Source: Modestobacter roseus
GTDB lineage: Bacteria > Actinomycetota > Actinomycetes > Mycobacteriales > Geodermatophilaceae
NCBI RefSeq assembly: GCF_007994135.1
Contig: NZ_VLKF01000001.1
Span: forward strand, 1,798,001-1,862,000
Length of the DNA stretch: 64,000 nt
Direction of reading: 5' to 3'
Both the position numbers and the translations under genes were made by a program. Positions 1-64,000 of this stretch are shown here, one piece after another; the first letter of the stretch is position 1; the number at the start of each line of letters is the position of its first letter. The notes beneath the pieces are model-generated. The model was not told the DNA's origin, did no database searches, and saw nothing but the letters and a program-made list of their open reading frames with translations.

Positions 1-1301
1 CGCTGATCCCGGCGATCGCCGAGGCCAACGACGTGTCGGTGACCAGCGCGCAGTGGGCGCTGACGGTGACCCTGGTGGTCGGCGCGGTCGCCAGCCCGGT
101 GATCGGGCGGCTGGGCGACGGCCGGCACCGGCGCACCGTGGTGCTGGTCGTGCTCGGCGTGGTGGTGCTGGGCAGCGTGCTCGCCGCCCTGCCGCTGGGC
201 CTGGGCTGGCTGGTCGCCGGCCGTGCGCTGCAGGGTCTCGGGCTCGCCGTCACCCCGCTGGCGATCGCCACTGCCCGCTCCGCGCTGCCCCCGGACCGGG
301 CCCGGTCGACCGCGGCGGCGCTGTCGGTGACGGTGGCCGCGGGCCTCGGCCTCGGCTACCCGCTGACCGGGCTGATCGCCGAGCTGGGCGGGGTGCACGC
401 GGCGTTCTGGTTCGGCGCCGCCGCCAGCGCGATCGCCCTCGTCGCCGCAGCGGTGGTCTACCCGCGGCCGCCGGCGACGGCCGCCCGCCGCCTGGACCTG
501 CTGGGCGCCGCCCTGCTGGGCATCGGCCTGACCGCCGGGCTGCTCGCGCTCGGCGAGGGTGAGCAGTGGGGCTGGACCTCCCCCGTCGTGGTCGGCCTCG
601 TCGCCCTGTCGCTGGTGTCGCTGGCCGCCTGGGTGGTGTGGCAGCTGCGGGCCGACGCCCCGCTGGTCGACCTGCGGCTGGCCCGCGGGCGCACCGCGGC
701 GACGGCGCACGTCGGCGCCCTGCTGATCGGCCTGGCCAACTACCTGCTGCTCTCCTCCGTCCCCCGGCTGGCGCAGACGCCGGAGTCCACCGGGTACGGC
801 TTCGGCTCCTCGATCGTCGTCGCCGGGCTGATCCTGCTGCCCTTCTCGGTGGCGAGCTTCGCCGCCGGCTGGGTCGCCCGGCCGCTGGACCGGCTGGTCG
901 GCGCCCGCTGGGTGCTGCCGATCGGCGCGCTGGTGCTCGCCGTCGGGGAGCTGCTCGTCGGCTTCGCCCGCACCGACCTGTGGCAGCTGTTCGCGGCCAT
1001 GGCCGTCGCCGGCCTGGGTGTGGGGACGACGTTCGCCGCGCTGCCCGGGCTCATCGTCACCGCCGTCCCCGCCGGGGAGACCGGCAGCGCGATGGGGCTG
1101 AACCAGGTCATGCGGTACATCGGCTTCGCCGTCGGCAGCGCGCTGAGCGCCACCGTGCTGGAGATCGCCACCCCGGCCGGCGCCGGCTACCCGACCACGG
1201 GTGGCTACACCGGGATCGCGGTGATCGGCTGCGGCGCCTGCCTGCTGCTGGTCGTGCTCACCCTCGCGCTCAGCCCCCGGCGGACCGCCGCGGCCGCCTG
1301 A
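1..1301 (+). CDS. MFS transporter, 5' end outside window
   Basis: The reading frame is open from the first bases of the window (residues LIPAIAEAND precede the first possible GTG), so the true start lies upstream and about one membrane segment is missing. Roughly 430 residues remain, with at least ten hydrophobic segments. The cytoplasmic loop GRLGDGRHRRTVV matches the major facilitator motif G-x-L-a-D-r-x-G-r-r between segments 2 and 3, and the glycine-rich stretch QGLGLAVTPLAIA is typical of drug:proton antiporters. The likely role is proton-driven efflux of a small molecule at the cytoplasmic membrane; the substrate cannot be told. It ends three bases from the convergent RND gene. Confidence 0.88.
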   Translation, partial: LIPAIAEANDVSVTSAQWALTVTLVVGAVASPVIGRLGDGRHRRTVVLVVLGVVVLGSVLAALPLGLGWLVAGRALQGLGLAVTPLAIATARSALPPDRARSTAAALSVTVAAGLGLGYPLTGLIAELGGVHAAFWFGAAASAIALVAAAVVYPRPPATAARRLDLLGAALLGIGLTAGLLALGEGEQWGWTSPVVVGLVALSLVSLAAWVVWQLRADAPLVDLRLARGRTAATAHVGALLIGLANYLLLSSVPRLAQTPESTGYGFGSSIVVAGLILLPFSVASFAAGWVARPLDRLVGARWVLPIGALVLAVGELLVGFARTDLWQLFAAMAVAGLGVGTTFAALPGLIVTAVPAGETGSAMGLNQVMRYIGFAVGSALSATVLEIATPAGAGYPTTGGYTGIAVIGCGACLLLVVLTLALSPRRTAAAA

Positions 1302-1304
1302 GGC

Positions 1305-4300
1305 TCAGGCGGGCTCGAGCTCCCGCTCCGCCGGGCCGGCCGCACGCCGCGCACGCCGGTCGGCCCGCCGCTCCCGGCGGCTCTCCAGCGCCGTGTACAG
1401 GACCGGCACCAGCAGCAGGGTGAGCAGCGTGGAGCTGATCAGCCCACCGATGACCACCAGCGCCAGCGGCTGGGAGATGAACACCCCGCCTCCGGTCAGC
1501 CCGACCGCCATCGGGGTGAGCGCCAGCACGGTGGCCGCCGCGGTCATCACGATCGGCCGCAGCCGCTTGCGGGCGCCCTCGGTGACCGCCTCGGTCAGCG
1601 GCCGCCCCTGCTCGCGGTACTGGTTGACCAGGTCGATCAGCACGATCGCGTTGGTCACCACGATGCCGATGAGCATGAGCACGCCGATCAGCGCGGGCAC
1701 GCCCAGCGGGGTGCCGGTGACCAGCAGCATCAGCAGCGCACCGGTGGCGGCGAACGGCACCGAGACAAGCAGGATGAACGGCTGGGCCAGGCTGCGGAAG
1801 GTCGCCACCATCACCAGGTAGACGATCACGATGGCGATCACCAGGGCCAGGCCCAGGTCGGCGAAGGCCTCCCCCTGGTCGGCGGCGACGCCACCGATGG
1901 ACACCTCGGCGCCGGCCGGCAGGTCCAGCTCGTCGATCGCCGCCTGCAGCTGCGTGGTCAGCGAACCGAGGTCGGCGTCGGCCGGGGTCGCCGACACGGT
2001 CGCGCTGCGCTCGCCGTCGACCCGGCTGATCGAGCTGGGCGCCTGCACCTCCTCGATCGTCGCCACCTGGGTCAGCGGCACCAGGGCGCCGGCCGTCGGC
2101 AGCACGACCGCCCGGAGCTGCTCGACGGTCTCCGGGGCCTGCACCGGGTCGAGGTAGACCGGGGTGCTCGCGTCGTCGACGTCGATCTCCCCGAGCGGGA
2201 CGGCGTTGGTGAGGCCGGCGAGGGTGCGGGTCACCTGCGCCTCGGTCAGCCCGGCGGCCGCGGCCGCGGCGGGGTCGACGTCGACCTGCACCACCGGCAG
2301 CCCGGCCGACAGGTCGTTGGTCACGTCGGTGGCCCCGGGCACCCCCGAGACGGCCTGCTGCACCTGGTCGGCGGCCTCGGCCAGCACGTCGGCGTCGGCG
2401 GCCTGGACGAGCACGTCGACCGTCGAGCTGCCGAACCCGGAGCCGGCGGCCGCCACGGTGACCTCGCCGACGTCGTCGAGGCCCTCGGCGACGTCGCGGA
2501 TCTCCGCGCGGGTCTCCTCCGGGTCGCCGTCCCCGGTCAGGGTGAGGGCGAAGGTCGCGGTCGGGGTGCCGCCCCCGCCGCTGAAGGCGGCCAACCCGCC
2601 GGCCGAGCCGACCGTGGTCTGCACGGTCTCCACCCCGGCGACCTCACCGAGGGCGCTCTCCAGCGCCCGGGCCCGCTCGTCCTGCGCGGCCAGGCCGGTG
2701 CCGGCCGGGTAGGCGGCGGTGACCGTGACGGTGTCCTCGCCGGCGTCGCCGATGAAGTTGGTCTGCAGCAGCGGGGTGAGCGCCAGGGTGCCGACGAGGA
2801 CGGCCAGTGCACCGGCCACGGTCCAGCGCCGGTGGGCGAGCACGCCGCGCAGCGCCGGGACGTACAGCCGCTGCAACCAGGTGCGCCGCTCCGCGGCCTC
2901 GGCCGCCTCGCGCTCCCGGGCCAGCTGCTCGGTGTCCTCCCGGTCGGTCTCCGGCGCCGTGCAGGTCGAGGTGCGCAGGAACGCCGAGGCGATGACCGGG
3001 ACGATGGTCAGCGAGACGACCAGCGAGGCGATCAGCGCGATCGCCACGGTGAGCGCGAAGGGCCGGAACAGCTCGCCGACCAGGCCCCCGACCAGCGCGA
3101 TCGGCAGGAACACCGCCGCGGTGGCGATCGTCGAGGAGGTGATCGCGGCGGCCACCTCCCGCACCCCGCCCAGGATCGCCCGGGTGCGCGCCTCCCCGTA
3201 GGAGAGGTGCCGCTTGATGTTCTCGATGACCACGATGGAGTCGTCGACCACCCGGCCGATCGAGACGGTCAGCGCGCCCAGGGTGAGGATGTTCAGCGAG
3301 AAGCCGGCGAGCTGCAGCCCGATGAACGTGACGCACAGCGACACCGGGATCGACACCGCCGAGATCAGCGTGGAACGCACCGAGGCCAGGAACACCAGGA
3401 TCACGACCAGGGCGAACAGCAGCCCGAGCCCGCCCTCGGTGGCCAGGCCCTCGATCGACTCCTCGATGAACGGCGCCTGGTCGAAGACGACGGCGACGGT
3501 GCTGCCCGCGCCGAGCAGCTCGCGCACCTGCGGCAGCAGCTCCTCGACGGCGTGCGAGATGTCCACGGTGTTGCCATCGGGGGTCTGGGTGAGCCCGACC
3601 GAGAGCGCCGGCTGCCCGTCGACCCGGGAGTAGGACGTCGCCGGCGCCTCGCCCAGCTCCACCGCGGCCACCTCGCCGAGCGCGACGACGGACCCGTCGG
3701 CGCCGGTGAGCGGGAGGGCGCGCAGCTCCTCGACCGAGGTCAGCCGGTCACCGGCCTGCACCGGGAGGGTCTGCTCGCCCGCGGTCACCGTGCCGGCCGG
3801 CAGCACCACACCGTTCTCCTCGAGCACCGTCGTGACGGCGGCTGCCGGGATGCCGGCCGCCGCGAGCGCGGCCGGGTCGAGCGCCACCTGCACCCGGGGT
3901 TCGCTGGCTCCGGTGACGGTCACGTCGCGGACGCCCTCGACCTGCTCGAACAGCGGGACGACGGCCGAGTCGATCCGGTCGGAGAGGGCGGCGGTGTCAC
4001 CCGGCGCGGCGATCGCCAGCTGGACGACGGGCAGGTCGGCCAGCGAACCGGCGAGCACCTGCGGCTCGACGTCGGCCGGCAGCTGGGCCTGCACCCGGCT
4101 GACCGCGGTCTGCAGGGCACTGGTGGCCCGGTCCAGGTCCGAGCCGTACTCCAGCTCGACGGTGACGGTGGCCAGCCCGGTGCTGGCGGTCGAGGTCGTG
4201 GCGACCACGCCGTCGACGGTGGCGATCGCCTGCTCCAGTGGCTGTACGACCTGACGCTCGACGACGTCGGGCGAGGCGCCGGGCTGGGTGGCGACCACCG

Positions 4301-4439
4301 CGGCGGCGGGGATCTGCAGCGAGGGGATGAGCTCCTGCCGCAGCGACCCGGCCGAGATCAGCCCGAAGACGAGCACGGCGATGGTCACCAGCGCGACGAG
4401 GGCGCGGTTGCGCAGGGAGAGCGCGGCCAGACGGGACAA
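1305..4439 (-). CDS. RND (HAE1/SwrC-like) efflux transporter
   Basis: A protein of about 1044 residues in the resistance-nodulation-division family, which exchanges protons for substrates across the membrane. It has the two-fold internal repeat: a first transmembrane helix, a periplasmic-type porter domain, six helices, then the same again. VVDDSIVVIENI near residue 400 matches the acidic pair of the AcrB proton relay. The second half carries VMVATFRSLAQP and VTNAIVLIDLVN. A TTG start is chosen because GGAGG lies six bases upstream and a basic residue then helix 1 follow at once; an upstream start would run into the divergent MarR gene. Gram-positive relatives work without an outer-membrane partner, and none is seen. 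Regulation by the divergent MarR protein is likely. Confidence 0.9.
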   Translation of the reverse strand: MSRLAALSLRNRALVALVTIAVLVFGLISAGSLRQELIPSLQIPAAAVVATQPGASPDVVERQVVQPLEQAIATVDGVVATTSTASTGLATVTVELEYGSDLDRATSALQTAVSRVQAQLPADVEPQVLAGSLADLPVVQLAIAAPGDTAALSDRIDSAVVPLFEQVEGVRDVTVTGASEPRVQVALDPAALAAAGIPAAAVTTVLEENGVVLPAGTVTAGEQTLPVQAGDRLTSVEELRALPLTGADGSVVALGEVAAVELGEAPATSYSRVDGQPALSVGLTQTPDGNTVDISHAVEELLPQVRELLGAGSTVAVVFDQAPFIEESIEGLATEGGLGLLFALVVILVFLASVRSTLISAVSIPVSLCVTFIGLQLAGFSLNILTLGALTVSIGRVVDDSIVVIENIKRHLSYGEARTRAILGGVREVAAAITSSTIATAAVFLPIALVGGLVGELFRPFALTVAIALIASLVVSLTIVPVIASAFLRTSTCTAPETDREDTEQLAREREAAEAAERRTWLQRLYVPALRGVLAHRRWTVAGALAVLVGTLALTPLLQTNFIGDAGEDTVTVTAAYPAGTGLAAQDERARALESALGEVAGVETVQTTVGSAGGLAAFSGGGGTPTATFALTLTGDGDPEETRAEIRDVAEGLDDVGEVTVAAAGSGFGSSTVDVLVQAADADVLAEAADQVQQAVSGVPGATDVTNDLSAGLPVVQVDVDPAAAAAAGLTEAQVTRTLAGLTNAVPLGEIDVDDASTPVYLDPVQAPETVEQLRAVVLPTAGALVPLTQVATIEEVQAPSSISRVDGERSATVSATPADADLGSLTTQLQAAIDELDLPAGAEVSIGGVAADQGEAFADLGLALVIAIVIVYLVMVATFRSLAQPFILLVSVPFAATGALLMLLVTGTPLGVPALIGVLMLIGIVVTNAIVLIDLVNQYREQGRPLTEAVTEGARKRLRPIVMTAAATVLALTPMAVGLTGGGVFISQPLALVVIGGLISSTLLTLLLVPVLYTALESRRERRADRRARRAAGPAERELEPA

Positions 4440-4473
4440 CGGGTTCCTCCACGGCCGGGCGGCCGGCGCCGGG

Positions 4474-4494
4474 TACTTTGCCCAACGCAAACTA
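4474..4494. promoter_or_regulatory. Probable MarR operator
   Basis: The 91-bp gap between the divergent RND and MarR genes contains TTTGC-CCAAC-GCAAA (4477-4491), a perfect 5-bp inverted repeat with a 5-bp spacer. Two further matching pairs outside it make arms of the form TAnTTTGC and GCAAAnTA. Size, AT-rich arms and position fit a MarR dimer site that would control both promoters. This is inferred from position and symmetry. Confidence 0.6.
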
Positions 4495-4530
4495 CCCGTC
4501 CGGACGACGCCGTCCGGGGAGGAGGCCCTC

Positions 4531-5109
4531 ATGTCGCCCGACGGCACCACCCCGTGGCCCGACGACACCACTCAGCGGACCGACGACACCGCCCCGTGGC
4601 CGGACGATGCGGCCGGCTGCGCGGACTCCCCCACCTGGGCCGCGCTCTCCGCCGAGGCCCGGGCGGTCGCGCAGCTCGGGGCGGAGATCGGGCTGTACAG
4701 CGTCCGCCGCCGGCTGGGGCCGCTGCTGGCCGTGCCGCTCACCGTCCAGCAGCTGCGCTGCCTGACCGTGCTGGTGGTGGAGGGCGCGGCCACCCCGCAC
4801 CAGCTGTCCGAGCTGCTGGCCGTCACGCCCGCCACCACCACCGGCATCGTCGACCGGCTGGTGCGCGCCGGCATGGCCGACCGCGCGCAGGACACCCGCG
4901 ACGGCCGGGGCCGGGTGCTCACCCCCACCCGGACGGGCGTTCAGGTGGTGCGCGAGCTGCTCGCCACCGACGTCGAGACCGACGCCCGGGTGCTGGGCGG
5001 GCTCACCCCCGACGAGCTGGCCGGGCTGCAGCACGGCCTGTCCGGGGTGCTGCGCGAACTGCGGGCGCTCGGCCGGGACGACGACGCACCAGCGCACCCG
5101 GCCGGCTGA
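4531..5109 (+). CDS. MarR family transcriptional regulator
   Basis: 192 residues. The first 35 or so are low-complexity and acidic with PWPDDT-like repeats, unusual for the family. A winged helix-turn-helix follows: the recognition helix region reads HQLSELLAVTPATTTGIVDRLVRAGM, broken here as HQLSELLAVTPATTT and GIVDRLVRAGM, and the wing RAQDTRDGRGRVLTPT has the conserved D-x-R. The ATG start is supported by GGGGAGGAGG seven bases upstream. MarR proteins are dimers that usually repress a neighbouring efflux gene and release on binding a phenolic or drug-like ligand; the divergent RND pump is the obvious target. Confidence 0.88.
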   Translation: MSPDGTTPWPDDTTQRTDDTAPWPDDAAGCADSPTWAALSAEARAVAQLGAEIGLYSVRRRLGPLLAVPLTVQQLRCLTVLVVEGAATPHQLSELLAVTPATTTGIVDRLVRAGMADRAQDTRDGRGRVLTPTRTGVQVVRELLATDVETDARVLGGLTPDELAGLQHGLSGVLRELRALGRDDDAPAHPAG

Positions 5110-5120
5110 ACGCGCTCCGG

Positions 5121-5519
5121 TCAGCCGGCCGGGTGGTCCAGCAGCGCGGCCATCTCCGGGAGCTCGAAGAACTGCGCCGTGGCCCGGGCGCTGGGTCCGC
5201 CGGCGTCGGGGTCGGCACCGGCGGCGACCAGCGCGCGCACCGTGTCGGCGGACTGCTTGAACACCGCGGCCGCCAGGGCGGTCTGGCCGCGGTCGTTGGC
5301 CCGGTCGGGCTCCGCACCGCGCTCCAGCAGCGCGGCAACTGCCTCCGGGTGGCCGTGGTAGGCCGCCAGGATGAGCAGGGTGTCGCCCTTCTCGTTGGTC
5401 AGGTTCACCGGGACGCCCGCGTCCGCGTAGGCCGCGAGCTCCTCGGCCTCCCCGGCCCGGGCCAGGCCGAAGACGCGCTGGGCCAGTTCGATCACGCCGG
5501 GGTCGATGGGCTCGCTCAT
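5121..5519 (-). CDS. Ankyrin repeat protein
   Basis: 132 residues with about three ankyrin repeats: NEKGDTLLILAAYHGHPEAV, then a second starting NDRGQTALAAAVFKQSAD, and a degenerate third around GADPDAGGPSARA. The consensus G-x-T-x-L-x-x-A-A and the turn R-G-A-x-P-D are easy to see. No signal peptide or membrane helix is present, so it is probably a cytosolic protein-binding scaffold. It lies 43 bp downstream of the dienelactone hydrolase gene on the same strand and may be co-transcribed. The ATG at 5519 begins the residues MSEPIDPGVIE that precede the first repeat. In many actinobacteria a similar small ankyrin protein lies next to a catalase gene; that is not the case here. Confidence 0.85.
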   Translation of the reverse strand: MSEPIDPGVIELAQRVFGLARAGEAEELAAYADAGVPVNLTNEKGDTLLILAAYHGHPEAVAALLERGAEPDRANDRGQTALAAAVFKQSADTVRALVAAGADPDAGGPSARATAQFFELPEMAALLDHPAG

Positions 5520-5562
5520 CCCGCCGAGGGTAGGCACCGCGGCGGGACGAGCGGGCAGGTGG

Positions 5563-6315
5563 TCAGGGTGTGGCGACCCGGTCGGTGAGGGCGAGCACGT
5601 GCCGCCACGCGTCGTCGCAGGCCTCGGCCCACTCCCCGAACGCCCGGTCGAAGAACGAGTGCGGCGCGCCCTCGTAGACCACCTCGTCGACGTCGGCGCC
5701 CGCGGCGCGCATGGTGGCCGCCAGCTGCCGCTGCTCCTCGACCGGCGTCGCCGAGTCCGCACCGGCGACGATCATCACGACCGGCTTGGCGGCGCGCCGC
5801 GCGGCGTCGCCCACCATCGACGGCCGGCCGTAGAACCCCGCCGACCCGGCGATCGGCAGCTCCCCGGCGGACTGCCGCCAGGCGTGACTGCCACCGAAGC
5901 AGAAGCCCACCGTGACCACGGGCAGCGCCGGGTCGGTCCGGCTGCGCAGGTAGGCCGCCGCCGCGGCGGTGTCGGCGTCGACGCCCTCGTCGGTGGTCTG
6001 CGGGATGTGGCTCTGCCAGTCGAAGTCCTCCTCGCGGCTGCCGGTGGCCACCACCCCCGCGGTGCGACCGAAGTAGTCGATCGCGACCGCGGGCACGCCG
6101 GCCTCGGCGAAGCGCTCGGCCAGCGCCACGTAGTAGGGGTGCAGGCCACGGACGTCGGGGAGGATCACCACGCCCGCGCGCGCCGGACCGGCGGGGGCGG
6201 CGTAGGCGGCGCTGAGGTCGGTGCCGTCGGCGGCGGTCAGGGTCAGCGAGCCGCGCTCGGCGACGTCCCCGCTGCGCGGTGGGGCGGGCGGGCGGCTGTC
6301 GTGGTCGTGGCACAT
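5563..6315 (-). CDS. Dienelactone hydrolase family protein
   Basis: 250 residues with an alpha/beta hydrolase fold. The catalytic triad of the family is visible: nucleophile Cys in G-F-C-F-G-G, Asp in VAGADSATP, and His in GAPHSFFDR. Family members open dienelactones in chlorocatechol breakdown, but most genomic copies are carboxymethylenebutenolidase-like hydrolases of unknown substrate. The N-terminal strand GVVILPDVRGLHPYYVAL is typical. The ATG at 6315 is chosen; upstream codons in the frame look non-coding. No aromatic-degradation genes surround it, so the substrate is left open. Confidence 0.88.
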   Translation of the reverse strand: MCHDHDSRPPAPPRSGDVAERGSLTLTAADGTDLSAAYAAPAGPARAGVVILPDVRGLHPYYVALAERFAEAGVPAVAIDYFGRTAGVVATGSREEDFDWQSHIPQTTDEGVDADTAAAAAYLRSRTDPALPVVTVGFCFGGSHAWRQSAGELPIAGSAGFYGRPSMVGDAARRAAKPVVMIVAGADSATPVEEQRQLAATMRAAGADVDEVVYEGAPHSFFDRAFGEWAEACDDAWRHVLALTDRVATP

Positions 6316-6358
6316 GACTGCGGTTCTACCGTCGCCTGCCGCCCGGCGCAGCGGGAGC

Positions 6359-6964
6359 TCAGGTCTGGTCGGCCGACTCCGCGCCGCTGTCGTCCCCGCC
6401 CCCGCCGTCCCCGTTGCCGTGGTCGGCGGCCGAGTCCGGCGCGTCCGGGTCACCGCCGAAGACCCTCGCCGCGACGTCCCGGCGCACCTCGGTGGCCCAG
6501 TCGTGCTGGCGGTTGGCCTGCCGGATCAGCCGGTCGAGCAGGTCGGCGTCGATCCGGCTGTCCACGGTGGCCGCGATGCGCAGCGTCTCGAAGCCGCTGC
6601 GCTTGCCGCGCACCGCGGAGGCGAGGAACTCGAACTCGACCAGGTCGCTGGACGGGGAACGGGTGAGCAGGTGCCCGTTCAGCTTCCCCCTGCTCGCCTT
6701 CTCCGCGACCCAGGTGGCCACCTGCTTGTAGTGGCGCACCGGGAAGCCCAGCGCCTGCGCGATGCCCGTGATCGCCGTCTTCTCCTCACGGAGCTCGTCG
6801 AGCAGCTGACGGAGGGGCTGCTCGAGCTCCGTCCCGCGGTGCACCCCGATCATCCGGGAGACCAGCTCGATCCCCCCGGCGGCCGCAGCGAGGTGGTCGT
6901 TGACGTAGACGGCCAGCAGTTCGGGGTGGGTGACACCGCCGGACGGCGCCGGGTTCTCGGACAC
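6359..6964 (-). CDS. Conserved hypothetical helical protein
   Basis: 201 residues that I do not recognise by name. The sequence is predicted mostly helical (HPELLAVYVNDHLAAAAGGI, EQPLRQLLDELREEKTAI, and a LAxxVRGKRSG segment) and may form a ferritin-like four-helix bundle, which is a guess from pattern only. The tail after residue 170 is acidic and glycine-rich and looks disordered. The GTG start at 6964 has GAGGAG five bases upstream. It is divergent from the HTH-MurA fusion, 141 bp away, and could share its control region. Confidence 0.75.
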   Translation of the reverse strand: MSENPAPSGGVTHPELLAVYVNDHLAAAAGGIELVSRMIGVHRGTELEQPLRQLLDELREEKTAITGIAQALGFPVRHYKQVATWVAEKASRGKLNGHLLTRSPSSDLVEFEFLASAVRGKRSGFETLRIAATVDSRIDADLLDRLIRQANRQHDWATEVRRDVAARVFGGDPDAPDSAADHGNGDGGGGDDSGAESADQT

Positions 6965-7076
6965 GGGTTCTCCTCGCAGACGTTGCCGGGGTTCGGCGGG
7001 TCCATCATGTCCGTCGCCCCACACCCCGGCATCCGCGGTTTCCCCGCCCGGGTCGCCGGACCACGCACCCGGGTCG

Positions 7077-7092
7077 ATCTCATCTGTGAGAT
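7077..7092. promoter_or_regulatory. Palindromic operator upstream of HTH-MurA fusion
   Basis: ATCTCA-TCTG-TGAGAT is a perfect 6-bp inverted repeat with a 4-bp spacer, ending 13 bp before the ATG at 7106. It is an AT-rich island in a very GC-rich intergenic region. The downstream protein carries an XRE-type DNA-binding domain, so autoregulation through this site is the simplest inference. It also lies in the shared region with the divergent gene at 6964. Confidence 0.5.
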
Positions 7093-7105
7093 ACCGTCTC
7101 CGGCG

Positions 7106-8650
7106 ATGACGCTCACCGAGGAAGCCACCGGTCAGTCGCTCCGCCAGATCGGCGCACTCGTGCGCGACGCCCGCCGACACCACGGCCTCACCCAGGCGCA
7201 GCTCGCCGAGCGGCTCAACACCAGCCAGAGCGCGATCGCCCGGATCGAGCAGGGCAACCAGAACCTCACCCTGGAGCTGCTCGGCCGGCTGTCCGCGGCG
7301 CTGGAGAGCGAGCTGATCACCGTCGGCCGCCCCGGCCCCACCCACCTGCGGGTGCGCGGCGGCACGCCGCTGTCGGGCAGCGTCACGGTGAAGTCGTCGA
7401 AGAACGCGGCCGTCGCGCTGCTGTGCGCCTCGCTGCTCAACCGCGGACGGACGACGCTGCGCAACGTCTCCCGGATCGTCGAGGTCGACCGCATCCTCGA
7501 CGTGCTCACCTCGATCGGCGTCTCCGCCACCTGGGACGAGGCCGGGCGGGACCTGACCCTGGTGGTCCCCGACCAGCTGGACCTGGCGGCCATCGACGCC
7601 GACGCCGCCCGGCGGACCCGCAGCATCATCATGTTCCTCGGCCCGCTGCTGCACCGGGCCGAGGTCTTCGAGCTGCCCTATGCCGGCGGCTGCAACCTGG
7701 GCACCCGCACCGTGCAGCCGCACATGATCGCGCTGCGCCCCTTCGGGCTGGACGTCGAGGCGCACGCCGGCGAGTACCACGCCAGCGTCACCCGGGTCGG
7801 CGGCCGCGACCTGACCATCGTGCTGACCGAGCGCGGGGACACGGTGACGGAGAACGCGCTGCTGGCCGCCGCCCGCCACGACGGCACCACGACGATCCGC
7901 AACGCCAGCCCGAACTACATGGTGCAGGACCTGTGCCTGTACCTGGAGAAGCTCGGGGTGCGGATCGCCGGCTTCGGGACGACGACGCTGGTGGTCACCG
8001 GCCGGCCGGTGCTGGACGCCGACGTCGACTACACGATCAGCGAGGACCCGGTCGAGGCGATGAGCCTGCTGACCGCCGGCATCGTGACCGGTTCGGAGCT
8101 GACCGTGCGGCGGGCGCCGATCGAGTTCCTGGAGATCGAGCTGGCCACCCTGACCGAGATGGGGCTGCGCTACGAGCTGTCCCCGGAGTACCCGGCCGAC
8201 AACGGCCGCACCCGCCTGGTGGACGTCACCATCCACCCCTCGCAGCTGCGGGCACCGATCGACAAGGTGCACCCGATGCCGTTCCCGGGGCTGAACATCG
8301 ACAACCTGCCGTTCTTCGCGGTGATCGCCGCGGCCGCGACCGGCGAGACCGTCATCCACGACTGGGTCTACGACAACCGCGCCATCCACCTGTCGGACAT
8401 GACGCGGCTCGGCGCCGACGTCCGGCTGCTGGACCCGCACCGGGTGCTGGTGTCCGGGCCGACGCGGTGGTCGGGCGCGGAGATCATCTGCCCGCCGGCG
8501 CTGCGCCCGGCGGTCTGCATCCTGCTCGCGATGCTGGCGGCGAAGGGGCAGTCGGTGCTGCGGAACGTCGACATCATCGCCCGCGGGTACGAGCAGCTCT
8601 ACGAGCGACTGGTGGAGATGGGCGCCCAGATCGAGGTCTTCAGCGACTGA
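7106..8650 (+). CDS. HTH-MurA fusion (UDP-GlcNAc enolpyruvyltransferase-like)
   Basis: 514 residues. Residues about 11-66 form an XRE/Cro helix-turn-helix (GLTQAQLAERLNTSQSAIAR then IEQGNQNLTLELLGRL). The rest is a full EPSP-synthase-fold MurA domain. MurA adds enolpyruvate from PEP to UDP-N-acetylglucosamine, the first committed step of peptidoglycan synthesis. Active-site residues look kept: K99-N100 in SSKNAA, and C196 in GGCNLG, matching the PEP-binding, fosfomycin-reactive Cys of MurA. The expected RPVDLH sequence is replaced by RTVQPH, so substrate choice may differ. It is probably a second, regulated MurA-like enzyme; the standard murA is not in this window. It is followed by a hairpin terminator. 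Confidence 0.88.
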   Translation: MTLTEEATGQSLRQIGALVRDARRHHGLTQAQLAERLNTSQSAIARIEQGNQNLTLELLGRLSAALESELITVGRPGPTHLRVRGGTPLSGSVTVKSSKNAAVALLCASLLNRGRTTLRNVSRIVEVDRILDVLTSIGVSATWDEAGRDLTLVVPDQLDLAAIDADAARRTRSIIMFLGPLLHRAEVFELPYAGGCNLGTRTVQPHMIALRPFGLDVEAHAGEYHASVTRVGGRDLTIVLTERGDTVTENALLAAARHDGTTTIRNASPNYMVQDLCLYLEKLGVRIAGFGTTTLVVTGRPVLDADVDYTISEDPVEAMSLLTAGIVTGSELTVRRAPIEFLEIELATLTEMGLRYELSPEYPADNGRTRLVDVTIHPSQLRAPIDKVHPMPFPGLNIDNLPFFAVIAAAATGETVIHDWVYDNRAIHLSDMTRLGADVRLLDPHRVLVSGPTRWSGAEIICPPALRPAVCILLAMLAAKGQSVLRNVDIIARGYEQLYERLVEMGAQIEVFSD

Positions 8651-8654
8651 GGGA

Positions 8655-8709
8655 GGACCCCTCGCCCCCCACGCCTCGCCAGCTCGGCGCGGGGCCCTGC
8701 GAGGGGGCC
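8655..8709. terminator. Hairpin between convergent genes
   Basis: GGACCCCTCGC (8655-8665) pairs with GCGAGGGGGCC (8699-8709) over 10 of 11 positions, with a long loop that itself contains GC-rich pairing. It lies between the HTH-MurA gene and the oppositely directed DUF3307-like gene. No T tract is present, as is usual in high-GC actinobacteria. It could act on both strands. Confidence 0.5.
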
Positions 8710-8715
8710 GTTCCA

Positions 8716-9306
8716 TCAGGTCCTGAGCAGCACACCGACGCCGACGCAGGCCAGCGCCCACAGCCCGCTGGCCAGGGTGCCGATGATGAACCGCTCCGCC
8801 GCGACCGGCGCCTTCACCTCGTGGAACCGGCCCAGCCCCTTCACCGCGACCAGCACGGCCAGGCCCTCCTGCCAGCCGGCGAGCACCGTGCCCGCGATGA
8901 CCGTGCGCTCCAGGACCCCGATCCAGGCACCTCCGCGCAGCACCTCCGGGTCGGCCACGCTGCGCGGTGCCGGCTTGCCGACGACCGGCTCCACCGCGGG
9001 ACCGGCGCTGGGCGCAGCGGGCCCGGGAGCGGCTGCCGGCACGTCCCGCTGCGGGTCCGCGGCGCGCAGCACCGCCATCGCCACCGGGCCACCGCCCAGC
9101 GCGGCAGCGGCCACGGCGAGCACGACGGCCGCCGCCTCGACGACGTCCCCGGTGCGCCCGGCGCGCCAGGCGAGCCCGGCCGCCGCGGCGAGCAGCGCCA
9201 CCAGGACGAGGGCACCGACCGGGGTGCGCACCCGCTCCCCCCGCAGGGTGAGGCCCGCCCCGACGGCGGCGACGGCCGCCAGGACGATCAGCGCGGCGGG
9301 GATCAC
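8716..9306 (-). CDS. DUF3307/SatE-like membrane protein
   Basis: 196 residues with hydrophobic segments at about 4-20, 30-45, 60-80, 130-150 and 175-195. The C-terminal block (GVLERTVIAGTVLAGWQEGL, then VAVKGLGRFHEVKAPVAAER and FIIGTLASGLWAL) resembles the conserved C-terminal module of DUF3307 membrane proteins. The middle, about residues 85-115, is Pro/Ala-rich. It begins with a GTG that overlaps the stop of the upstream SatD-like gene by four bases (GTGA), so translation is probably coupled. A SatD-DUF3307 pairing is known in other bacteria; the biochemical role is unknown. The family call is moderate, from pattern memory. Confidence 0.65.
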   Translation of the reverse strand: MIPAALIVLAAVAAVGAGLTLRGERVRTPVGALVLVALLAAAAGLAWRAGRTGDVVEAAAVVLAVAAAALGGGPVAMAVLRAADPQRDVPAAAPGPAAPSAGPAVEPVVGKPAPRSVADPEVLRGGAWIGVLERTVIAGTVLAGWQEGLAVLVAVKGLGRFHEVKAPVAAERFIIGTLASGLWALACVGVGVLLRT

Positions 9307-9887
9307 CCCGCCGCCCGCGTCAGCAAGCGGGCCGCGGTCGGCCGCAGGTCACGCTCGACCTCCCACAGACCCGCGGCGAGCCGCTGCCCGACGGCCTGGC
9401 GGCTGACGCCGAGCTCGGCGGCCGCCTCGGCCTGCGTGCGCCCGCCCTCCACCAGCCGGACCGCCTCCTCGGCCTGGTCGGTGCGCCGCTCCAGCAGCGC
9501 GGCCAGCGCCGTCAGCACCGCTTGGGCGTCGGCCGCCGTCTCCGGTACCGGACCGCGCACCGCGATCCGGACCGGACGCCGCTTGGCCGCCTCGACGGCC
9601 GCCCGGGCGGCGATGAAGGCCGGACCGGCACCCGCGCGGGTGCTCGGCGGGAGGGGTCGCTGCACCGGCCCGACCCCGATCCCGACGCTCCAGTCCCCCT
9701 CGTGCACCAGTCGCCGGACCACGTCGACCACGGCGGCCGGGTCGTCGAGCACCCCCTGGAACTCGTCGCCCGCGGTGCGTTCGAAGCGCAGCAGGACGGG
9801 CACACCGGCGAGCACCCGCAGAGCGGCCGGCACGCGATCGGGCGCGCGACGGCTGGCCCGCTGGTCGACGGTCACCACGAACGGCAC
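9303..9887 (-). CDS. SatD-family protein with C-terminal helix-turn-helix
   Basis: 194 residues. The N-terminal part has GVPVLLRFERTAGDEFQGVL then WSVGIGVGPV, the pattern of SatD proteins; the G-D-E-F and G-I-G motifs recall a degenerate cyclase/GGDEF-like fold. The C-terminal 60 residues carry a helix-turn-helix (GRTQAEAAAELGVSRQAVGQ). It probably senses something and controls its own operon with the membrane protein downstream. The start is GTG at 9887. An inverted repeat with CTTGC/GCAAG arms lies just upstream. The assignment to SatD is from memory of the family and its neighbour. Confidence 0.65.
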   Translation of the reverse strand: MPFVVTVDQRASRRAPDRVPAALRVLAGVPVLLRFERTAGDEFQGVLDDPAAVVDVVRRLVHEGDWSVGIGVGPVQRPLPPSTRAGAGPAFIAARAAVEAAKRRPVRIAVRGPVPETAADAQAVLTALAALLERRTDQAEEAVRLVEGGRTQAEAAAELGVSRQAVGQRLAAGLWEVERDLRPTAARLLTRAAG

Positions 9888-9903
9888 CGGGCAAGTTCAG
9901 CAG

Positions 9904-9923
9904 CTTGCATCGACAGAAGCAAG
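9904..9923. promoter_or_regulatory. CTTGC-N10-GCAAG inverted repeat upstream of SatD-like gene
   Basis: The arms are 9904-9908 and 9919-9923. A further GCAAGTTCA (9891-9899) and GCAAGGTTCA (9919-9928) form a direct repeat across the same stretch, so the CTTGC/GCAAG half-site occurs three times in 35 bp just upstream of the SatD-like start. This fits an operator for the helix-turn-helix of that protein. It overlaps the stop codon of the PPOX gene. Confidence 0.45.
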
Positions 9924-9925
9924 GT

Positions 9926-10405
9926 TCACGCCTTGGCGGGCGTGTCCTGGGACAGCTCCGGCGGGAAACCGCCGGTGGCCACCGGCCCCCAGCGCTCGAT
10001 CGTGACCCGGAGCAGCACCTTGCCCTGGCGCTGCATCGCGGCCCGGTAGTCGTCCCAGTCGGGGTGCTCACCGCTGATCGACCGGAAGTACTCGACCAGG
10101 GGCTCCAGTGCGTCGGGCAGGTCGAGCACCTCGGCCCGGCCGTCGACCTGCACCCACGCCCCGTCGAAGTCGTCGGAGAGCACGCAGAGGGACACCCGCG
10201 GGTCACGACGGGCGTTGACCACCTTGGCCCGCTGCGGGTAGCTGGACACCACCACCCGGCCCTCCGGGTCGACCCCGCACGTCACCGGGGACAGCTGCGG
10301 GCTCCCGTCGGCCCGGTGGGTCATCAGCAGGGCGTGGTGCCGGGGGCGGAGGAAGGCGACGAGCCCGTCGCGGTCGACACGGTCGGCGGTCGCGGTCTTC
10401 GGCAT
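9926..10405 (-). CDS. PPOX-class (F420-type) oxidoreductase
   Basis: 159 residues with the split beta-barrel flavin-binding fold. Typical features are the N-terminal FLRPRHHALLMTHRADGSPQ, VVVSSYPQRAKVVNARRDPR, and VQVDGRAEVLDLPDALE. Actinobacterial members of this group bind F420 or FMN and reduce quinones, dyes or biliverdin. The protein is soluble, with no signal peptide. The ATG at 10405 fits the family length. It lies immediately upstream of the SatD-like pair on the same strand, with 38 bp between. Confidence 0.88.
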   Translation of the reverse strand: MPKTATADRVDRDGLVAFLRPRHHALLMTHRADGSPQLSPVTCGVDPEGRVVVSSYPQRAKVVNARRDPRVSLCVLSDDFDGAWVQVDGRAEVLDLPDALEPLVEYFRSISGEHPDWDDYRAAMQRQGKVLLRVTIERWGPVATGGFPPELSQDTPAKA

Positions 10406-10516
10406 GCGGGGAACCTACGACGCACCTCCGACAGCCCGCCGGACGGGCGGACGCCGGAGAGGTCGATCACGCCGCGCCGACGCGTGCCCGTGGCCGGGGT
10501 GTGTTGGGATCGACCC

Positions 10517-11869
10517 ATGCCCGACCAGAGTCCCGCGTCCCGCCCCGAGGCACCGTCCGACGACGGGACACCCGCCGACGGCAGGACGCCGTCCGACGAC
10601 GGGGCGACCGGCCCGGAGTCCTCCGGGGCGACGTCCCCGGGCGCCGGGTCCACCCCGGGCAAGCCCACCCACGACGACGCCATGGTGCCCACCCGGTCAC
10701 CGGCCCCGAGCCCGGAGCGGTCGCGCCGCTTCCAGGCCGCCGCACGCGTGCTCGCCATCGGCTCCGGCGAGCTGGTGCTCGTCGTGCTGGCGCTGATCAT
10801 CATCGGCTACGTCCTCGGCAAGCTCTGGGTGGTGCTGCTGCCGGTCGTGCTGGCGCTGCTGTTCACCACCGTGCTGTGGCCGCTCGCCCGGTTCCTGCGC
10901 AAGCACTCCTGGCCACCCGCCCTGGCCGCGCTGGTGACGTTGCTGCTCTTCCTCGCCGCCTTCGGCGGGATCGTCGCCTGGATCGCCCCGCAGGTGGTCA
11001 ACCAGGTGGAGGACCTCGCCGACCAGTTCAGCGCCGGCCTGCAGGAGGTGCAGAACTGGCTGGCCGGTCCGCCGTTCAACCTCGGCGACGGCCAGGTCGA
11101 CGACGCCATCGACAGCGTGATCAACCAGGTGCAGTCCAACGCGCAGAACATCGCCGGCTACGCCTACACGACCGCCACCACGATCGGCTCGATCGTCGTC
11201 AACCTCGTGCTGGCCCTGGTGCTGACCTTCTTCTACCTCAAGGACGGGCCCCGCTGGGTGCCGTGGCTGGCCGCGCAGACCGGCCCCAAGGCCGCGCCGC
11301 ACGTCGCCGCGCTGTCGCTGAAGACCTGGAAGACGCTGTCGGAGTTCATCCGCCAGCAGGCGCTGGTCGGCTTCGTGGACGCCTTCTTCATCGGCCTGGG
11401 CCTGCTGGTGCTGGGCGTGCCGCTGGTGCTGCCCCTGGCGGTGCTCACGTTCTTCGGCGCCTTCGTGCCGATCATCGGCGCGTTCGTCGCCGGTGCCTTC
11501 GCCGTGCTCATCGCCCTGGTGACCAACGGGTTCACCACGGCGCTGATCGTGCTGGCCATCGTCATCGTCGTGCAGCAGATCGAGGGCAACGTGCTGCAGC
11601 CGATCCTGCAGGGGCGTGGGCTCAACCTGCACGCGGCCGTGGTCATCCTCGCGGTCACCGCGGGCACCAGCCTGGCCGGGATCATCGGCGCCTTCCTGGC
11701 GGTGCCGGTGGCCGCGCTGATCGCGGTGGCCTACCGCTACGGGCGCGACGTCCTCGACGGCATGAGCCCCGAGGTGGAGCCCGACGGCACCCGCCGGGTG
11801 CTCTCCGGGGACGTGTCGGGGTCCGAGCTGGTCAGCGAGCACGCGGAAGAGCCGAACCCGCTGCGTTGA
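10517..11869 (+). CDS. AI-2E family transporter
   Basis: 450 residues. The first 70 are Pro/Ser/Asp-rich and probably disordered. Eight membrane segments follow in the order typical of the AI-2E (PerM/YdiK) family, with the soluble domain (residues about 150-210) between segments 3 and 4. Conserved family motifs seen are VLTFFYLKDG, FIRQQALVGFVDAFFIGLGL (20 residues) and VQQIEGNVLQPILQGRGLNL. Family members include the quorum-signal exporter TqsA and Na+/H+ antiporters, so the name does not fix the substrate. The start is the ATG after the divergent PPOX promoter region. A strong hairpin lies 13 bp after the stop. Confidence 0.9.
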   Translation: MPDQSPASRPEAPSDDGTPADGRTPSDDGATGPESSGATSPGAGSTPGKPTHDDAMVPTRSPAPSPERSRRFQAAARVLAIGSGELVLVVLALIIIGYVLGKLWVVLLPVVLALLFTTVLWPLARFLRKHSWPPALAALVTLLLFLAAFGGIVAWIAPQVVNQVEDLADQFSAGLQEVQNWLAGPPFNLGDGQVDDAIDSVINQVQSNAQNIAGYAYTTATTIGSIVVNLVLALVLTFFYLKDGPRWVPWLAAQTGPKAAPHVAALSLKTWKTLSEFIRQQALVGFVDAFFIGLGLLVLGVPLVLPLAVLTFFGAFVPIIGAFVAGAFAVLIALVTNGFTTALIVLAIVIVVQQIEGNVLQPILQGRGLNLHAAVVILAVTAGTSLAGIIGAFLAVPVAALIAVAYRYGRDVLDGMSPEVEPDGTRRVLSGDVSGSELVSEHAEEPNPLR

Positions 11870-11881
11870 CCCCGGTGGCGA

Positions 11882-11922
11882 CCCGGGAGGGGGACGGCGG
11901 GAATGCCGCCGTCCCTCCCGGG
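11882..11922 (+). terminator. Hairpin terminator after AI-2E gene
   Basis: CCCGGGAGGGGGACGGCGG pairs with CCGCCGTCCCTCCCGGG around a GAATG loop, with only a two-base bulge. It lies between the AI-2E and PAC2 genes and ends 44 bp before the PAC2 start. Confidence 0.7.
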
Positions 11923-11966
11923 GCTTCACCACTCGACCCGTCGGATCGTCCCCAGGAGGCCACACC

Positions 11967-12920
11967 GTGCCGCAGCGACCGGAGGACCTCGTCGAGGTGC
12001 TCCCCGAGGCAGACCCGTTCCTCGCCCGTGAGGAGCAGGTCGGCTCCCCCGAGGAGCGGCCCGGCCTGGTGCTGGTGCACGACCTGGCCGGGGAGTTCGA
12101 CGCCGCACACGCCGCCGCCCTCGCCGGCTCGCACCTGCTGGCCACCCTCCCGCACCAGCTGATCGCCCGCTTCGACGTCGACAGCCTGGTCGACTACCGC
12201 GGCCACCGGCCGCGGATGACCTTCTCCGGTGACCGCTACGAGTCGATCACCTCCCCGGAGATCAACCTCTACGCGCTCGAGGACGACGGCGGCCGCCCGT
12301 TCCTGCTGCTGCACGGCACCGAGCCGGACTTCGCGTGGGAGCGGTTCGTCGCCGCCGTCGCCGGGCTGGTCGAGCGGCTCGGGGTGACGGCCGTCGTCGC
12401 GCTGCACGCCATCCCGATGCCGGTGCCGCACACCCGGCCGGTCACCGTGACCGCGCACGCCACGCGGCGGCAGCTGATCGAGTCCTACCCGGTGTACTGG
12501 GGCGAGATGCGCATCCCCGGCAGCGTCGGTGCCCTGCTGGAGCTGCGGCTGGGTGAGGCCGGCGTCGACGCGCTGGGGGTGGCCGCACACGTGCCGCACT
12601 ACCTCGCCCAGGCCACCTACCCCGCGGCCTCGCTGACGCTGCTCGAGCACCTGGAGCAGCTCACCGGGCTGCACGTGCCCACCGAGACGCTGCGCGAGGC
12701 GGCCGAGGCCAACCGCACCGAGGTCGACGAGCAGATCGGCCGCTCGGCGGAGAACACCTCCGTGGTGGCCGCGCTGGAGGAGCAGTTCGACTCCTTCACC
12801 GCGGCGCGCGAGGACACCGGTCTGCTGGGCACCGCCGGCCAGATGCCCAGCGGCGACGAGCTCGGCGCCGAGCTGGAGCGCTTCCTCGCCGAGCAGGACC
12901 GCAAGCGCCCGGGCGACTGA
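11967..12920 (+). CDS. PAC2 family protein
   Basis: 317 residues of the PAC2 (proteasome assembly chaperone 2-like) family. Evidence: VLVHDLAGEFDAAHAAALA, FDVDSLVDYRGHRPRMTF, LLLHGTEPDFAWERF, and the G-x-H-A-I-P-M-P-V-P-H-T-R-P segment typical of actinobacterial members, which resemble mycobacterial Rv2125. Actinobacteria have proteasomes, but a chaperone role for these homologues is not proven. The GTG start is supported by AGGAGG. The C-terminal 60 residues are acidic and helical. Confidence 0.87.
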   Translation: MPQRPEDLVEVLPEADPFLAREEQVGSPEERPGLVLVHDLAGEFDAAHAAALAGSHLLATLPHQLIARFDVDSLVDYRGHRPRMTFSGDRYESITSPEINLYALEDDGGRPFLLLHGTEPDFAWERFVAAVAGLVERLGVTAVVALHAIPMPVPHTRPVTVTAHATRRQLIESYPVYWGEMRIPGSVGALLELRLGEAGVDALGVAAHVPHYLAQATYPAASLTLLEHLEQLTGLHVPTETLREAAEANRTEVDEQIGRSAENTSVVAALEEQFDSFTAAREDTGLLGTAGQMPSGDELGAELERFLAEQDRKRPGD

Positions 12921-12942
12921 GCACCTCCACCTCGGCGGGGTG

Positions 12943-13197
12943 TCAGCGGTCGTCCCGGCACACCACGGGCACCGTCGCCCCATCGGGCCCTGCTGTCCAG
13001 CCGGCCCGCCCGCTGCGCTCCCGGTGGGCGGTGGCCAGCGCGGCGAACACCCGCACCCCGCGCGCGACGTCCGCGAGCAGCCGGTGCAGTGCGGCGGGCC
13101 ACCCCGGCTCCGGCTGCTCCGGGGCCGGCGCACCGGCACGACCCATCGCCCGGAAGAACAGCACGACCAGCACCCCGAACACGACGCTCGCCCACAC
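12943..13197 (-). CDS. Small membrane-anchored hypothetical protein
   Basis: 84 residues, not recognised. A single hydrophobic segment right after the start (WASVVFGVLVVLFFRAMG) suggests an N-terminal anchor, followed by a Pro-rich linker and a helical stretch (ALHRLLADVARGVRVFAALA). Third codon positions are almost all G or C, as in real genes here. The GTG at 13197 is chosen because GGGGAG lies six bases upstream; a longer TTG start at 13296 is possible. It is convergent with the PAC2 gene. Confidence 0.5.
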   Translation of the reverse strand: MWASVVFGVLVVLFFRAMGRAGAPAPEQPEPGWPAALHRLLADVARGVRVFAALATAHRERSGRAGWTAGPDGATVPVVCRDDR

Positions 13198-13328
13198 GCT
13201 CCGCTCCCCTCGCCGCCGCCGGACGCCCGCCCGGTAGCGCGAGGATGCGCCGGCGAACGGCGGGCGGACGAGTGGCCGGGGCGACCGCGACCGCAACAGA
13301 ACTGCCAGGATCCCCCGAGCGCCGCGGG

Positions 13329-13925
13329 TCAGGCCGGGCCGGCCTCGATCGGGCGGCCGACGGTCAGCGCGTCGCGCAACGGCGCGGGCAGCTCCGCGTA
13401 ATCGCGGTCGGGCTCGGCGCCGACGGCGTCGAGGACGCTGCTGAAGAACATCCGGGCCGCCGCGGCCAGCACGACGTCGAGCACCTCGCCGTCGCCGAGC
13501 CCGGCCTCCCGGGCGGCGTCCAGGTCGTCCTCGGTCATCTCCGCCGCTCCACCGGCCACCCGCGCCGCCAGCTCCACCGTGGCGATCTCGGCGGGGTCCA
13601 GGCCGGACCGGCGGGGGTCGTGCACCAGGGTGGCCACCGTCCCGGCGTCCAGGTGCCGCTCGGCGAGCACCCAGCCGTGGGCCAGCGAGCAGTAGCTGGA
13701 CCGCAGCCGGGCGGCCGCACCCAGCGTGGCGAGCTCGTACCGCCGCTCCCCCATCGAGTCCTTGATCGCCGCGCTCAGCGCCCGCCAGGCGGCCAGGACC
13801 TCGGGGCGCTGGGCGAAGACCCGGGTGTGGTTCGTGACGTGCCCCAGCGAGTCCCGGTCCGCGGCGTAGACCGCGGCCACCGTCCCCGTCGCCGCGGACT
13901 CCTCCGGTGTGGCGATCCAGCTCAT
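13329..13925 (-). CDS. Carboxymuconolactone decarboxylase/AhpD-like protein
   Basis: 198 residues with the AhpD-like helical fold, closest in pattern to peroxidase-related enzymes. The active-site region reads RSSYCSLAHGWV. Relatives have C-x-x-C-x-x-x-H; here the first Cys is Ser, leaving one Cys and the His. A disulfide-based peroxidase cycle would therefore need another partner Cys, or the protein may use a one-Cys route. The other family element, GLDPAEIATVELAARVAGG, is present. The ATG at 13925 begins MSWIATPEES. Confidence 0.83.
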   Translation of the reverse strand: MSWIATPEESAATGTVAAVYAADRDSLGHVTNHTRVFAQRPEVLAAWRALSAAIKDSMGERRYELATLGAAARLRSSYCSLAHGWVLAERHLDAGTVATLVHDPRRSGLDPAEIATVELAARVAGGAAEMTEDDLDAAREAGLGDGEVLDVVLAAAARMFFSSVLDAVGAEPDRDYAELPAPLRDALTVGRPIEAGPA

Positions 13926-13986
13926 CGGCCCGGCTCCCTCCCTGGTGGCGCCGAGGGTAGGGCAGCCCGGCAGTGGGCGGGAGGGG

Positions 13987-14277
13987 TCAGCTCAGCAGCA
14001 CGCGGGCGACCGCACCGGCGTGTGGGTCGGTGGGGTCCGCGGCGCGCAGCCAGGCGGCCAGTGGCACGGCCAGCGCGGGGGTGACGGTGGCGATCCACTC
14101 CGCCGTCCGGGCCCGGGCCTCGGCGACGTGCTCGGTGCCGCCGTCCGGGCGGTGCGCCACCACCTCGGGCCGGGAGGCGAGCAGACCCTGCACCCGCCAC
14201 TCGCCCGGCGTCGTCCGGGCGGCCAGCTGCTCGAGCCGGTGGGCGGCGGCCGTCAACTGCTGCGCCGTGTCGTCCAC
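13987..14277 (-). CDS. Hypothetical protein (96 aa)
   Basis: A small soluble, helical protein that I do not recognise. It contains LTAAAHRLEQLAARTTPGEW, a W-based segment resembling the start of DinB-like or mycothiol-dependent domains, and ends with ADPTDPHAGAVARVLL. The GTG at 14277 faces the divergent start of the zinc-ribbon gene 37 bp away. Codon third positions are strongly G/C. It may be a conserved actinobacterial family. Confidence 0.6.
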   Translation of the reverse strand: MDDTAQQLTAAAHRLEQLAARTTPGEWRVQGLLASRPEVVAHRPDGGTEHVAEARARTAEWIATVTPALAVPLAAWLRAADPTDPHAGAVARVLLS

Positions 14278-14314
14278 GGGTGCAGTCTGCTCGCACCGAC
14301 GACGAGGAGCATCG

Positions 14315-14473
14315 GTGACCGACCAGGCAGGGGCCGACCGGCCACGACCGGCGGAGCCCGAGGGTGGTGACCCGGTGTGCTGGCTGGAGCTGGTCTGCCC
14401 CGCGTGCGGCCGGCTGGCCGAGGAGCCCCGGCCCACCAGGTGCCGGCAGTGCGGCGCCGAGCTGCCGACCTGA
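14315..14473 (+). CDS. Zinc-ribbon mini-protein (52 aa)
   Basis: A 52-residue protein whose second half is a zinc ribbon: CPACGRL and CRQCGAEL give a C-x2-C...C-x2-C pattern with 14 residues between the pairs. The GTG start has GAGGAG five bases upstream, which supports it as a real gene despite its size. The N-terminal half is acidic and Pro-rich. Function unknown. The flavohaemoglobin gene follows 109 bp downstream. Confidence 0.62.
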   Translation: MTDQAGADRPRPAEPEGGDPVCWLELVCPACGRLAEEPRPTRCRQCGAELPT

Positions 14474-14534
14474 GCCGCGGGACCTACGCCCCTCGACCCG
14501 ATGGGAGCCGGCGCCGAGAGTGGTGAGATCCCCC

Positions 14535-14557
14535 GCGGCACCCCACGTCGGTGCCGC
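14535..14557. repeat. Inverted repeat upstream of hmp
   Basis: GCGGCACC-CCACGTC-GGTGCCGC is a perfect 8-bp inverted repeat with a 7-bp spacer, 26 bp before the hmp start. It could be an operator for a nitric-oxide regulator or a weak terminator of the zinc-ribbon gene. It does not look like an NsrR box, so the role is open. Confidence 0.35.
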
Positions 14558-14582
14558 ACGCCCTCTCCAGGAACGAGGCACC

Positions 14583-15836
14583 GTGCTCTCCGATCGCTCC
14601 CGCCCGGTCATCGAGGCCACCCTCCCGGTCGTCGCCGAGAACATCGAGGAGATCGCCCGCCGGTTCTACGGCCACATGTTCGGGGCTCACCCGGAGCTGC
14701 TGGACGGCACCTTCAACCGCGGCAACCAGGCGGCGGGCACCCAGCAGGTCGCGCTGGCCGGGTCGGTCGCAGTCTTCGCCACCGCCCTGCTGAAGGACCC
14801 CGAGCAGGTGCCCGAGCAGCTGCTGTCCCGGATCGCGCACAAGCACGTCTCCCTCGGCATCACGCCGGCGCAGTACGACGTCGTCCACGAGCACCTGTTC
14901 TGGGCGATCGTCGACGTGCTGGGCGACGCCGTCACCCCGGAGGTGGCCGCGGCCTGGGACGAGGTCTACTGGCTGATGGCCTACGCGCTGATCAACATGG
15001 AGCGCGGCCTGTACAGCTCTCGCGGGGTGCGGCCGGAGACGGTCTGGCGCGAGTGGGAGGTCGCCGAGAAGACCGAGGAGACCGCCGACGTCGTCACCTT
15101 CCGGGTCAAGCGGGTCGACGACCGGCTGGTGAAGACGTCGCTGCCCGGCCAGTACGTCTCGGTGAAGGTGGAGATGCCGGACGGCGTCCACCAGCCGCGG
15201 CAGTACAGCCTCACCCGCGCCGACGACGGCGAGCACCGCCAGTTCTCGGTCAAGCGGGTGCGCGGCAACGGCACGCCCGACGGCGAGGTGTCGAACCTGC
15301 TGTGCGACCGCGCGCAGGTGGGTGACGTGCTCACCCTCTCGCTGCCGTTCGGCGACGTCGTCCTCGACGACTCCGGCCGGCCGGTGGTGTTCGCCAGCGC
15401 CGGGATCGGCATCACCCCGATGGCCGGGATGCTCTCGCACCTCACCGCGGCCGGGTCGCACCTGCCGATCACCCTGCTGCACGCCGACGTCGACGAGGAG
15501 TCCTTCGCGCTGCGCCGGCAGGTGCTCGACGACGTCCGCGCGCTCCCCGGGGCGGCCGCGCACGTCTGGTACGAGCGCGGCGCCGAGAGCAGCCTGCCCG
15601 TCGACGGCGTGCACGCCGGGATGATGGACCTGGACGCGGTCGATCTCCCCGAGGGCGCCGCGTACTACCTGTGCGGTCCGCTGCCGTTCATGCGGGCGGT
15701 GCGCAGCTCGCTCATCGACCGGGGCGTGCCGGCGAAGGACATCCAGTACGAGGTGTTCGGCCCCGACCTGTGGGCGGCCGACCTGGCCACCGAGGCCGCC
15801 CCGGGCGCCGGGCAGGAGGTTGTGGCGCAGGCCTGA
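14583..15836 (+). CDS. hmp: Flavohaemoglobin (nitric oxide dioxygenase)
   Basis: 417 residues, the normal length. Residues about 1-135 are a globin domain (proximal His in IAHKHVSLGIT, distal region FYGHMFGAHPELL). Then an FAD-binding barrel with R-Q-Y-S-L-T at about 215 and an NAD-binding domain with SAGIGITPMAGML, YYLCGPLPFM and the C-terminal YEVFGPDLW. The enzyme turns NO and O2 into nitrate using NADPH and detoxifies nitrosative stress in the cytosol. The GTG start is preceded by AGGA-ACGAGG. An extra Ala/Gly-rich tail of about 20 residues is present. A perfect 14-bp hairpin follows. Confidence 0.95.
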   Translation: MLSDRSRPVIEATLPVVAENIEEIARRFYGHMFGAHPELLDGTFNRGNQAAGTQQVALAGSVAVFATALLKDPEQVPEQLLSRIAHKHVSLGITPAQYDVVHEHLFWAIVDVLGDAVTPEVAAAWDEVYWLMAYALINMERGLYSSRGVRPETVWREWEVAEKTEETADVVTFRVKRVDDRLVKTSLPGQYVSVKVEMPDGVHQPRQYSLTRADDGEHRQFSVKRVRGNGTPDGEVSNLLCDRAQVGDVLTLSLPFGDVVLDDSGRPVVFASAGIGITPMAGMLSHLTAAGSHLPITLLHADVDEESFALRRQVLDDVRALPGAAAHVWYERGAESSLPVDGVHAGMMDLDAVDLPEGAAYYLCGPLPFMRAVRSSLIDRGVPAKDIQYEVFGPDLWAADLATEAAPGAGQEVVAQA

Positions 15837-15850
15837 CCGGCAGACCACGA

Positions 15851-15882
15851 CGGGCCGCGACCGGAGATCCGGTCGCGGCCCG
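15851..15882. terminator. Perfect 14-bp hairpin between hmp and katA
   Basis: CGGGCCGCGACCGG and CCGGTCGCGGCCCG form a perfect stem around an AGAT loop. It lies between two convergent genes and can stop transcription from both sides. Confidence 0.8.
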
Positions 15883-15931
15883 CGGTGGTGGTGCGGTGGG
15901 GCGTCAGCCCCGGTGGGTCACCCGACGTCGA

Positions 15932-17599
15932 TCACTTCGCGAGGACGACGTGCTCGTTCGGCACGCAGTGCGTCATGGTCAGGCCGCTGACGTCGCGCGG
16001 GCCGTTCTTGCCCAGGTTGGCCGCGCGCTGCAGCTCGGCCTCGGTGAGCGTCTGGGTCTGCAGCGGCGGCATCCCCCGGACGTCGTCCGCGCTGATGCCC
16101 AGGCCGTCACCGACCCGCTGGCCCAGCTCGTCCTCGACCATGAAGAGGTGCCACATCATCCGCTCCTGGATCGGCCGGTCGCACTGCGACAGGTTGGCGA
16201 TCAGGTTGGCGACGAGGTCGTCCTTCTCCCACTGCTCGGACAGCAGGTAGCGCTGGCCGGCCTGGGTGTAGTCGTCGGTGCGGTCGATCCGCTTGCGGGT
16301 CAGCCGGCCGGTGATCTCCGGGCCCTGCTCGTCGTGCGCGGGGCGCTCGGCCTCACGCAGGCCGCCCAGGATGGACGGCTCGTAGTTGACGTGCGGGTTG
16401 GTGCCCTCGGCGCGGTCCACGCCGTAGGCCATCGCCCCGTCGCGCTGGTTGGTGGCGACCCGAGCGCCCTTCGGCTGGTTCACCGGCAGCTGCAGGTAGT
16501 TCGGGCCCACCCGGTAGCGCTGGGTGTCGGAGTAGGAGAACGTCCGGCCGACCAGCATCTTGTCGTCGGAGAAGTCCAGCCCGTCGACCAGGACACCGGT
16601 GCCGAAGGCGATCTGCTCGCTCTCGGTGAAGAAGTCCTGCGGCGTGCGGTTCAGGGTCAGGGTGCCGACCTTGCGCAGCGGGAACTCGTTCTCCGGCCAC
16701 ACCTTGGTGTCGTCCAGCGGGTCGAAGTCCAGCTCCGGGTGGTCGTGGTCGTCCATCAGCTGGACGTGCAGGTCCCAGGAGGGGAACTCGCCGCGCTCGA
16801 TGGCCTCGTAGAGGTCCTTCGTGTGCACGCCGAGCTCGGTGCCCTGCGCGACCGCGGCGTCGGCCTCGGTCCAGGACTTGACGCCCTGCTTGGGCAGCCA
16901 GTGGTACTTGACCAGCTTGGTCTCACCGGCGGCGTTGACCCACTTGTAGGTGTTCACGCCGAAGCCCTGCATGGTGCGGTAGCTCGCCGGCAGGCCACGG
17001 GGGCTGAGGACCAGCGTCATCATGTGCAGCGCCTCGGGCGACTGCGACCAGAAGTCGAAGACCCGGTTGGCGACCTGGCGCTCGAAGGTCACCGGGTCCG
17101 GCTTCTGCGAGTGGATGAAGTCGGGGAACTTGATGGCGTCCCGGATGAAGAAGACACCCAGGTTGTTGCCGACGAGGTCCCAGTTGCCGTCCTCGGTGTA
17201 GAACTTCACCGCGAAGCCGCGCGGGTCACGCGCCGCCTCGGAGGAGTCCCGGCCGCCGGCGACGGTGGAGAAGCGCAGGGCGACCTCGGTCTCCTTGCCC
17301 TTCTCGGAGAAGAGCTTGGCCCGGGTGTACTTCTCGATCGGCTCGTCACCGACGGTGCCGTCGGCCACGAAGACGCCGAACGCGGTGGCGCCGCGGGCGT
17401 GCACGACCCGCTCCGGGATGCGCTCCCGGTCGAAGTGGCTGATCTTCTCCAGGAACTGGTAGTTCTCCAGCGTGGCCGGGCCACGCGAACCCACCGTGCG
17501 CTGGTTCTGGTTGTCGTAGATCGGGTGGCCCTGACGGTTGGTCAGGACGGGCCGGTCTGCCTCGCTGGCGGCGGGGCCCTGCGATGCGACGTCGGTCAT
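15932..17599 (-). CDS. katA: Catalase (monofunctional, haem)
   Basis: 555 residues, a small-to-medium subunit catalase. Landmarks: catalytic His in [14 protein letters not shown], Asn in [11 protein letters not shown], and the haem-ligand Tyr in [18 protein letters not shown]. It dismutates hydrogen peroxide in the cytosol. The ATG overlaps the stop of the upstream fur gene by four bases (ATGA) and has GGAG upstream, so the two form one peroxide-response operon. This arrangement matches CatR-CatA of Streptomyces. Confidence 0.95.
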
Positions 17600-18081
17600 G
17601 CGCTCACTCCTTCTCCCATTGCACTGTTGGTCCCGTGCACGTGCGTCCTGCGCGCGGCCTGGCAGCCGGCGCAGAGTCCCCAGAAGACGACCTCGGCCTC
17701 GTCGACGGCGAAGCCCGCCGCATCGGAGAGCGCCGCGTCGGAGGGCGCCAGGCAGGGCGCCCGGCCCACGACGCAGTCGACGTCGGCGACCAGCCCACAC
17801 CCCCGGCAGACCAGGTGGTGGTGGTTGTCGCCGACCCGCAGCTCGTAGCGCGCCGGCCCACCGGCCGGCTCGATCCGGCGGGCGAGACCGCTCCCGACCA
17901 GCGCCTTGAGCACCCCGTAGACCGCCTGCGGCGAGATCGAGGGGTGCGCGGCGCGGGCGGTGGTGGCGATCGTGTCGGCGTCGACGTGCGGGTGACCGGC
18001 GAGGACGTCGAGCACGGCGAGCCGGGGGCGGGTGACCCGCAGCCCTGCTCTCCGCAGCTCGTCGGCCCAGGTCGTCTCCAT
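17596..18081 (-). CDS. Fur-family peroxide regulator (CatR/FurA-like)
   Basis: 161 residues. Winged helix at residues 10-85 ([39 protein letters not shown]), then the dimer/metal domain with [10 protein letters not shown] and, near the C-terminus, GLCAGC, giving two Cys pairs for the structural zinc. It probably represses itself and katA and is released by peroxide, as CatR and FurA do. A palindromic box lies 20 bp before the start. The ATG at 18081 is clear. Confidence 0.9.
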
Positions 18082-18100
18082 CGCCGCCGACTCAACCCGC

Positions 18101-18123
18101 TTATCTTGACTCAGTCAAGACAA
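18101..18123. promoter_or_regulatory. Fur/CatR box
   Basis: TCTTGACT-C-AGTCAAGA (18104-18120) is a perfect 8-bp inverted repeat around one base, extended by an outer TT/AA pair. It lies 20-42 bp upstream of the fur start, on top of the expected promoter. This TTGACT/AGTCAA symmetry is what actinobacterial FurA/CatR sites look like, and the AT-rich block stands out in this genome. Confidence 0.78.
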
Positions 18124-18173
18124 GGGCGGGTGAACGTGACGTGTCGCCCGTCTCCCCGACGGCGGTGCGGAGC

Positions 18174-18680
18174 TCAGCAGGTGACGGTCACCGCGTCGAC
18201 CACCGCGGTGTCCGCCCAGACGACCGGGACGACCACCGCCAGCAGCACCAGCGCGGCCAGCCGCTGCCGCGCGGCCCGCCACCACCAGCCCACCGTCCCG
18301 AACACCAGCCCGGCCGCAACCCCCGCAACCGACCAGACGACCGCGGCCGCCTCGTCGACGGGCAGCAGCTGCACCGCCCGCGCTGCGTGGAAGCCCACGA
18401 CCAGGAGCAGCTGGGTGGCGACCGCGGCAGCCACCGCGCCGCGCCACCGACGGGCCAGCGCGCCGACCGCGAAGGACGCCAGGCACCACGCCGCCACCGC
18501 GTGGCCCCAGTGCGCCCACGACCCGGCCAGCGCGCCCTGGACCCGCTCGGTCAGCACCCCGCCGCCGGCGCCGAGCACCAGCACCAGCACCGGCAGCCAC
18601 CAGCGGGCGAGTTCCGTGCGCGCCGACGGCGCGGGCCACGACGGCAGGGGCGGCGCGGGCGGCGGCAGGACGGTGGTCAC
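18174..18680 (-). CDS. Multi-pass membrane protein (DUF6518-like)
   Basis: 168 residues. Five to six hydrophobic segments follow a Pro-rich N-terminus: WWLPVLVLVLGAGGGVL, WGHAVAAWCLASFAVGAL, AAAVATQLLLVVGFHAARA, WSVAGVAAGLVFGTVGWWW and ALVLLAVVVPVVWA. This resembles the DUF6518 family of actinobacterial membrane proteins, whose function is unknown. The GTG at 18680 is the likely start; a longer upstream frame is possible. It ends just beyond the Fur box, oriented the same way as fur and katA but separated by their promoter. Confidence 0.65.
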   Translation of the reverse strand: MTTVLPPPAPPLPSWPAPSARTELARWWLPVLVLVLGAGGGVLTERVQGALAGSWAHWGHAVAAWCLASFAVGALARRWRGAVAAAVATQLLLVVGFHAARAVQLLPVDEAAAVVWSVAGVAAGLVFGTVGWWWRAARQRLAALVLLAVVVPVVWADTAVVDAVTVTC

Positions 18681-18808
18681 GACCGCCAGCCTGGCCCCCC
18701 GGGGACGACAGCACATCGGCCCGAAGTCTGATCCGGCGTCCTCCTCCCGGACGAGCGTCGCGTCCGGTCAGACCCCGGCGCCGCGGACGACGCCGGCCGG
18801 GGGGACCG

Positions 18809-19723
18809 TCACGACGACAGGACGGCGCGGGTCCGCGCGTCGACGTCGAAGAGGTCGCCGTGCTCGGCGACCCGGGCCAGGACGTCGTCGGTGCGGAAGC
18901 GCACCGACGCCGGGTCGCCGCCCGCGCGCAGCGCGTCGACCTCGGCCCAGCGCAGCGGGGTGGAGACCGTGGCGAACGGCCGCGCCCGCAGCGAGTACGG
19001 GGCGACCGTCGTCTTCGCGGTGTTGTTCTGGCTCCAGTCGACCAGCACCTTGCCCGGCCGCAGCGCCTTCTCCATCCGCCACACCACCTGCTCCGGGGTC
19101 TCCCGGCTGAGCCGCTGGGCCAGGCCCTTGGCGTACCGGCTGGGGTGCTCCCGGTCGGCGCACTCGATCGGCGCGTAGACCTGCATCCCCTTGGAGCCCG
19201 ACGTCTTCACCACCGGGTCGAGCCCGTCGGCGGCCAGCACCTCGCGCAGCCGCTGGGCCACGTGCGCGCACTCGACCACCCCGGTGCCCGGGCCCGGGTC
19301 CAGGTCGAGCACCAGCAGGTCGGGCAGCTGCGCGACGCCGTCGTCGTCGACCCGCCACTGCGGCACGTGCACCTCCAGCGCGGCCAGGTTGGCCGACCAG
19401 GCCAGGTCGGGGACGGCGGAGAGCAGCACCATGTCCAGCGTCTCCCGGCCGCGCGACGAGCCCGGCGAGGGCACGGTCACCGACTCGACCCACTCCGGGG
19501 CGTGCCGGGCGCTGTTCTTCTCGAAGAAGGCCTGCCCGTCCACCCCGGAGGGCCAGCGGGTGAAGGTGACCGGGCGCCGCGCCACGTGCGGCAGCAGCAC
19601 CGGGGCGATCCGCACGTAGTACTCGATGACCTGCGCCTTGGTGAAGCCGACCTCGGGGAACAGCACCTTGTCCAGGTTGCTGACCTCCAGCTGGCGGCCC
19701 TCGATCTGCACCCGCTGTCTCAT
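18809..19723 (-). CDS. ligD: LigD-type primase-polymerase (NHEJ)
   Basis: 304 residues, the size of a stand-alone LigD polymerase domain (archaeo-eukaryotic primase fold). Motifs seen: LDKVLFPEVGFTKAQVIEYY, LVLDLDPGPG with the metal-binding D-x-D, SGSKGMQVYAP, and VDWSQNNTAKTTVAPYSLR. In non-homologous end joining it fills gaps with nucleotides before ligation. Its ATG overlaps the stop of the upstream ligase gene (ATGA), so the two are coupled. Together they supply what many bacteria have as one LigD protein. Confidence 0.92.
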   Translation of the reverse strand: MRQRVQIEGRQLEVSNLDKVLFPEVGFTKAQVIEYYVRIAPVLLPHVARRPVTFTRWPSGVDGQAFFEKNSARHAPEWVESVTVPSPGSSRGRETLDMVLLSAVPDLAWSANLAALEVHVPQWRVDDDGVAQLPDLLVLDLDPGPGTGVVECAHVAQRLREVLAADGLDPVVKTSGSKGMQVYAPIECADREHPSRYAKGLAQRLSRETPEQVVWRMEKALRPGKVLVDWSQNNTAKTTVAPYSLRARPFATVSTPLRWAEVDALRAGGDPASVRFRTDDVLARVAEHGDLFDVDARTRAVLSS

Positions 19724-21189
19724 GCGGGCTCCACCACGACGTCCTGCAGCCGGACGTCGTCGCGCAGCCCCCGCCACGCCGGGTGGCGCAGCCGGCCCTC
19801 CCGGGTCCACTCGCCGAACCGGACCTCCCCCACCAGCACCGGCTCGACCCAGCGGGCGTCCCGGGTGACCTCCCGGGGCAGCGGGTCGGCGAACGGCGAC
19901 GACGCCCGGGCGGTGAGCAGCGGTTCGAGGTCGGCCAGCGCCTTCGCGGTGAACCCGGTGCCGACGTGCCCGGCGAAGACCAACCGGCCGGTGTCGTCGT
20001 GCACGCCGACCAGCAGCGACCCGATGCCGCCCGCCCGCCGGCCCTCCCCCGGCCGCCAGCCGCCGACGACGACCGCCTGGGTGCGCAGGTTCTTCACCTT
20101 CCGCCAGTCCGGCCCGCGTCCACCCGGCCGGTACGGCGAGTCCAGCCGCTTGGCGACGACGCCCTCCAGCCCGTTGTCCCGGCTGGCCGACTGGATGGCC
20201 GGGCCGTTCCCGCGGAACCACGGCGTGGTGACCCAGCGGTCGTTGCCCAGGCCGAGGGCGTCGAGCCGCTCCCGGCGCTCGGTCCACGGCCGGTCGAGCA
20301 GGGCCTCGCCGTCCCAGGCCAGCAGGTCGAACACCAGGTAGCTCACCGGAGCCGCCACGGCCAGCCGGGCCACCTCCGGGCCGGTGCGGTGCATGCGGCC
20401 CTGCAGCAGGCCGAAGTCCGGGCGGCCGCGGGGGTCCAGCGCCACCACCTCGCCGTCCAGGACGGCGTCGTGCCCGGCCAGCGCCGCCGGCAGCGGGGCG
20501 AGCTCGGGGTAGGTGGCGGTCACGTCGTTGCCGCTGCGCGCCCGCAGCCGCAACGCCCCACCGCGGACGTGCGCCAGCACCCGGACGCCGTCCCACTTGA
20601 ACTCGTAGCCCCACCGCTCGTCCGACGCCGGGGGCAGCTCCCCGAGCGCGGCGAGCATCGGGCGCAGGTCCTCGGGCACCCCGGCCACCGGCGCCGCCGA
20701 CACCGGGTCGGGGTCGAGCTTGCGCAGGGCCCAGCTGCGGTCGGGCAGCCGGAAGAGCACGTAGCGACCGGTCAGCCGCCCGCCGTCGAAGGCGACGGTC
20801 ACGTGGTCGTCGGTCCACGTCTCGGTGGCGTAGCGCCCGGCGTCCCAGATGGTCGAGACCCCGCCGCCGTACTCCCCGGCCGGGATCGTGCCGGAGAACG
20901 AGGCGTACTCCAGCGGGTGGTCCTCGGTGGGGACGGCGAGCCGGTTGACCCCCGGCTGCGTCGGCGGGCCCTTGGGCACCGCCCAGCTCTTCAGCACCCC
21001 GTCGCGCTCCAGGCGCAGGTCCCAGTGCACCCGCTCACCCGTGCGGCCACGGGGCGTGTGGTGCTCGTGGACGACGAACGTGTCGCCGTCGCCTCGCGGC
21101 AGCGGCTGCCCGGCCGGTGGGACCGGCTCGGCGGTGCGGCCGGGGTCCCGCTTGGCGCGGTAGGCGGCCAGCGGATCGGGGTCGGCCAC
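19720..21189 (-). CDS. ligD: ATP-dependent DNA ligase with 3'-phosphoesterase domain (LigD-type)
   Basis: 489 residues. Residues about 35-165 are the phosphoesterase domain (TFVVHEHHTPRGRTGERVHW, LEYASFSGTIPAGEYGGG) that cleans 3' ends. From about 185 comes the ligase: adenylated Lys in YEFKWDGVR, then LDGEVVAL, YLVFDLLAWDGE, LEGVVAKRLDSPY and the OB-fold motif WRKVK. It seals double-strand breaks held by Ku. The GTG start lies three bases after the ku stop. The polymerase domain is a separate overlapping gene downstream. Confidence 0.93.
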   Translation of the reverse strand: MADPDPLAAYRAKRDPGRTAEPVPPAGQPLPRGDGDTFVVHEHHTPRGRTGERVHWDLRLERDGVLKSWAVPKGPPTQPGVNRLAVPTEDHPLEYASFSGTIPAGEYGGGVSTIWDAGRYATETWTDDHVTVAFDGGRLTGRYVLFRLPDRSWALRKLDPDPVSAAPVAGVPEDLRPMLAALGELPPASDERWGYEFKWDGVRVLAHVRGGALRLRARSGNDVTATYPELAPLPAALAGHDAVLDGEVVALDPRGRPDFGLLQGRMHRTGPEVARLAVAAPVSYLVFDLLAWDGEALLDRPWTERRERLDALGLGNDRWVTTPWFRGNGPAIQSASRDNGLEGVVAKRLDSPYRPGGRGPDWRKVKNLRTQAVVVGGWRPGEGRRAGGIGSLLVGVHDDTGRLVFAGHVGTGFTAKALADLEPLLTARASSPFADPLPREVTRDARWVEPVLVGEVRFGEWTREGRLRHPAWRGLRDDVRLQDVVVEPA

Positions 21190-21192
21190 CGG

Positions 21193-22176
21193 TCAGGCGG
21201 TCTTGCGCGCCCGCGGGGTGCGCTTGGTGGTCTTCGCCGGGGCGTCCGCGGTGGTCCCGCCGGCCTTCTCCCCCGCCGCGGCCTTCTTCGCCGGCGCCTT
21301 CTTCGCGGGAGCCTTGGTGGCGGCCGCCCTCTTCGCCGGGGCCTTCTTCGCCGGGGACGTGGGCGCGGGCTCCTCGGCCGCGCTCTCCGCTGCCGGCGTC
21401 GAGCCGCCCGCGCGCTCGACGCTGCGCCGCAGCGCGCTCATCAGGTCGACCACCGCCCCACCGCCGTCGTCGGCGACCTCCGGGGCGGGCCGCACCTCAC
21501 CGCCGGACTGCTTGGCCTCCAGCAGGGCGGTCATCGCCTCGCGGTAGTCGTCGGTGAACTGGGTCGGGTCGAAGTCCCCGGCCATGGTGGAGATCAGCGA
21601 CTCGGCCATCGCCAGCTCCTGCGGGCGGACGGCGACGTCCTCGTCGAGGAAGCCGAAGTCGGGCCGGCGGATCTCGTCGGGCCAGCGCATCGTGTGCAGC
21701 ACCAGCACGCCCTCCCGGACCCGCAGCGCGGCCAGGGACTCCCGCTGGCGGATCGCGATCTTCGTGATCGCCACCTGTCCGGCGTTCTCCAGCGCGGTGC
21801 GCAGCAGCACGTACGGCCGCGTCGCGACGCCGTCGGGCTCGAGGTAGTAGGTCTTCTCGAAGTGGATCGGGTCGATCTGCTCCTGGTCGACGAACTGGAG
21901 CACCTCGATCTCCCGGGTGGTCACCAGGGGCAGCTCGTCGAAGTCGGCGTCGGTGAGCACCACGAGCTGGCCGTCGGGCAGCTCGTAGCCCTTGGCGATG
22001 TCGCCGTACTCGACCTCCTCGCCGTCGACCGAGCAGACCCGGCGGTACTTCACCCGGCCGCCATCGGTCTTGTGCACCTGGTGGAAGCGGATGTCGTGGT
22101 CCTCGGTGGCCGAGTACAGCTTGACCCCGATGCTCACCAGCCCGAAGGAGATGGCGCCCCGCCAGATGGACCGCAC
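21193..22176 (-). CDS. ku: Ku protein (NHEJ)
   Basis: 327 residues. The core, residues 1 to about 255, has the Ku start RSIWRGAISFGLVSIGVKLY, FEKTYYLEPDG and VLHTMRWPDEIR. It forms a ring dimer on DNA ends and recruits LigD. The last 70 residues are Ala/Lys/Pro-rich with repeated AKKAPAK-like units, like the histone H1-type tails of Ku in mycobacteria and streptomycetes, which help DNA binding. The GTG start has GGAGG upstream. It is the first gene of the ku-ligase-polymerase operon. Confidence 0.95.
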   Translation of the reverse strand: MRSIWRGAISFGLVSIGVKLYSATEDHDIRFHQVHKTDGGRVKYRRVCSVDGEEVEYGDIAKGYELPDGQLVVLTDADFDELPLVTTREIEVLQFVDQEQIDPIHFEKTYYLEPDGVATRPYVLLRTALENAGQVAITKIAIRQRESLAALRVREGVLVLHTMRWPDEIRRPDFGFLDEDVAVRPQELAMAESLISTMAGDFDPTQFTDDYREAMTALLEAKQSGGEVRPAPEVADDGGGAVVDLMSALRRSVERAGGSTPAAESAAEEPAPTSPAKKAPAKRAAATKAPAKKAPAKKAAAGEKAGGTTADAPAKTTKRTPRARKTA

Positions 22177-22286
22177 GACCGACCTCCGCTCCGGGCCGGC
22201 GACGCCGGCAGCTCGACGAGATCGAAGGATAGGCAGGTCGGCGCCCGGGCGGCAGGGCGAGACGACTACCCAGCGCAGTCGACCAC

Positions 22287-22328
22287 CCGGGCGGGTGACC
22301 CGCCCGGCCCGGACCCGCGCGGTCCGGG
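22287..22328. terminator. Tandem hairpins downstream of DUF1360 gene
   Basis: Two back-to-back hairpins: CCGGGCGGGT/ACCCGCCCGG around one base (22287-22307), and CCCGGACC/GGTCCGGG around CGCGC (22308-22328). They lie 27 bp after the stop of the DUF1360 gene on the minus strand and upstream of the ku promoter, so they should insulate ku from read-through. Confidence 0.65.
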
Positions 22329-22354
22329 CGAGCACCCTGGGTGACGGGCCGGGC

Positions 22355-23005
22355 TCAGACCATCTGGCCGGTGATGTCCTCGGGCGGCGCCTCCCCGCCG
22401 GGCCGCAGCGCGCCGTTCTGGATCGCGTCGTAGGCGAACTGGAGCACGTCGGAGCCGGCGACCATCGTCATCGTCAGCGCGGCCAGCCGGGTGGCCCGGG
22501 GCGCGGTGACGTACCCCAGCACGAAGCCGGTGCCGACCCACTGCGCCATGCAGAACGGGCAGGTGAGCAGCTCCCCCACCGCGTGCTTCACCCCACCGTG
22601 CTCGCGCACCTCCTCGGCGACCTCGGCCTCGCCCGAGGTGCCCTGGTAGCTCACGAAGGGGGCGCGCACCGGGGCGGTCACCGGGTCCTTGGCGATGCGG
22701 CGGGCCAGCCGGAACGTGCCGACGGTGAGCAGGACGGCGTCACCGAGCGGGATCCGGGCGGGCAGCTCCCGCCCCGAGGCGCGGATCGCGGCGGCCGCGG
22801 CGCCCACCAGGCCGACGTACACGCCCATCGCGCCGAGGTCGGCACCCAGCGGCCGCTCCTCGCCCCGGGTGTACTCCTGCTTCTGGGTGTGTGCCCAGCG
22901 CCGGAGCGGTGCGCCCATGCGCTGTACGTCCTCGGTGATCGCCATGCCGCGCCGGTACCCGTGGCCCGCCGTGGGCATGCCCGGCCCGGGCGGGACCGGG
23001 GTCAC
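22355..23005 (-). CDS. DUF1360 family membrane protein
   Basis: Up to 216 residues. The family hallmark GELLTCPFCMAQWVG sits near residue 150, followed by a membrane segment, and two more hydrophobic stretches lie at about 60-85 and 90-105. DUF1360 proteins resemble Bacillus YjfA-like sporulation membrane proteins, but the role is unknown. The start is uncertain: GTG at 23005 gives the longest protein, while ATG at 22978 or 22945 (MAITEDVQRMG) would also fit, and none has a clear ribosome-binding site. Confidence 0.8.
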   Translation of the reverse strand: MTPVPPGPGMPTAGHGYRRGMAITEDVQRMGAPLRRWAHTQKQEYTRGEERPLGADLGAMGVYVGLVGAAAAAIRASGRELPARIPLGDAVLLTVGTFRLARRIAKDPVTAPVRAPFVSYQGTSGEAEVAEEVREHGGVKHAVGELLTCPFCMAQWVGTGFVLGYVTAPRATRLAALTMTMVAGSDVLQFAYDAIQNGALRPGGEAPPEDITGQMV

Positions 23006-23129
23006 GCATGCCGCCGGGGTGCGCGGGTAGGGGCCTGCGCACGACGCCGGTCACCCGACCGGTCCCGCCGTCCAGCCGGACGGACGAGCGCGCCCGCCCC
23101 GCCGAGGCGCGCAGAACGGAGGCACCACC

Positions 23130-23648
23130 ATGACCGACCCGGACCGCGCCGCCCGCGACTCCACCCTGAACGACGCCGAGTTCCCCGACGACGGCCCGCT
23201 GGCCGGGGGCGACGACCTCCGGTCCAACGACCCCGAGGGCCAGACCGCTCGCGACGTCTCCTACGCCGACGACGGGATCCCGGAGATCGCCGACGACTCG
23301 CGCCCCGAGGACGCCGCGGCCGAGGACCCGGAGTTCGCCCCGTTGCCCGGCGACCGGCGGCACGAGCCGGTCTCCTTCGGGACGACGGCCGCCGAGCAGT
23401 CCGAGGGTGAGTCCCTGGACCAGCGGCTGGCCGAGGAGGTGCCCGACGCCGGGTCCGGCGACCTGTCCGAGGTGCGCGCGGCCGAGCACCACGACCGCAC
23501 GGTGCCGCAGATCGACCAGAACTCCGACACCGAGCCGGGCGCCTCCTCCGGCAGCGACAGCGTCGGGGACGACGTCGTCGCCTCCGGCGAGGACCCCACC
23601 GGCGGTGAGGGGCCGGAGGAGAAGGCCATGCACCTCACCGACGGCTGA
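23130..23648 (+). CDS. DUF5709 domain protein
   Basis: 172 residues, very acidic and probably disordered. The conserved block ESLDQRLAEEVPD near residue 93 is the recognisable part of DUF5709. N-terminal YADDGIPEIADDS is also conserved. The function is unknown; such acidic hydrophilic proteins in actinobacteria are often general stress proteins. The ATG has GGAGG seven bases upstream. A strong terminator follows. Confidence 0.8.
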   Translation: MTDPDRAARDSTLNDAEFPDDGPLAGGDDLRSNDPEGQTARDVSYADDGIPEIADDSRPEDAAAEDPEFAPLPGDRRHEPVSFGTTAAEQSEGESLDQRLAEEVPDAGSGDLSEVRAAEHHDRTVPQIDQNSDTEPGASSGSDSVGDDVVASGEDPTGGEGPEEKAMHLTDG

Positions 23649-23690
23649 GCAGGACGCCCCACCGCACGGCTGCACCCGGCACCGGTCCCC

Positions 23691-23725
23691 GGGCGGCCGC
23701 GACGTCACCGGCGTCGCGGCCGCCC
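23691..23725 (+). terminator. Hairpin terminator after DUF5709 gene
   Basis: GGGCGGCCGCGACG and CGTCGCGGCCGCCC form a perfect 14-bp stem around a 7-base loop, 43 bp after the stop codon. The rest of the 296-bp gap to the STAS gene (23726-23944) holds no gene and probably contains the STAS promoter, which I could not place firmly. Confidence 0.78.
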
Positions 23726-23944
23726 ACCCGGTCCGGTGCCGTCTGGATTGGTGCGCCGATCATGGCCCGACTAGGTTGGGCGCCACGGTTGAGCAGCCAG
23801 CCGTCGCCTGCCCGGAAACCTCCGGACCAGGTGTCTGGAAGACCCGGTGGCCCAGGCCGCGACGAACGCGGACGGCGTGCAGCAGTACGCTGTCCGGGCG
23901 TTCGCGCGTCCTGCGCGCACCGCCGCTGAGAGGAGCTGCAGTCC

Positions 23945-24334
23945 GTGACCTCATCCGACTCACCCGCCGAAGGCGCGTCGGCCGCGGCTGACGCGAACGA
24001 AGCCCCCTTCGACGACGTGATCACGCTGTCGACGTCCACCGACGACGACGGCACCGTCACCGTGACGGTCATCGGCGAGGTGGACACCTTCACCGCACCG
24101 GTGCTGCGGGCCTCGCTGGACACCCAGCTGGAGCAGCAGCCCACCGCACTGGTCATCGACCTCTGCGGCGTCCAGTTCCTGGGCTCGGCCGGCCTGGCCG
24201 TGCTCGTGGAGACGCAGAAGTCGGCCCGCTCGCGCGACGTCGGCCTCCGTCTGGTGGCCAACACCCGCGCGGTCACCCGACCGCTCGAGGTCACCGGCCT
24301 GATCGACCTGTTCACCATCGCCGAGAAGGCCTGA
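23945..24334 (+). CDS. STAS anti-anti-sigma factor (RsbV-like)
   Basis: 129 residues. An acidic N-terminal extension of about 25 residues precedes a STAS domain: TVTVIGEVDTFTAPVLRASL, ALVIDLCGVQFLGSAGLAVL. The Ser in F-L-G-S-A-G-L is at the position phosphorylated by the anti-sigma kinase. Unphosphorylated, such proteins bind RsbW-type kinases and free the sigma factor. The partner kinase and sigma genes lie 1.4 kb downstream beyond topoisomerase IB. GTG start with GAGAGGAG upstream. Confidence 0.9.
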   Translation: MTSSDSPAEGASAAADANEAPFDDVITLSTSTDDDGTVTVTVIGEVDTFTAPVLRASLDTQLEQQPTALVIDLCGVQFLGSAGLAVLVETQKSARSRDVGLRLVANTRAVTRPLEVTGLIDLFTIAEKA

Positions 24335-24360
24335 CCGCAGGGTCACCGCACCACCTCGCC

Positions 24361-24396
24361 AGCGACGGCGCCCCGCTCCGGCGGGGCGCCGTCGCT
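24361..24396. terminator. 16-bp bidirectional terminator
   Basis: AGCGACGGCGCCCCGC and GCGGGGCGCCGTCGCT form a perfect 16-bp stem with a TCCG tetraloop. It lies between the convergent STAS and topoisomerase genes. Confidence 0.85.
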
Positions 24397-24413
24397 GCGT
24401 CCGGGGTCGCTCC

Positions 24414-25424
24414 TCAGCTGCTGAGCAGGCTGCAGACCGCGGCCTCGAGCGTGCGCTGCGCCGAACGGTCGTCCGGTGCCCCCGCCGCCTCCGCCAGCGC
24501 CTCGGCGATCGTCTCGCCGTGCTCGTAGCGGTCGACCACCCGCGGGTCGACGTAGCTGGCCTTCGCCACGGTCGGGGTGTTGCCCAGCTGCTCGGAGACG
24601 CGCACGTACGCCTCCCGGACCGCACGCTTGCGCGCGGTCCGGCTGGGCGGCGTCGGCTGCTCCGCGAGCGCGGCCGCCATCATCACCGTCGCGGTCCAGG
24701 TGCGGAAGTCCTTCGCGGTGATCTCGGCGCCGCTGATCTCCTTGAGGTAGGCGTTCACCTCGTCGCTGGTGACGTCGTGCCAGCTGCCGTCGGCCAGCCA
24801 GTAGCCCAGCAGCTCCTCGCCGGTCTCCCCGGGGCGGTCGAGCAGCTGGCGGACCACCGTCGCGGTGGGCTGGTCGGTCAGCTCGACCTCGCGCTCGATG
24901 CCGCCCTTGGCGGTGTAGGAGAAGAAGGTGCGCTCACCGCGGACCCGGACGTGCTCGCGGCGGAGCGTGGCCAGGCCGAAGGTGCCGTTGTCCTCCGCGT
25001 ACTGCTCGCTGCCCACCCGGAACGCGCCCAGGTCCAGCAGCCGCACCGCGGTGGCGAGCACCCGGTCCCGGGTCAGCCCGCGCTTGCGCAGCGCGGCGAC
25101 CACCTCGTCGCGGACGTCGGGCAGCTGGTGGGAGATCTCCAGCACCCGCTCGTGCTTGGCGGCGTCCCGTCGGGCCCGCCACTCGTCGTGGTAGCGGTAC
25201 TGCCGGCGGCCGGCGGCGTCGGTGCCCACCGCCTGGATGTGGCCGTTGGGCCAGGGGCAGATCCAGACGTCCTTCCAGGCCGGCGGGATCACCAGCCCCC
25301 GCACCCGGTCCAGCCGTGCGTCGTCCTTGATCAGGGCGCCGGACTCGTCCCGGTAGGAGAAGCCCCGGCCGGCGCGGCGCCGGGTCCAGCCCGGGGCGTG
25401 CACGTCGCTGCGGCGGAGTCTCAC
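24414..25424 (-). CDS. DNA topoisomerase IB
   Basis: 336 residues, the poxvirus-like bacterial type IB enzyme that relaxes supercoils through a 3'-phosphotyrosine link. Seen: GFSYRDESGALIKDDARLDR, PPAWKDVWICPWPNGHIQA, RVGSEQYAEDNGTFGLATL, the catalytic Arg region SYTAKGGIERE, AKDFRTWTATV, and the active-site Tyr in VAKASYVDPRVV. It is not essential in bacteria and occurs patchily. The GTG at 25424 is used, with no strong ribosome-binding site. It interrupts the stress sigma-factor cluster. Confidence 0.92.
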   Translation of the reverse strand: MRLRRSDVHAPGWTRRRAGRGFSYRDESGALIKDDARLDRVRGLVIPPAWKDVWICPWPNGHIQAVGTDAAGRRQYRYHDEWRARRDAAKHERVLEISHQLPDVRDEVVAALRKRGLTRDRVLATAVRLLDLGAFRVGSEQYAEDNGTFGLATLRREHVRVRGERTFFSYTAKGGIEREVELTDQPTATVVRQLLDRPGETGEELLGYWLADGSWHDVTSDEVNAYLKEISGAEITAKDFRTWTATVMMAAALAEQPTPPSRTARKRAVREAYVRVSEQLGNTPTVAKASYVDPRVVDRYEHGETIAEALAEAAGAPDDRSAQRTLEAAVCSLLSS

Positions 25425-25509
25425 GGCTGGGAGATGGTCGGCGCCGCGCCGTTCCAAACACAGCCCGTCGCCGGACCACCCGCGCCGGTGACGACGCCGT
25501 GCGCACCGT

Positions 25510-25534
25510 GTTTGCCCGCCGGCCCCGTGGGGCA
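25510..25534 (+). promoter_or_regulatory. Possible SigB-type promoter
   Basis: GTTTG (25510-25514), a 14-bp spacer and GGGGCA (25529-25534) partly match the GTTT-N14-16-GGGTA pattern of SigB/SigF-type sigma factors. It lies 175 bp upstream of the rsbW-sigB pair, which such factors often autoregulate. The -10 match is imperfect, so this is a weak call. Confidence 0.25.
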
Positions 25535-25707
25535 CCTCCCGCAGGCGGTCCGACTACCGTTGGGTCAGCGGGTCCTGCCCGCGCACGCACCCGCGGGGCG
25601 ACCGTTCGTCGCTCGCGCGCCGGCAACGGCGCCGCGCCCCGGGTGCACCGGATGGACCGCCACGCTCCCGGCCGGGGGCGTGCGGACGACGAAGGAGCAG
25701 ACGACGC

Positions 25708-26238
25708 ATGGTCGACACGACGGGCGCCGCCACGGGTGAGCGGCGGGCCGAACGGTTGGAACTGCGTGTTCCGACCTCCCCGACGCAGCTGCCCGCGGTG
25801 CGCGCGATGACCGGGGACCTGGCGATGCGGATGGACTTCGACCTCGACGCCGTGGAGGACCTGCGGCTGGCCGTCGACGAGGCGTGCGCCACCCTCGCGG
25901 CGATCGCACTCGGCGACTCCCCGCTGACGGTGGTCTTCGAGGCCACCCGCGAGCACCTGCGCATCGACGCCTGGGTGCCGACGGCGGCCGGTGTCGACGT
26001 CCCGCGGGACGGCTTCGGCTGGGCCGTGCTGCACACGCTGGTCGACACGGTCGACGCCGGGCCGAGCGACCAGGCGACGGTCACCGCCGGCGACGGGGCG
26101 TCCACGCCGGCGGCCTGCATCACGATGGTCAAGAAGTTGCGCCGGTACAGCGCGGCGACCCTGGCTGCCGACGTGCTCGGTGACCCGGTCCTCAGCGACG
26201 CGAGCCCCACCGACCACGACGTCTCGGTCGCACGGTGA
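25708..26238 (+). CDS. Anti-sigma factor / serine kinase (RsbW-like)
   Basis: 176 residues with the GHKL-type ATPase fold. The N-box reads LRLAVDEACATL near residue 55 (E-x-x-x-N-x-x replaced by D-E-A-C), followed by a short domain; the G1 box is weak. RsbW proteins bind and silence a SigB-type sigma factor and phosphorylate the STAS antagonist. The missing N-box Asn and poor glycine boxes raise the chance that kinase activity is reduced. GTGA overlap with the sigma gene shows coupling. GAAGGAG precedes the ATG. Confidence 0.85.
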   Translation: MVDTTGAATGERRAERLELRVPTSPTQLPAVRAMTGDLAMRMDFDLDAVEDLRLAVDEACATLAAIALGDSPLTVVFEATREHLRIDAWVPTAAGVDVPRDGFGWAVLHTLVDTVDAGPSDQATVTAGDGASTPAACITMVKKLRRYSAATLAADVLGDPVLSDASPTDHDVSVAR

Positions 26239-27278
26239 CCCGGTCGGCTGCCACGGACCAGCCGGCCACCGATGACGTCCTCGACGCCGGTGCCCCGGCC
26301 CGCCCGCGCATCCCGGCCGACGACGCCGCGGTGAGCGACGACGTGACCACCCCCGCCGCCGTCCCGGCCGAGGGCCCCAGCGCCGTCCCGGCCGAGGGCC
26401 CCAGCGCCGTCCCGGCCGACGCCCCCAGCGCCGTCCCGGCTGACGGCACCGCGGCCGAGCCCGGCACGGCCGACGCCGCCGGCGCCGAGCTGGCCGCGGA
26501 CCCGGTGCCCCTCTCGGAGAACCGCAAGCGGGCCGAGCGCACCGCGCCGCTGTTCGCCGAGCTGGCCGGCCTGGAGAAGGACGACCCGCGCCGGGAGCGG
26601 CTGCGGGAGATCCTGGTCGAGGAGCACCTGCCGCTGGTCCGGCACTTCGCCCGGCGCTTCAGCAACCGCGGCGAGCCGTTCGACGACCTGCTCCAGGTGG
26701 GCACCCTCGGGCTGATCGCCGCGATCGACCGCTTCGATCCCGGCCGGGGTGTGGAGTTCCTCTCCTTCGCGGTGCCCACCATCACCGGGGAGATCAAGCG
26801 GCACTTCCGCGACCAGGGCTGGTCGGTGCGCGTGCCGCGACGGCTGCAGGAGCTGCACCTGTCGCTCAACGCCGCGGTCAGCGAGCTGTCCCAGAAGAAC
26901 GGCCATGCACCGACCCCGTCGGAGCTGGCCGAGCACCTTGGCATCCCGCGGGCCGAGGTCCTCGAGGGGCTCGCGGTCGCCAACGCGTACCGCAGCAGCT
27001 CGCTGGACGAACGGCTCTCCGGCGAGGAGGACTCCCCCACCCTGGCGGCGACGCTGGGCGAGGAGGACGCCGCACTGGAGGGCGTCGAGTACCGCGAGTC
27101 GCTGCAGCCGCTGCTGGCCACCATCCCGGCCCGCGAGCGCCGGATCCTGATCCTGCGGTTCTTCGGGAACATGACCCAGTCGCAGATCGCCGCGGACATC
27201 GGCATCTCGCAGATGCACGTCTCGCGGCTGCTGTCCCAGACGCTGGCCAAGCTCCGCGAGGGCCTCCTCAAGGACTGA
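26235..27278 (+). CDS. SigB/SigF-family RNA polymerase sigma factor
   Basis: 347 residues. The first 100 are an unusual Ala/Pro/Asp-rich extension with four tandem AVPAxxPS units. Then sigma regions 2 (LVRHFARRFSNRGEPFDDLL, GLIAAIDRFDPGRGVEF), 3 (SVRVPRRLQELHLSLNAAV) and 4 (IPARERRILILRFFGNMTQS, ISQMHVSRLLSQ). This is the group 3 general-stress class. It should be held by the upstream RsbW and freed by STAS proteins. The start is GTG, overlapping the RsbW stop by four bases. A long hairpin follows. Confidence 0.93.
   Translation: MTRSAATDQPATDDVLDAGAPARPRIPADDAAVSDDVTTPAAVPAEGPSAVPAEGPSAVPADAPSAVPADGTAAEPGTADAAGAELAADPVPLSENRKRAERTAPLFAELAGLEKDDPRRERLREILVEEHLPLVRHFARRFSNRGEPFDDLLQVGTLGLIAAIDRFDPGRGVEFLSFAVPTITGEIKRHFRDQGWSVRVPRRLQELHLSLNAAVSELSQKNGHAPTPSELAEHLGIPRAEVLEGLAVANAYRSSSLDERLSGEEDSPTLAATLGEEDAALEGVEYRESLQPLLATIPARERRILILRFFGNMTQSQIAADIGISQMHVSRLLSQTLAKLREGLLKD
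26358..26450 (+). repeat. 24-bp tandem repeat inside sigma gene
   Basis: Two identical 24-bp units (26358-26381, 26382-26405) are followed by two diverged ones, encoding AVPAEGPS, AVPAEGPS, AVPADAPS and AVPADGT. The repeat lies in the N-terminal extension, outside the sigma domains, and is likely to vary in copy number between strains. Confidence 0.9.
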
Positions 27279-27311
27279 GCAAGGGGCACGCAGAACGCCG
27301 TGCGAGCGGCT

Positions 27312-27357
27312 GGCGCCCCGCGGCGCGGGGGTCGGAGACTCCCCGCCACGGGGCGCC
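27312..27357. terminator. Long bidirectional hairpin after sigma gene
   Basis: GGCGCCCCG (27312-27320) pairs with CGGGGCGCC (27349-27357), and an inner GCGGGG (27325-27330) pairs with CCCCGC (27341-27346). It separates the sigma gene from the convergent SPFH gene. Confidence 0.78.
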
Positions 27358-27421
27358 GCAACGGCTCAGCGACGCCGGGGCACGCCCCCTGGCCGCGGTG
27401 CGGTCCGGCAGGATCGCCGTG

Positions 27422-28660
27422 TCACGGCAGCTGCGGCGGGTCGTCGTCCGCAGTGCGGTTGCGCGGGTCGGCGGCCGGGCCGCTCTCCTGCACGTCCTGC
27501 TTGACCTGGGACAGCGGCGGGGGCTTCGGGATCTGCGGCGTCGTCTCCCCCGCGGTGTCGGCGATGCTCGACAGCGAGATCTTGGCCTCGGGCTGCTCGG
27601 CGGCCGGCGGCAGGTTCGAGTCGAACCAGTTGCTGGTGTCCAGGGACGACGCCGGTGGCTGGGTCGCGCCCTGGGCGCCGGAGGACGCGTCGACGTCCAG
27701 CCAGCTGCGGGCCCCGTCGCCGTCGTCCGACCCGCCACCCAGCTTGGACAGGCCCTCCAGCGCCTTGCTGAACTCGCTGGGCACGATCCACATCTTGTTG
27801 GCGTCGCCCTGGGCGATCTTCGGCAGCGTCTGCAGGTACTGGTAGGCGAGCAGGCCCTGGTCGGGCTTGCCGTCGTGGATGGCCTGGAAGACGGTCTCGA
27901 TGCTCTTCGCCTGGCCCTGCGCCTGCAGGAACAGCGCCGCGCGCTCACCCTCGGCGCGCAGGATCCGGCTCTGCCGCTCGGCCTCGGCGTCGAGGATCGC
28001 GGCCTGCTTCTTGCCCTCCGCCGACAGGATCGCCGCCGCCTTCTGGCCCTCGGCGGTGGTGATCGCCGACTGCCGCTGCCCCTCGGCGGTGAGGATGACC
28101 GCGCGCTTGTCGCGGTCGGCGCGCATCTGCTTCTCCATGGAGTCCTGGATGGACGGCGGCGGGTCGATCGCCTTGATCTCGACCCGGGCCACCCGCAGAC
28201 CCCACGGTCCGGTGGTGCCGTCGAGCACGGTGCGCAGCTGGGAGTTGATCCCGTCCCGGCCGGTGAGCGCGCCCTCGAGGTTCAGCCCGCCGACGACGTT
28301 GCGCAGGGTCGTGGTGGTCAGCTGCTCCATGCCGGTGATGTAGTTGGCGATCCCGTACACCGCCAGGCGCGGATCGGTCACCTGGAAGTAGACGACGGTG
28401 TCGATGCCCACCTGCAGGTTGTCGGCGGTGATCACCGGCTGCGGTGGGAAGGAGATGACCTGCTCACGCAGGTCGATGGTGGCGCGGACCCGGTCGACGA
28501 ACGGGACGAGCAGCGCCAGCCCCGGCGACAGCGTGCGGCTGTAACGACCGAGCCGCTCGACCACCTTCGCCTGGGCCTGGGGGACGATCGTGACGCTCTT
28601 CGCCACCACGAAGACGACGAGCACGGCGATCACGATCAGGGCGATCAGGGCGGCATCCAC
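27422..28660 (-). CDS. SPFH/stomatin-family membrane protein
   Basis: 412 residues. One N-terminal membrane helix (ALIALIVIAVLVVFVVA), then an SPFH/band-7 domain (ERLGRYSRTLSPGLALLVPF, VDTVVYFQVTDPRLAVYGI broken from GI), and an Ala/Glu-rich coiled coil with repeated AEGQ/AEGK units at about 180-245. The last 120 residues are Pro/Asp-rich and disordered. Bacterial relatives (QmcA, FloT-like) organise membrane microdomains or regulate FtsH. It follows the nfeD gene on the same strand, a pairing typical of stomatin operons. GTG start. Confidence 0.9.
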   Translation of the reverse strand: MDAALIALIVIAVLVVFVVAKSVTIVPQAQAKVVERLGRYSRTLSPGLALLVPFVDRVRATIDLREQVISFPPQPVITADNLQVGIDTVVYFQVTDPRLAVYGIANYITGMEQLTTTTLRNVVGGLNLEGALTGRDGINSQLRTVLDGTTGPWGLRVARVEIKAIDPPPSIQDSMEKQMRADRDKRAVILTAEGQRQSAITTAEGQKAAAILSAEGKKQAAILDAEAERQSRILRAEGERAALFLQAQGQAKSIETVFQAIHDGKPDQGLLAYQYLQTLPKIAQGDANKMWIVPSEFSKALEGLSKLGGGSDDGDGARSWLDVDASSGAQGATQPPASSLDTSNWFDSNLPPAAEQPEAKISLSSIADTAGETTPQIPKPPPLSQVKQDVQESGPAADPRNRTADDDPPQLP

Positions 28661-28763
28661 GATGGGTGGTGCTCCGTTTCTGGGAGACGGTGCGTAGCAG
28701 CGATACTGCCTCGTCCGGCACGGTGGGTCACCCCCCGCCGGGCCGCGTCACCCGATCGCGACC

Positions 28764-29195
28764 TCAGAGGTGGCTGACGTAGGCGATCGGGCCCTCGATC
28801 TGCACGATCCGCACCTCGGCGCCGACCTCGTAGGACTCACCGTCCAGCTGGGTGCGCGCCGTCCACTCGTCGTCGCCGAGCCGGACCCGGCCCGCGGTGT
28901 TGTCGACGCGCTGGCTGACCACGGCCTCCCGGCCGACGTAGGTGGCGACCCCGTCGATCTGCTCGGGGGTGCGGTCGACCAGGTGCCGCTTGGCGATCGG
29001 GCGGACCACCACGAGCAGCCCGGCGGCCACCACGATGAAGGCCACCAGCTGCAGCCACACCGCCCCGCCCAGCAGGGCCACGGTCATGCCACCCAGGGCA
29101 CCGCCGGCGAACATCAGCAGCACCAGGTCCAGGCTCGCGACCTCACCGGCCGCGAACAGGCCGGAGGCGATCAACCAGAGCAGCCAGGCGGGCAC
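28764..29195 (-). CDS. NfeD family protein
   Basis: 143 residues: three or four membrane segments (LLWLIASGLFAAGEVASLDL, VLLMFAGGALGGM, WLQLVAFIVVAAGLLVVV) then a C-terminal OB-fold (GVATYVGREAVVSQRVDN, GRVRLGDDEWTAR). This is the short NfeD type that works with SPFH proteins; the SPFH gene lies 103 bp downstream. GTG start. Confidence 0.9.
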   Translation of the reverse strand: MPAWLLWLIASGLFAAGEVASLDLVLLMFAGGALGGMTVALLGGAVWLQLVAFIVVAAGLLVVVRPIAKRHLVDRTPEQIDGVATYVGREAVVSQRVDNTAGRVRLGDDEWTARTQLDGESYEVGAEVRIVQIEGPIAYVSHL

Positions 29196-29296
29196 GTCCG
29201 CAGTCTGGCACGCCCCGCTGTGCCCGGTCGCGCGTTGCGCGCCGCGCGCCGCCCGCCCGGGCAGCGGCCACCGGCCGCGTCGTAGCCTCGGTCACC

Positions 29297-30034
29297 GTGC
29301 ACGATCTCGCCGCCGGCCGTCTCGCCGTCTGGGCCACCGCCTGGCTCACCGGCCGCTCCTCCTACGACGAAGCGCTGGACGCCGTCACCGGGGACACCGC
29401 CCACCGCGTCGCCGGGATGCCCGGCGCCGACGAGGCGGTGCCGCTGGGCTGGGCGCTGAGCGCGCTGCGGGGCCTCGGCGAGCAGCGGTTGCAGCTGGTG
29501 CTGCCGGCTCCCGGGGACACCCGGGGAGTTCCCGCGGTGCCGGCGCTGACCGCCCTCGCGCTGGAGTCGGGGCAGGTGGCCGTGGGCGCGCAGGTCGCCC
29601 TGGTGCCCGAGCAGCTGGGCACCGAGATGGTCGCCTGGACGGTCGTGCCGCTGGGCGCCGCACCGCCGGCCGCGCCCGCCGCCGAGGGGACGCTGCGCGC
29701 GGCGTCGGGAGCGCTGGACCTCGCGGTCGGCGACGCGGCGCGCACGCTGGCCTCCCTCGACCTGGCCCGCTGGCACCCGGAGGTGCCGTCGCTGCTGGCC
29801 GGGCTTTCCAAGGGCGTGCGCGCCCCGGGGCTGCCGGCCGACCACGACCCGCTGGCGGTGTCGGTGCTCGGCCGGGCGCAGCGGTTGCGGCAGGTGCTCG
29901 ACCTGGCGATGGCCGACGCCCCGGGGGCCGCGGTCACCCACGCCCAGGCCGCCGCCCGGGACGAGGCGCTGCGCCCGCTGGCCACCGCCGTCCGCGAGGC
30001 GACCGTCGCCGCCTACAACTGGGTGCCGCGGTGA
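29297..30034 (+). CDS. Conserved hypothetical actinobacterial protein
   Basis: 245 residues, soluble, not recognised. The N-terminal third (HDLAAGRLAVWATAWLTGRS, SYDEALDAVTG) and the C-terminal ATVAAYNWVPR look like a conserved actinobacterial family of unknown function; the middle is Ala/Pro-rich. The start is GTG at 29297. A TAGCCT hexamer at 29283-29288 lies eight bases before it, so the transcript may be leaderless. It is divergent from nfeD. Confidence 0.68.
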   Translation: MHDLAAGRLAVWATAWLTGRSSYDEALDAVTGDTAHRVAGMPGADEAVPLGWALSALRGLGEQRLQLVLPAPGDTRGVPAVPALTALALESGQVAVGAQVALVPEQLGTEMVAWTVVPLGAAPPAAPAAEGTLRAASGALDLAVGDAARTLASLDLARWHPEVPSLLAGLSKGVRAPGLPADHDPLAVSVLGRAQRLRQVLDLAMADAPGAAVTHAQAAARDEALRPLATAVREATVAAYNWVPR

Positions 30035-30038
30035 CCGG

Positions 30039-30500
30039 TCAGGGCGAGGGCAGCGGCCGCGCCATGCAGACCGACGTCGCGCTGGCCAGGTAGGGCCCGA
30101 ACCGCGGCACCTCGGCGAAGCCGTGCCGGCGGTAGAACCGGATCGCGGCCTGCTGGCCGTCGCCGGTCTCCAGTCGCAGCAGGCGCACGCCGTGCGCGCT
30201 GGCGTGGTCGACCAGCGCGGCCATCAGTGCGTCGGCGACGCCCGTGCCCCGGTGCGCCGGCAGGACGAAGAACCGCTTCAGCTCGGCCACGCCGTCGTCC
30301 TGCAGCTCGACGCCGCCGATGCCGGCGAGCACGCCGTCGGCCCGGGCACCGACCAGGTGGACGCCGGACGCCGCCAACTGCTCCGGCGAGTAGCCGAACG
30401 TCTCCTCGGCGAGGTACCCGCCGCCGGCGAGCTCGATCGTCAGCGCCGAGACCAGCGCCAGCACCGCCGGCTCGCCCACCGACACCGCGTCGACGGTCAC
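30039..30500 (-). CDS. GNAT family N-acetyltransferase
   Basis: About 153 residues. The acetyl-CoA site reads RFFVLPAHRGTGVADALMAA, matching R-G-x-G-x-A; the C-terminal VRLLRLETGDGQQAAIRFYR then RHGFAEV is the usual beta-bulge and strand 7. The substrate is unknown. The GTG at 30500 starts the domain. An ATG at 30527 would add nine residues but lies inside the 69-bp palindrome, which may not be translated. Convergent with the gene ending at 30034, four bases away. Confidence 0.87.
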   Translation of the reverse strand: MTVDAVSVGEPAVLALVSALTIELAGGGYLAEETFGYSPEQLAASGVHLVGARADGVLAGIGGVELQDDGVAELKRFFVLPAHRGTGVADALMAALVDHASAHGVRLLRLETGDGQQAAIRFYRRHGFAEVPRFGPYLASATSVCMARPLPSP

Positions 30501-30520
30501 CGGTGAGCGGCGCCGGCCGG

Positions 30521-30589
30521 TGATCATGGGCGACTCGCCCGATGACACGCCGACTGCCGGCGTGTCACCGGGCGACGTCCCCATGATCA
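30521..30589. repeat. 69-bp near-palindrome (REP-like element)
   Basis: Two 32-base arms (30521-30552 and 30558-30589) are inverted copies around ACTGC, with about five mismatches. The outer ten bases (TGATCATGGG-type ends) and the inner TGACACGCCG/CGGCGTGTCA match perfectly. It fills the gap between the ferrochelatase stop and the GNAT start. It could be a terminator, but its size, AT-containing ends and mismatched internal block suggest a mobile palindromic repeat. Only one copy is in this window. Confidence 0.8.
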
Positions 30590-30615
30590 ACCTCAACCCG
30601 CGATGTCGAGCGCCG

Positions 30616-31809
30616 TCAGGCGGCCGGTCGGGCGGGGCGCTGCACGAAGCAGCAGAACGCCGGGCAGTTGGTGCCCAGGCGCGGCTCCCCACCGGCGCGG
30701 CGCTCCGCGAGCAGCTCCCGCAGCGACCGGACGAACGCCGCATGGGTGCCCGCCGTCGCCGCCCGGGCGAAGGCCAGGCCGAGCTCCTCGGCGGTCTCCT
30801 TGGCCTCGTTGTCCAGGTCCCAGATGACCTCGAGGTGGTCGCTGATGAAGCCCACCGGGAAGACGACGACGGCCTGCTCGCCGTTCTCCGCCAGCGCCCG
30901 CAGGTGGTCGTTGACGTCGGGCTCCAGCCACGGCACCGACGGCGGGCCACTGCGGCTCTGCCAGACCAGGTCGAAGGACCGGCCGGGCGCGGCGGCGTCG
31001 ACGACGAGCTGGGCCGCGCGCTGCAGCTCGGCCTCGTAGGCGTGCCCCTGCGGCCCGGCGACGTCGGCCATCGCGTTCGGGATGCTGTGCGCGGTGGCCA
31101 CCAGCCGGGCACCGTCGCGGAGCTCGGCGGGCAGCTGCCCCAGTGCGACGGCCAGCGCGTCGGCGTTGGCCTGCACGAAGCCCGGGGCGTCGAAGTAGTG
31201 CGGCAGCTTCTCCGCGGTGGGCCCGGCCGGCGCGCCCGGGTCGGACTCCAGCGCGACCCGGGCCCGGGCGACGTCCTCGTGGTACTGCCGGCAGCCGGAG
31301 AACGAGGCGTAGGCCGACGTCGCGAGGACGTAGGCGTGCTCGATGCCGTCGTCGGCCATCTGGCGCCAGGCGTCCTCGACGTAGGGCGCCCAGTTGCGGT
31401 TGCCCCAGTACACCGGCAGGTCGATGCCGGCGGTCTCGAGCTCGGCCTCCAGGGCCGCGATCAGCGCCTCGTTCTGCTCGTTGATCGGGCTGACGCCGCC
31501 GAAGTGGTGGTAGTGCTCGGCGACGGCCTCCAGCCGCTCCCGGGGGATCCCCCGGCCCCGCGTCACGTTCTCCAGGAAGGGCATGACGTCGGCGGGGCCC
31601 TCCGGGCCGCCGAAGCCGAGCACCAGCACCGCGTCCCGGCGGCCGGCCGGCGCGGGCGCCGTGGACGGCGCGACACCGCCGTTGTTGCGGACGGCGAGCG
31701 AGGGCTCCTCGTTCGGCTGCTGACCGGCCGGGGTGATCGACGCACCCTCCGGCATCGGGTGCGCCGGGCGGGAGAGGTCAGACGCCGACTGCATGGCCAT
31801 GTCCATCAC
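30616..31809 (-). CDS. cpfC: Coproporphyrin/protoporphyrin ferrochelatase
   Basis: Up to 397 residues. It inserts iron into coproporphyrin III in actinobacteria. Evidence: VLGFGGPEGPADVMPFLENV, catalytic His in ATAHSIPN, and HLEVIWDLDNEA with the active-site Glu. A Cys in YASFSGCRQYHED and the C-terminal cluster NCPAFCC match the [2Fe-2S] ligands of mycobacterial ferrochelatase. An N-terminal extension of about 55 residues is probably disordered. The start GTG overlaps the fabI/inhA stop (GTGA); an ATG three bases on is equally possible. The order fabG-inhA-ferrochelatase equals that of M. tuberculosis. Confidence 0.93.
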   Translation of the reverse strand: MMDMAMQSASDLSRPAHPMPEGASITPAGQQPNEEPSLAVRNNGGVAPSTAPAPAGRRDAVLVLGFGGPEGPADVMPFLENVTRGRGIPRERLEAVAEHYHHFGGVSPINEQNEALIAALEAELETAGIDLPVYWGNRNWAPYVEDAWRQMADDGIEHAYVLATSAYASFSGCRQYHEDVARARVALESDPGAPAGPTAEKLPHYFDAPGFVQANADALAVALGQLPAELRDGARLVATAHSIPNAMADVAGPQGHAYEAELQRAAQLVVDAAAPGRSFDLVWQSRSGPPSVPWLEPDVNDHLRALAENGEQAVVVFPVGFISDHLEVIWDLDNEAKETAEELGLAFARAATAGTHAAFVRSLRELLAERRAGGEPRLGTNCPAFCCFVQRPARPAA

Positions 31810-32585
31810 ACGCCTACGGCGTGGAAGCCGCCGTCCACGTGCACGATCTCCCCGGTGGTGGCCGGGAACCAGTCCGACAGCAGGGCGGCGACGGCCTTCC
31901 CCGCGGGGTCGGTGTCGGTGACCGACCAGCCCAGCGGGGCGCGCTGCTCCCAGGCCTCCTCGAACTGGTTGCTGCCCGGGATCGACTTCATCGCCATGGT
32001 GCGCAGCGGCCCGGCGGCCACCAGGTTCACCCGCACCCCCTCGGGCCCGAGCTCACGCGCCAGGTAGCGGGAGGTCGACTCGAGCGCGGCCTTCGCCGCG
32101 CCCATCCAGCCGTAGACCGGCCAGGCGACGGTCGCGTCGAACGTCAGGCCGACGACGGAGGCGGTCTCGCCGAACAGCGGCCGGCAGGCCTGGGTCAGCG
32201 AGGCCAGCGACCAGGCGGACACCTGGAAGGCGGTCGCGGCGTGCTCCCAGCCGACCTCGGGGAACCCCTCCCCCATCGCCTCCTGCGGCGCGAAGCCGAT
32301 GGAGTGGACGACGCCGTCGAGCCGCGCGTCGTCACCGCCCAGGTGCTCCCGCAGCCGCTCGGCCAGGGTGTCCAGGTGCTCGGTGTTCGTCACGTCGAGC
32401 TCGACGACCGGCGCCTCCTGCGGCAGCCGCTTGGCGATCCGCTGGCACAGCGAGAACGCCCGCCCGAAGTTCGACAGGACGACGGTCGCGCCCTGCTCCT
32501 GCGCGATCCGCGCCGCGGAGAAGGCGATCGACGCCTCCGTCAGCACGCCGGCGATCAGGATCTTCTTGCCCTCAAGGATTCCCAT
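31806..32585 (-). CDS. inhA: Enoyl-[ACP] reductase, NADH (InhA/FabI)
   Basis: 259 residues. It reduces the trans-2 double bond in fatty-acid elongation. NAD site at the start (GKKILIAGVLTEASIAFSAA, the A-S-I-A pattern of FabI), SIGFAPQEAMG, and the catalytic Tyr-Lys pair in VYGWMGAAKAALES. The C-terminal HVDGGFHAVG is typical. ATG start two bases after the fabG stop. Isoniazid- and triclosan-type inhibitors act on this family. The neighbours fabG and cpfC form one operon. Confidence 0.94.
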   Translation of the reverse strand: MGILEGKKILIAGVLTEASIAFSAARIAQEQGATVVLSNFGRAFSLCQRIAKRLPQEAPVVELDVTNTEHLDTLAERLREHLGGDDARLDGVVHSIGFAPQEAMGEGFPEVGWEHAATAFQVSAWSLASLTQACRPLFGETASVVGLTFDATVAWPVYGWMGAAKAALESTSRYLARELGPEGVRVNLVAAGPLRTMAMKSIPGSNQFEEAWEQRAPLGWSVTDTDPAGKAVAALLSDWFPATTGEIVHVDGGFHAVGV

Positions 32586-32587
32586 GT

Positions 32588-33367
<780 letters not shown>

Positions 33368-33458
33368 TCAACCTAGTCGGTGCTCGGAGACCGGTCCTCG
33401 GGGGCCGAGAGCCCAGCGCCGAGGGTTGACCGCCCGCCCCGCCGGGCACGAAGTGCGG

Positions 33459-34364
33459 ATGCCCGCTCAGGAGACCCGCCCGACCGACGTCCGCTCGCCG
33501 GACGGCACCCGGCTCTCCGTCACCACCCGGGGAACGGCACACACCCCCCTCGTGGTGCTCGTCCACGGGATGGGCATGTCCACCAGCTCCTGGGGCGAGG
33601 TGCCCGAGCGGCTGGCCGGGTCCTGCCGGGTGGTCACCTACGGCCTGCGGGGCCACGGCGACAGCGACCCGGCGCGGGACGGCTCGTACGGGCTGGACGC
33701 CCACGCCGCCGACCTGGCCGCGGTCCTCGCCGCCGTCCGGACCGACGGCGAGCCGGTCACCGCCCTGGCGCACAGCTTCGGTGGCGCGATCGTGCTGCGG
33801 TACGTCGCCAGGGACGGCGACGACGCGCTGTCCGGCATCGTGTTCGCCGGGTCGGGCGCCTCCGCCGTCACCGTGCCGGGGGTGCCGGCCGCCCGCGGTG
33901 CCGGGCTCCTGGCGCGGGTGCTGCGCGGCTGCTGGCTCGGCGTCGCCGGAGCAGCCTTCGTGCTGGCCCGCCGGCTGCGCCGGTGGCCGCGGCTCACCGA
34001 CCGGCTGACCCGCTGGTACGCCGTGGCCCCCGGCGCACCGGAGCACCAGGTGGCACTGGTGCGGCGGGACTTCCTGGCCACCCGCCCACGCGCGATGGTC
34101 CGGACCGTCCTCGCCAGCCTCGGCAACGACGGGCAGCAGCCGGCTCCGGAGGTCTCCGCACCGGTGACGGTGGTGCACGGGTCGCACGACCGCGAGGTCT
34201 CCCGCGCCGACGCGGAACGGCTGGTCGAGCGGACACCCCGGGCGGAGCTGGTGGAGGTGCCCGACGGGTCGCACATGCTGCCGCTGACCCACCCGGACGT
34301 CGTCGTCGGCGCAGTGCTGGCCCTGGTGCGGCGGACCGCCGGCCCCCACCCGGCCGACGCGTGA
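33459..34364 (+). CDS. Alpha/beta hydrolase
   Basis: 301 residues. Oxyanion segment VVLVHGMGMSTSSWGEVPER, nucleophile Ser in LAHSFGGAI, acid in VVHGSHDREV, and His in VPDGSHMLPLTHP form a complete triad. It is a soluble esterase/lipase-type enzyme of unknown substrate. A cap region (residues 160-215) is Arg- and Leu-rich. The ATG at 33459 is used; a GTG two codons earlier is also possible. Coupled to the next gene by a GTGA overlap. Confidence 0.88.
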   Translation: MPAQETRPTDVRSPDGTRLSVTTRGTAHTPLVVLVHGMGMSTSSWGEVPERLAGSCRVVTYGLRGHGDSDPARDGSYGLDAHAADLAAVLAAVRTDGEPVTALAHSFGGAIVLRYVARDGDDALSGIVFAGSGASAVTVPGVPAARGAGLLARVLRGCWLGVAGAAFVLARRLRRWPRLTDRLTRWYAVAPGAPEHQVALVRRDFLATRPRAMVRTVLASLGNDGQQPAPEVSAPVTVVHGSHDREVSRADAERLVERTPRAELVEVPDGSHMLPLTHPDVVVGAVLALVRRTAGPHPADA

Positions 34365-34675
34365 GCGCACCGGGCGGGCCGACCGGGGCCCGGGGCGTGG
34401 TGCGTCTGCTGAACACCTCGGGCGGGCGGCTGCTGTGCCTGGCCGGGCAGGTCGACGTGGCCGCCGTCGCCGACTTCGTCGCCCGCTACGGCCGGGAACC
34501 GGTGCGGGTGGACGCCATCGACGCGGGCTCGGTGACCGCGCTGTCGCCCTCCGGTGTGGAGCTGCTGCTGGACCACCTGACGGTCGCGGAGCTGGCCGGA
34601 CGCCGGGTGCCGCTACGCGGCTCGACGCCGGTCGACCGGGCGCTGACCGCCGCGGGGACTGCCGGCCGGTGGTGA
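34361..34675 (+). CDS. STAS-like domain protein
   Basis: 104 residues. [40 protein letters not shown] and [18 protein letters not shown] follow the STAS fold order. The phosphorylatable Ser-Ser/Gly position reads SPSGVELL. It may be an anti-sigma antagonist-like protein coupled to the hydrolase. It begins with a GTG overlapping that gene's stop. The call rests on pattern only. Confidence 0.7.
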
Positions 34676-34742
34676 GCCGGCCCGCCGTCGGCCACGATGG
34701 GCCGGCCCGACCGACTACCGAGCCCGACCCGCAGGAGGCCCC

Positions 34743-35201
34743 GTGACCGACCGCCCACCGCTCCCGCCGTTCACCCGGGAGACCGCGCTGCAGAAGGTGC
34801 AGGCCGCCGAGGACGCGTGGAACTCCCGGGACCCGGAGCGGGTGTCGCTGGCCTACACGGAGGACTCGCAGTGGCGGAACCGCGACACGTTCCTCACCGG
34901 CCGCGCGGAGATCGTCACCTTCCTCACCGACAAGTGGGCGCGGGAACTGGACTACGTGCTGCGCAAGTCGCTGTGGGCCTTCACCGACGACCGGATCGCC
35001 GTCCGGTTCCAGTACGAGTGGCACGACGCGTCCGGGCAGTGGTGGCGCAGCCACGGCAACGAGAACTGGGAGTTCGACGCGCACGGGCTGATGCGCCGCC
35101 GGGAGGCGAGCATCAACGACGTCGCGATCAGCGTCGACGACCGTCGCTGGACCGGCCCGCGCACCGACGCCGAGCGCGGTGTGGAGATCCCGTTGCGCTG
35201 A
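34743..35201 (+). CDS. DUF1348 (NTF2-like) protein
   Basis: 152 residues, the standard length. [60 protein letters not shown] and [19 protein letters not shown] are all characteristic of DUF1348. The SnoaL/NTF2-like cone fold is known for the family, not the reaction. GTG start with AGGAGG upstream. Confidence 0.9.
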
Positions 35202-35246
35202 CCACCCGAGGGCGTGCCCGCCGGTCGCCCGGGTACGGGCCGGTCC

Positions 35247-35642
35247 GTGGAAGAACTGCTCGCGGACGCCGTCAACGTGCTGGTCGTCATCGTCGAGGCC
35301 TGCGCCGCCCTCGTGATCATCGTCGGCGCGCTCTGGGCGTTCGGACGGTTCGTCTGGGTCGCGGTGCGTCAGCGCGACGACCGGTCGTTCGTGTCGGTCC
35401 GGCTCACGCTGGGCCGCTTCCTGCTGCTCGGACTGGAGTTCCAGCTGGCCAGTGACGTGCTCCGGACGGCGGTCGCGCCCAGTTTCGAGGAGCTCGGCAA
35501 GCTCGCCATCGTGGCGACCATCCGGACCGCGCTGAACTGGTTCCTCGGCAAGGAGATCGCCGAGGAGCGACAGCAGGTCGCCGAGCGGCACGAGGAGTCG
35601 GACGGTTCCCCCGACGGCGACCGGCGGGAACGGGCCACGTGA
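35247..35642 (+). CDS. DUF1622 membrane protein
   Basis: 131 residues with two to three membrane helices (VLVVIVEACAALVIIVGALW, TLGRFLLLGLEFQLASDVL) and the family segment FEELGKLAIVATIRTALNWF. The C-terminal 25 residues are charged. GGGTAC at 35231-35236 lies ten bases before the GTG and resembles a SigB-type -10 box. Coupled by GTGA overlap to the next membrane protein. Confidence 0.88.
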   Translation: MEELLADAVNVLVVIVEACAALVIIVGALWAFGRFVWVAVRQRDDRSFVSVRLTLGRFLLLGLEFQLASDVLRTAVAPSFEELGKLAIVATIRTALNWFLGKEIAEERQQVAERHEESDGSPDGDRRERAT

Positions 35643-35971
35643 GCCTGACCGCGGTGACCCTCCCGGCGGCGCAGCTGCTCTCGGCGCTCGCCCTCGTCAC
35701 CGGTGCGCTCACCCTCGCCGTCACCCACCGCCCGGCACTGGCCCTGGGGGTGCTGCTGGACCTGCTGCTCGCCGCCGGGCTGCTCCGCCTCGCCGGCGAC
35801 CCGGACTGGCAGGGCATCGCGACGGCGGCGGCCATCGTCGCGCTGCGCCACCTCGCCGGCGCCGGGCTGCGGGTGGGTGCGCGGTCCTGGCGGCCCGGGC
35901 CCGCGCGTCCCGGCCACCGACCGTCGGCGGGCCGGCTGGCCCGGCTGCTCCGGCCGCAGTGGCGCACCTGA
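35639..35971 (+). CDS. Small membrane protein downstream of DUF1622
   Basis: 110 residues. Two or three hydrophobic segments (TLPAAQLLSALALVTGALTL, LALGVLLDLLLAAGLLRLAG, IATAAAIVALRHLAGAG) then an Arg/Pro-rich tail. Not recognised by name; such small partners commonly follow DUF1622 genes. GTG start overlapping the DUF1622 stop. Confidence 0.72.
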   Translation: MSLTAVTLPAAQLLSALALVTGALTLAVTHRPALALGVLLDLLLAAGLLRLAGDPDWQGIATAAAIVALRHLAGAGLRVGARSWRPGPARPGHRPSAGRLARLLRPQWRT

Positions 35972-36004
35972 CCTGACCACCGCCGCCCGCCACCTCGGAG
36001 GCAC

Positions 36005-36025
36005 CCACGCGGGGCCACCGCGTGG
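36005..36025. terminator. Terminator at left end of rhamnose operon
   Basis: CCACGCGG-GGCCA-CCGCGTGG is a perfect hairpin directly after the sulfatase stop (36026), inside a larger CCTGACCAC/GTGGTCAGG pairing (35972-35980 with 36022-36030). It serves the convergent genes on both sides. Confidence 0.72.
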
Positions 36026-37711
36026 TCAGGACAGGATGCCCAGCAACGACCTGATCGTCGGCGGGCGTGTCCTCGCCACCCCGGCCAGCGCCTCGTCCAG
36101 CCGCGGCAGCTCACCCGGGGGCACCAGGTCGGGCCGGACCAGGGAGATGGTGCGCGGTGAGTGCGACCGTCGTGCGCCCACGATGGGCGGCACACCGGCG
36201 AACACCCCGGCTCGGTCGGCCTCCCACAGGTCGAGGAGCCCCGCGCAGTGGCGGTCCACGACCTCCCTCGCCGTCGCGTCGGCAGCGAGGTCGGCCATCG
36301 ACGCGTCGACGCTCCAGCGCTCGCCGCGGCGGTCGGTGGCGGCCCAGTCGCCCCACGGGCTGTCCACCACCCCGAGTGGCTCGTTCACCTCGTAGTAGTG
36401 GGCCACCTCGTGGACCTCCAGCAGGCGGTCGCCGGACGGGAAGTCGTCGCCCGTGCGCTGCAGCCACGCGTCGAGCTCCTCCTCGGCCCACGCCTGCACG
36501 TCCGCGTACGCCGGGTCGCCGCACCGGTTGCTCAGCTGAAAGGGATCTGTCTCCAGGTCGTACAGCAACCACGGTCCGGCGGAGCTGCGCACGTAGACGT
36601 AACGGGCGTTCCGGACGCCGCGGTACGCGGCGAACCCGTGCGACCGCATGGTGGAGAACGGGATGGGAGCGGTCAGCAGCGCGGTCGCCGGCCGGTCAGC
36701 GGCCGGCGAGGAGAAGTCGATGCCCTGCAGGCCGGCGGGCACCGGCACCCCGGCCAGGCCGAGCAGGGTGGGCATCAGGTCGGGCGAGTTCACCAGCGCT
36801 GAGTCCGTGCCGGTGCGCCGGCGGTCGGGGAACCGGACGAACAGTGGGACCCGCACGGCCTCCTCCCAGGGGCAGAGCTTGTGCTCGAGCCCCTGCGAGC
36901 CGGCCATGTCGCCGTGGTCGGAGGTGAAGACGACGATCGTGTCGTCGGCCAGGCCGGTGCGCGCCAGGCAGCTGAGCAGCTCCGCGACGCAGTCGTCGAC
37001 GGCGGCGATCTGTGCGTGGTAGCCGCGCAGCTCCGCGAGAGCCGCCTCCCGGAGATCGTCGGGCACGTTCGGCCGCACCTCGAGTTCGGCGTCCCGGTAC
37101 ATCGCCTTGTACCGCTCGGGCACCCCTCGGTAGGGGAAGTGCGGTGGCCCGTAGGCCACGGTCAGGAAGAACGGCTCGGATCGATCGACCCGGTCCCGGA
37201 GGTACCCGCAGGCGTGCTCGGTCTGGGCGAACGCGTCGTACCCCGCCCACTGCCGCGGGGTGGGGTCGTCGCCCTGGTAGTAGGTCGAGGAGTTGTACTC
37301 GTGGGTGCACTCCCCCGCCGCCCAGTACTGGTAGCCGAGGCGCGCCTCGGGCGGGACGAAGTCCTCGCGCCGCTCGCACAGGCCCTGCGGACTGCCGTAC
37401 AGGTGCCACTTGCCGATGTACCCGGTGGCGTACCCGGCCTCCGCGAAGGTGCCCGCGAGAGTGGGCCCTGCGGTGCGCACCGGGACGTCGTTGACGACCA
37501 CCCCGTGCGTCGGCGAGTACTGCCCGGTCATGATGCTGGCGCGCGCCGGGCAGCAGATCGGGTGGCCGGAGACGGCTTGGTCGTACACCACGCTCTCGGC
37601 GGCCAGCGCGTCCAGCGCCGGGGTCCGGGCGTTGGGGTCGCCGGTGCTGCCGAGCGCCTGGTGGCGCAGCTCGTCGACCAGGACCAGCAGGACGTTCGGA
37701 CGGTCCGGCAT
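36026..37711 (-). CDS. Cys-type sulfatase, probably cytoplasmic
   Basis: 561 residues of the alkaline-phosphatase-fold sulfatase family. The N-terminus RPNVLLVLVDELRHQALGST starts the fold with the metal-binding Asp. The C-x-P-x-R signature is CCPAR in GHPICCPARASIM; its first Cys would be converted to formylglycine. TSDHGDMAGSQG carries further metal ligands. No signal peptide or membrane segment is present, so it should act inside the cell. ATG at 37711 with GGAG five bases upstream; an ATG at 37774 overlapping the GH78 stop is an alternative. It is last in the importer-rhamnosidase operon and probably removes sulfate from imported sugars. Confidence 0.9.
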   Translation of the reverse strand: MPDRPNVLLVLVDELRHQALGSTGDPNARTPALDALAAESVVYDQAVSGHPICCPARASIMTGQYSPTHGVVVNDVPVRTAGPTLAGTFAEAGYATGYIGKWHLYGSPQGLCERREDFVPPEARLGYQYWAAGECTHEYNSSTYYQGDDPTPRQWAGYDAFAQTEHACGYLRDRVDRSEPFFLTVAYGPPHFPYRGVPERYKAMYRDAELEVRPNVPDDLREAALAELRGYHAQIAAVDDCVAELLSCLARTGLADDTIVVFTSDHGDMAGSQGLEHKLCPWEEAVRVPLFVRFPDRRRTGTDSALVNSPDLMPTLLGLAGVPVPAGLQGIDFSSPAADRPATALLTAPIPFSTMRSHGFAAYRGVRNARYVYVRSSAGPWLLYDLETDPFQLSNRCGDPAYADVQAWAEEELDAWLQRTGDDFPSGDRLLEVHEVAHYYEVNEPLGVVDSPWGDWAATDRRGERWSVDASMADLAADATAREVVDRHCAGLLDLWEADRAGVFAGVPPIVGARRSHSPRTISLVRPDLVPPGELPRLDEALAGVARTRPPTIRSLLGILS

Positions 37712-37770
37712 GCGTGCTCCAGTGGTCGGGAGGATGGTGGTCTCGTCCCGCCCTGACAGGTCGGACCAGC

Positions 37771-40392
37771 TCATCCGGGGTGGTCGACCCGGAAGCCGTG
37801 CCGACCGGGGCCCACGACGACCGGCGCCCAGCCGGCCACGGGGAGGGTGACCCGCGCCGAGCAGCCCACCGGGACGAGGACCTCCACCCCGAGCACGCCG
37901 TCGTCGATGCGCCAGGCGACCTCCGCCAGCCCGTACGGCGTCTCGTGCCCGGTGCGCGCCCAGGTGATGCCGCCACCCGGCCGCGGATGCACCTCCAGGT
38001 GCCGGTAGCCCGGGGACGCGGGCGCCAGGCCGCCCAGCACCCGGTGCACCCAGTCGGCCACCGCACCGAGGGCGTAGTGGTTGAAGGAGGTCATGGTGCC
38101 CGGGTTGATCCGGCCGTCGGGCAGCATGCTGTCCCACCGCTCCCAGATGGTGGTCGCCCCCATCGTCACCGGGTAGAGCCAGGACGGGCACTCGGTCTGC
38201 CGCAGCAGGGCGTAGGCGTCCTCGAGGGCACCGGCCTCGGTGAGGGCGTCCAGCACCAGGGGCGTGCCGAGGAACCCCGTGGCGATCCGGTGGCGCCGCT
38301 CCCGGACGACCCCGACCAGCCGCTCCCCTGCCCGCTCTCGGTGAACCGGGTCGGGGAGGAGGCCGAAGATCAGGGCCAGGGCGTGCCCGGTCTGCGTGTC
38401 GCCCGCCACCTCACCATCCGCGCCGACGAACTCCCGCTGCCACGCGCCGGTGACCCGGTCGGCGAGGTCGCCGTAGCGGGCGGCGTCGTCGCGCTCCCCC
38501 AGCAGCCCGGCGATCCGGGCCAGCAGGCGGGCGCTGTGCGCCCGGTACGCGGTGGCGACCAGCACCGTGTCGGTGGCGGCCAGCGCGGGCCGGTCCGGCG
38601 GCGCGGTGGGGTCCAGCCAGTCGCCGAGCTGCTGCTCGGGCAGGTCCCACAGCAGCTGGTCGCCCAGCCGGACGGTGACCCCGTCGACCCAGCGGCACAT
38701 GCTGCCGTACTGCCGCCGCAGCACCGCCAGGTCATCGAACCGCTGGTAGAGCACCCAGGGGACGATCACCGCGGCGTCGCCCCAGCCCGCCTGGGCACGC
38801 GCGTACTTGGCCAGGAAGCTGCCCGGCTCGAGCTCGACGTACGGGACGAACACCGGCACCGTGCCGTCCGGCTCCTGGTCCGCGGCGAGGTCCTGCAGCC
38901 AGGAGGTGAGCAGTCCGGCACAGTCGTGGAGGTGGGCGGCCGTCGGGGCGAAGACCTGGACGTCGCCGGTCCAGCCCAGCCGCTCGTCCCGCTGGGGGCA
39001 GTCGGTGGGGACGTCGACGAAGTTGCCGCGCATGCTCCACACGACGTTCTCGTGCAACCGGTCGAGCAGCGGGTCCGAACAGCTGAACCAGCCGGTGCGG
39101 GCCAGGTCGCTGGAGTGGACGACCGCGGTGACGGCCGTCGGGTCGAACGCCCCCGGCCAGCCCTGCACCTCGGCGTAGCGGAACCCGTGCAGGGTGAACC
39201 GGGGCTCCCACACCTCCTCGCCGCCACCGCGCAGCACGTAGGTGTCGGTGGCGCGCGCGGTGTTCAGCGGCCGTACCCCCAGCTCGCCGTCCTCCAGCAC
39301 CTCCGCGTGCCGCAGCTGCACCCGCGTGCCGGCCGGTCCGGTCACCCGGATCCGCAGTCGGCCGGCGACGTTCTGCCCGAAGTCGAGCAACAGCGCACCG
39401 GACGGCGAGCGCAGCACCTCGGCGACCGGCAGCTCCGCGACTGCGCGCACCGGCGGCCCCTCGGGCGCCACCAGGGTCGCCGGGTCGCGGACGCCCACCC
39501 CGCACGGCACCCAGCCGTCGTCGTCCCCGCCCGGGCTCGACCAGCCGGCGCGCTCCGCGGTGGCGTCGTGCCACTCCCCCTCGTAGAGGTCGGCCGCGCG
39601 CACCGGCCCGGGCGCCGTCGACCAGGTCCCGTCGGTCGCCACGACGACGCTCCGTCCGCCGGCCAGCGTCACCTCCAACTGCGCGAGCAGCCCCAGCCGG
39701 TCGCCGTACACGGCCCGGCGGCCGGGGTGGGGGGTCAGCCGGCCGCGGTACCACCCGTCGGCGACCGTCGCCCCGATCACGTTGTCCCCGGCCCGGAGCA
39801 GGGAGGTGACGTCGTGCGTCCGGTAGCGCAGCCGCGTGCCGTAGCTGGTCCAGCCGGGCGCCAGCGTCTCGTCGGCGACCCGGACCCCGTTGAGCTCGGC
39901 CTCGTGCACCCCGTGGGACGTGATGTGCAGACGGGCGGACTCCACCGGTCCCGGCAGGGTGAACCCCCGGCGGAACAGCGGGGCGCCACCCTCGGCGTCG
40001 AACGGTGAGGTGATCAGCCGGGCCGACCAGTCGGCGGGGTCCAGCAACCCGGTCTCCACCCGCACCGGGTCACTCCAGCCCGAGACGCCGCCGTCGGCCC
40101 CCGTCACGCGCACCTGCACCGACCGCGCCTCGCGGGAGTCGAGCGGTGCGCCCGGCCACGGCACCAGGACCGATTCGGCCGAGTCGACCCGATCGATCGT
40201 GGCCCGGCCCGCCTGGTCGACGACGCGCAGCTCGTACCCGGCCTGCACCCACCCGTCGGGCGCACGGACCACCTGCCAGGACAGTCGCGGTCGCCGCTCC
40301 CCCACCCCGAGCGCGTCGCGGTGGTGCTCGAACCGCACGGCCGACACCTCCACGGCGCCGTCCGCTCCCGGGTGCTGCTGCCCCGCCGTCAC
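37771..40392 (-). CDS. GH78 alpha-L-rhamnosidase, probably cytoplasmic
   Basis: 873 residues with the GH78 layout: N-terminal beta domains (to about 340), the (alpha/alpha)6 catalytic domain, and a C-terminal beta domain. The catalytic region shows VDVPTDCPQRDERLGWTGDV with the general acid Glu, GDWLDPTAP, ATTIWERWDSM with the base Glu, and SFNHYALGAVADW. It removes terminal L-rhamnose by inversion. No signal peptide is seen, so the substrate must be imported. GTG start overlapping the ATPase stop by four bases; it belongs to the importer operon. Confidence 0.95.
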   Translation of the reverse strand: MTAGQQHPGADGAVEVSAVRFEHHRDALGVGERRPRLSWQVVRAPDGWVQAGYELRVVDQAGRATIDRVDSAESVLVPWPGAPLDSREARSVQVRVTGADGGVSGWSDPVRVETGLLDPADWSARLITSPFDAEGGAPLFRRGFTLPGPVESARLHITSHGVHEAELNGVRVADETLAPGWTSYGTRLRYRTHDVTSLLRAGDNVIGATVADGWYRGRLTPHPGRRAVYGDRLGLLAQLEVTLAGGRSVVVATDGTWSTAPGPVRAADLYEGEWHDATAERAGWSSPGGDDDGWVPCGVGVRDPATLVAPEGPPVRAVAELPVAEVLRSPSGALLLDFGQNVAGRLRIRVTGPAGTRVQLRHAEVLEDGELGVRPLNTARATDTYVLRGGGEEVWEPRFTLHGFRYAEVQGWPGAFDPTAVTAVVHSSDLARTGWFSCSDPLLDRLHENVVWSMRGNFVDVPTDCPQRDERLGWTGDVQVFAPTAAHLHDCAGLLTSWLQDLAADQEPDGTVPVFVPYVELEPGSFLAKYARAQAGWGDAAVIVPWVLYQRFDDLAVLRRQYGSMCRWVDGVTVRLGDQLLWDLPEQQLGDWLDPTAPPDRPALAATDTVLVATAYRAHSARLLARIAGLLGERDDAARYGDLADRVTGAWQREFVGADGEVAGDTQTGHALALIFGLLPDPVHRERAGERLVGVVRERRHRIATGFLGTPLVLDALTEAGALEDAYALLRQTECPSWLYPVTMGATTIWERWDSMLPDGRINPGTMTSFNHYALGAVADWVHRVLGGLAPASPGYRHLEVHPRPGGGITWARTGHETPYGLAEVAWRIDDGVLGVEVLVPVGCSARVTLPVAGWAPVVVGPGRHGFRVDHPG

Positions 40393-41270
40393 GGGGCGGC
40401 CTGGTCCAGCGCCGGCCAGTCGTCCTGCTGGAGCAGGCGCCGCCGCTCGTCGCGGCGGGCGGCCTGCCGCACCGGGTCGGCCACCGGAGCCGCCATCTGC
40501 AGCCGCTGGGTGTACGGGTGGTGCGGTGCGTCGGAGACCTGGGCGGCGGTTCCGACCTCCACCAGCTCGCCGTGCCAGAGCACCGCGATGCGGTGGCTCA
40601 CCGCCCGGACCACCGCCAGGTCGTGGGTGATGAAGAGGTAGGAGACCTCCGTCCGCTGCTGGATCTCCAGCAGCAGGTCGAGGATGCGTGCCTGGGTCGA
40701 CAGGTCCAGCGCGCTGGTCGGCTCGTCGCAGATGATCAGCTTGGGCGACAGCGCCAGGGCCCGGGCGATCGCGATCCGCTGCCGCTGGCCACCGGAGAAC
40801 TCCCGGGCCAGCCGGGAGCCGGCGTCGGCGGGCAGGTGCACCGCGTCCAGCAGCTCACGCACCGTCTCCCGGCCCGTCCTGACCCCGTTGGCCAGCAACG
40901 GCTCGGACAGCACGTCCTCGATCGTCATCGCCGGGTTGAGCGAGGAGTACGGGTCCTGGAAGACCACCTGCACGTCCCGCGCCATCGAGCGCCGCTGGGC
41001 GCGGCTGAGCCGACCGATGTCCCTGCCCTCGAACAGCACCTGCCCCGCGGAGACCGGGGCGAGCCCGAGGACGGCCCGGCCCAGCGTGGTCTTGCCCGAG
41101 CCGGACTCACCCACCAGCCCCACGGTCTCGCCGCGGGCCACGTCGAGCGACACGCCCTTGATGACCTGCGCCGGCGGGCGGCGGAACCCGCGCACCGGGT
41201 AGCTCACGTGCAGGTCGCGCACGGACAGCAGGGGTTCGGCTCCCGCGCCGGGAGCGGGCCCGGCGTTCAC
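40389..41270 (-). CDS. ABC transporter ATP-binding protein (OppF/DppF-type)
   Basis: 293 residues. Walker A GESGSGKTT, Q-loop VFQDPYSSLNP, signature FSGGQRQRIAIARAL, Walker B LIICDEPTSALD and H-loop FITHDLAV. The C-terminal HHPYTQRLQMAAPVADP is the oligopeptide-family extension. It powers import with the fused permease-ATPase upstream. GTG start overlapping the upstream stop. Confidence 0.93.
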   Translation of the reverse strand: MNAGPAPGAGAEPLLSVRDLHVSYPVRGFRRPPAQVIKGVSLDVARGETVGLVGESGSGKTTLGRAVLGLAPVSAGQVLFEGRDIGRLSRAQRRSMARDVQVVFQDPYSSLNPAMTIEDVLSEPLLANGVRTGRETVRELLDAVHLPADAGSRLAREFSGGQRQRIAIARALALSPKLIICDEPTSALDLSTQARILDLLLEIQQRTEVSYLFITHDLAVVRAVSHRIAVLWHGELVEVGTAAQVSDAPHHPYTQRLQMAAPVADPVRQAARRDERRRLLQQDDWPALDQAAP

Positions 41271-43081
41271 CGGCCGCCCGTCGCCGGCGCCAGGGGCGCA
41301 CGCAGCTGGCCGCGGTCGAGCGTGGAGCCCAGCAGCATCTGCGTGTACTCGTGCTCCGGAGCCGCGAACAGCTCCCGCACGGGCCTGGTCTCCACGATCC
41401 GCCCCTCCTTCATCACGCTCACCCGGTCGCAGATGTCCGCGACGACGCCCAGGTTGTGGGTCACCAGCACCATCCCGAGGTCCCGTTCCCGTTGCAGTTC
41501 CCGCAGCAGCTCGAGGACGTCGGCCTGCACGGTCACGTCCAGCGCCGTCGTCGGCTCGTCGGCGATGATCAGCTCCGGCTCACCGGCCAGGGCGCCGGCG
41601 ATGAGCACCCGCTGGGCCATGCCCCCGGACACCTGGTGCGGGTACAGGTCGAAGGCGCCACGCGGGTCCCGGATGCCGACCCGGTCCAGCAGGGCCACCA
41701 GCTCCTCCTTCGCCTGCCGCCGGCTGACGTCGGTGACCGCCCGGAGGCCGTGGGTGAGCTGCTGGCCGATGGTGAACGTCGGGTCGAGGTTGGTCATCGG
41801 CTCCTGCGGCACGTAGCCGATGCGCCTGCCCCGGGCGTCCCGCAGCGCGGCGGGGTCACCGACGAGGTCCCGTCCGGCGAACTCGATCCGCCCGGCCAGG
41901 ACCACCGCCTCCCGCGGCAGGATGCCGAGGATCGAGTAGGCGATCTGGGACTTGCCCGAGCCGGACTCCCCCACCAGCCCGTGCACCTCGCCACGCTCGA
42001 CCGCCAGGTCCACCCCGTGCACCACCTCGCGCACCGAGGTGGCCGAGTCCGGGTAACCGACGACCAGGCCGCGGACCTGCAGCAGCGGTGCGGGTGCCGC
42101 GGGGCCGGCTGCCGTCTGCGCGTCCGGGCCCGGGGCGGCCGGGGGCGTCTGGCGGGCGGCGCGCAGCCGCCGGACGACGTCCTCGGGCAGCGGTCCGGGG
42201 CGGGAGGCGGACGCCTGCAGCGTGTCGCGCAGCACGTTGCCCAGCAGGACCAGAGCGATCGTGGTGACGCCGATCAGCAGCGCGGGCCAGAGCACGTTGG
42301 ACCGGGCCACGTAGATGTTGTTGAAGGCGGCCTCGAGCATGCCGCCCCAGGACGGCTCCCCCGGGCTGCCCAGGCCCAGGAACTCCAGCATCGCCTGGAT
42401 GGAGATGCCGATGGCCAGCACGAAGGCGCTCTGCACGACGATCGGCCCGCGGACGGCGCGCAGGACGTGGCGCGAGATGATCCGGGTGTCGGAGAGCCCG
42501 GCCACCTGCGCCGCGTCGACGTACAGCTCCTTGCGGACGTTGCGGACCAGCGAGCGGACCAGCCGGAAGAAGCCCGGCGCCACGAGCACCCCGAAGGCGG
42601 CCATGGCGAGCAGGATCGACGGGCCGATCACGGTGTACAGCGCGATGAGCAGGACCAGTCCCGGCGCGGCCAGGACGATGTCGGACACCCAGTTGGCGAC
42701 CGCGTCCACCTTGCCGCCGAAGTAGCCGGCGAGCAGCCCACCGGTCACCCCCAGCAGCAGGGAGACCAAGAGCACGACCGAGATCGCCTGCAGGGTCCCC
42801 GTCGTCGCGACCAGCAGGCGGGAGAGCACGTCGCGCCCGGACTGGTCACCGCCGAGCAGGAAGTCGCTGGTGAACGGCGGGGCGTTGGTCAGCTCCAGCC
42901 GGCTGGCGTTCGGGTCGAACGGCGCCAGCCAGGGGGCGAGCAGGCCGGCCAGCACGACCAGCAGGAGGACCACCGAGCAGACCAGGCCGACGGGGTTGGT
43001 CAGCACGCGGCGCAGCAGTCCCCGCGGGGTCGGCTCGGCGGGGGCGGTCTCCTGGGGTTCCAGGACCGGGACCGTGCTCAT
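41267..43081 (-). CDS. Fused ABC permease (DppC-type) and ATPase (DppD-type)
   Basis: 604 residues. The first 290 or so are a DppC-type permease with about six helices and the EAA-like loop (YVDAAQVAGLSDTRIISRHV). After a Pro/Ala linker (about 295-320) comes a complete ATPase: GESGSGKSQIAYSILG, VPQEPMTNLDP, VSGGMAQRVLIAGALAG, LIIADEPTTALD and LVTHNLGV. Such fusions occur in actinobacterial peptide/opine/nickel-family importers. ATG overlaps the upstream permease stop (ATGA); GTGA links it to the next ATPase. Confidence 0.94.
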   Translation of the reverse strand: MSTVPVLEPQETAPAEPTPRGLLRRVLTNPVGLVCSVVLLLVVLAGLLAPWLAPFDPNASRLELTNAPPFTSDFLLGGDQSGRDVLSRLLVATTGTLQAISVVLLVSLLLGVTGGLLAGYFGGKVDAVANWVSDIVLAAPGLVLLIALYTVIGPSILLAMAAFGVLVAPGFFRLVRSLVRNVRKELYVDAAQVAGLSDTRIISRHVLRAVRGPIVVQSAFVLAIGISIQAMLEFLGLGSPGEPSWGGMLEAAFNNIYVARSNVLWPALLIGVTTIALVLLGNVLRDTLQASASRPGPLPEDVVRRLRAARQTPPAAPGPDAQTAAGPAAPAPLLQVRGLVVGYPDSATSVREVVHGVDLAVERGEVHGLVGESGSGKSQIAYSILGILPREAVVLAGRIEFAGRDLVGDPAALRDARGRRIGYVPQEPMTNLDPTFTIGQQLTHGLRAVTDVSRRQAKEELVALLDRVGIRDPRGAFDLYPHQVSGGMAQRVLIAGALAGEPELIIADEPTTALDVTVQADVLELLRELQRERDLGMVLVTHNLGVVADICDRVSVMKEGRIVETRPVRELFAAPEHEYTQMLLGSTLDRGQLRAPLAPATGGR

Positions 43082-44019
43082 GACACCCTCGCTCGCGGGT
43101 TGATCCAGCCGTTGACCACGTCGACCGCCGTGTTGACGACGACGACGACCAGGACGAAGAAGAGGACGACCCCCATCACCGTGGGGATGTCGCGTTGCAG
43201 GGCCGACGTCTGCGACAGCAGGCCCATGCCGGGCAGCGCGAAGATGCGCTCGATCACCACGACGCCACCCATCAGCTGGATGACCTGCAGCGAGAGGATC
43301 GTCAGCCCCGGACTGCCCGCGCTGCGCAGCGCGTGCCGGAAGACGACCATCCGCTCCGGGATGCCGCGGGCCCGGAGGGTGCGGACGAAGTCCTGGCCCA
43401 TCACGTCGATCATCGCGCCGCGGAACTGCTGGGCGGACTGGGCGACCGCACCGACCAGCACGGCGGTCACCGGGAGCACGAGCGACGAGGCCCACCCGCC
43501 CACGCTCTGGTCGGGCGAGACGTAACCGGTCGCGGGGAAGACCCCAAGCCAGATGGCGAAGAGGAACACCAGGGCGATCGCCACGATGAACCCGGGCACG
43601 GCCGTGCCGAGCACACCGGCGACCTGCAGGAACCGGTCGACCCAACCGCCCCGCACCGCGGCGGCCACGCCCATCAGCACGCTGAGGCCGGCGGTGAGCA
43701 GCATCGCGATGAGCACCAGAGCCAGGGTCACCGGGATCCGGGTGAGCAGCAGGTCGAGCACGGGCTCACCGGTGTAGTAGCTGGTGCCCAGGTCACCGGT
43801 GAGGGCGTCGCCCAGCCACTCGAGGTACTGCAGGACCACCGGCTGGTCCAGCCCCAGCGCGGCCACCCGGTCGGCGACCTGCTCCGGGGTGGCGTCCGCG
43901 CCGAGGACCTGCCGGGCGATCTCGGTGCCGTTGGCGAAGATGGCGCAGAAGACCAGCGCCGTCACCACGAGGGTCAGGACGACGCCGGCGAGCAGCTTGC
44001 GCCCGAGGTACTTGAACAT
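43078..44019 (-). CDS. ABC transporter permease (DppB-type)
   Basis: 313 residues with six membrane helices. FKYLGRKLLAGVVLTLVVTA starts the family; the EAA loop reads DFVRTLRARGIPERMVVFRH, and RIFALPGMGLLSQTSALQRD is the DppB C-terminal signature. It pairs with the fused DppC domain to form the channel. It lies 87 bp after the binding-protein gene, with a strong hairpin between them. Confidence 0.93.
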   Translation of the reverse strand: MFKYLGRKLLAGVVLTLVVTALVFCAIFANGTEIARQVLGADATPEQVADRVAALGLDQPVVLQYLEWLGDALTGDLGTSYYTGEPVLDLLLTRIPVTLALVLIAMLLTAGLSVLMGVAAAVRGGWVDRFLQVAGVLGTAVPGFIVAIALVFLFAIWLGVFPATGYVSPDQSVGGWASSLVLPVTAVLVGAVAQSAQQFRGAMIDVMGQDFVRTLRARGIPERMVVFRHALRSAGSPGLTILSLQVIQLMGGVVVIERIFALPGMGLLSQTSALQRDIPTVMGVVLFFVLVVVVVNTAVDVVNGWINPRARVS

Positions 44020-44065
44020 GCCAGCTCCGGCTGTCGGGGACGTCGATCGGCAGCGGCACCGCGGC

Positions 44066-44099
44066 GCTGCGGCGGCGCCCCCAGGGGCACCGCCGCAGC
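44066..44099 (-). ncRNA. Intercistronic stem-loop between binding protein and permease
   Basis: GCTGCGGCGG pairs with CCGCCGCAGC, and inside it GCCCC pairs with GGGGC around CA, giving a nearly continuous 15-bp stem. Position between the lipoprotein gene and the membrane genes suggests partial termination or 3'-end protection, so that more binding protein than permease is made. No separate RNA gene is claimed; the type is used for an mRNA structure. Confidence 0.6.
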
Positions 44100-44106
44100 G
44101 ACCGGG

Positions 44107-45696
44107 TCACCGGAAGGTGTGCAGGTACGGCGTCGAGCTGCCGACGACCGGCTCAGCCGTCGTGCCGTCGGTGGTGGCCCAGGTGCTGGTCACCAGGGCC
44201 CACGGAGCGAACCACGCGTTCTCGACGACCCACTCGTTGACCGCCTGGTAGGCCTCGGCCGCGTCGTCACCGGTGGCCTGGTCCGCCGCCGCGATCAGTG
44301 CGGAGAGCTCCGGGTCCTCGGTGCGGTCGGTGTTCCAGTTGGACTGGGGCCGCAAGCTCTGCTCGACGTCGAAGGGCGGGGTGATCGCCGGCAGCGCGAA
44401 GTAGAACACCGGGAACTCGTTGCCCAGGATCGCGGGGACGACCTGCTGCGGCGGGACGCTGACCAGGTTGACCCGGATGCCGATCTCGCCCAGCTGCTGC
44501 ACGACGATCGGCGTGGCGAAGCCGAACCGGGCGATGTCGGGGTAGGGCAGGTCGAAGCCGTCGGCGTACCCGGCCTCGGCCATCAGGGCCCGGGCCGCCT
44601 CGACGTCGAACGGGTAGCGGTCGGCCAGCTCCGGCACGAAGGCGTCGCCGTCCGGACGGAAGATCTGCTCGGTCACCTCACCCTGCCCCTGGTACAGGGC
44701 CTGCAGGATCGCCGGACGGTCGAACACCATGTTCATCGCCTGGCGCACCCGCGGGTCGGCCAGCGCCGGGACGGTGCTGCCGTCCCGGTCGGCGATGTGG
44801 AGTCCGGCCCACAGCGCATCGCTCTGGACCAGGCCCAGCCCGGCGGCCTCGGCCTCCGCGACCGTGGTGGCGGTGATCGGCGCCGCGTTGACCTGCCCGG
44901 ACCGCAGGGCGTTGAGCCGCGCGGTGACGTCGTCCATCAGCCGCATCCGCACCGTGTCGTACGGGTAGCCGTCAGCGTTCCAGTAGTCCTCGTTGCGGGT
45001 GAACGCCCAGGTGTCACCACTGGTCGAGTTCGCCGCGTCGTAGACGTAGGGCCCCGAGCCGACCGGGGCGGTCGCGGCGTCGGGCGCCCCCAGGGACGCC
45101 GGCGCGGCGAGCGCCCCCTGGCTCTGGGTCATCAGGAACGGGAGCAGCGGCTGCGGCGTCGCGGAGGTGACGGTCAGCGTCAGGTCGTCGACCACCTCCA
45201 CCGTCATCCCCTGCAACCGGGCGGCGGCAGCCCCGCCACCGTCCCGGACGTACTCGATGCTCGCCTTGGCCGCCTCGGCGTCGACCGGGCTGCCGTCGGT
45301 GAAGGTCATGCCCTCGCGCAGGGTCATGGTCAGGGAGGTGTTGTCCTCACTGAGCTCGAAGTCCTCGGCGGCGTTGGGCACCGCCTCGCTGTCGGCGTCC
45401 AGCTTCAGCAGGGTGTCGTAGACCGCCTGCCACGGGAGGCCGGCGGCGCTCCCCCCGACCAGCGCGGCCGGGTCGAACGAGGTCGGCGGCGTGTCCAGGG
45501 CCAGCGTCAGCGTGCGCGCCCCCTCCCCGCCGTCACCGCCCCCTGAGGAGGTGCCGGCGCTGGTGCACCCGGCCACGGCAACGGCGACCGCCGCCGTGGC
45601 GGCCACGAGGGCACCGCGCCGGCACCGGCGTCGCCACGGTGAAGCCGTCGGTGATCCGCCCGGCGTCGGATGGGTCGAGAACTGCACGCGGGCCAC
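44107..45696 (-). CDS. Peptide-type ABC substrate-binding lipoprotein
   Basis: 529 residues of the family 5 (DppA/OppA) binding proteins. The N-terminus has an Arg-rich start and the lipobox A-V-A-G-C at about residue 43, so it is a membrane-anchored lipoprotein outside the cell. Family features: LTLALDTPPTSFDPAALVGG, LTMTLREGMTFTDGSPVDAE, VGSGPYVY and RVRQAMNMVFDRPAILQALY. Most relatives bind peptides, but some bind oligosaccharides. The rhamnose setting suggests a rhamnoside ligand. GTG start with GGAGG eight bases upstream. It has its own promoter and LacI-type operator. Confidence 0.9.
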   Translation of the reverse strand: MARVQFSTHPTPGGSPTASPWRRRCRRGALVAATAAVAVAVAGCTSAGTSSGGGDGGEGARTLTLALDTPPTSFDPAALVGGSAAGLPWQAVYDTLLKLDADSEAVPNAAEDFELSEDNTSLTMTLREGMTFTDGSPVDAEAAKASIEYVRDGGGAAAARLQGMTVEVVDDLTLTVTSATPQPLLPFLMTQSQGALAAPASLGAPDAATAPVGSGPYVYDAANSTSGDTWAFTRNEDYWNADGYPYDTVRMRLMDDVTARLNALRSGQVNAAPITATTVAEAEAAGLGLVQSDALWAGLHIADRDGSTVPALADPRVRQAMNMVFDRPAILQALYQGQGEVTEQIFRPDGDAFVPELADRYPFDVEAARALMAEAGYADGFDLPYPDIARFGFATPIVVQQLGEIGIRVNLVSVPPQQVVPAILGNEFPVFYFALPAITPPFDVEQSLRPQSNWNTDRTEDPELSALIAAADQATGDDAAEAYQAVNEWVVENAWFAPWALVTSTWATTDGTTAEPVVGSSTPYLHTFR

Positions 45697-45733
45697 TGGC
45701 CGCACCTCCACGAGTCGTGTCCACACTTCGTTG

Positions 45734-45745
45734 TGAAACGTTCAA
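45734..45745. promoter_or_regulatory. LacI-type operator of importer operon
   Basis: TGAAACGTTCAA, with TGAA/TTCA arms around ACG. It lies 12 bp downstream of the predicted -10 box of the importer promoter. Eleven of twelve bases equal the site in front of rhaI. The LacI regulator at 50751 is the likely ligand-controlled repressor. Confidence 0.7.
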
Positions 45746-45757
45746 AACTCTTGACGC

Positions 45758-45787
45758 AGCTTATGTGTCCGCGACCACAGTGCGCAA
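45758..45787 (-). promoter_or_regulatory. Promoter of importer operon
   Basis: On the minus strand: -35 TTGCGC (45787-45782), an 18-bp spacer, and -10 TAAGCT (45763-45758), followed by GCG. The rhaI promoter has the same spacer and the same TAAGCTGCG, which supports both calls. The 167-bp gap 45697-45863 holds nothing else recognised. Confidence 0.6.
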
Positions 45788-45863
45788 TCCCGTTCGGCTT
45801 CGTTGCTGACTCGTGATCGAGCAGTCACCTCTTGGTACGTTCCAGTGCCGCGCCGCACCGGGC

Positions 45864-47336
45864 TCAGTCGTCCACCGCACCGTGCACGCGGCGTTCGGCC
45901 GCGTCCCAGCCGGCCGGGTCACCGGTGGGGCGGTAGGTCCGGGTCGCCTGGGTCTCCCGCAACAGTGCCCGCAGCTCGGGCAGCCCCCCGGCCAGCACGC
46001 CCGCGGCACGGGCCTGCACCAGCACGTTGCCCAGCGCCGCCGCCTCGACGGGGCCGGCGACCACCGGCAGCCCGCAGGCGTCGGCGGTCAGCTGGCAGAG
46101 CAGGGTGTTCCGCGCGCCACCACCCACCACGTGGACCACGTCGACGTCGCGGCCGGTCAGCCGCACCGCCTGTCGCACGGTGCGCCGGTGGGCCAACGCG
46201 AGACTGTCCAGGATGCAGCGCACGGTCTCGGCCTGGCTCGACGGCGGCGCCTGCCCGGTCTCGGCGCAGACCTCGGCGATCCGGGCCGGCACGTCTCCCG
46301 GCGGCAGGAAGCGTGCGTCGTCCGGGTCGACGACGGCGGTGAAGGCGGGCACCTGCGCGGCCGCGGCCAACAGCTCCGCCAGGTCGGCGGGCAGCCCGGC
46401 GGCGGCCCAGGTGCGCAGCGACTCCTGCAGCAGCCACAGTCCCATCACGTTGCGCAGGTACCGGACCGTGCCGTCGACGCCGAGCTCGTTGGTGAACCCG
46501 GCGACCCGGCTCGCGTCGGTGAGCACCGGCCGGATCAGCTCGACCCCGACCAGCGACCACGTGCCGCAGGAGACGTAGGCGAACCGGGCGCCGTGGGCGG
46601 GCACGCCGACGACCGCCGACGCGGTGTCGTGCGAGCCGACCGCGGTCACCGGCACCGGCCCGGTCAGCCCGGTCTCGGCCAACACCTCGGGGGAGAGCTC
46701 GCCGATCCGGTCCCCCGGGCGCACGAGCGGCGGGAAGAGGTGGCGGGGGAGCTCCAGCCGGTCGATCAGCCCCCAGGCCCACTCCCCCGTCGTGCTGTCC
46801 AGCAGCCCCGTCGTCGAGGCGTTGGTGACCTCGGCGCCGACCGAGCCGGTGAGCCAGTACGCCAGCAGATCAGGGACCAGCAGCGCGTGCCGAGCTCGCC
46901 CGAACCCGGCCCGCCGGCGCATCGCGGCCAGCTGGAACACCGTGTTGAACGGCAGGTGCTGCAGGCCGTTGACCCGGTACAGCTCCCCCGGGCCGGCAAC
47001 CGCGTGCACGGTCGGCACCGCCGTGGCGTGCCGGGCGTCCCGGTAGTGCACCGGGTTGCCCAACAGCTCGCCGTCGGCGTCGAGCAGGCCGATGTCGACC
47101 GCCCAGCTGTCGATGCCCACGCCGTCCAGCCTGCCCGCGGCGCGCAGCCCGTCCAGCACCCCTGCGTAGAGGCCGAGGACGTCCCAGTGCAGCGTGCCCG
47201 CGGCGCGCACCGGCCGGTTGGGGAACCGGTGCACCTCGCGCAGGTCCAGCTGCCCGGGCGCGACCCGCGCGACCATGACCCGGCCGCTGGAGGCGCCCAG
47301 GTCGACGGCGGCCAGGGTCAGCTCGCCCGCGGTCAC
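45864..47336 (-). CDS. rhaB: Rhamnulokinase
   Basis: 490 residues of the FGGY kinase family, phosphorylating L-rhamnulose at C1. The N-terminal phosphate loop AAVDLGASSGRVMVA, the RhaB-specific GIDSWAVDIGLLDADGELLG with NPVHYRD, and the hinge NGLQHLPFNTVFQL identify it. The second ATP-site part is VGSHDTASAVVGVP and HVVGGGARNTLLCQLTADAC. GTG start overlapping the aldolase stop by four bases. It is the third gene of the rhaI operon. Confidence 0.95.
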   Translation of the reverse strand: MTAGELTLAAVDLGASSGRVMVARVAPGQLDLREVHRFPNRPVRAAGTLHWDVLGLYAGVLDGLRAAGRLDGVGIDSWAVDIGLLDADGELLGNPVHYRDARHATAVPTVHAVAGPGELYRVNGLQHLPFNTVFQLAAMRRRAGFGRARHALLVPDLLAYWLTGSVGAEVTNASTTGLLDSTTGEWAWGLIDRLELPRHLFPPLVRPGDRIGELSPEVLAETGLTGPVPVTAVGSHDTASAVVGVPAHGARFAYVSCGTWSLVGVELIRPVLTDASRVAGFTNELGVDGTVRYLRNVMGLWLLQESLRTWAAAGLPADLAELLAAAAQVPAFTAVVDPDDARFLPPGDVPARIAEVCAETGQAPPSSQAETVRCILDSLALAHRRTVRQAVRLTGRDVDVVHVVGGGARNTLLCQLTADACGLPVVAGPVEAAALGNVLVQARAAGVLAGGLPELRALLRETQATRTYRPTGDPAGWDAAERRVHGAVDD

Positions 47337-49369
47337 CGCAGGAAGGCGGCGGCCACGCCGGAGTCGACCGGGACGTGCAGCCCCGTCGTCCGGGTGAGCT
47401 CGCCGCCGGTCAGCGCGAAGACGGCGTCGGCGACGTGGTCGGGCAGCACCTCGCGCTTGAGCAGGGTGCGCTGGGCGTAGAACTGGCCCAGCTCCTCCTC
47501 CGGGACGCCGTAGACCGCGGCCCGCTTGGCGCCCCAGCCACCGGCGAAGATCCCCGAGCCACGGACGACGCCGTCGGGGTTGATGCCGTTGACCCGGATC
47601 TGGTGCTCGCCGAGCTCGGCCGCCAGCAGCCGCACCTGGTGGGCCTGGTCGGCCTTGGTCGAGGAGTAGGCGATGTTGCTCGGGCCGGCGAAGACCGCGT
47701 TCTTGCTGGAGATGTAGACGACGTCGCCGCCCATGCCCTGCTCGATCATGATCCGGGCCGCCTCGCGGGAGACCAGGAACGAGCCCTTGGCCATCACGTC
47801 GTGCTGCAGGTCCCAGTCGGCCTCGGTGGTCTCCAGGAGCGGCTTGGAGATCGACAGCCCGGCGTTGTTGACCACCAGGTCGACCCCGCCGAAGGCGAGC
47901 ACGGCCGCCCGGAACGCCGCGGCCACCGCCTCGGCGTCGCTGACGTCGGCCGCCACGCCCACCGCGACGTCGGCCGAGCCGATCTCCGCCGCGGCCTCGG
48001 TGGCCTTGCCCAGGTCCAGGTCGGCGACGACGACGCACGCGCCCTCGGCGGCCAGCCGCTGGGCGATCGCCTTGCCGATCCCGCTCGCCGCACCGGTGAC
48101 CAGCGCGACCCGGGTGGCCAGCGGCTCGGGCTTCGGCATCCGGGCGAGCTTGGCCTCCTCCAGCGCCCAGTACTCGATCCGGAACTTCTCGCTCTCGTCT
48201 ATCGGCGCGTAGGTGGAGACCGCCTCGGCACCGCGCATCACGTTGATCGCGTTGACGTAGAACTCCCCCGCCACGCGGGCGGTCTGCTTGTTCGCGCCGA
48301 AGCTGAACATGCCGACGCCGGGCACGAGCACGATCGCCGGGTCCGCCCCGCGCATCGGTGGGGAGTCCGGGCTCGCGTGCCGCTCGTAGTAGGCCGCGTA
48401 GTCGGCGCGGTAGGCCTCGTGCAGCTCCCGCAGCCGGGCGACGACGTCCTCGACCGGCGCGGACGCCGGCAGGTCGACCACCAGTGGGCGGACCTTGGTG
48501 CGCAGGAAGTGGTCGGGGCAGGAGGTGCCCAGCGCGGCCAGCCGCGGGTGCTCGGCCGACGCCAGGAAGTCCAGCACGACGTCGGAGTCGGTGAGGTGCC
48601 CGACCTGCGGCTTGTCGGTGCTCGCCAGCCCGCGCACGACGGGGAACAGCGCGGCCGCCTTGGCCCGGCGCTCGGCTTCCGGCAGCGCCTCGTAGCCGGG
48701 CAGCGGCGCACCGAAGGGCTGCGGGCGGCCGCGCTCGGCGAGGAACTGCTCCGCCGTCCGGATGATCTCCAGCGAGTTGGCCTCGCACTCCTCGCTGGTG
48801 TCGGCCCAGGCGGTGATGCCGTGGCCGCCCAGGACGGCCCCGATGGCCTGCGGGTTCTGCTCCGCGATCTCCGCGATGTCCAGGCCGAGCTGGAAGCCGG
48901 GACGGCGCCACGGCACCCAGACCACGCGGTCGCCGAAGCACTCCCGGGTCAGCGCCTCACCGTCGGCGGCGGTGGCCAGCGCGATGCCGGAGTCGGGGTG
49001 CAGGTGGTCGACGTGCGCGGCGCGGACCAGCCCGTGCATCGCGGTGTCGATGGACGGCGCAGCGCCGCCCCGGCCGAACGCGCAGTGGTCGAACGCGGCG
49101 ACCATCTCGTCCTCGCGGTCGACGCCGGGGTAGACCGCGACCAGCGAACGCAGCCGGTCCAGCCGGAGCACGGCCAGGCCGCCCTCCTGCAGCGTGCCGA
49201 GGTCACCGCCGGAGCCCTTCACCCAGAGCAGCTCGACCGGCTGCCCGGTCACCGGGTCGATGTCGGTGCCGACTGCGGAGGTGTTGCCGCCGGCGTAGTT
49301 GGTGTTCCGCGGGTCCGCGCCGAGGCGGTTCGAGCGGGCGAGCAGGTCACTGACCACGGGGTTCGTCAT
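47333..49369 (-). CDS. rhaEW: Bifunctional rhamnulose-1-phosphate aldolase/lactaldehyde dehydrogenase
   Basis: 678 residues. The first 415 or so are a class II aldolase/adducin domain with zinc ligands in VDHLHPDSG and VLGGHGITAW. From about 420 follows a short-chain dehydrogenase: LVTGAASGIGKAIAQRLAAE, NNAGLS, and the Tyr-Lys pair in NIAYSSTKAD. The aldolase makes dihydroxyacetone phosphate and L-lactaldehyde; the dehydrogenase oxidises lactaldehyde to L-lactate. This fusion is known from Bacillus subtilis YuxG and Chloroflexus. ATG start with GGAGG upstream. Confidence 0.94.
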   Translation of the reverse strand: MTNPVVSDLLARSNRLGADPRNTNYAGGNTSAVGTDIDPVTGQPVELLWVKGSGGDLGTLQEGGLAVLRLDRLRSLVAVYPGVDREDEMVAAFDHCAFGRGGAAPSIDTAMHGLVRAAHVDHLHPDSGIALATAADGEALTRECFGDRVVWVPWRRPGFQLGLDIAEIAEQNPQAIGAVLGGHGITAWADTSEECEANSLEIIRTAEQFLAERGRPQPFGAPLPGYEALPEAERRAKAAALFPVVRGLASTDKPQVGHLTDSDVVLDFLASAEHPRLAALGTSCPDHFLRTKVRPLVVDLPASAPVEDVVARLRELHEAYRADYAAYYERHASPDSPPMRGADPAIVLVPGVGMFSFGANKQTARVAGEFYVNAINVMRGAEAVSTYAPIDESEKFRIEYWALEEAKLARMPKPEPLATRVALVTGAASGIGKAIAQRLAAEGACVVVADLDLGKATEAAAEIGSADVAVGVAADVSDAEAVAAAFRAAVLAFGGVDLVVNNAGLSISKPLLETTEADWDLQHDVMAKGSFLVSREAARIMIEQGMGGDVVYISSKNAVFAGPSNIAYSSTKADQAHQVRLLAAELGEHQIRVNGINPDGVVRGSGIFAGGWGAKRAAVYGVPEEELGQFYAQRTLLKREVLPDHVADAVFALTGGELTRTTGLHVPVDSGVAAAFLR

Positions 49370-49388
49370 CTCGTCGTCCTCCAGTTGT

Positions 49389-50561
49389 TCACGCGCCCCA
49401 GGAGGCCTGCTGGCCTCCGACGCGCTCGGTGGCGATCTGCTCCTGGTGCCCGGACGCGGCGTAGGCGCGGTAGGGGTCACCGGCCAGGCCCTGCGACTCG
49501 CGCAGCTCGGCGAGCAGCGGGCGGACGTCGGTGTTGTAGGCGTCCATCAGCGCCGCGTTGGCGCCGAGCACGTCACCGGACTGCTGGGCGGCCCGCAGCG
49601 CCTCACGGTCGACCAGCAGCGCCTTGGCGGTGGCCTCCTGCACGTTCATCACCGAGCGGATCTGGCCGGGGATCTTCGGCTCGATGTTGTGGCACTGGTC
49701 GAGCATGAAGTTGACGCCGGAGTCCGGGCGGAGCGCGTCGGCCCGGACGATCTCGTTCATGATCCGGAACAGCTGGAACGGGTCGGCCGCGCCCACGATC
49801 AGGTCGTCGTCGCCGTAGAAGCGGGAGTTGAAGTCGAAGGCGCCGAGCCGGCCGACCCGCAGCAGCTGGGCGACGATGAACTCGATGTTGGTGTTCGGCG
49901 CGTGGTGGCCGGTGTCGAGGACCACCTTCGCCTGCTCGCCCAGGGCCAGGCAGTGCAGCAGCGAAGTGCCCCAGTCGGGGACGTCCATCGTGTAGAAGTA
50001 CGGCTCGTAGAGCTTGTACTCGAGGATCAGCCGGTGCTCGGGGTCCAGCTCGGCGTAGATCCGCTGCAGCGACTCGGCCAGCCGGTCCTGCCGGTCGCGG
50101 ATGTCGTCCTGACCCGGGTAGTTCGTACCGTCGGGCAGCCAGATCTTCAGGTCGGTCGAACCGGTGGCCCGCATGACGTCGATGCACTGCACGTGGTGGG
50201 CGACCGCCTTGGCCCGCACCGCCGGGTCGGCGTGGGTCAGCGAGCCGAGCTTGTACTCGTCGTCCTGGAACAGGTTCGAGTTGATCGCGCCGATGGCCAC
50301 GCCCTCGTCGGCGGCGTGCTGCGCCAGCTTGCCGAAGTCGTCGACCAGGTCCCACGGGACGTGCAGCGAGACCCGCGGTGCCGCGCCGGTGTACCGGTGC
50401 ACCACGGCGGCGTCGCTGATCTTCTCGAACGGGTCCCGCGGGACGCCGGGGGTGCTGAACACCTTGAACCGGGTGCCCGCGTTGCCGAAGGCCCACGACG
50501 GGAGCTCGATGGTCTGCCGGCCCAGCGCGGCGAGGGCGCGGGAACGCAGGTCGTCCTGCAC
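49389..50561 (-). CDS. rhaI: L-rhamnose isomerase (RhaI type)
   Basis: 390 residues, a TIM-barrel isomerase turning L-rhamnose into L-rhamnulose. It belongs to the RhaI type found in Gram-positives and Pseudomonas, not the E. coli RhaA type. Landmarks: RFKVFSTPGVPRDPFEKISD, LKIWLPDGTNYPGQ, LEYKLYEPYFYTMDVPDWG, VVLDTGHHAPNTNIEF and AFDFNSRFYGDDDL with metal-binding Glu, Asp and His residues. GTG start. First gene of the rhaI-rhaEW-rhaB operon, divergent from the LacI regulator. Confidence 0.95.
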   Translation of the reverse strand: MQDDLRSRALAALGRQTIELPSWAFGNAGTRFKVFSTPGVPRDPFEKISDAAVVHRYTGAAPRVSLHVPWDLVDDFGKLAQHAADEGVAIGAINSNLFQDDEYKLGSLTHADPAVRAKAVAHHVQCIDVMRATGSTDLKIWLPDGTNYPGQDDIRDRQDRLAESLQRIYAELDPEHRLILEYKLYEPYFYTMDVPDWGTSLLHCLALGEQAKVVLDTGHHAPNTNIEFIVAQLLRVGRLGAFDFNSRFYGDDDLIVGAADPFQLFRIMNEIVRADALRPDSGVNFMLDQCHNIEPKIPGQIRSVMNVQEATAKALLVDREALRAAQQSGDVLGANAALMDAYNTDVRPLLAELRESQGLAGDPYRAYAASGHQEQIATERVGGQQASWGA

Positions 50562-50617
50562 GTGCGACTCCGTTCGACGGCGCCGGGCGGCGAGACGGTG
50601 ATGGACTCAGCCGGCGC

Positions 50618-50631
50618 ATGAAACGTTCCAT
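50618..50631. promoter_or_regulatory. LacI-type operator in rhaI promoter
   Basis: ATGAAACGTTCCAT is a near-perfect palindrome with a central CG, the hallmark of LacI-family sites. It lies 16 bp downstream of the predicted rhaI -10 box, so a bound repressor would block transcription. It shares TGAAACGTTCMA with the site at 45734. Confidence 0.78.
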
Positions 50632-50646
50632 AGGCGGGTGTGGCGC

Positions 50647-50676
50647 AGCTTACGAACGGCCGCGCTAGGCTGTCAA
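50647..50676 (-). promoter_or_regulatory. Promoter of rhaI operon
   Basis: Minus-strand -35 TTGACA (50676-50671), 18-bp spacer and -10 TAAGCT (50652-50647). The -35 matches consensus exactly. The rest of the divergent gap 50562-50750 holds the operator and the leader of the LacI gene. Confidence 0.68.
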
Positions 50677-50750
50677 TCGACCGACCGGCAAGCTGTTGAG
50701 ACGATTCACGCGCTTCGCCGCCTCGCGCCACCCGCCGATCGGAGGACCCC

Positions 50751-51785
50751 CTGACCGCGAGCATCCGGGACGTCGCCGACCGGGCCGGGGTCTCCCTCGG
50801 CACCGTCAGCAACGTCCTCAACCGCCCGGACGTCGTCAGTGCGGGCACCCGGGAACGGGTGCTCACCGCGATCGCCGAGCTGGGGTTCGTCCGCAACGAG
50901 TCCGCCCGGCAGCTGCGTGCCGGGCGCAGCAGGACCATCGGGCTGGTCGTCCTCGACATCGCCAACCCCTTCTTCACCGACGTGGCGCGGGGGGTGGACG
51001 AGGTCGCCGGCGCCGCGGGCCTGGCGGTGATCCTGTTCAACTCCGACGACCGCCCCGAGAAGGAGGCCCGCCACCTCGACGTGCTCACCGAGCAACGAGT
51101 GCAGGGCCTGATCATCACGCCGACCGCGGAGCTCTCCCCCCAGCTCGACGCGCTCCGGCAACGCGGCGTCCCGGTGGTCCTCCTCGACCGGCGGGCCGAC
51201 CACCCCGACCAGTGCGCACTCGCCGTCGACGACGTCCTGGGCGGCCGGCTGGCGGCCGACCACCTGCTGGAGCGCGGTGACCGCAGGATCGCCTTCATCG
51301 GCGGTTCGACCGGGTTGCCCCAGCTGCGCGAACGGCACGACGGCGTGGTGGCCGCCGTCCGCGAGGGCACCGGCACCGACGACGCGCTGACCGTCGTCAC
51401 GCCCGAGTCGCTCACCGTCCAGGGCGGCCGCGAGGCGGCGTCCCGGATCATCGGCATGCCGGCCGGCCGGCGCCCCACCGCGGCCATCTGCGCCAACGAC
51501 CTGCTCGCGATGGGCGTGCTGCAGGAGATGGTGCGACACGGCATCGCGGTGCCCGAGGAGTTCGCCATCGTCGGCTACGACGACATCGACTACGCCGCGG
51601 CAGCCGCCGTCCCGCTGACCTCGGTGCGCAAGCCGCGCAGGGAGCTGGGCCACCGCGCCGCCGAACTGCTCCTGGACGAGGCCGCCCGGGGCGCCGAGCA
51701 CGTCCACCAGCAACCGGTCTTCGAGCCCACGCTCGTCGTCCGCGAGTCCAGCATGGCCCGGCGTCCCCGGGCCGGCACGAGCTGA
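50751..51785 (+). CDS. LacI family regulator of rhamnose genes, probable CTG start
   Basis: 344 residues if started at CTG 50751. Residues 4-50 are the LacI helix-turn-helix (IRDVADRAGVSLGTVSNVLN, then RPDVVSAGTRERVLTAI), followed by a periplasmic-binding-protein-like sensor (TIGLVVLDIANPFFTDVARG; LDRRADH; AICANDLLAMGVLQEM). GGAGG ends five bases before the CTG. No ATG, GTG or TTG occurs in frame between the upstream stop at 50697 and a GTG at 50859, and starting there would delete the DNA-binding domain. It probably represses the rhaI and importer operons and responds to rhamnose or rhamnulose. lutABC follows after 13 bp. Confidence 0.88.
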   Translation: MTASIRDVADRAGVSLGTVSNVLNRPDVVSAGTRERVLTAIAELGFVRNESARQLRAGRSRTIGLVVLDIANPFFTDVARGVDEVAGAAGLAVILFNSDDRPEKEARHLDVLTEQRVQGLIITPTAELSPQLDALRQRGVPVVLLDRRADHPDQCALAVDDVLGGRLAADHLLERGDRRIAFIGGSTGLPQLRERHDGVVAAVREGTGTDDALTVVTPESLTVQGGREAASRIIGMPAGRRPTAAICANDLLAMGVLQEMVRHGIAVPEEFAIVGYDDIDYAAAAAVPLTSVRKPRRELGHRAAELLLDEAARGAEHVHQQPVFEPTLVVRESSMARRPRAGTS

Positions 51786-51798
51786 GCGGAGGTCCCAG

Positions 51799-52563
51799 GT
51801 GAAGATCTCGCTCTTCGCCACCTGCCTGGTGGACACGATGACGCCGTCGGTGGCGGCGGCCACCGCGGCGCTGCTACAACGCCTCGGCCAGGACGTCGTC
51901 GTCCCGCCGACGCAGGCCTGCTGCGGTCAGATGCACGTCAACACCGGCTACCGGCGCGAGGCGGTGTCCATCGTCGCCAACCACGTGCGCGCCTTCGCGG
52001 GCGCCGAGGTGATCGTCGCGCCGTCCGGCTCGTGCGTCGCCTCGATCCACCACCAGCAGGCCGCCGTCGCCCGGCGTGCCGGCGACGAGGCGCTGGCGCA
52101 GGCCGCCGAGGAGCTGGCCGGCCGCACCTACGAGCTGTCCCAGTTCCTGGTCGACGTGCTCGGGGTGACCGACGTCGGCGCCTACTACCCGCACCGGGTC
52201 ACCTACCACCCGACCTGCCACTCGCTGCGGATGCTCGGGGTCGGCGACCGGCCACTGCAGCTGCTGCGCGCGGTGCGCGGGCTGGAGCTGGTCGAGCTGC
52301 CCCGCGCCGACCAGTGCTGCGGGTTCGGCGGCACCTTCGCGGTGAAGAACGCCGACACCTCGACCGCGATGCTCACCGACAAGATGGCCGACGTGCTCGG
52401 CACGCACGCCGAGGTGTGCACCGCCGGTGACGCCTCCTGCCTGATGCACATCGGCGGCGGGCTCTCCCGGCTGCGCGCCGGCACCCGCACCGTGCACCTG
52501 GCCGAGATCCTCGCCGCCACCGAGCACGACCAGGCGCTGGTCACCGGGACGGTGACGTCGTGA
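51799..52563 (+). CDS. lutA: Lactate utilisation protein A (Fe-S oxidoreductase subunit)
   Basis: 254 residues with two cysteine-rich CCG domains: TQACCGQMHVNTGYR and ADQCCGFGGTFAVK, with further Cys in SGSCVAS and HPTCHS. LutA, LutB and LutC form the iron-sulfur complex that oxidises L-lactate to pyruvate in bacteria such as B. subtilis. GTG start with GGAGG upstream. It directly follows the LacI gene and overlaps lutB, so it is probably part of the rhamnose response. Confidence 0.92.
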   Translation: MKISLFATCLVDTMTPSVAAATAALLQRLGQDVVVPPTQACCGQMHVNTGYRREAVSIVANHVRAFAGAEVIVAPSGSCVASIHHQQAAVARRAGDEALAQAAEELAGRTYELSQFLVDVLGVTDVGAYYPHRVTYHPTCHSLRMLGVGDRPLQLLRAVRGLELVELPRADQCCGFGGTFAVKNADTSTAMLTDKMADVLGTHAEVCTAGDASCLMHIGGGLSRLRAGTRTVHLAEILAATEHDQALVTGTVTS

Positions 52564-54020
52564 CCGCGACGTTCCTCGGCCTGCCGACGGCCCCCCGGGG
52601 GGTCGGCCACCTGCGCGGCGACGAGTCCTTCCCCGACGCCGCGCGCGGCGCCCTGCGCGACGGGCAGCTGCGGGCCAACCTCGGCCACGCGACGAGCACC
52701 ATCCGGGGCAAGCGGGCACGGCTGGTGGCCGAGGTGCCCGACTGGGCACAGCTGCGCGCCGCCGGCAAGGCGATCAAGGCCGCCACCATGGCCCGGCTCG
52801 ACGACCACCTCGAGGAGCTCGAACGCCAGGTCACCGCCCGCGGCGGCGTCGTCCACTGGGCCCGCGACGCCCACGAGGCCAACGAGATCGTCACCCGGCT
52901 GGTGCGTGCGACCGGCACGACCGAGGTGGTCAAGGTCAAGTCGATGGCCACCCAGGAGATCGGCCTCAACGAGGCCCTCGAGGCGGCCGGGCTCGACGTC
53001 TTCGAGACCGACCTGGCCGAGCTGATCGTGCAGCTGGGCGAGGACGAGCCCTCGCACATCCTGGTGCCGGCGATCCACAAGAACCGGGCCGAGATCCGGG
53101 AGATCTTCGCCCGCACCATCCCGGGGGTCGACCCGGGCCTGACCGACGACCCCCGCCAGCTGGCGATGGCCGCCCGGGAACACCTGCGCGAGCGGTTCCT
53201 GCGCGCCCGGGTCGCGGTCAGCGGCGCGAACTTCGCCGTCGCCGAGACCGGCACGCTCACCGTGGTGGAGAGCGAGGGCAACGGGCGGATGTGCCTGACC
53301 CTCCCGGAGACGCTGATCACCGTGATGGGGATCGAGAAGGTGGTGCCCACGTGGCGCGACCTGGAGGTCTTCCTGCAGCTGCTCCCCCGCTCCTCCACCG
53401 GCGAGCGGATGAACCCGTACACCTCCACCTGGGCCGGGGTGACGCCCGGCGACGGCCCGCAGGAGTTCCACCTGGTGCTGCTGGACAACGGCCGGACGGC
53501 GGTGCTCGCCGACGAGGTGGGCCGGGAGGCGCTGCACTGCATCCGCTGCTCCGCGTGCCTGAACGTGTGCCCGGTCTACGAGCGGGCCGGCGGCCACGCC
53601 TACGGCTCGGTGTACCCCGGCCCGATCGGCGCGGTGCTCAGCCCGATGCTCACCGGCGTCGAGGACAACGCCTCGCTGCCCTACGCGTCCTCGCTCTGCG
53701 GCGCCTGCTACGAGGTCTGCCCGGTGGCGATCGACATCCCCTCGATCCTGGTGCACCTGCGCGCCGAGCACGTCGAGGCGCAGGATCGGCCGACGGCCGA
53801 GGGGATGGCGTTCAAGGCCCTGGGCAGGGCGATGTCGCACCCGTGGCTGTGGCACCTCACCCAGCGGGCGGCCCGGCTGGGACGCCTGGTCGCCCGAGGG
53901 CGGGCGACGCTGCCCAACGCGTTCCCACCGCCTGTCTCCGGGTGGACCCGCAGCCGCGACCTGCCCACGCCGCCGGCGAGGACGTTCGTGCAGCAGTGGA
54001 CCGAGGAGCACCGGCAGTGA
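52560..54020 (+). CDS. lutB: Lactate utilisation protein B (Fe-S)
   Basis: 486 residues. A LutB/LldF fold with VKVKSMATQEIGLNEALEAA and SGANFAVAETGTLTVVESEG, then two 4Fe-4S motifs: CIRCSACLNVCPVY and CGACYEVCPVAIDIP. It passes electrons from lactate oxidation to the respiratory chain. GTGA overlaps at both ends join it to lutA and lutC. Confidence 0.94.
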   Translation: MTATFLGLPTAPRGVGHLRGDESFPDAARGALRDGQLRANLGHATSTIRGKRARLVAEVPDWAQLRAAGKAIKAATMARLDDHLEELERQVTARGGVVHWARDAHEANEIVTRLVRATGTTEVVKVKSMATQEIGLNEALEAAGLDVFETDLAELIVQLGEDEPSHILVPAIHKNRAEIREIFARTIPGVDPGLTDDPRQLAMAAREHLRERFLRARVAVSGANFAVAETGTLTVVESEGNGRMCLTLPETLITVMGIEKVVPTWRDLEVFLQLLPRSSTGERMNPYTSTWAGVTPGDGPQEFHLVLLDNGRTAVLADEVGREALHCIRCSACLNVCPVYERAGGHAYGSVYPGPIGAVLSPMLTGVEDNASLPYASSLCGACYEVCPVAIDIPSILVHLRAEHVEAQDRPTAEGMAFKALGRAMSHPWLWHLTQRAARLGRLVARGRATLPNAFPPPVSGWTRSRDLPTPPARTFVQQWTEEHRQ

Positions 54021-54646
54021 GCTCTCGCGAGGAGGTGCTGGGCCGGATCCGGACCGCGCTCGGCGAGACCCGGGCGCCCGTGCCGGAGGTGCGGCGCGAC
54101 TACCGCCGGGCGGAGGACTCGGCGACCGAGACCGCCCCGCTCGACCTGCTCGTCGAGCGGATCGAGGACTACCGCGCCGACGTGCTCCGCTGCGCGGCCG
54201 ACGACGTCGGGGCGACCGTCGCAGCCGCGCTCGACCGCGGGCTCGGTGCCGGCTGGACGACGTCCGGTGTCGTCGTCGCCCCCGGGCTGCCGGCGGCCTG
54301 GCGGCCGGCCGGCTGCGACGTCGACGACGAGCGCCCCGCCCCCGAGCTGGCCGAGCGCGCGGCGTCGGTAACCGCCGTTGCCGTGGCCATCGCCGAGACC
54401 GGCACGCTGGTGCTCGACGGCTCCCCCGCCTGCGGCCGGCGGGCGCTGTCGCTGCTGCCCGACGTGCTCGTCTGCGTGGTGACCGCCGACCAGGTCGTGT
54501 CCGGGGTGCCCGAGGGCATCGCCCGGCTGGACCCGCTGCGGCCGCTCACGATGATCAGCGGCCCGTCGGCGACCAGCGACATCGAGCTGGAGCGCGTCGA
54601 GGGCGTGCACGGACCGCGCAGCCTGCTCGTGGTCCTCGCCGACTGA
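54017..54646 (+). CDS. lutC: Lactate utilisation protein C
   Basis: 209 residues of the LUD domain family (LutC/YkgG). VAIAETGTLVLDGSPACGRR and LPDVLVCVVTADQVVSGVPE are the conserved core; the N-terminal REEVLGRIRTAL is typical. Third subunit of the lactate complex. GTG start overlapping the lutB stop. Confidence 0.9.
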   Translation: MSSREEVLGRIRTALGETRAPVPEVRRDYRRAEDSATETAPLDLLVERIEDYRADVLRCAADDVGATVAAALDRGLGAGWTTSGVVVAPGLPAAWRPAGCDVDDERPAPELAERAASVTAVAVAIAETGTLVLDGSPACGRRALSLLPDVLVCVVTADQVVSGVPEGIARLDPLRPLTMISGPSATSDIELERVEGVHGPRSLLVVLAD

Positions 54647-54718
54647 CCTCGGGACGGACGGTCACCGCCGCCCCACCTGCGGACGGGCCACCGCCCACCG
54701 CATCGCCGGCGCAGTCGG

Positions 54719-54907
54719 CTACTCGTGCACCGCCCAGACCTCGGCCGGGCCGCGGGGCGTCTCCACCACGCGCCGGGGCTCGACCCGCTCGTAGACCCCG
54801 AGCCAGCGGGGGCCGTCGTAGACGAGCAGGGAGGAGGCCAGGGCGTCGGCGGGCAGGTCGTCGACCTGACCGTCACGGGGACCACCGAGGTGGAGGATCA
54901 ACGGCAC
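54719..54907 (-). CDS. Small conserved hypothetical protein (62 aa)
   Basis: 62 residues, compact and mostly beta, starting PLILHLGGPRDGQVDDLPAD. The G-G-P-x-D-G motif near the start occurs in many small actinobacterial proteins of unknown role. A consensus-like promoter places the transcription start at or within a base or two of the GTG, which supports a leaderless real gene. Confidence 0.68.
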   Translation of the reverse strand: MPLILHLGGPRDGQVDDLPADALASSLLVYDGPRWLGVYERVEPRRVVETPRGPAEVWAVHE

Positions 54908-54913
54908 CGCGGC

Positions 54914-54943
54914 AGTCTAGACAGGTGCGTTTACGCTGTAAAC
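54914..54943 (-). promoter_or_regulatory. Promoter with overlapping palindrome
   Basis: Minus strand: -35 TTTACA (54942-54937), 17-bp spacer, -10 TAGACT (54919-54914). About seven bases after the -10 is the GTG of the 62-residue gene, so no leader remains. GTTTAC-GCT-GTAAAC (54929-54943), a perfect 6-bp inverted repeat, covers the -35 box and looks like an operator; no regulator gene is adjacent. Confidence 0.68.
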
Positions 54944-54962
54944 CAGCCCGTCCAGCGGGTGG

Positions 54963-57353
<2,391 letters not shown>

Positions 57354-57388
57354 CGGCTCTCCTCCTGCCCGGCTCGGGCCCGGGCTGC

Positions 57389-57835
57389 TCAGCGCAGCTG
57401 CTGGATGCGGATCATGTTGCCCGCCGGGTCGCGGACCGCACAGTCCCGGAGACCGTAGGGCTGGTCGGTCGGCTCCTGGACGACCTCGGCCCCGGCGGCC
57501 GCCAGGGCGCCGAAGGTGGCGTCGAGGTCGGGAGTGGCCAGGTTGACGCCGAAGAAGCTGCCCTTGGCCAGCAGCTCCTCGATGGTGCGGCGCTCGTCGT
57601 CGGTGAGGCCCGGGCCGGCGGCCGGGGGGTGCAGCACGATCGCCGTGTCGGGCTGACCGGGCGGGCCCACCGTGATCCAGCGCATCCCCTCGTAGCCGAC
57701 GTCGAGGCGGACCTCGAAGCCGAGGGTGTCGCGCCAGAACAGCAGCGAGGCCTCCGGATCGGTGTGCGGCAGGAAGCTGGAGTGGATGGTGAGCGTGCCC
57801 GCGGGGTCCGCGTCGGTGGAGGTCATGTCGATCAC
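57389..57835 (-). CDS. VOC (glyoxalase/bleomycin-resistance) family protein
   Basis: 148 residues from GTG 57835 or 145 from ATG 57826. LTIHSSFLPHTDPEASLLFW, RDTLGFEVRLDVGYEGMRWI and a C-terminal YGLRDCAVRDPAGNMIRIQQ are standard for the vicinal-oxygen-chelate fold. The GTG is preferred because it overlaps the AraC stop by four bases. Function: metal-dependent enzyme or binding protein of unknown substrate. Confidence 0.87.
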   Translation of the reverse strand: MIDMTSTDADPAGTLTIHSSFLPHTDPEASLLFWRDTLGFEVRLDVGYEGMRWITVGPPGQPDTAIVLHPPAAGPGLTDDERRTIEELLAKGSFFGVNLATPDLDATFGALAAAGAEVVQEPTDQPYGLRDCAVRDPAGNMIRIQQLR

Positions 57836-58293
57836 GCTAGGGACGCCGTGGGTGCGGGCGCTTCTCGATTCCTGACCGGTCTGGTCGCCTGCTTCGCCAC
57901 GCACGACGGCAGCCCGGCCAGGGCATCGGACAGGGCCCCGGCCGCCTCCCGCCGGTAGACGCTCGGCGGCACCCCGACCAGCTCGGTGAAGCGGGTGCTG
58001 AACGTGCCCAGCGACGAGCAGCCCACCGCGAAGCACACCTCGGTGACGCTCAGGTCGCCTCGGCGCAGCAGCGTCATCGCCCGCTCGATCCGCCGGGTCA
58101 TCAGGTAGGCGTAGGGCGGCTCCCCGTAGGCCGCGCGGAACGCCCGGCTCAGGTGCCCGGCGGACATGTGCGCACCCCGGGCGAGCGCCTCGACGTCCAG
58201 CGGCTGGGCGTACTCGCGGTCGATGCGGTCGCGGACCCGGCGCAGCCGGGCGAGGTCGGCCAGGCGCTGCGCATCCGGCGATCGGCCCGTCAC
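57832..58293 (-). CDS. AraC family transcriptional regulator
   Basis: 153 residues, consisting mainly of the two helix-turn-helix motifs: LDVEALARGAHMSAGHLSRA then FRAAYGEPPYAYLMTRRIER, and the second near LSVTEVCFAVGCSSLGTFST with RFTELVGVPPSVYR. No ligand domain is present. It is coupled to the VOC gene, a known pairing, and may control it. GTG start. Confidence 0.9.
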   Translation of the reverse strand: MTGRSPDAQRLADLARLRRVRDRIDREYAQPLDVEALARGAHMSAGHLSRAFRAAYGEPPYAYLMTRRIERAMTLLRRGDLSVTEVCFAVGCSSLGTFSTRFTELVGVPPSVYRREAAGALSDALAGLPSCVAKQATRPVRNREAPAPTASLA

Positions 58294-58333
58294 CTCCGAG
58301 ACCGTGCCACACCAGCGGGCCGTGGGGTACCGG

Positions 58334-58438
58334 TCACGCGCCGGTGAGGACGACGAGCCGCTGGGTCGCCCGGGTCATCGCCACGTACCGGTCGACCAGC
58401 ACGACCAGGCCGGACGCCAGGCCCTCGGCCAGTGCCGG
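58334..58438 (-). pseudogene. 3' remnant of a UvrD/HelD-type helicase gene
   Basis: The last 34 codons read PALAEGLASGLVVLVDRYVA then MTRATQRLVVLTGA and a stop. Y-V-A-M-T-R-A-T-Q-R-L is the helicase motif VI end of UvrD-like and HelD-like proteins. Upstream of 58438 the frame stays open for about 30 more codons, but these are Arg/Gly-rich and unlike a helicase. The body of the gene is missing, so this is a deletion remnant. Confidence 0.6.
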
Positions 58439-58668
58439 GGGCGAGCGACCGGACCGGGGACGTGCCCGGGTACGTCGGGTCGCCGCGCCGGGCACTCCCG
58501 TCCCCGCGGCACCGTCACGTCCCCGTCATCCCCGTCGGGGGGCGCGAGACCGTCCCGTGTCAGCTCCGTGACGAACGCCTCCCGGCGCGGATGAGGCCCG
58601 TCCGGCCGGGCACCGCGGGGTCGACGGACACCACTCGCCAGCTCGTCCGGGGCGGAGGGAGGACCCCC
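58439..58668. other. Non-coding stretch beside the helicase remnant
   Basis: 230 bp with no convincing coding frame on either strand. It holds the ribosome-binding site (GGAGGGAGGA) of the lipoprotein gene at its right end and probably that gene's promoter, which I could not place. Confidence 0.5.
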
Positions 58669-59163
58669 ATGCGCACGACCTGGCTCCGCGCCGCCGCCGC
58701 TGCGCTCGCGGCGGTCCCGGCGCTCGGTCTCACCGCCTGCGCGGACGCCGCCGGCATCCCGGCCGGCTCCGCCGTGGAGGACCTCACCGCGGCCGACGCC
58801 TTCGACGGCACCTCCGTCGAGGGCGCCTACGACGCGCGCTTCCGCGCGGACCTGCCCCTGCACGTCGGGCAGCAGGCCCGCCTGTCCGCCGTCGTCGCCG
58901 AGGTGATCACGTCCCGGGTCGTCACCATCACGTCCACCCGGCCCTCCGTCGTCGAGCCGCTGCTCGTGGTCGGCGCGACCGCCGGTGACCGGCTCGCGCC
59001 GGGAACCGTCGTCCTGGTCACCGGCCTGGTCCGGGAGAGCTTCACCGTGCCCGACGCCGAGGACGAGCTCCGCACCGACCTGGACGACGCCCTGTTCCAG
59101 GCGTGGATGCGCGAGCCCTACGTCCTGGCGGACGACGTACGACCGCTGCCGGGCACCGGCTGA
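58669..59163 (+). CDS. Lipoprotein upstream of two-component system
   Basis: 164 residues. Signal: RTTWLRAAAAALAAVPALGL then lipobox L-T-A-C at about residue 24. The mature part (LPLHVGQQARLSAVVAEVIT, VVGATAGDRLAPGTVVLVTG) resembles a small beta-barrel/OB-like domain. Unknown function. ATG start with a strong ribosome-binding site. Its position before a response regulator and kinase suggests an accessory role in sensing, as CseA has in Streptomyces, but I see no clear CseA similarity. Confidence 0.75.
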   Translation: MRTTWLRAAAAALAAVPALGLTACADAAGIPAGSAVEDLTAADAFDGTSVEGAYDARFRADLPLHVGQQARLSAVVAEVITSRVVTITSTRPSVVEPLLVVGATAGDRLAPGTVVLVTGLVRESFTVPDAEDELRTDLDDALFQAWMREPYVLADDVRPLPGTG

Positions 59164-59280
59164 CCCCGCCCCCTCCTCACGGTCGAGGAGGCCCGTGTCG
59201 ACGCTGGTGCCGTGCAGGGGCGTCGACCCCGAGGTGCCGGGCGACGGTTGGGGAACGGCGGGCCGGGCACACTCCTCGTC

Positions 59281-59958
59281 GTGTCGCGATCCGTCCTGAT
59301 CATCGAAGACGACCCGCGCATCCGGCGGATCATGCAGATGACGCTGCAGCGCGAGGGCCTCGAGGTGACCGAGGCGGGCAGCGGCGAGGCCGGGTTGGGG
59401 CAGCTGGGCGAGCGCGACTTCGACGTCGTCCTGCTCGACCTCATGCTCCCCGGCAAGGACGGGTTCGAGGTGTGCCGGGAGATCCGCCGCACCTCCAACG
59501 TCCCGATCATCATGGTGACCGCACGGTCGGACAGCCACGACGTCGTCGCCGGCCTGGAGGCGGGCGCCGACGACTACGTCTCCAAGCCGTTCGTGGCCAA
59601 GGAGCTCTCCGCGCGCATCCGCGCGCTGGCCCGGCGCACCCGCGCCCCGGAGCCCCGGGTGCGGATCTCCGTCGGCGGCCTGGAGATCGCACCCTCCGAG
59701 GGGACGGTCACCCGCGACGGCGAGCCGGTCAGCCTGACCCGCACCGAGTTCAAGCTGCTGTGCGAGCTGGCCGAGGAGCCCGGCCGGGTGCTCAGCCGCG
59801 AGGAGCTGCTGGAACGGGTCTGGGGCTACGACTACTTCGGCGACTCCCGGCTGGTCGACGTGCACGTGCGGCGGCTGCGCAAGAAGGTGGAGGCGGACCC
59901 GGCGCAGCCCACCGTGGTCACCACCGTCCGCGGCATGGGCTACCGCATCCCGGCGTGA
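59281..59958 (+). CDS. OmpR-family response regulator
   Basis: 225 residues. Receiver domain with acidic pocket IIEDD, phospho-Asp in VVLLDLMLPGKDG, Thr in MVTARSD and Lys in VSKPF. C-terminal winged helix: RTEFKLLCELAEEPGRVLSR, ERVWGYDYFGDSRLVDVHVR. GTG start. The GTGA overlap with the kinase marks a two-component operon. Confidence 0.93.
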   Translation: MSRSVLIIEDDPRIRRIMQMTLQREGLEVTEAGSGEAGLGQLGERDFDVVLLDLMLPGKDGFEVCREIRRTSNVPIIMVTARSDSHDVVAGLEAGADDYVSKPFVAKELSARIRALARRTRAPEPRVRISVGGLEIAPSEGTVTRDGEPVSLTRTEFKLLCELAEEPGRVLSREELLERVWGYDYFGDSRLVDVHVRRLRKKVEADPAQPTVVTTVRGMGYRIPA

Positions 59959-61358
59959 CGACGGCCGTCGGGCGGTCACCCAGCCCCGTCCGCACCCTCC
60001 GGGGCCGGGCCACGCTCGCCTTCACCGTCGTCACCACCGTGCTGTGCACCCTGCTCGCGGTCGCGGTCTGGTACGCGGTCTCCCACTACCTGCTGGTGCA
60101 ACGCGAGCGGACGACGCTCGTGCAGGCGGCTGAGAACGCCTCGCAGGTGCAGCGCGCCCTGGGCACCCAGGGCCTCGCCGTGCCGCAGGTCCTCGCCCAG
60201 CTCCCCCGCGAGACGGGCTCGGTGTCGCTCTACGTCGACAACGGCCAGTGGGTGACGACCTCCCTGCTGGTCGGCCGGGAGGCGGTACCGGCCAGCCTGA
60301 CCGGGCCGGTGCTCGACGGCGTCCCGGCCCGCCAGCGGATCGACGTGCAGGGCGAGACGATGATGGCCGTCGGCGTCCCGCTGGCCGGGCTGGACGAGGC
60401 GTACTTCGAGGTCTTCCCGCTCGACGAGCTGGACAGCACCTACCGCGTGCTCGCCGCGGGGCTGGCACTGTCGGTCGTCGGACTGGTCCCCCTCCTGCTC
60501 GTGGTCGGCTGGTGGGTCACCGGACCGGCGCTGCGCCCGCTGGACCGCCTGGCCGCCGCAGCCGGGTCGATCGCCGCCGGGGACCTGTCCACCCGCATCG
60601 ACCCGCAGGACGACCCCGCCCTGCGCCCGATCGCCTCCTCCTTCAACCGGACCGCCGCCCAGCTGGAGGACCGGGTGCGCACCGACGCACGGTTCGCCGC
60701 CGACGTCAGCCACGAGCTGCGGACGCCGCTGACCGCGATGCTCGGCGCACTCGACCTGGTGGAGCTCACCGCGGACGGGCTGCCGCCCGACGGGCGGGAG
60801 GGGCTGGACCTCCTGCGCGCGGAGATGGTCCACTTCGAGCGGCTGATCGCCGACCTGCTGGAGATCTCCCGCGCCGACGCGGGCAACGCCGACCTCGTGG
60901 TGGAGGAGGTCCGGCTGGCCGCTCTCGTGACGGAGGCGCTGGCCCGGCGGCGCCTGGCCGGCCGGGACACCGCCTGGCTCCACGTCGACGCGGAGGCCGC
61001 GGACGTCGTCATCCACGCCGACAAGCGCCGGCTGGAACGGGTGCTGGGCAACCTCATGGACAACGCCGACACGCACGGCGGCGGCCTGACCGGCGTCACG
61101 GTCGCCCGCGGTGCCACCACCGTCTGCGTCCTGGTGGACGACGACGGCCCGGGGGTGCCGGCCGGGGAGCGGCTGCGCGTCTTCGACCGGTTCGCCCGCG
61201 GCACCGGCAGCATCCGCACCCACACCGACGGCGCCGGGCTCGGGCTCGCCCTGGTGGCCCGGCACGTGCAGGCCATGCGCGGCACCGTGACCGTCGGCGA
61301 GAGCCCTTCGGGCGGCGCCCGGTTCGTCGTCGAGCTGCCCGCCGGGCCGGTGTCGTGA
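59955..61358 (+). CDS. Sensor histidine kinase
   Basis: 467 residues. Two membrane helices (about 20-40 and 165-190) frame a 125-residue extracytoplasmic sensor, then HAMP, HisKA with the phospho-His in DVSHELRTPLTAMLG, and a HATPase with N-box NLMDNADTHGG, G1 DDDGPGVP and G2 DGAGLGLALVARHV. GTG start overlapping the regulator, and GTGA overlap with the following lipoprotein gene. The stimulus is unknown; cell-envelope stress is plausible from the lipoproteins. Confidence 0.93.
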   Translation: MTTAVGRSPSPVRTLRGRATLAFTVVTTVLCTLLAVAVWYAVSHYLLVQRERTTLVQAAENASQVQRALGTQGLAVPQVLAQLPRETGSVSLYVDNGQWVTTSLLVGREAVPASLTGPVLDGVPARQRIDVQGETMMAVGVPLAGLDEAYFEVFPLDELDSTYRVLAAGLALSVVGLVPLLLVVGWWVTGPALRPLDRLAAAAGSIAAGDLSTRIDPQDDPALRPIASSFNRTAAQLEDRVRTDARFAADVSHELRTPLTAMLGALDLVELTADGLPPDGREGLDLLRAEMVHFERLIADLLEISRADAGNADLVVEEVRLAALVTEALARRRLAGRDTAWLHVDAEAADVVIHADKRRLERVLGNLMDNADTHGGGLTGVTVARGATTVCVLVDDDGPGVPAGERLRVFDRFARGTGSIRTHTDGAGLGLALVARHVQAMRGTVTVGESPSGGARFVVELPAGPVS

Positions 61359-62044
61359 GCGCCCCCATGCGCCTGCGGGTGCTCGGGGTGGCGCTCGCGG
61401 CGGCCTTGCTGACCGGGTGCGGCGTGTCCGCCCAGGACACCGCCGAACCGCTGCGGACCGGGGTGCCCCTGGTCACGCAACCGGGCGCCGGCGGGCCCGC
61501 CACCGGCCAGCGTCTCACCGTCTACCTGGTCCGCGGCGCCCGGCTCACGGAGGTGGAGCGACGCATGGACGCCCCCACCGTGGCCGCCGCGCTGGATCAG
61601 GTGGTGGACGGGCCGACCCGTGCCGAGGCGGCCGACGGCGTGCGCACGGCGCTGGCGCCGGAGGTGGTGGGCGTGGAGGTGGTGCTGCCCGACGGCACGA
61701 CCACGGTGGCGGTCACCCGGGGGTTCACCTCGATCACCGGAGGGAACCAGCTGCTCGCCGTGGCGCAGGTCGTCTGGACGCTCACCGGCCTGCCCACCGT
61801 CACCCGGGTCCGGTTCACCGTGGAGGGGATGCCGGTCGAGTTGCCCACCGACACCGGCCTGTCGACCGGGCCGGTCGGCCGGGGCGACTACCTGTCCGTC
61901 GCACCGGCCGAGCGGACGCCCAGCGGGACCGCGCCCAGCGGGACCGCGCCCAGCCAGACCGCACCCAGCCAGACCGGGCCCAGCCAGACCGCACCCAGCC
62001 AGACCGGGCCCAGCGAGACCGCGCCCGCCGACCCGGAGGACTGA
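61355..62044 (+). CDS. GerMN-domain lipoprotein
   Basis: 229 residues. Signal RLRVLGVALAAALLTGC with lipobox L-T-G-C at about residue 22. The GerMN domain covers about 50-165: LTVYLVRGARLTEVERRM, AALDQVVDGPTRAEAADGVR and VTRVRFTVEGMPVELPTDTG. The tail has seven tandem PSxTx units. Such lipoproteins follow sensor kinases in other actinobacteria (compare LpqB after MtrAB) and may tune them. GTG start overlapping the kinase stop; an ATG four codons on is possible. Confidence 0.87.
   Translation: MSAPMRLRVLGVALAAALLTGCGVSAQDTAEPLRTGVPLVTQPGAGGPATGQRLTVYLVRGARLTEVERRMDAPTVAAALDQVVDGPTRAEAADGVRTALAPEVVGVEVVLPDGTTTVAVTRGFTSITGGNQLLAVAQVVWTLTGLPTVTRVRFTVEGMPVELPTDTGLSTGPVGRGDYLSVAPAERTPSGTAPSGTAPSQTAPSQTGPSQTAPSQTGPSETAPADPED
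61919..62023 (+). repeat. Seven 15-bp tandem repeats in lipoprotein tail
   Basis: Seven 15-bp units encode PSGTA twice, then PSQTA, PSQTG, PSQTA, PSQTG and PSETA. Units 3-4 and 5-6 are a duplicated 30-bp pair. Such in-frame arrays change length easily. Confidence 0.92.
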
Positions 62045-62057
62045 CCGCGGCCCGCCG

Positions 62058-62317
62058 TCACTCCTCGGGAGCAGTCCGTCGGAGAGCGGGGCGGCTCCGC
62101 CGGGGCCGGGCAGCGACCGGAGCCGCTCGTCCAGCAGGCAGTCGATGCGGCGGCTCCGGGCGGCGATGGCCACCACCAGCGCGGCCTCCATGTCCAGGAG
62201 CTCGGCCTGGCGCCGCCGCACCTCGGCCAGCTCGCTGAGCGCGCCCCTGGTGACCCGGCTCAGGGCGCGCAGCTCTGCGTCGGTGCCGTCCACGGGACGG
62301 TGGTGGGACTCGGGCAC
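62058..62317 (-). pseudogene. Small coiled-coil protein gene, probably frameshifted
   Basis: From a GTG at 62317 with GAGGAG six bases upstream, about 70 good codons read PESHHRPVDGTDAELRALSR, VTRGALSELAEVRRRQAELL, DMEAALVVAIAARSRRIDCL. No stop occurs in this frame until deep inside the opposite genes, but a TGA at 62060-62058 in the neighbouring frame would end it 13 bp from the convergent lipoprotein gene. A one-base change somewhere in 62060-62130 would explain this. A sequencing error cannot be excluded. Confidence 0.4.
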
Positions 62318-62525
62318 GGCAGGCTCCTCGACGTCGGCGGGATGCGACCCCCGTCGCGTGCCCCACCGCGACGGATCACCCCGGGGATGCCCACACTGCC
62401 GGGCCGGAGCGGACCCGCACCCGACCTGACACGGAAGTGCAAGACCAGCGCCACAGGACCGCAACCGGGACCCCGGCGCCGGGCACGGCCGGCCCCGCCC
62501 CCGAGGTCCGCGACACCGCCGATGG

Positions 62526-64000
62526 TCAGCGGCCGGCGGCCTCCCCCGCCAGGTCCCCCGCAAGGTCCCCCGCCAGGTCCTGGGCCAGCGCCCGCAGCGT
62601 CGCCGCCGGCAGGATCGCGGCCCGGGCCAGCGCCAGCAGCCCCATGGTGGGCGGGAGGGACAGCTGCTCCGTCTGGGTCAGCTGCGGGGCGTGCCGTTCC
62701 ACCACCGCCCGTGCCCGGTGGTCCTGGAGCAGCCGGAGCAACGGCTCGGTGAGCAGGTCGACCGCCGGCAGCTCGGCCAGCGGCGGCAGCGGCTCGGCGA
62801 CCGCCGCGGCCCGGTCGGCCTGGGCACGCACCAGCAGGTGCTCGGGCCCGGCCTCGCCCTCGAACGGGATGCCCAGCCGCTGGAACTGGCTGGCCGGCGC
62901 GTCGTTCTCGTGCATCAGCCGGGCCAGCAGCCGCAGCATCCGTAGCTCGACGTCGTCGTCCTGGAGGGGGTGCTGCTGGCCGGGGTCGGCCGCCAGGTCG
63001 AACAGCAGCGTGCCGTGCAGCCACGGGTTGCTCCGGGCCGCACCGGCCGGTACCCGCATGGTCCGCAGGCCCTTGGTGAACGCGAACGGCTCGGCCGGCT
63101 CCCAGGCCGCGAGCTCCCCCACCCCGAACCGGCTGCGCATGTGGGTGGGCATCAGCGTGTGCTCGTCCAGCGGGGTGTTGGCCGCCTCGACCGGCGCCCG
63201 CATGTAGACGTGGCGGCCGTCGGTGACGTTGACGTGCCCGCCGTGGGCGCCGAAGAGCGCGCCTTCCCGCGACGAACGCTGCGCCAGCAGGTCGGCGAGG
63301 TCGTGCCCCTGCACGTCCGCGGGCGGCTCCTGGCCGAAGAAGCGCAGCAGCGTCGGCGCGATGTCGATCGTCTGGGCCAGCGCGCCGCAGCGGGTGCCCC
63401 GCTCGCCGGTGCGCGGGTCCCACAGGAAGAACGGCAGCCGCACCAGCTCGTTGAACCAGGGCATCGCCGACTTGGCCCACCAGCCCCGCTCACCGAGCAG
63501 GAAGCCGTGGTCGGTGTTGACGATCAGCATGGTGTCGGCCCACATGTCGTGGCCGTCCATGAAGTCCAGCAGCCGGCCGAGCGACGCGTCGCACATCGAG
63601 ACCAGCGCCGCGTACTCGTAGCGCGCGTGCGCCACCTGGTCGGCGGGCTCGGTCACCTTCTGGTAGCCGGGCCAGTCGAACTGCGGGCCGTCGTAGTCGT
63701 GCGCGTAGCGCTTCTTGTGGTCCTCGTGCGTGAAGAACGGCTCGTGCGGGTCGAACAGCTCCAGCTGCAGCAGCCAGCGGTCGGCGTCGACGTTGGTCTC
63801 CAGGAAGTGGATCCCGGCGTCGACCGTGCGGGTCTGGTTGTGGTCGGCCTCGGTCGGCATGTAGCTGCGGTTGATCGCGTCCTGCCGGTGCATCGCCCGG
63901 AAGACCGGGTGCACCGACGGGTCCTCCGCCGGGTCGTCCGGGCGGGGGACGACGCCCTTCCACGGGTCGCCCTCCTGGCCACGGAAGAACTCCCAGGTGG
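62526..64000 (-). CDS. Sulfatase, 5' end outside window
   Basis: At least 491 residues; the frame runs off the right edge, so the N-terminus with the C-x-P-x-R active site is not visible. Sulfatase features seen are LLQLELFDPHEPFFTHEDHK, MLIVNTDHGFLLGERGWWAK with the D-H-G metal site, and the substrate region near PFFLWDPRTGERG. It resembles the heparan-sulfatase/iduronate-like group of bacterial arylsulfatases. The C-terminus has 12-bp repeats giving DLAGDLAGDLAG. It differs clearly from the sulfatase at 36026. The 208-bp gap to its left holds no other gene. Confidence 0.88.
   Translation of the reverse strand, partial: TWEFFRGQEGDPWKGVVPRPDDPAEDPSVHPVFRAMHRQDAINRSYMPTEADHNQTRTVDAGIHFLETNVDADRWLLQLELFDPHEPFFTHEDHKKRYAHDYDGPQFDWPGYQKVTEPADQVAHARYEYAALVSMCDASLGRLLDFMDGHDMWADTMLIVNTDHGFLLGERGWWAKSAMPWFNELVRLPFFLWDPRTGERGTRCGALAQTIDIAPTLLRFFGQEPPADVQGHDLADLLAQRSSREGALFGAHGGHVNVTDGRHVYMRAPVEAANTPLDEHTLMPTHMRSRFGVGELAAWEPAEPFAFTKGLRTMRVPAGAARSNPWLHGTLLFDLAADPGQQHPLQDDDVELRMLRLLARLMHENDAPASQFQRLGIPFEGEAGPEHLLVRAQADRAAAVAEPLPPLAELPAVDLLTEPLLRLLQDHRARAVVERHAPQLTQTEQLSLPPTMGLLALARAAILPAATLRALAQDLAGDLAGDLAGEAAGR

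Follow-up and report, generated by a model that had tools for sequence, protein, structure and literature searches.

A predicted RhaR regulon joining a known rhamnose-lactate core to a lineage-specific, sulfatase-bearing importer operon

Three transcription units, rhaI-rhaEW-rhaB, an Opp-type importer-GH78-sulfatase operon, and lacI-lutABC, fill positions 36026-54646 of the window, the 64,000-nucleotide stretch of DNA that was analysed (Table 1). We consider it highly probable that the LacI-family repressor RhaR represses all three, that a rhamnose-bearing glycoside is imported, and that its rhamnose is freed in the cytoplasm and taken to DHAP and pyruvate, with the importer operon as a lineage-specific addition. 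The rha-lut core under one repressor is a known arrangement, and the uptake part appears to be a sulfatase-bearing addition, specific to the lineage, with sites of the same repressor. Since the core was already known, the gain lies in the details, namely the modular growth of a regulon with a shared core, an exchangeable importer, and the same operator. The first-pass annotation had described the rha genes, ABC importer, GH78, sulfatase, LacI, and lutABC as contiguous, which was borne out by profile matches and coordinates; all genes lie at the positions in Table 1, and no named gene contains an internal stop. No published account of rhamnose and lactate utilization in Geodermatophilaceae was found, and the available text of the literature on actinobacterial rhamnosidases, sulfatases, ABC transporters, and rhamnose isomerases yielded no account of the island.

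Table 1. Genes and putative operators of the rhamnose island, in positions of the window
Feature	Position	Strand	Evidence
S1-type sulfatase, 582 aa	36026..37774	-	PF00884 182 bits
GH78 alpha-L-rhamnosidase, 873 aa	37771..40392	-	PF17389, PF08531, PF05592, PF25788, PF17390
OppF-type ATPase	40389..41270	-	PF00005; NCBIfam Opp/Dpp/Gsi-type matches below equivalog cut-offs
OppC permease-OppD ATPase fusion, 604 aa	41267..43081	-	PF12911 + PF00528 + PF00005, single ORF
OppB-type permease	43078..44019	-	PF19300 + PF00528
Solute-binding protein family 5	44107..45696	-	PF00496 213 bits; lipoprotein-like signal (AVAGC)
Putative operator, importer promoter, proximal, TGAAACGTTCAA	45734..45745	.	pattern search
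Putative operator, importer promoter, distal, TGGTACGTTCCA	45833..45844	.	99 bp from proximal
rhaB rhamnulokinase	45864..47336	-	best match TIGR02627 425 bits; below cut-off 528
rhaEW rhamnulose-1-P aldolase / lactaldehyde dehydrogenase	47333..49369	-	NF006188 1367 bits (cut-off 1152)
rhaI L-rhamnose isomerase	49389..50561	-	TIGR02635 595 bits, cut-off 531
Putative operator, rhaI side, TGAAACGTTCCA	50619..50630	.	same site class in relatives
Putative operator, lacI side, TGAGACGATTCA	50697..50708	.	78 bp from rhaI-side site
lacI-family repressor (rhaR), 344 aa	50751..51785	+	PF00356 + PF13377
lutA	51799..52563	+	PF02754; C-terminal part of NF045670
lutB	52560..54020	+	TIGR00273 473 bits, cut-off 445
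lutC	54017..54646	+	PF02589 LUD domain

RhaI, RhaB, and the bifunctional RhaEW were all present, as in the LacI-type RhaR regulon of Actinomycetales; RhaB, which scored below its cut-off, had 55-82% identity to relatives, with synteny, and RhaEW also matched TIGR02632 above its cut-off (1053 bits). Judging from these families and from the chemistry in the literature, RhaI, RhaB, and RhaEW would yield DHAP and L-lactate, and LutABC, likewise assigned by family, would convert the L-lactate to pyruvate. The first-pass annotation had proposed this last step, and the gene families support it; it is already a published inference for Actinomycetales, since in the available text of that paper RhaEW lactate is fed to LutABC under a LacI-type RhaR, lldEFG (= lutABC) belongs to the RhaR regulon of certain genomes, and the pathway is extended to pyruvate (Rodionova 2013, PMC3870299).

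In the family set (112 genomes, 45 with rhaI; Geodermatophilaceae by the naming of the first-pass annotation), lutB lay near lacI in 40 of the 45 rhaI genomes. It was not beside the core in the other five, four of which had no match at 1e-60 and the fifth a match on another contig. lutB was also found in 32 of the 67 family genomes without rhaI, which indicates, from gene content, that it also serves other lactate; in all four of these 32 that were examined, neither this lacI nor the operator adjoined lutABC. Those 32 genomes and the five exceptions would fit a housekeeping lactate operon that borders the rha genes by chance and stands outside rhamnose catabolism in function. We judge this improbable, because lacI reads into lutA over a 13 bp gap in this genome, lutB is kept near lacI in most rhaI genomes, L-lactate is the product of RhaEW, and the link between rha genes and lactate is in print for Actinomycetales and Rhodobacterales (PMC3870299, available text). 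lutABC shares a divergent promoter region with the rha genes, and operators lie inside it.

By start codon comparison with relatives, in which this column holds CTG or GTG, the start of lacI was placed at the CTG at 50751, behind GGAGG. In an ORF list limited to ATG, GTG, and TTG starts, lacI began at 50859 and its helix-turn-helix was lost. A LacI without a DNA-binding domain, or a frameshifted one, was considered and rejected, since the frame continues upstream to that CTG. With a conserved CTG start, ORF calls limited in this way strip the repressor of its DNA-binding domain.

In the importer operon, the sulfatase matched PF00884 over positions 1-301 of 301, and its translation contained the motif CCPAR; the Cys-type active-site motif of S1 sulfatases is CxPxR. 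Its gene overlaps that of GH78 by ATGA. GH78 carried five rhamnosidase-type Pfam domains, and its closest solved chain was 6gsz_A, over residues 14-869. The N-termini of both enzymes, read by eye, had no signal peptide, and both are therefore predicted to work in the cytoplasm. The start of the solute-binding protein was set at GTG 45696, behind GGAGG, by sequence inspection. By type the importer is peptide/nickel/opine (Opp) rather than CUT1 or CUT2; the Opp proteins fell below the NCBIfam equivalog cut-offs, and the superfamily is broad, including carriers of peptides, nickel, and opines. Searches of solved structures did not fix substrates. The Opp-type ABC system (lipoprotein, OppB, OppCD, and OppF) would import the glycoside, on which the sulfatase and GH78 would act inside the cell. 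A rhamnoside specificity of the importer is putative, and the substrate is perhaps a sulfated rhamnoside, a lead in a lineage where this sulfatase was otherwise not seen.

The sulfatase was found in this genome only, both among the 112 family genomes and, among the matches listed (3 candidates scored per genome), in the 396 genomes of the phylum. Of 163 sulfatase loci confirmed in other phyla, 80, many of them on short contigs, were examined for GH78 neighbours. Fifteen of these had 37-52% identity (L073-L086 and L103), and one of them, from Ginsengibacter (L076), had a GH78 nearby; the other 65 included one with a weak GH78 match (L107).

The expectation that the island's genes would stay together in relatives held for lacI, which was beside the rha genes in 45 of 45 rhaI-bearing family genomes and divergent to rhaI in 44 of 44 genomes read as one stretch, and mostly for lut (40/45). 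It failed for the importer-GH78-sulfatase operon, which was directly 3′ of rhaB in none of the 21 further genomes inspected at that position. The whole island as one conserved unit was consequently rejected, and the rarity of the sulfatase together with the position of the operon suggests an old core and a late module. A GH78 gene was located within 50 kb of rhaI on the same contig in 12 of 44 other rhaI genomes, with distances set by hand from coordinates; 11 of these 12 genes adjoin a binding protein of the Opp type, either a different or a related one, among the matches listed in a search that scored up to 12 candidates per genome.

The first-pass annotation had also reported the mutarotase and permease genes as absent. 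Whole-genome profile searches upheld this for RhaM and for a RhaSTPQ-type importer. TIGR02625, which detects RhaM of relatives at about 1e-12, matched nothing genome-wide at E<=1, and the genome's sole match to RhaS (TIGR02637) at a threshold of 1e-10 was partial, with 43 bits vs a cut-off of 342. Since RhaM occurred in 36 and RhaS in 20 of 43 other loci, we infer that rhaM was lost in this lineage, and perhaps rhaSTPQ as well.

The evidence for joint control comes from the palindrome TGRAACGTTYCA, on which RhaR would bind. At <=1 mismatch it occurred at four places in the 4.5-Mb genome (reversed-pattern control, 2): one between rhaI and lacI, two in the 167-bp promoter region 5′ of the importer operon, and one, C1:2962162, inside an ORF, which was rejected as a regulon member for that position. 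As the 50619 site supplied the pattern, it is not an independent instance, unlike the two importer sites. The distal importer site TGGTACGTTCCA has 1 mismatch to TGRAACGTTYCA and 3 to the relatives' TGAAACGTTTCA. At <=2 mismatches the window held four sites, a count reached by 7 of 100 shuffles, so that the number is not unusual and only the placement is. Both promoter regions contained the 12-bp core palindrome, as did relatives, and 42 of the 45 rhaI genomes, this one included, had a site with <=2 mismatches to TGAAACGTTTCA in the stretch of about 330 bp 5′ of lacI; the present genome has 14 such sites in its 4.5 Mb. A shared element, CGCAGCTTA, was also seen.

Among 20 other genomes searched, five had the operator ahead of importer and/or glycosidase operons, two with a CUT1-type importer and GH78 (G007, G086), two with Opp and GH78 (G078, G084), and one with GH3 (G028). 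Across 21 genomes, 73 sites were found at <=1 mismatch (reversed control, 15), and hand assignment gave 31 to rha/lac/lut promoters and 7 to importer or glycosidase operons, the remaining 35 being elsewhere; in one genome (G109) the core had no such site nearby. Since of those 35 only the one in the present genome was examined, single operator-like sites are weak evidence.

The single regulon proposed by the first-pass annotation was therefore retained in silico: besides its site in the rhaI/lacI promoter, the operator has two 5′ of the importer operon and a single one elsewhere in the genome, and this placement supports one regulon. The importer-GH78-sulfatase operon might instead merely adjoin the rha-lut regulon, with no shared control and another substrate, as its absence 3′ of rhaB in relatives, the restriction of the sulfatase to one genome among the family and listed phylum matches, and the breadth of the importer superfamily would allow. 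We regard this as quite unlikely, given that two of the genome's four sites fall in the importer promoter region, that rhamnose release is the activity of GH78, and that other GH78/importer operons stand under the same operator in other genomes. In the preferred reading, one shared regulon, the operon would have joined by carrying the operator, next to a lacI-lut/rha core widespread in the family.

The operator pairs were mostly spaced at about 78, 89, 99, or 110 bp. This 11-bp rhythm hints that the repressor may loop DNA, and it opens looping by a GalR-like protein to direct testing. With a helical repeat of 11.05 bp the pairs lie on whole turns (phase 0.4); a repeat of 10.5 bp fits nearly as well (R 0.75, phase 5.2) and offsets them by half a turn. 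The rhythm could equally be the inheritance of a few ancestral spacings with no looping function, an explanation to which we give an even chance. It accords with the non-independence of related genomes (relatedness was partly controlled in the spacing test), with the dependence of the phase on the assumed repeat, with a 344-aa repressor that extends little beyond its sugar-binding domain and presumably could not accommodate a LacI-type tetramer helix, and with the number of sites upstream of lacI, which was two or more in 32 of the 45 rhaI genomes, one in 10, and none in 3. Against it, the spacings in different genera keep returning to 78, 87-90, 99, and 109-112, with a single exception (103), a period scan of a reduced set of 12 pairs gave P = 0.0008, a rule fixed beforehand held for 13 of 15 pairs read later, and the importer promoter, which is not an orthologue, also shows 99 bp.

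A broader joint reading, which we consider unlikely, would combine a looping RhaR kept at low dose via the conserved CTG with modules that enter the regulon with helically phased operator pairs. Here the Opp-GH78-sulfatase newcomer would import sulfated rhamnosides whole, and sulfate and rhamnose would be stripped inside the cell. Its pair, 99 bp apart, would span 9 turns of about 11 bp, in a host that is a land actinobacterium by the naming of the first-pass annotation; this part we hold just as doubtful. In the E. coli gal operon repressosome, a GalR/LacI-family dimer acts on two operators roughly 110 bp apart with looping. The present case differs in its sugar, and looping is suggested here only by spacing.

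The five-part importer RtpEFGKL of Thermotoga maritima is presumably Opp-like. In the available text, the T. maritima RhaR regulon likewise consists of three transcription units, which encode an ABC importer, glycoside hydrolases, and rha functions and are all induced by rhamnose, whereas its regulator is DeoR-type and lactate oxidation genes are unmentioned (PMC3750489). Degradation of sulfated methyl-pentoses in marine Verrucomicrobiota similarly involves rhamnosidase genes amid sulfatases, with methyl-pentose catabolism downstream, but in another phylum, in microcompartments, and with many sulfatases vs one here (PMC8857213, available text). The Actinomycetales RhaR regulon, as described in the available text, shares with the island a LacI-family regulator, RhaEW, alpha-L-rhamnosidases, an ABC importer, and, in certain genomes, lldEFG, and a palindromic operator of about 20 bp is common to its regulated promoters (PMC3870299). 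Its rhamnoside importer, present in several but not all genomes, is of the rhiLFG type, RhaM and RhaSTPQ are missing here, and the sulfatase is an addition, the word being absent from that paper's main text. With an Opp-type importer in place of rhiLFG, we filed the island as a variant of the Actinomycetales RhaR regulon.

The gene list and coordinates of the first-pass annotation were borne out by gene and domain searches of the window, whose host genome spans 4.5 Mb and is 99.8% complete. In the rha operon, 19 bp separate rhaI from rhaEW, and rhaEW and rhaB overlap by 4 bp. In the importer operon, the binding-protein gene is followed by OppB, fused OppC-OppD, OppF, GH78 rhamnosidase and sulfatase, five genes linked by 4-bp overlaps; the Opp proteins did not reach curated cut-offs and were assigned from best hit, domain order, and synteny. 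The genes divergent from rhaI lie on the plus strand: a LacI-family repressor gene followed by lutA, lutB, and lutC, with LutB scoring above its curated cut-off.

Features of the window (C1:1798001-1862000) and of loci from family relatives (L-handles; source genomes, G-handles, in brackets)
Feature	Position	Strand	Remarks
rhaI	49389-50561	minus	passes curated cut-off
rhaEW	47333-49369	minus	passes curated cut-off
rhaB	45864-47336	minus	below curated cut-off; best hit, domain order, synteny
Solute-binding lipoprotein	44107-45696	minus	167 bp past rhaB; first gene of importer operon
Operators, rhaI/lacI promoter	50619, 50697		site starts
Operators, importer promoter	45734, 45833		site starts
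CGCAGCTTA, rhaI/lacI promoter	50644-50652		begins 25 bp after start of an operator
CGCAGCTTA, importer promoter	45755-45763		begins 21 bp after start of an operator
Repressor CTG	50751-50753	plus
UvrA-like protein	54963-57353		796 aa; directly beyond lutC; under UvrA cut-off, shorter than UvrA model
Second RhaEW-like aldolase-dehydrogenase	L053:10026-12071; L055:10825-12840; L060:10923-12938		65-66% identical; convergent to rhaB
ORF between rhaEW and rhaB	L066:11769-13220 (G078)		483 aa; L-arabinose-isomerase-like domains, weak and under Pfam cut-offs
Opp importer and GH78 beside DUF5597/GH35-like gene	L180:1453-16677 (G078)		related importer; similar layout in L181 (G084)
GH106 rhamnosidase	L190:10189-13440 (G109)		near GH78 and Opp importer

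The operator pattern TGRAACGTTYCA was derived from the palindrome TGAAACGTTCCA in the rhaI/lacI gap. With up to two mismatches, the window contained four sites, all within the two promoter regions; this number is not unusual (shuffles averaged 1.5, and 7/100 reached 4), but the placement is. With up to one mismatch, the whole genome also held four sites, namely 50619, both importer sites, and a fourth located elsewhere within an ORF, and the reversed control pattern gave two. Because the pattern came from site 50619, independent support comes from the three remaining sites in 4.5 Mb, two of which fall within 167 bp. The relatives' consensus TGAAACGTTTCA matched 14 sites in this genome with up to two mismatches, three of them in the island, against two for the control. 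Across 21 genomes (this one and 20 picked from the 45 with RhaI), 73 sites were found at up to one mismatch and 15 with the reversed control. By our own assignment, with one of the last group inspected, 31 of the 73 belong to rha/lac/lut promoters, 7 to importer or glycosidase operons, and 35 lie elsewhere. Both regulated promoter regions also contain CGCAGCTTA, possibly a common promoter element.

RhaI was present in 45 of 112 Geodermatophilaceae genomes and LutB in 73, with both in 41 and LutB without RhaI in 32. The lacI-rhaI region was read in all 45 RhaI genomes, and every one carried the same lacI, divergent from rha in all 44 read as a single stretch; in the remaining genome, G028 (L182, L183), lacI and rhaI are separated by an inserted GH78-CUT1-type operon. 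The lutB gene follows lacI in 39/44 and lies about 6 kb from it in G028. A second RhaSTPQ-like set (36-45%) in G028, preceded by an operator, runs into lutABC. Between lacI and rhaI, rhaM occurs in 36/44 genomes, a rhaS-like gene in 20/44, and neither in 7/44, the genome studied here included. In the four rhaI-less genomes inspected, lutABC had neither a lacI of this type nor the operator. The second RhaEW-like gene of L053 adjoins an XylB-like kinase and a CUT2-type permease, and perhaps serves a sister pathway for another sugar.

The start region was resolved by script in 43 of the 45 lacI genes. The third codon ahead of the conserved S-I-R-D (one gene has G-I-R-D) was CTG in 26, GTG in 17, and ATG in none, and 14 of the CTG genes, the window's included, have no ATG, GTG, or TTG between this codon and the upstream in-frame stop. 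Besides the window, CTG starts occur in L053-L065, L070, L182, L189, L192, L194, L196, L197, L202, L205, L208, L210, and L211. A caller limited to ATG/GTG/TTG places the repressor start at 50859, losing the helix-turn-helix. We infer that the CTG start reduces repressor dose.

Upstream of lacI, sites with up to two mismatches numbered two or more in 32 of 45 genomes, one in 10, and none in 3. Among the first 25 genomes, 17 had operator pairs, giving 18 spacings with the importer promoter, whose distal site lies three mismatches from the consensus: 78, 78, 87, 88, 89, 89, 90, 90, 99, 99, 103, 109, 110, 110, 111, 111, 112, and 112 bp. The best period was 11.0 bp (R 0.80; P = 0.0008 in an 8-15 bp scan of the 12 spacings left after reduction to one per genus and cluster), and it is not sharp, with R 0.75 at 10.5 bp, where the pairs fall half a turn out of phase. 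A spacing rule (strict form: within 1.6 of 11.05k + 0.4) was set before 20 further genomes were read, 15 of which had pairs, spaced 88 (2), 89, 109 (2), 110 (4), and 111 (6) bp. Thirteen of the 15 pairs passed the strict rule, both 109 spacings missing narrowly, and 11/12 passed without three pairs glimpsed earlier, a success inflated by shared descent. With a working repeat of about 11 bp, such whole-turn spacing would suggest same-face binding and looping, as in the gal system. The repressor lacks space for a LacI-type tetramer helix, so looping would need a GalR-like mode.

Past rhaB, no importer, GH78, or sulfatase of this type was found in 21 other genomes (19 stretches plus G028 and G084; 2 to 10 kb read each). 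Looser linkage, with GH78 and rhaI on one contig and at most 50 kb apart, was seen in 12 of the 44 other rhaI genomes, at 5 kb in G028 and 18-50 kb in the other 11; in 11 of the 12, a binding protein of the Opp type, sharing 28-42% identity with the window's, was nearby. The sulfatase had no match at 1e-60 in the 111 other family genomes, nor at 1e-70 in 395 other genomes of the phylum (three candidates scored per genome among the matches listed); its closest relatives among the matches listed were from Bryobacterales (52%), Nevskia (52%), and a KSB1 bacterium (45%). The next best solute-binding protein in the family reached 45%, and the nearest relatives of the GH78 (56-61%) sit in other operons. 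Of the 20 other genomes searched, five had the operator ahead of a different importer or glycosidase operon: in G007 (exact site) a CUT1-type-GH78-GH3 operon, in G086 a CUT1-type-GH78 operon, in G078 another kind of Opp-GH3-GH78-GH78 operon, in G084 its look-alike (site abutting or overlapping the predicted binding-protein start), and in G028 a GH3 gene. Therefore, the importers are swapped while the core and operator remain. The L180 region, which also carries ROK, GFO/IDH/MocA, GMC, and C-glycoside-deglycosidase-like genes (L181 was scanned for the DUF5597 gene only), resembles a module for breaking down plant C-/O-glycosides.

The binding protein resembles a lipoprotein, and GH78 and sulfatase have no signal peptide by eye; thus, the glycoside would probably enter intact and be trimmed in the cell. 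RhaS and RhaM were not found by whole-genome profile searches, so free rhamnose would need another entry route, perhaps the Opp-type importer, and unaided mutarotation. RhaI, RhaB, and RhaEW would then yield DHAP and L-lactate, which LutABC would convert to pyruvate. The sulfatase points to a sulfated rhamnoside as a possible substrate, and the related G078 importer, beside GH78 near C-glycoside-deglycosidase-like, GMC, and GFO/IDH/MocA genes, hints at plant glycosides.

The first-pass annotation had proposed that one regulon covers every step from rhamnoside uptake to pyruvate; its observation was confirmed, and this interpretation is supported in part. Rodionova et al. (PMC3870299) describe a LacI-type RhaR co-regulating rhamnose and rhamnoside genes in Actinomycetales, give L-lactate as the RhaEW product, and count lldD/lldEFG among the RhaR-regulated genes of certain Actinomycetales and Rhodobacterales, with which the pathway probably extends to pyruvate. 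Consequently, the headline inference is not new. The word "sulfatase" is absent from the main text of their paper. The core is already known, the importer half represents a variant specific to the lineage, and the interest lies in the details of regulation and in the module that bears the sulfatase.
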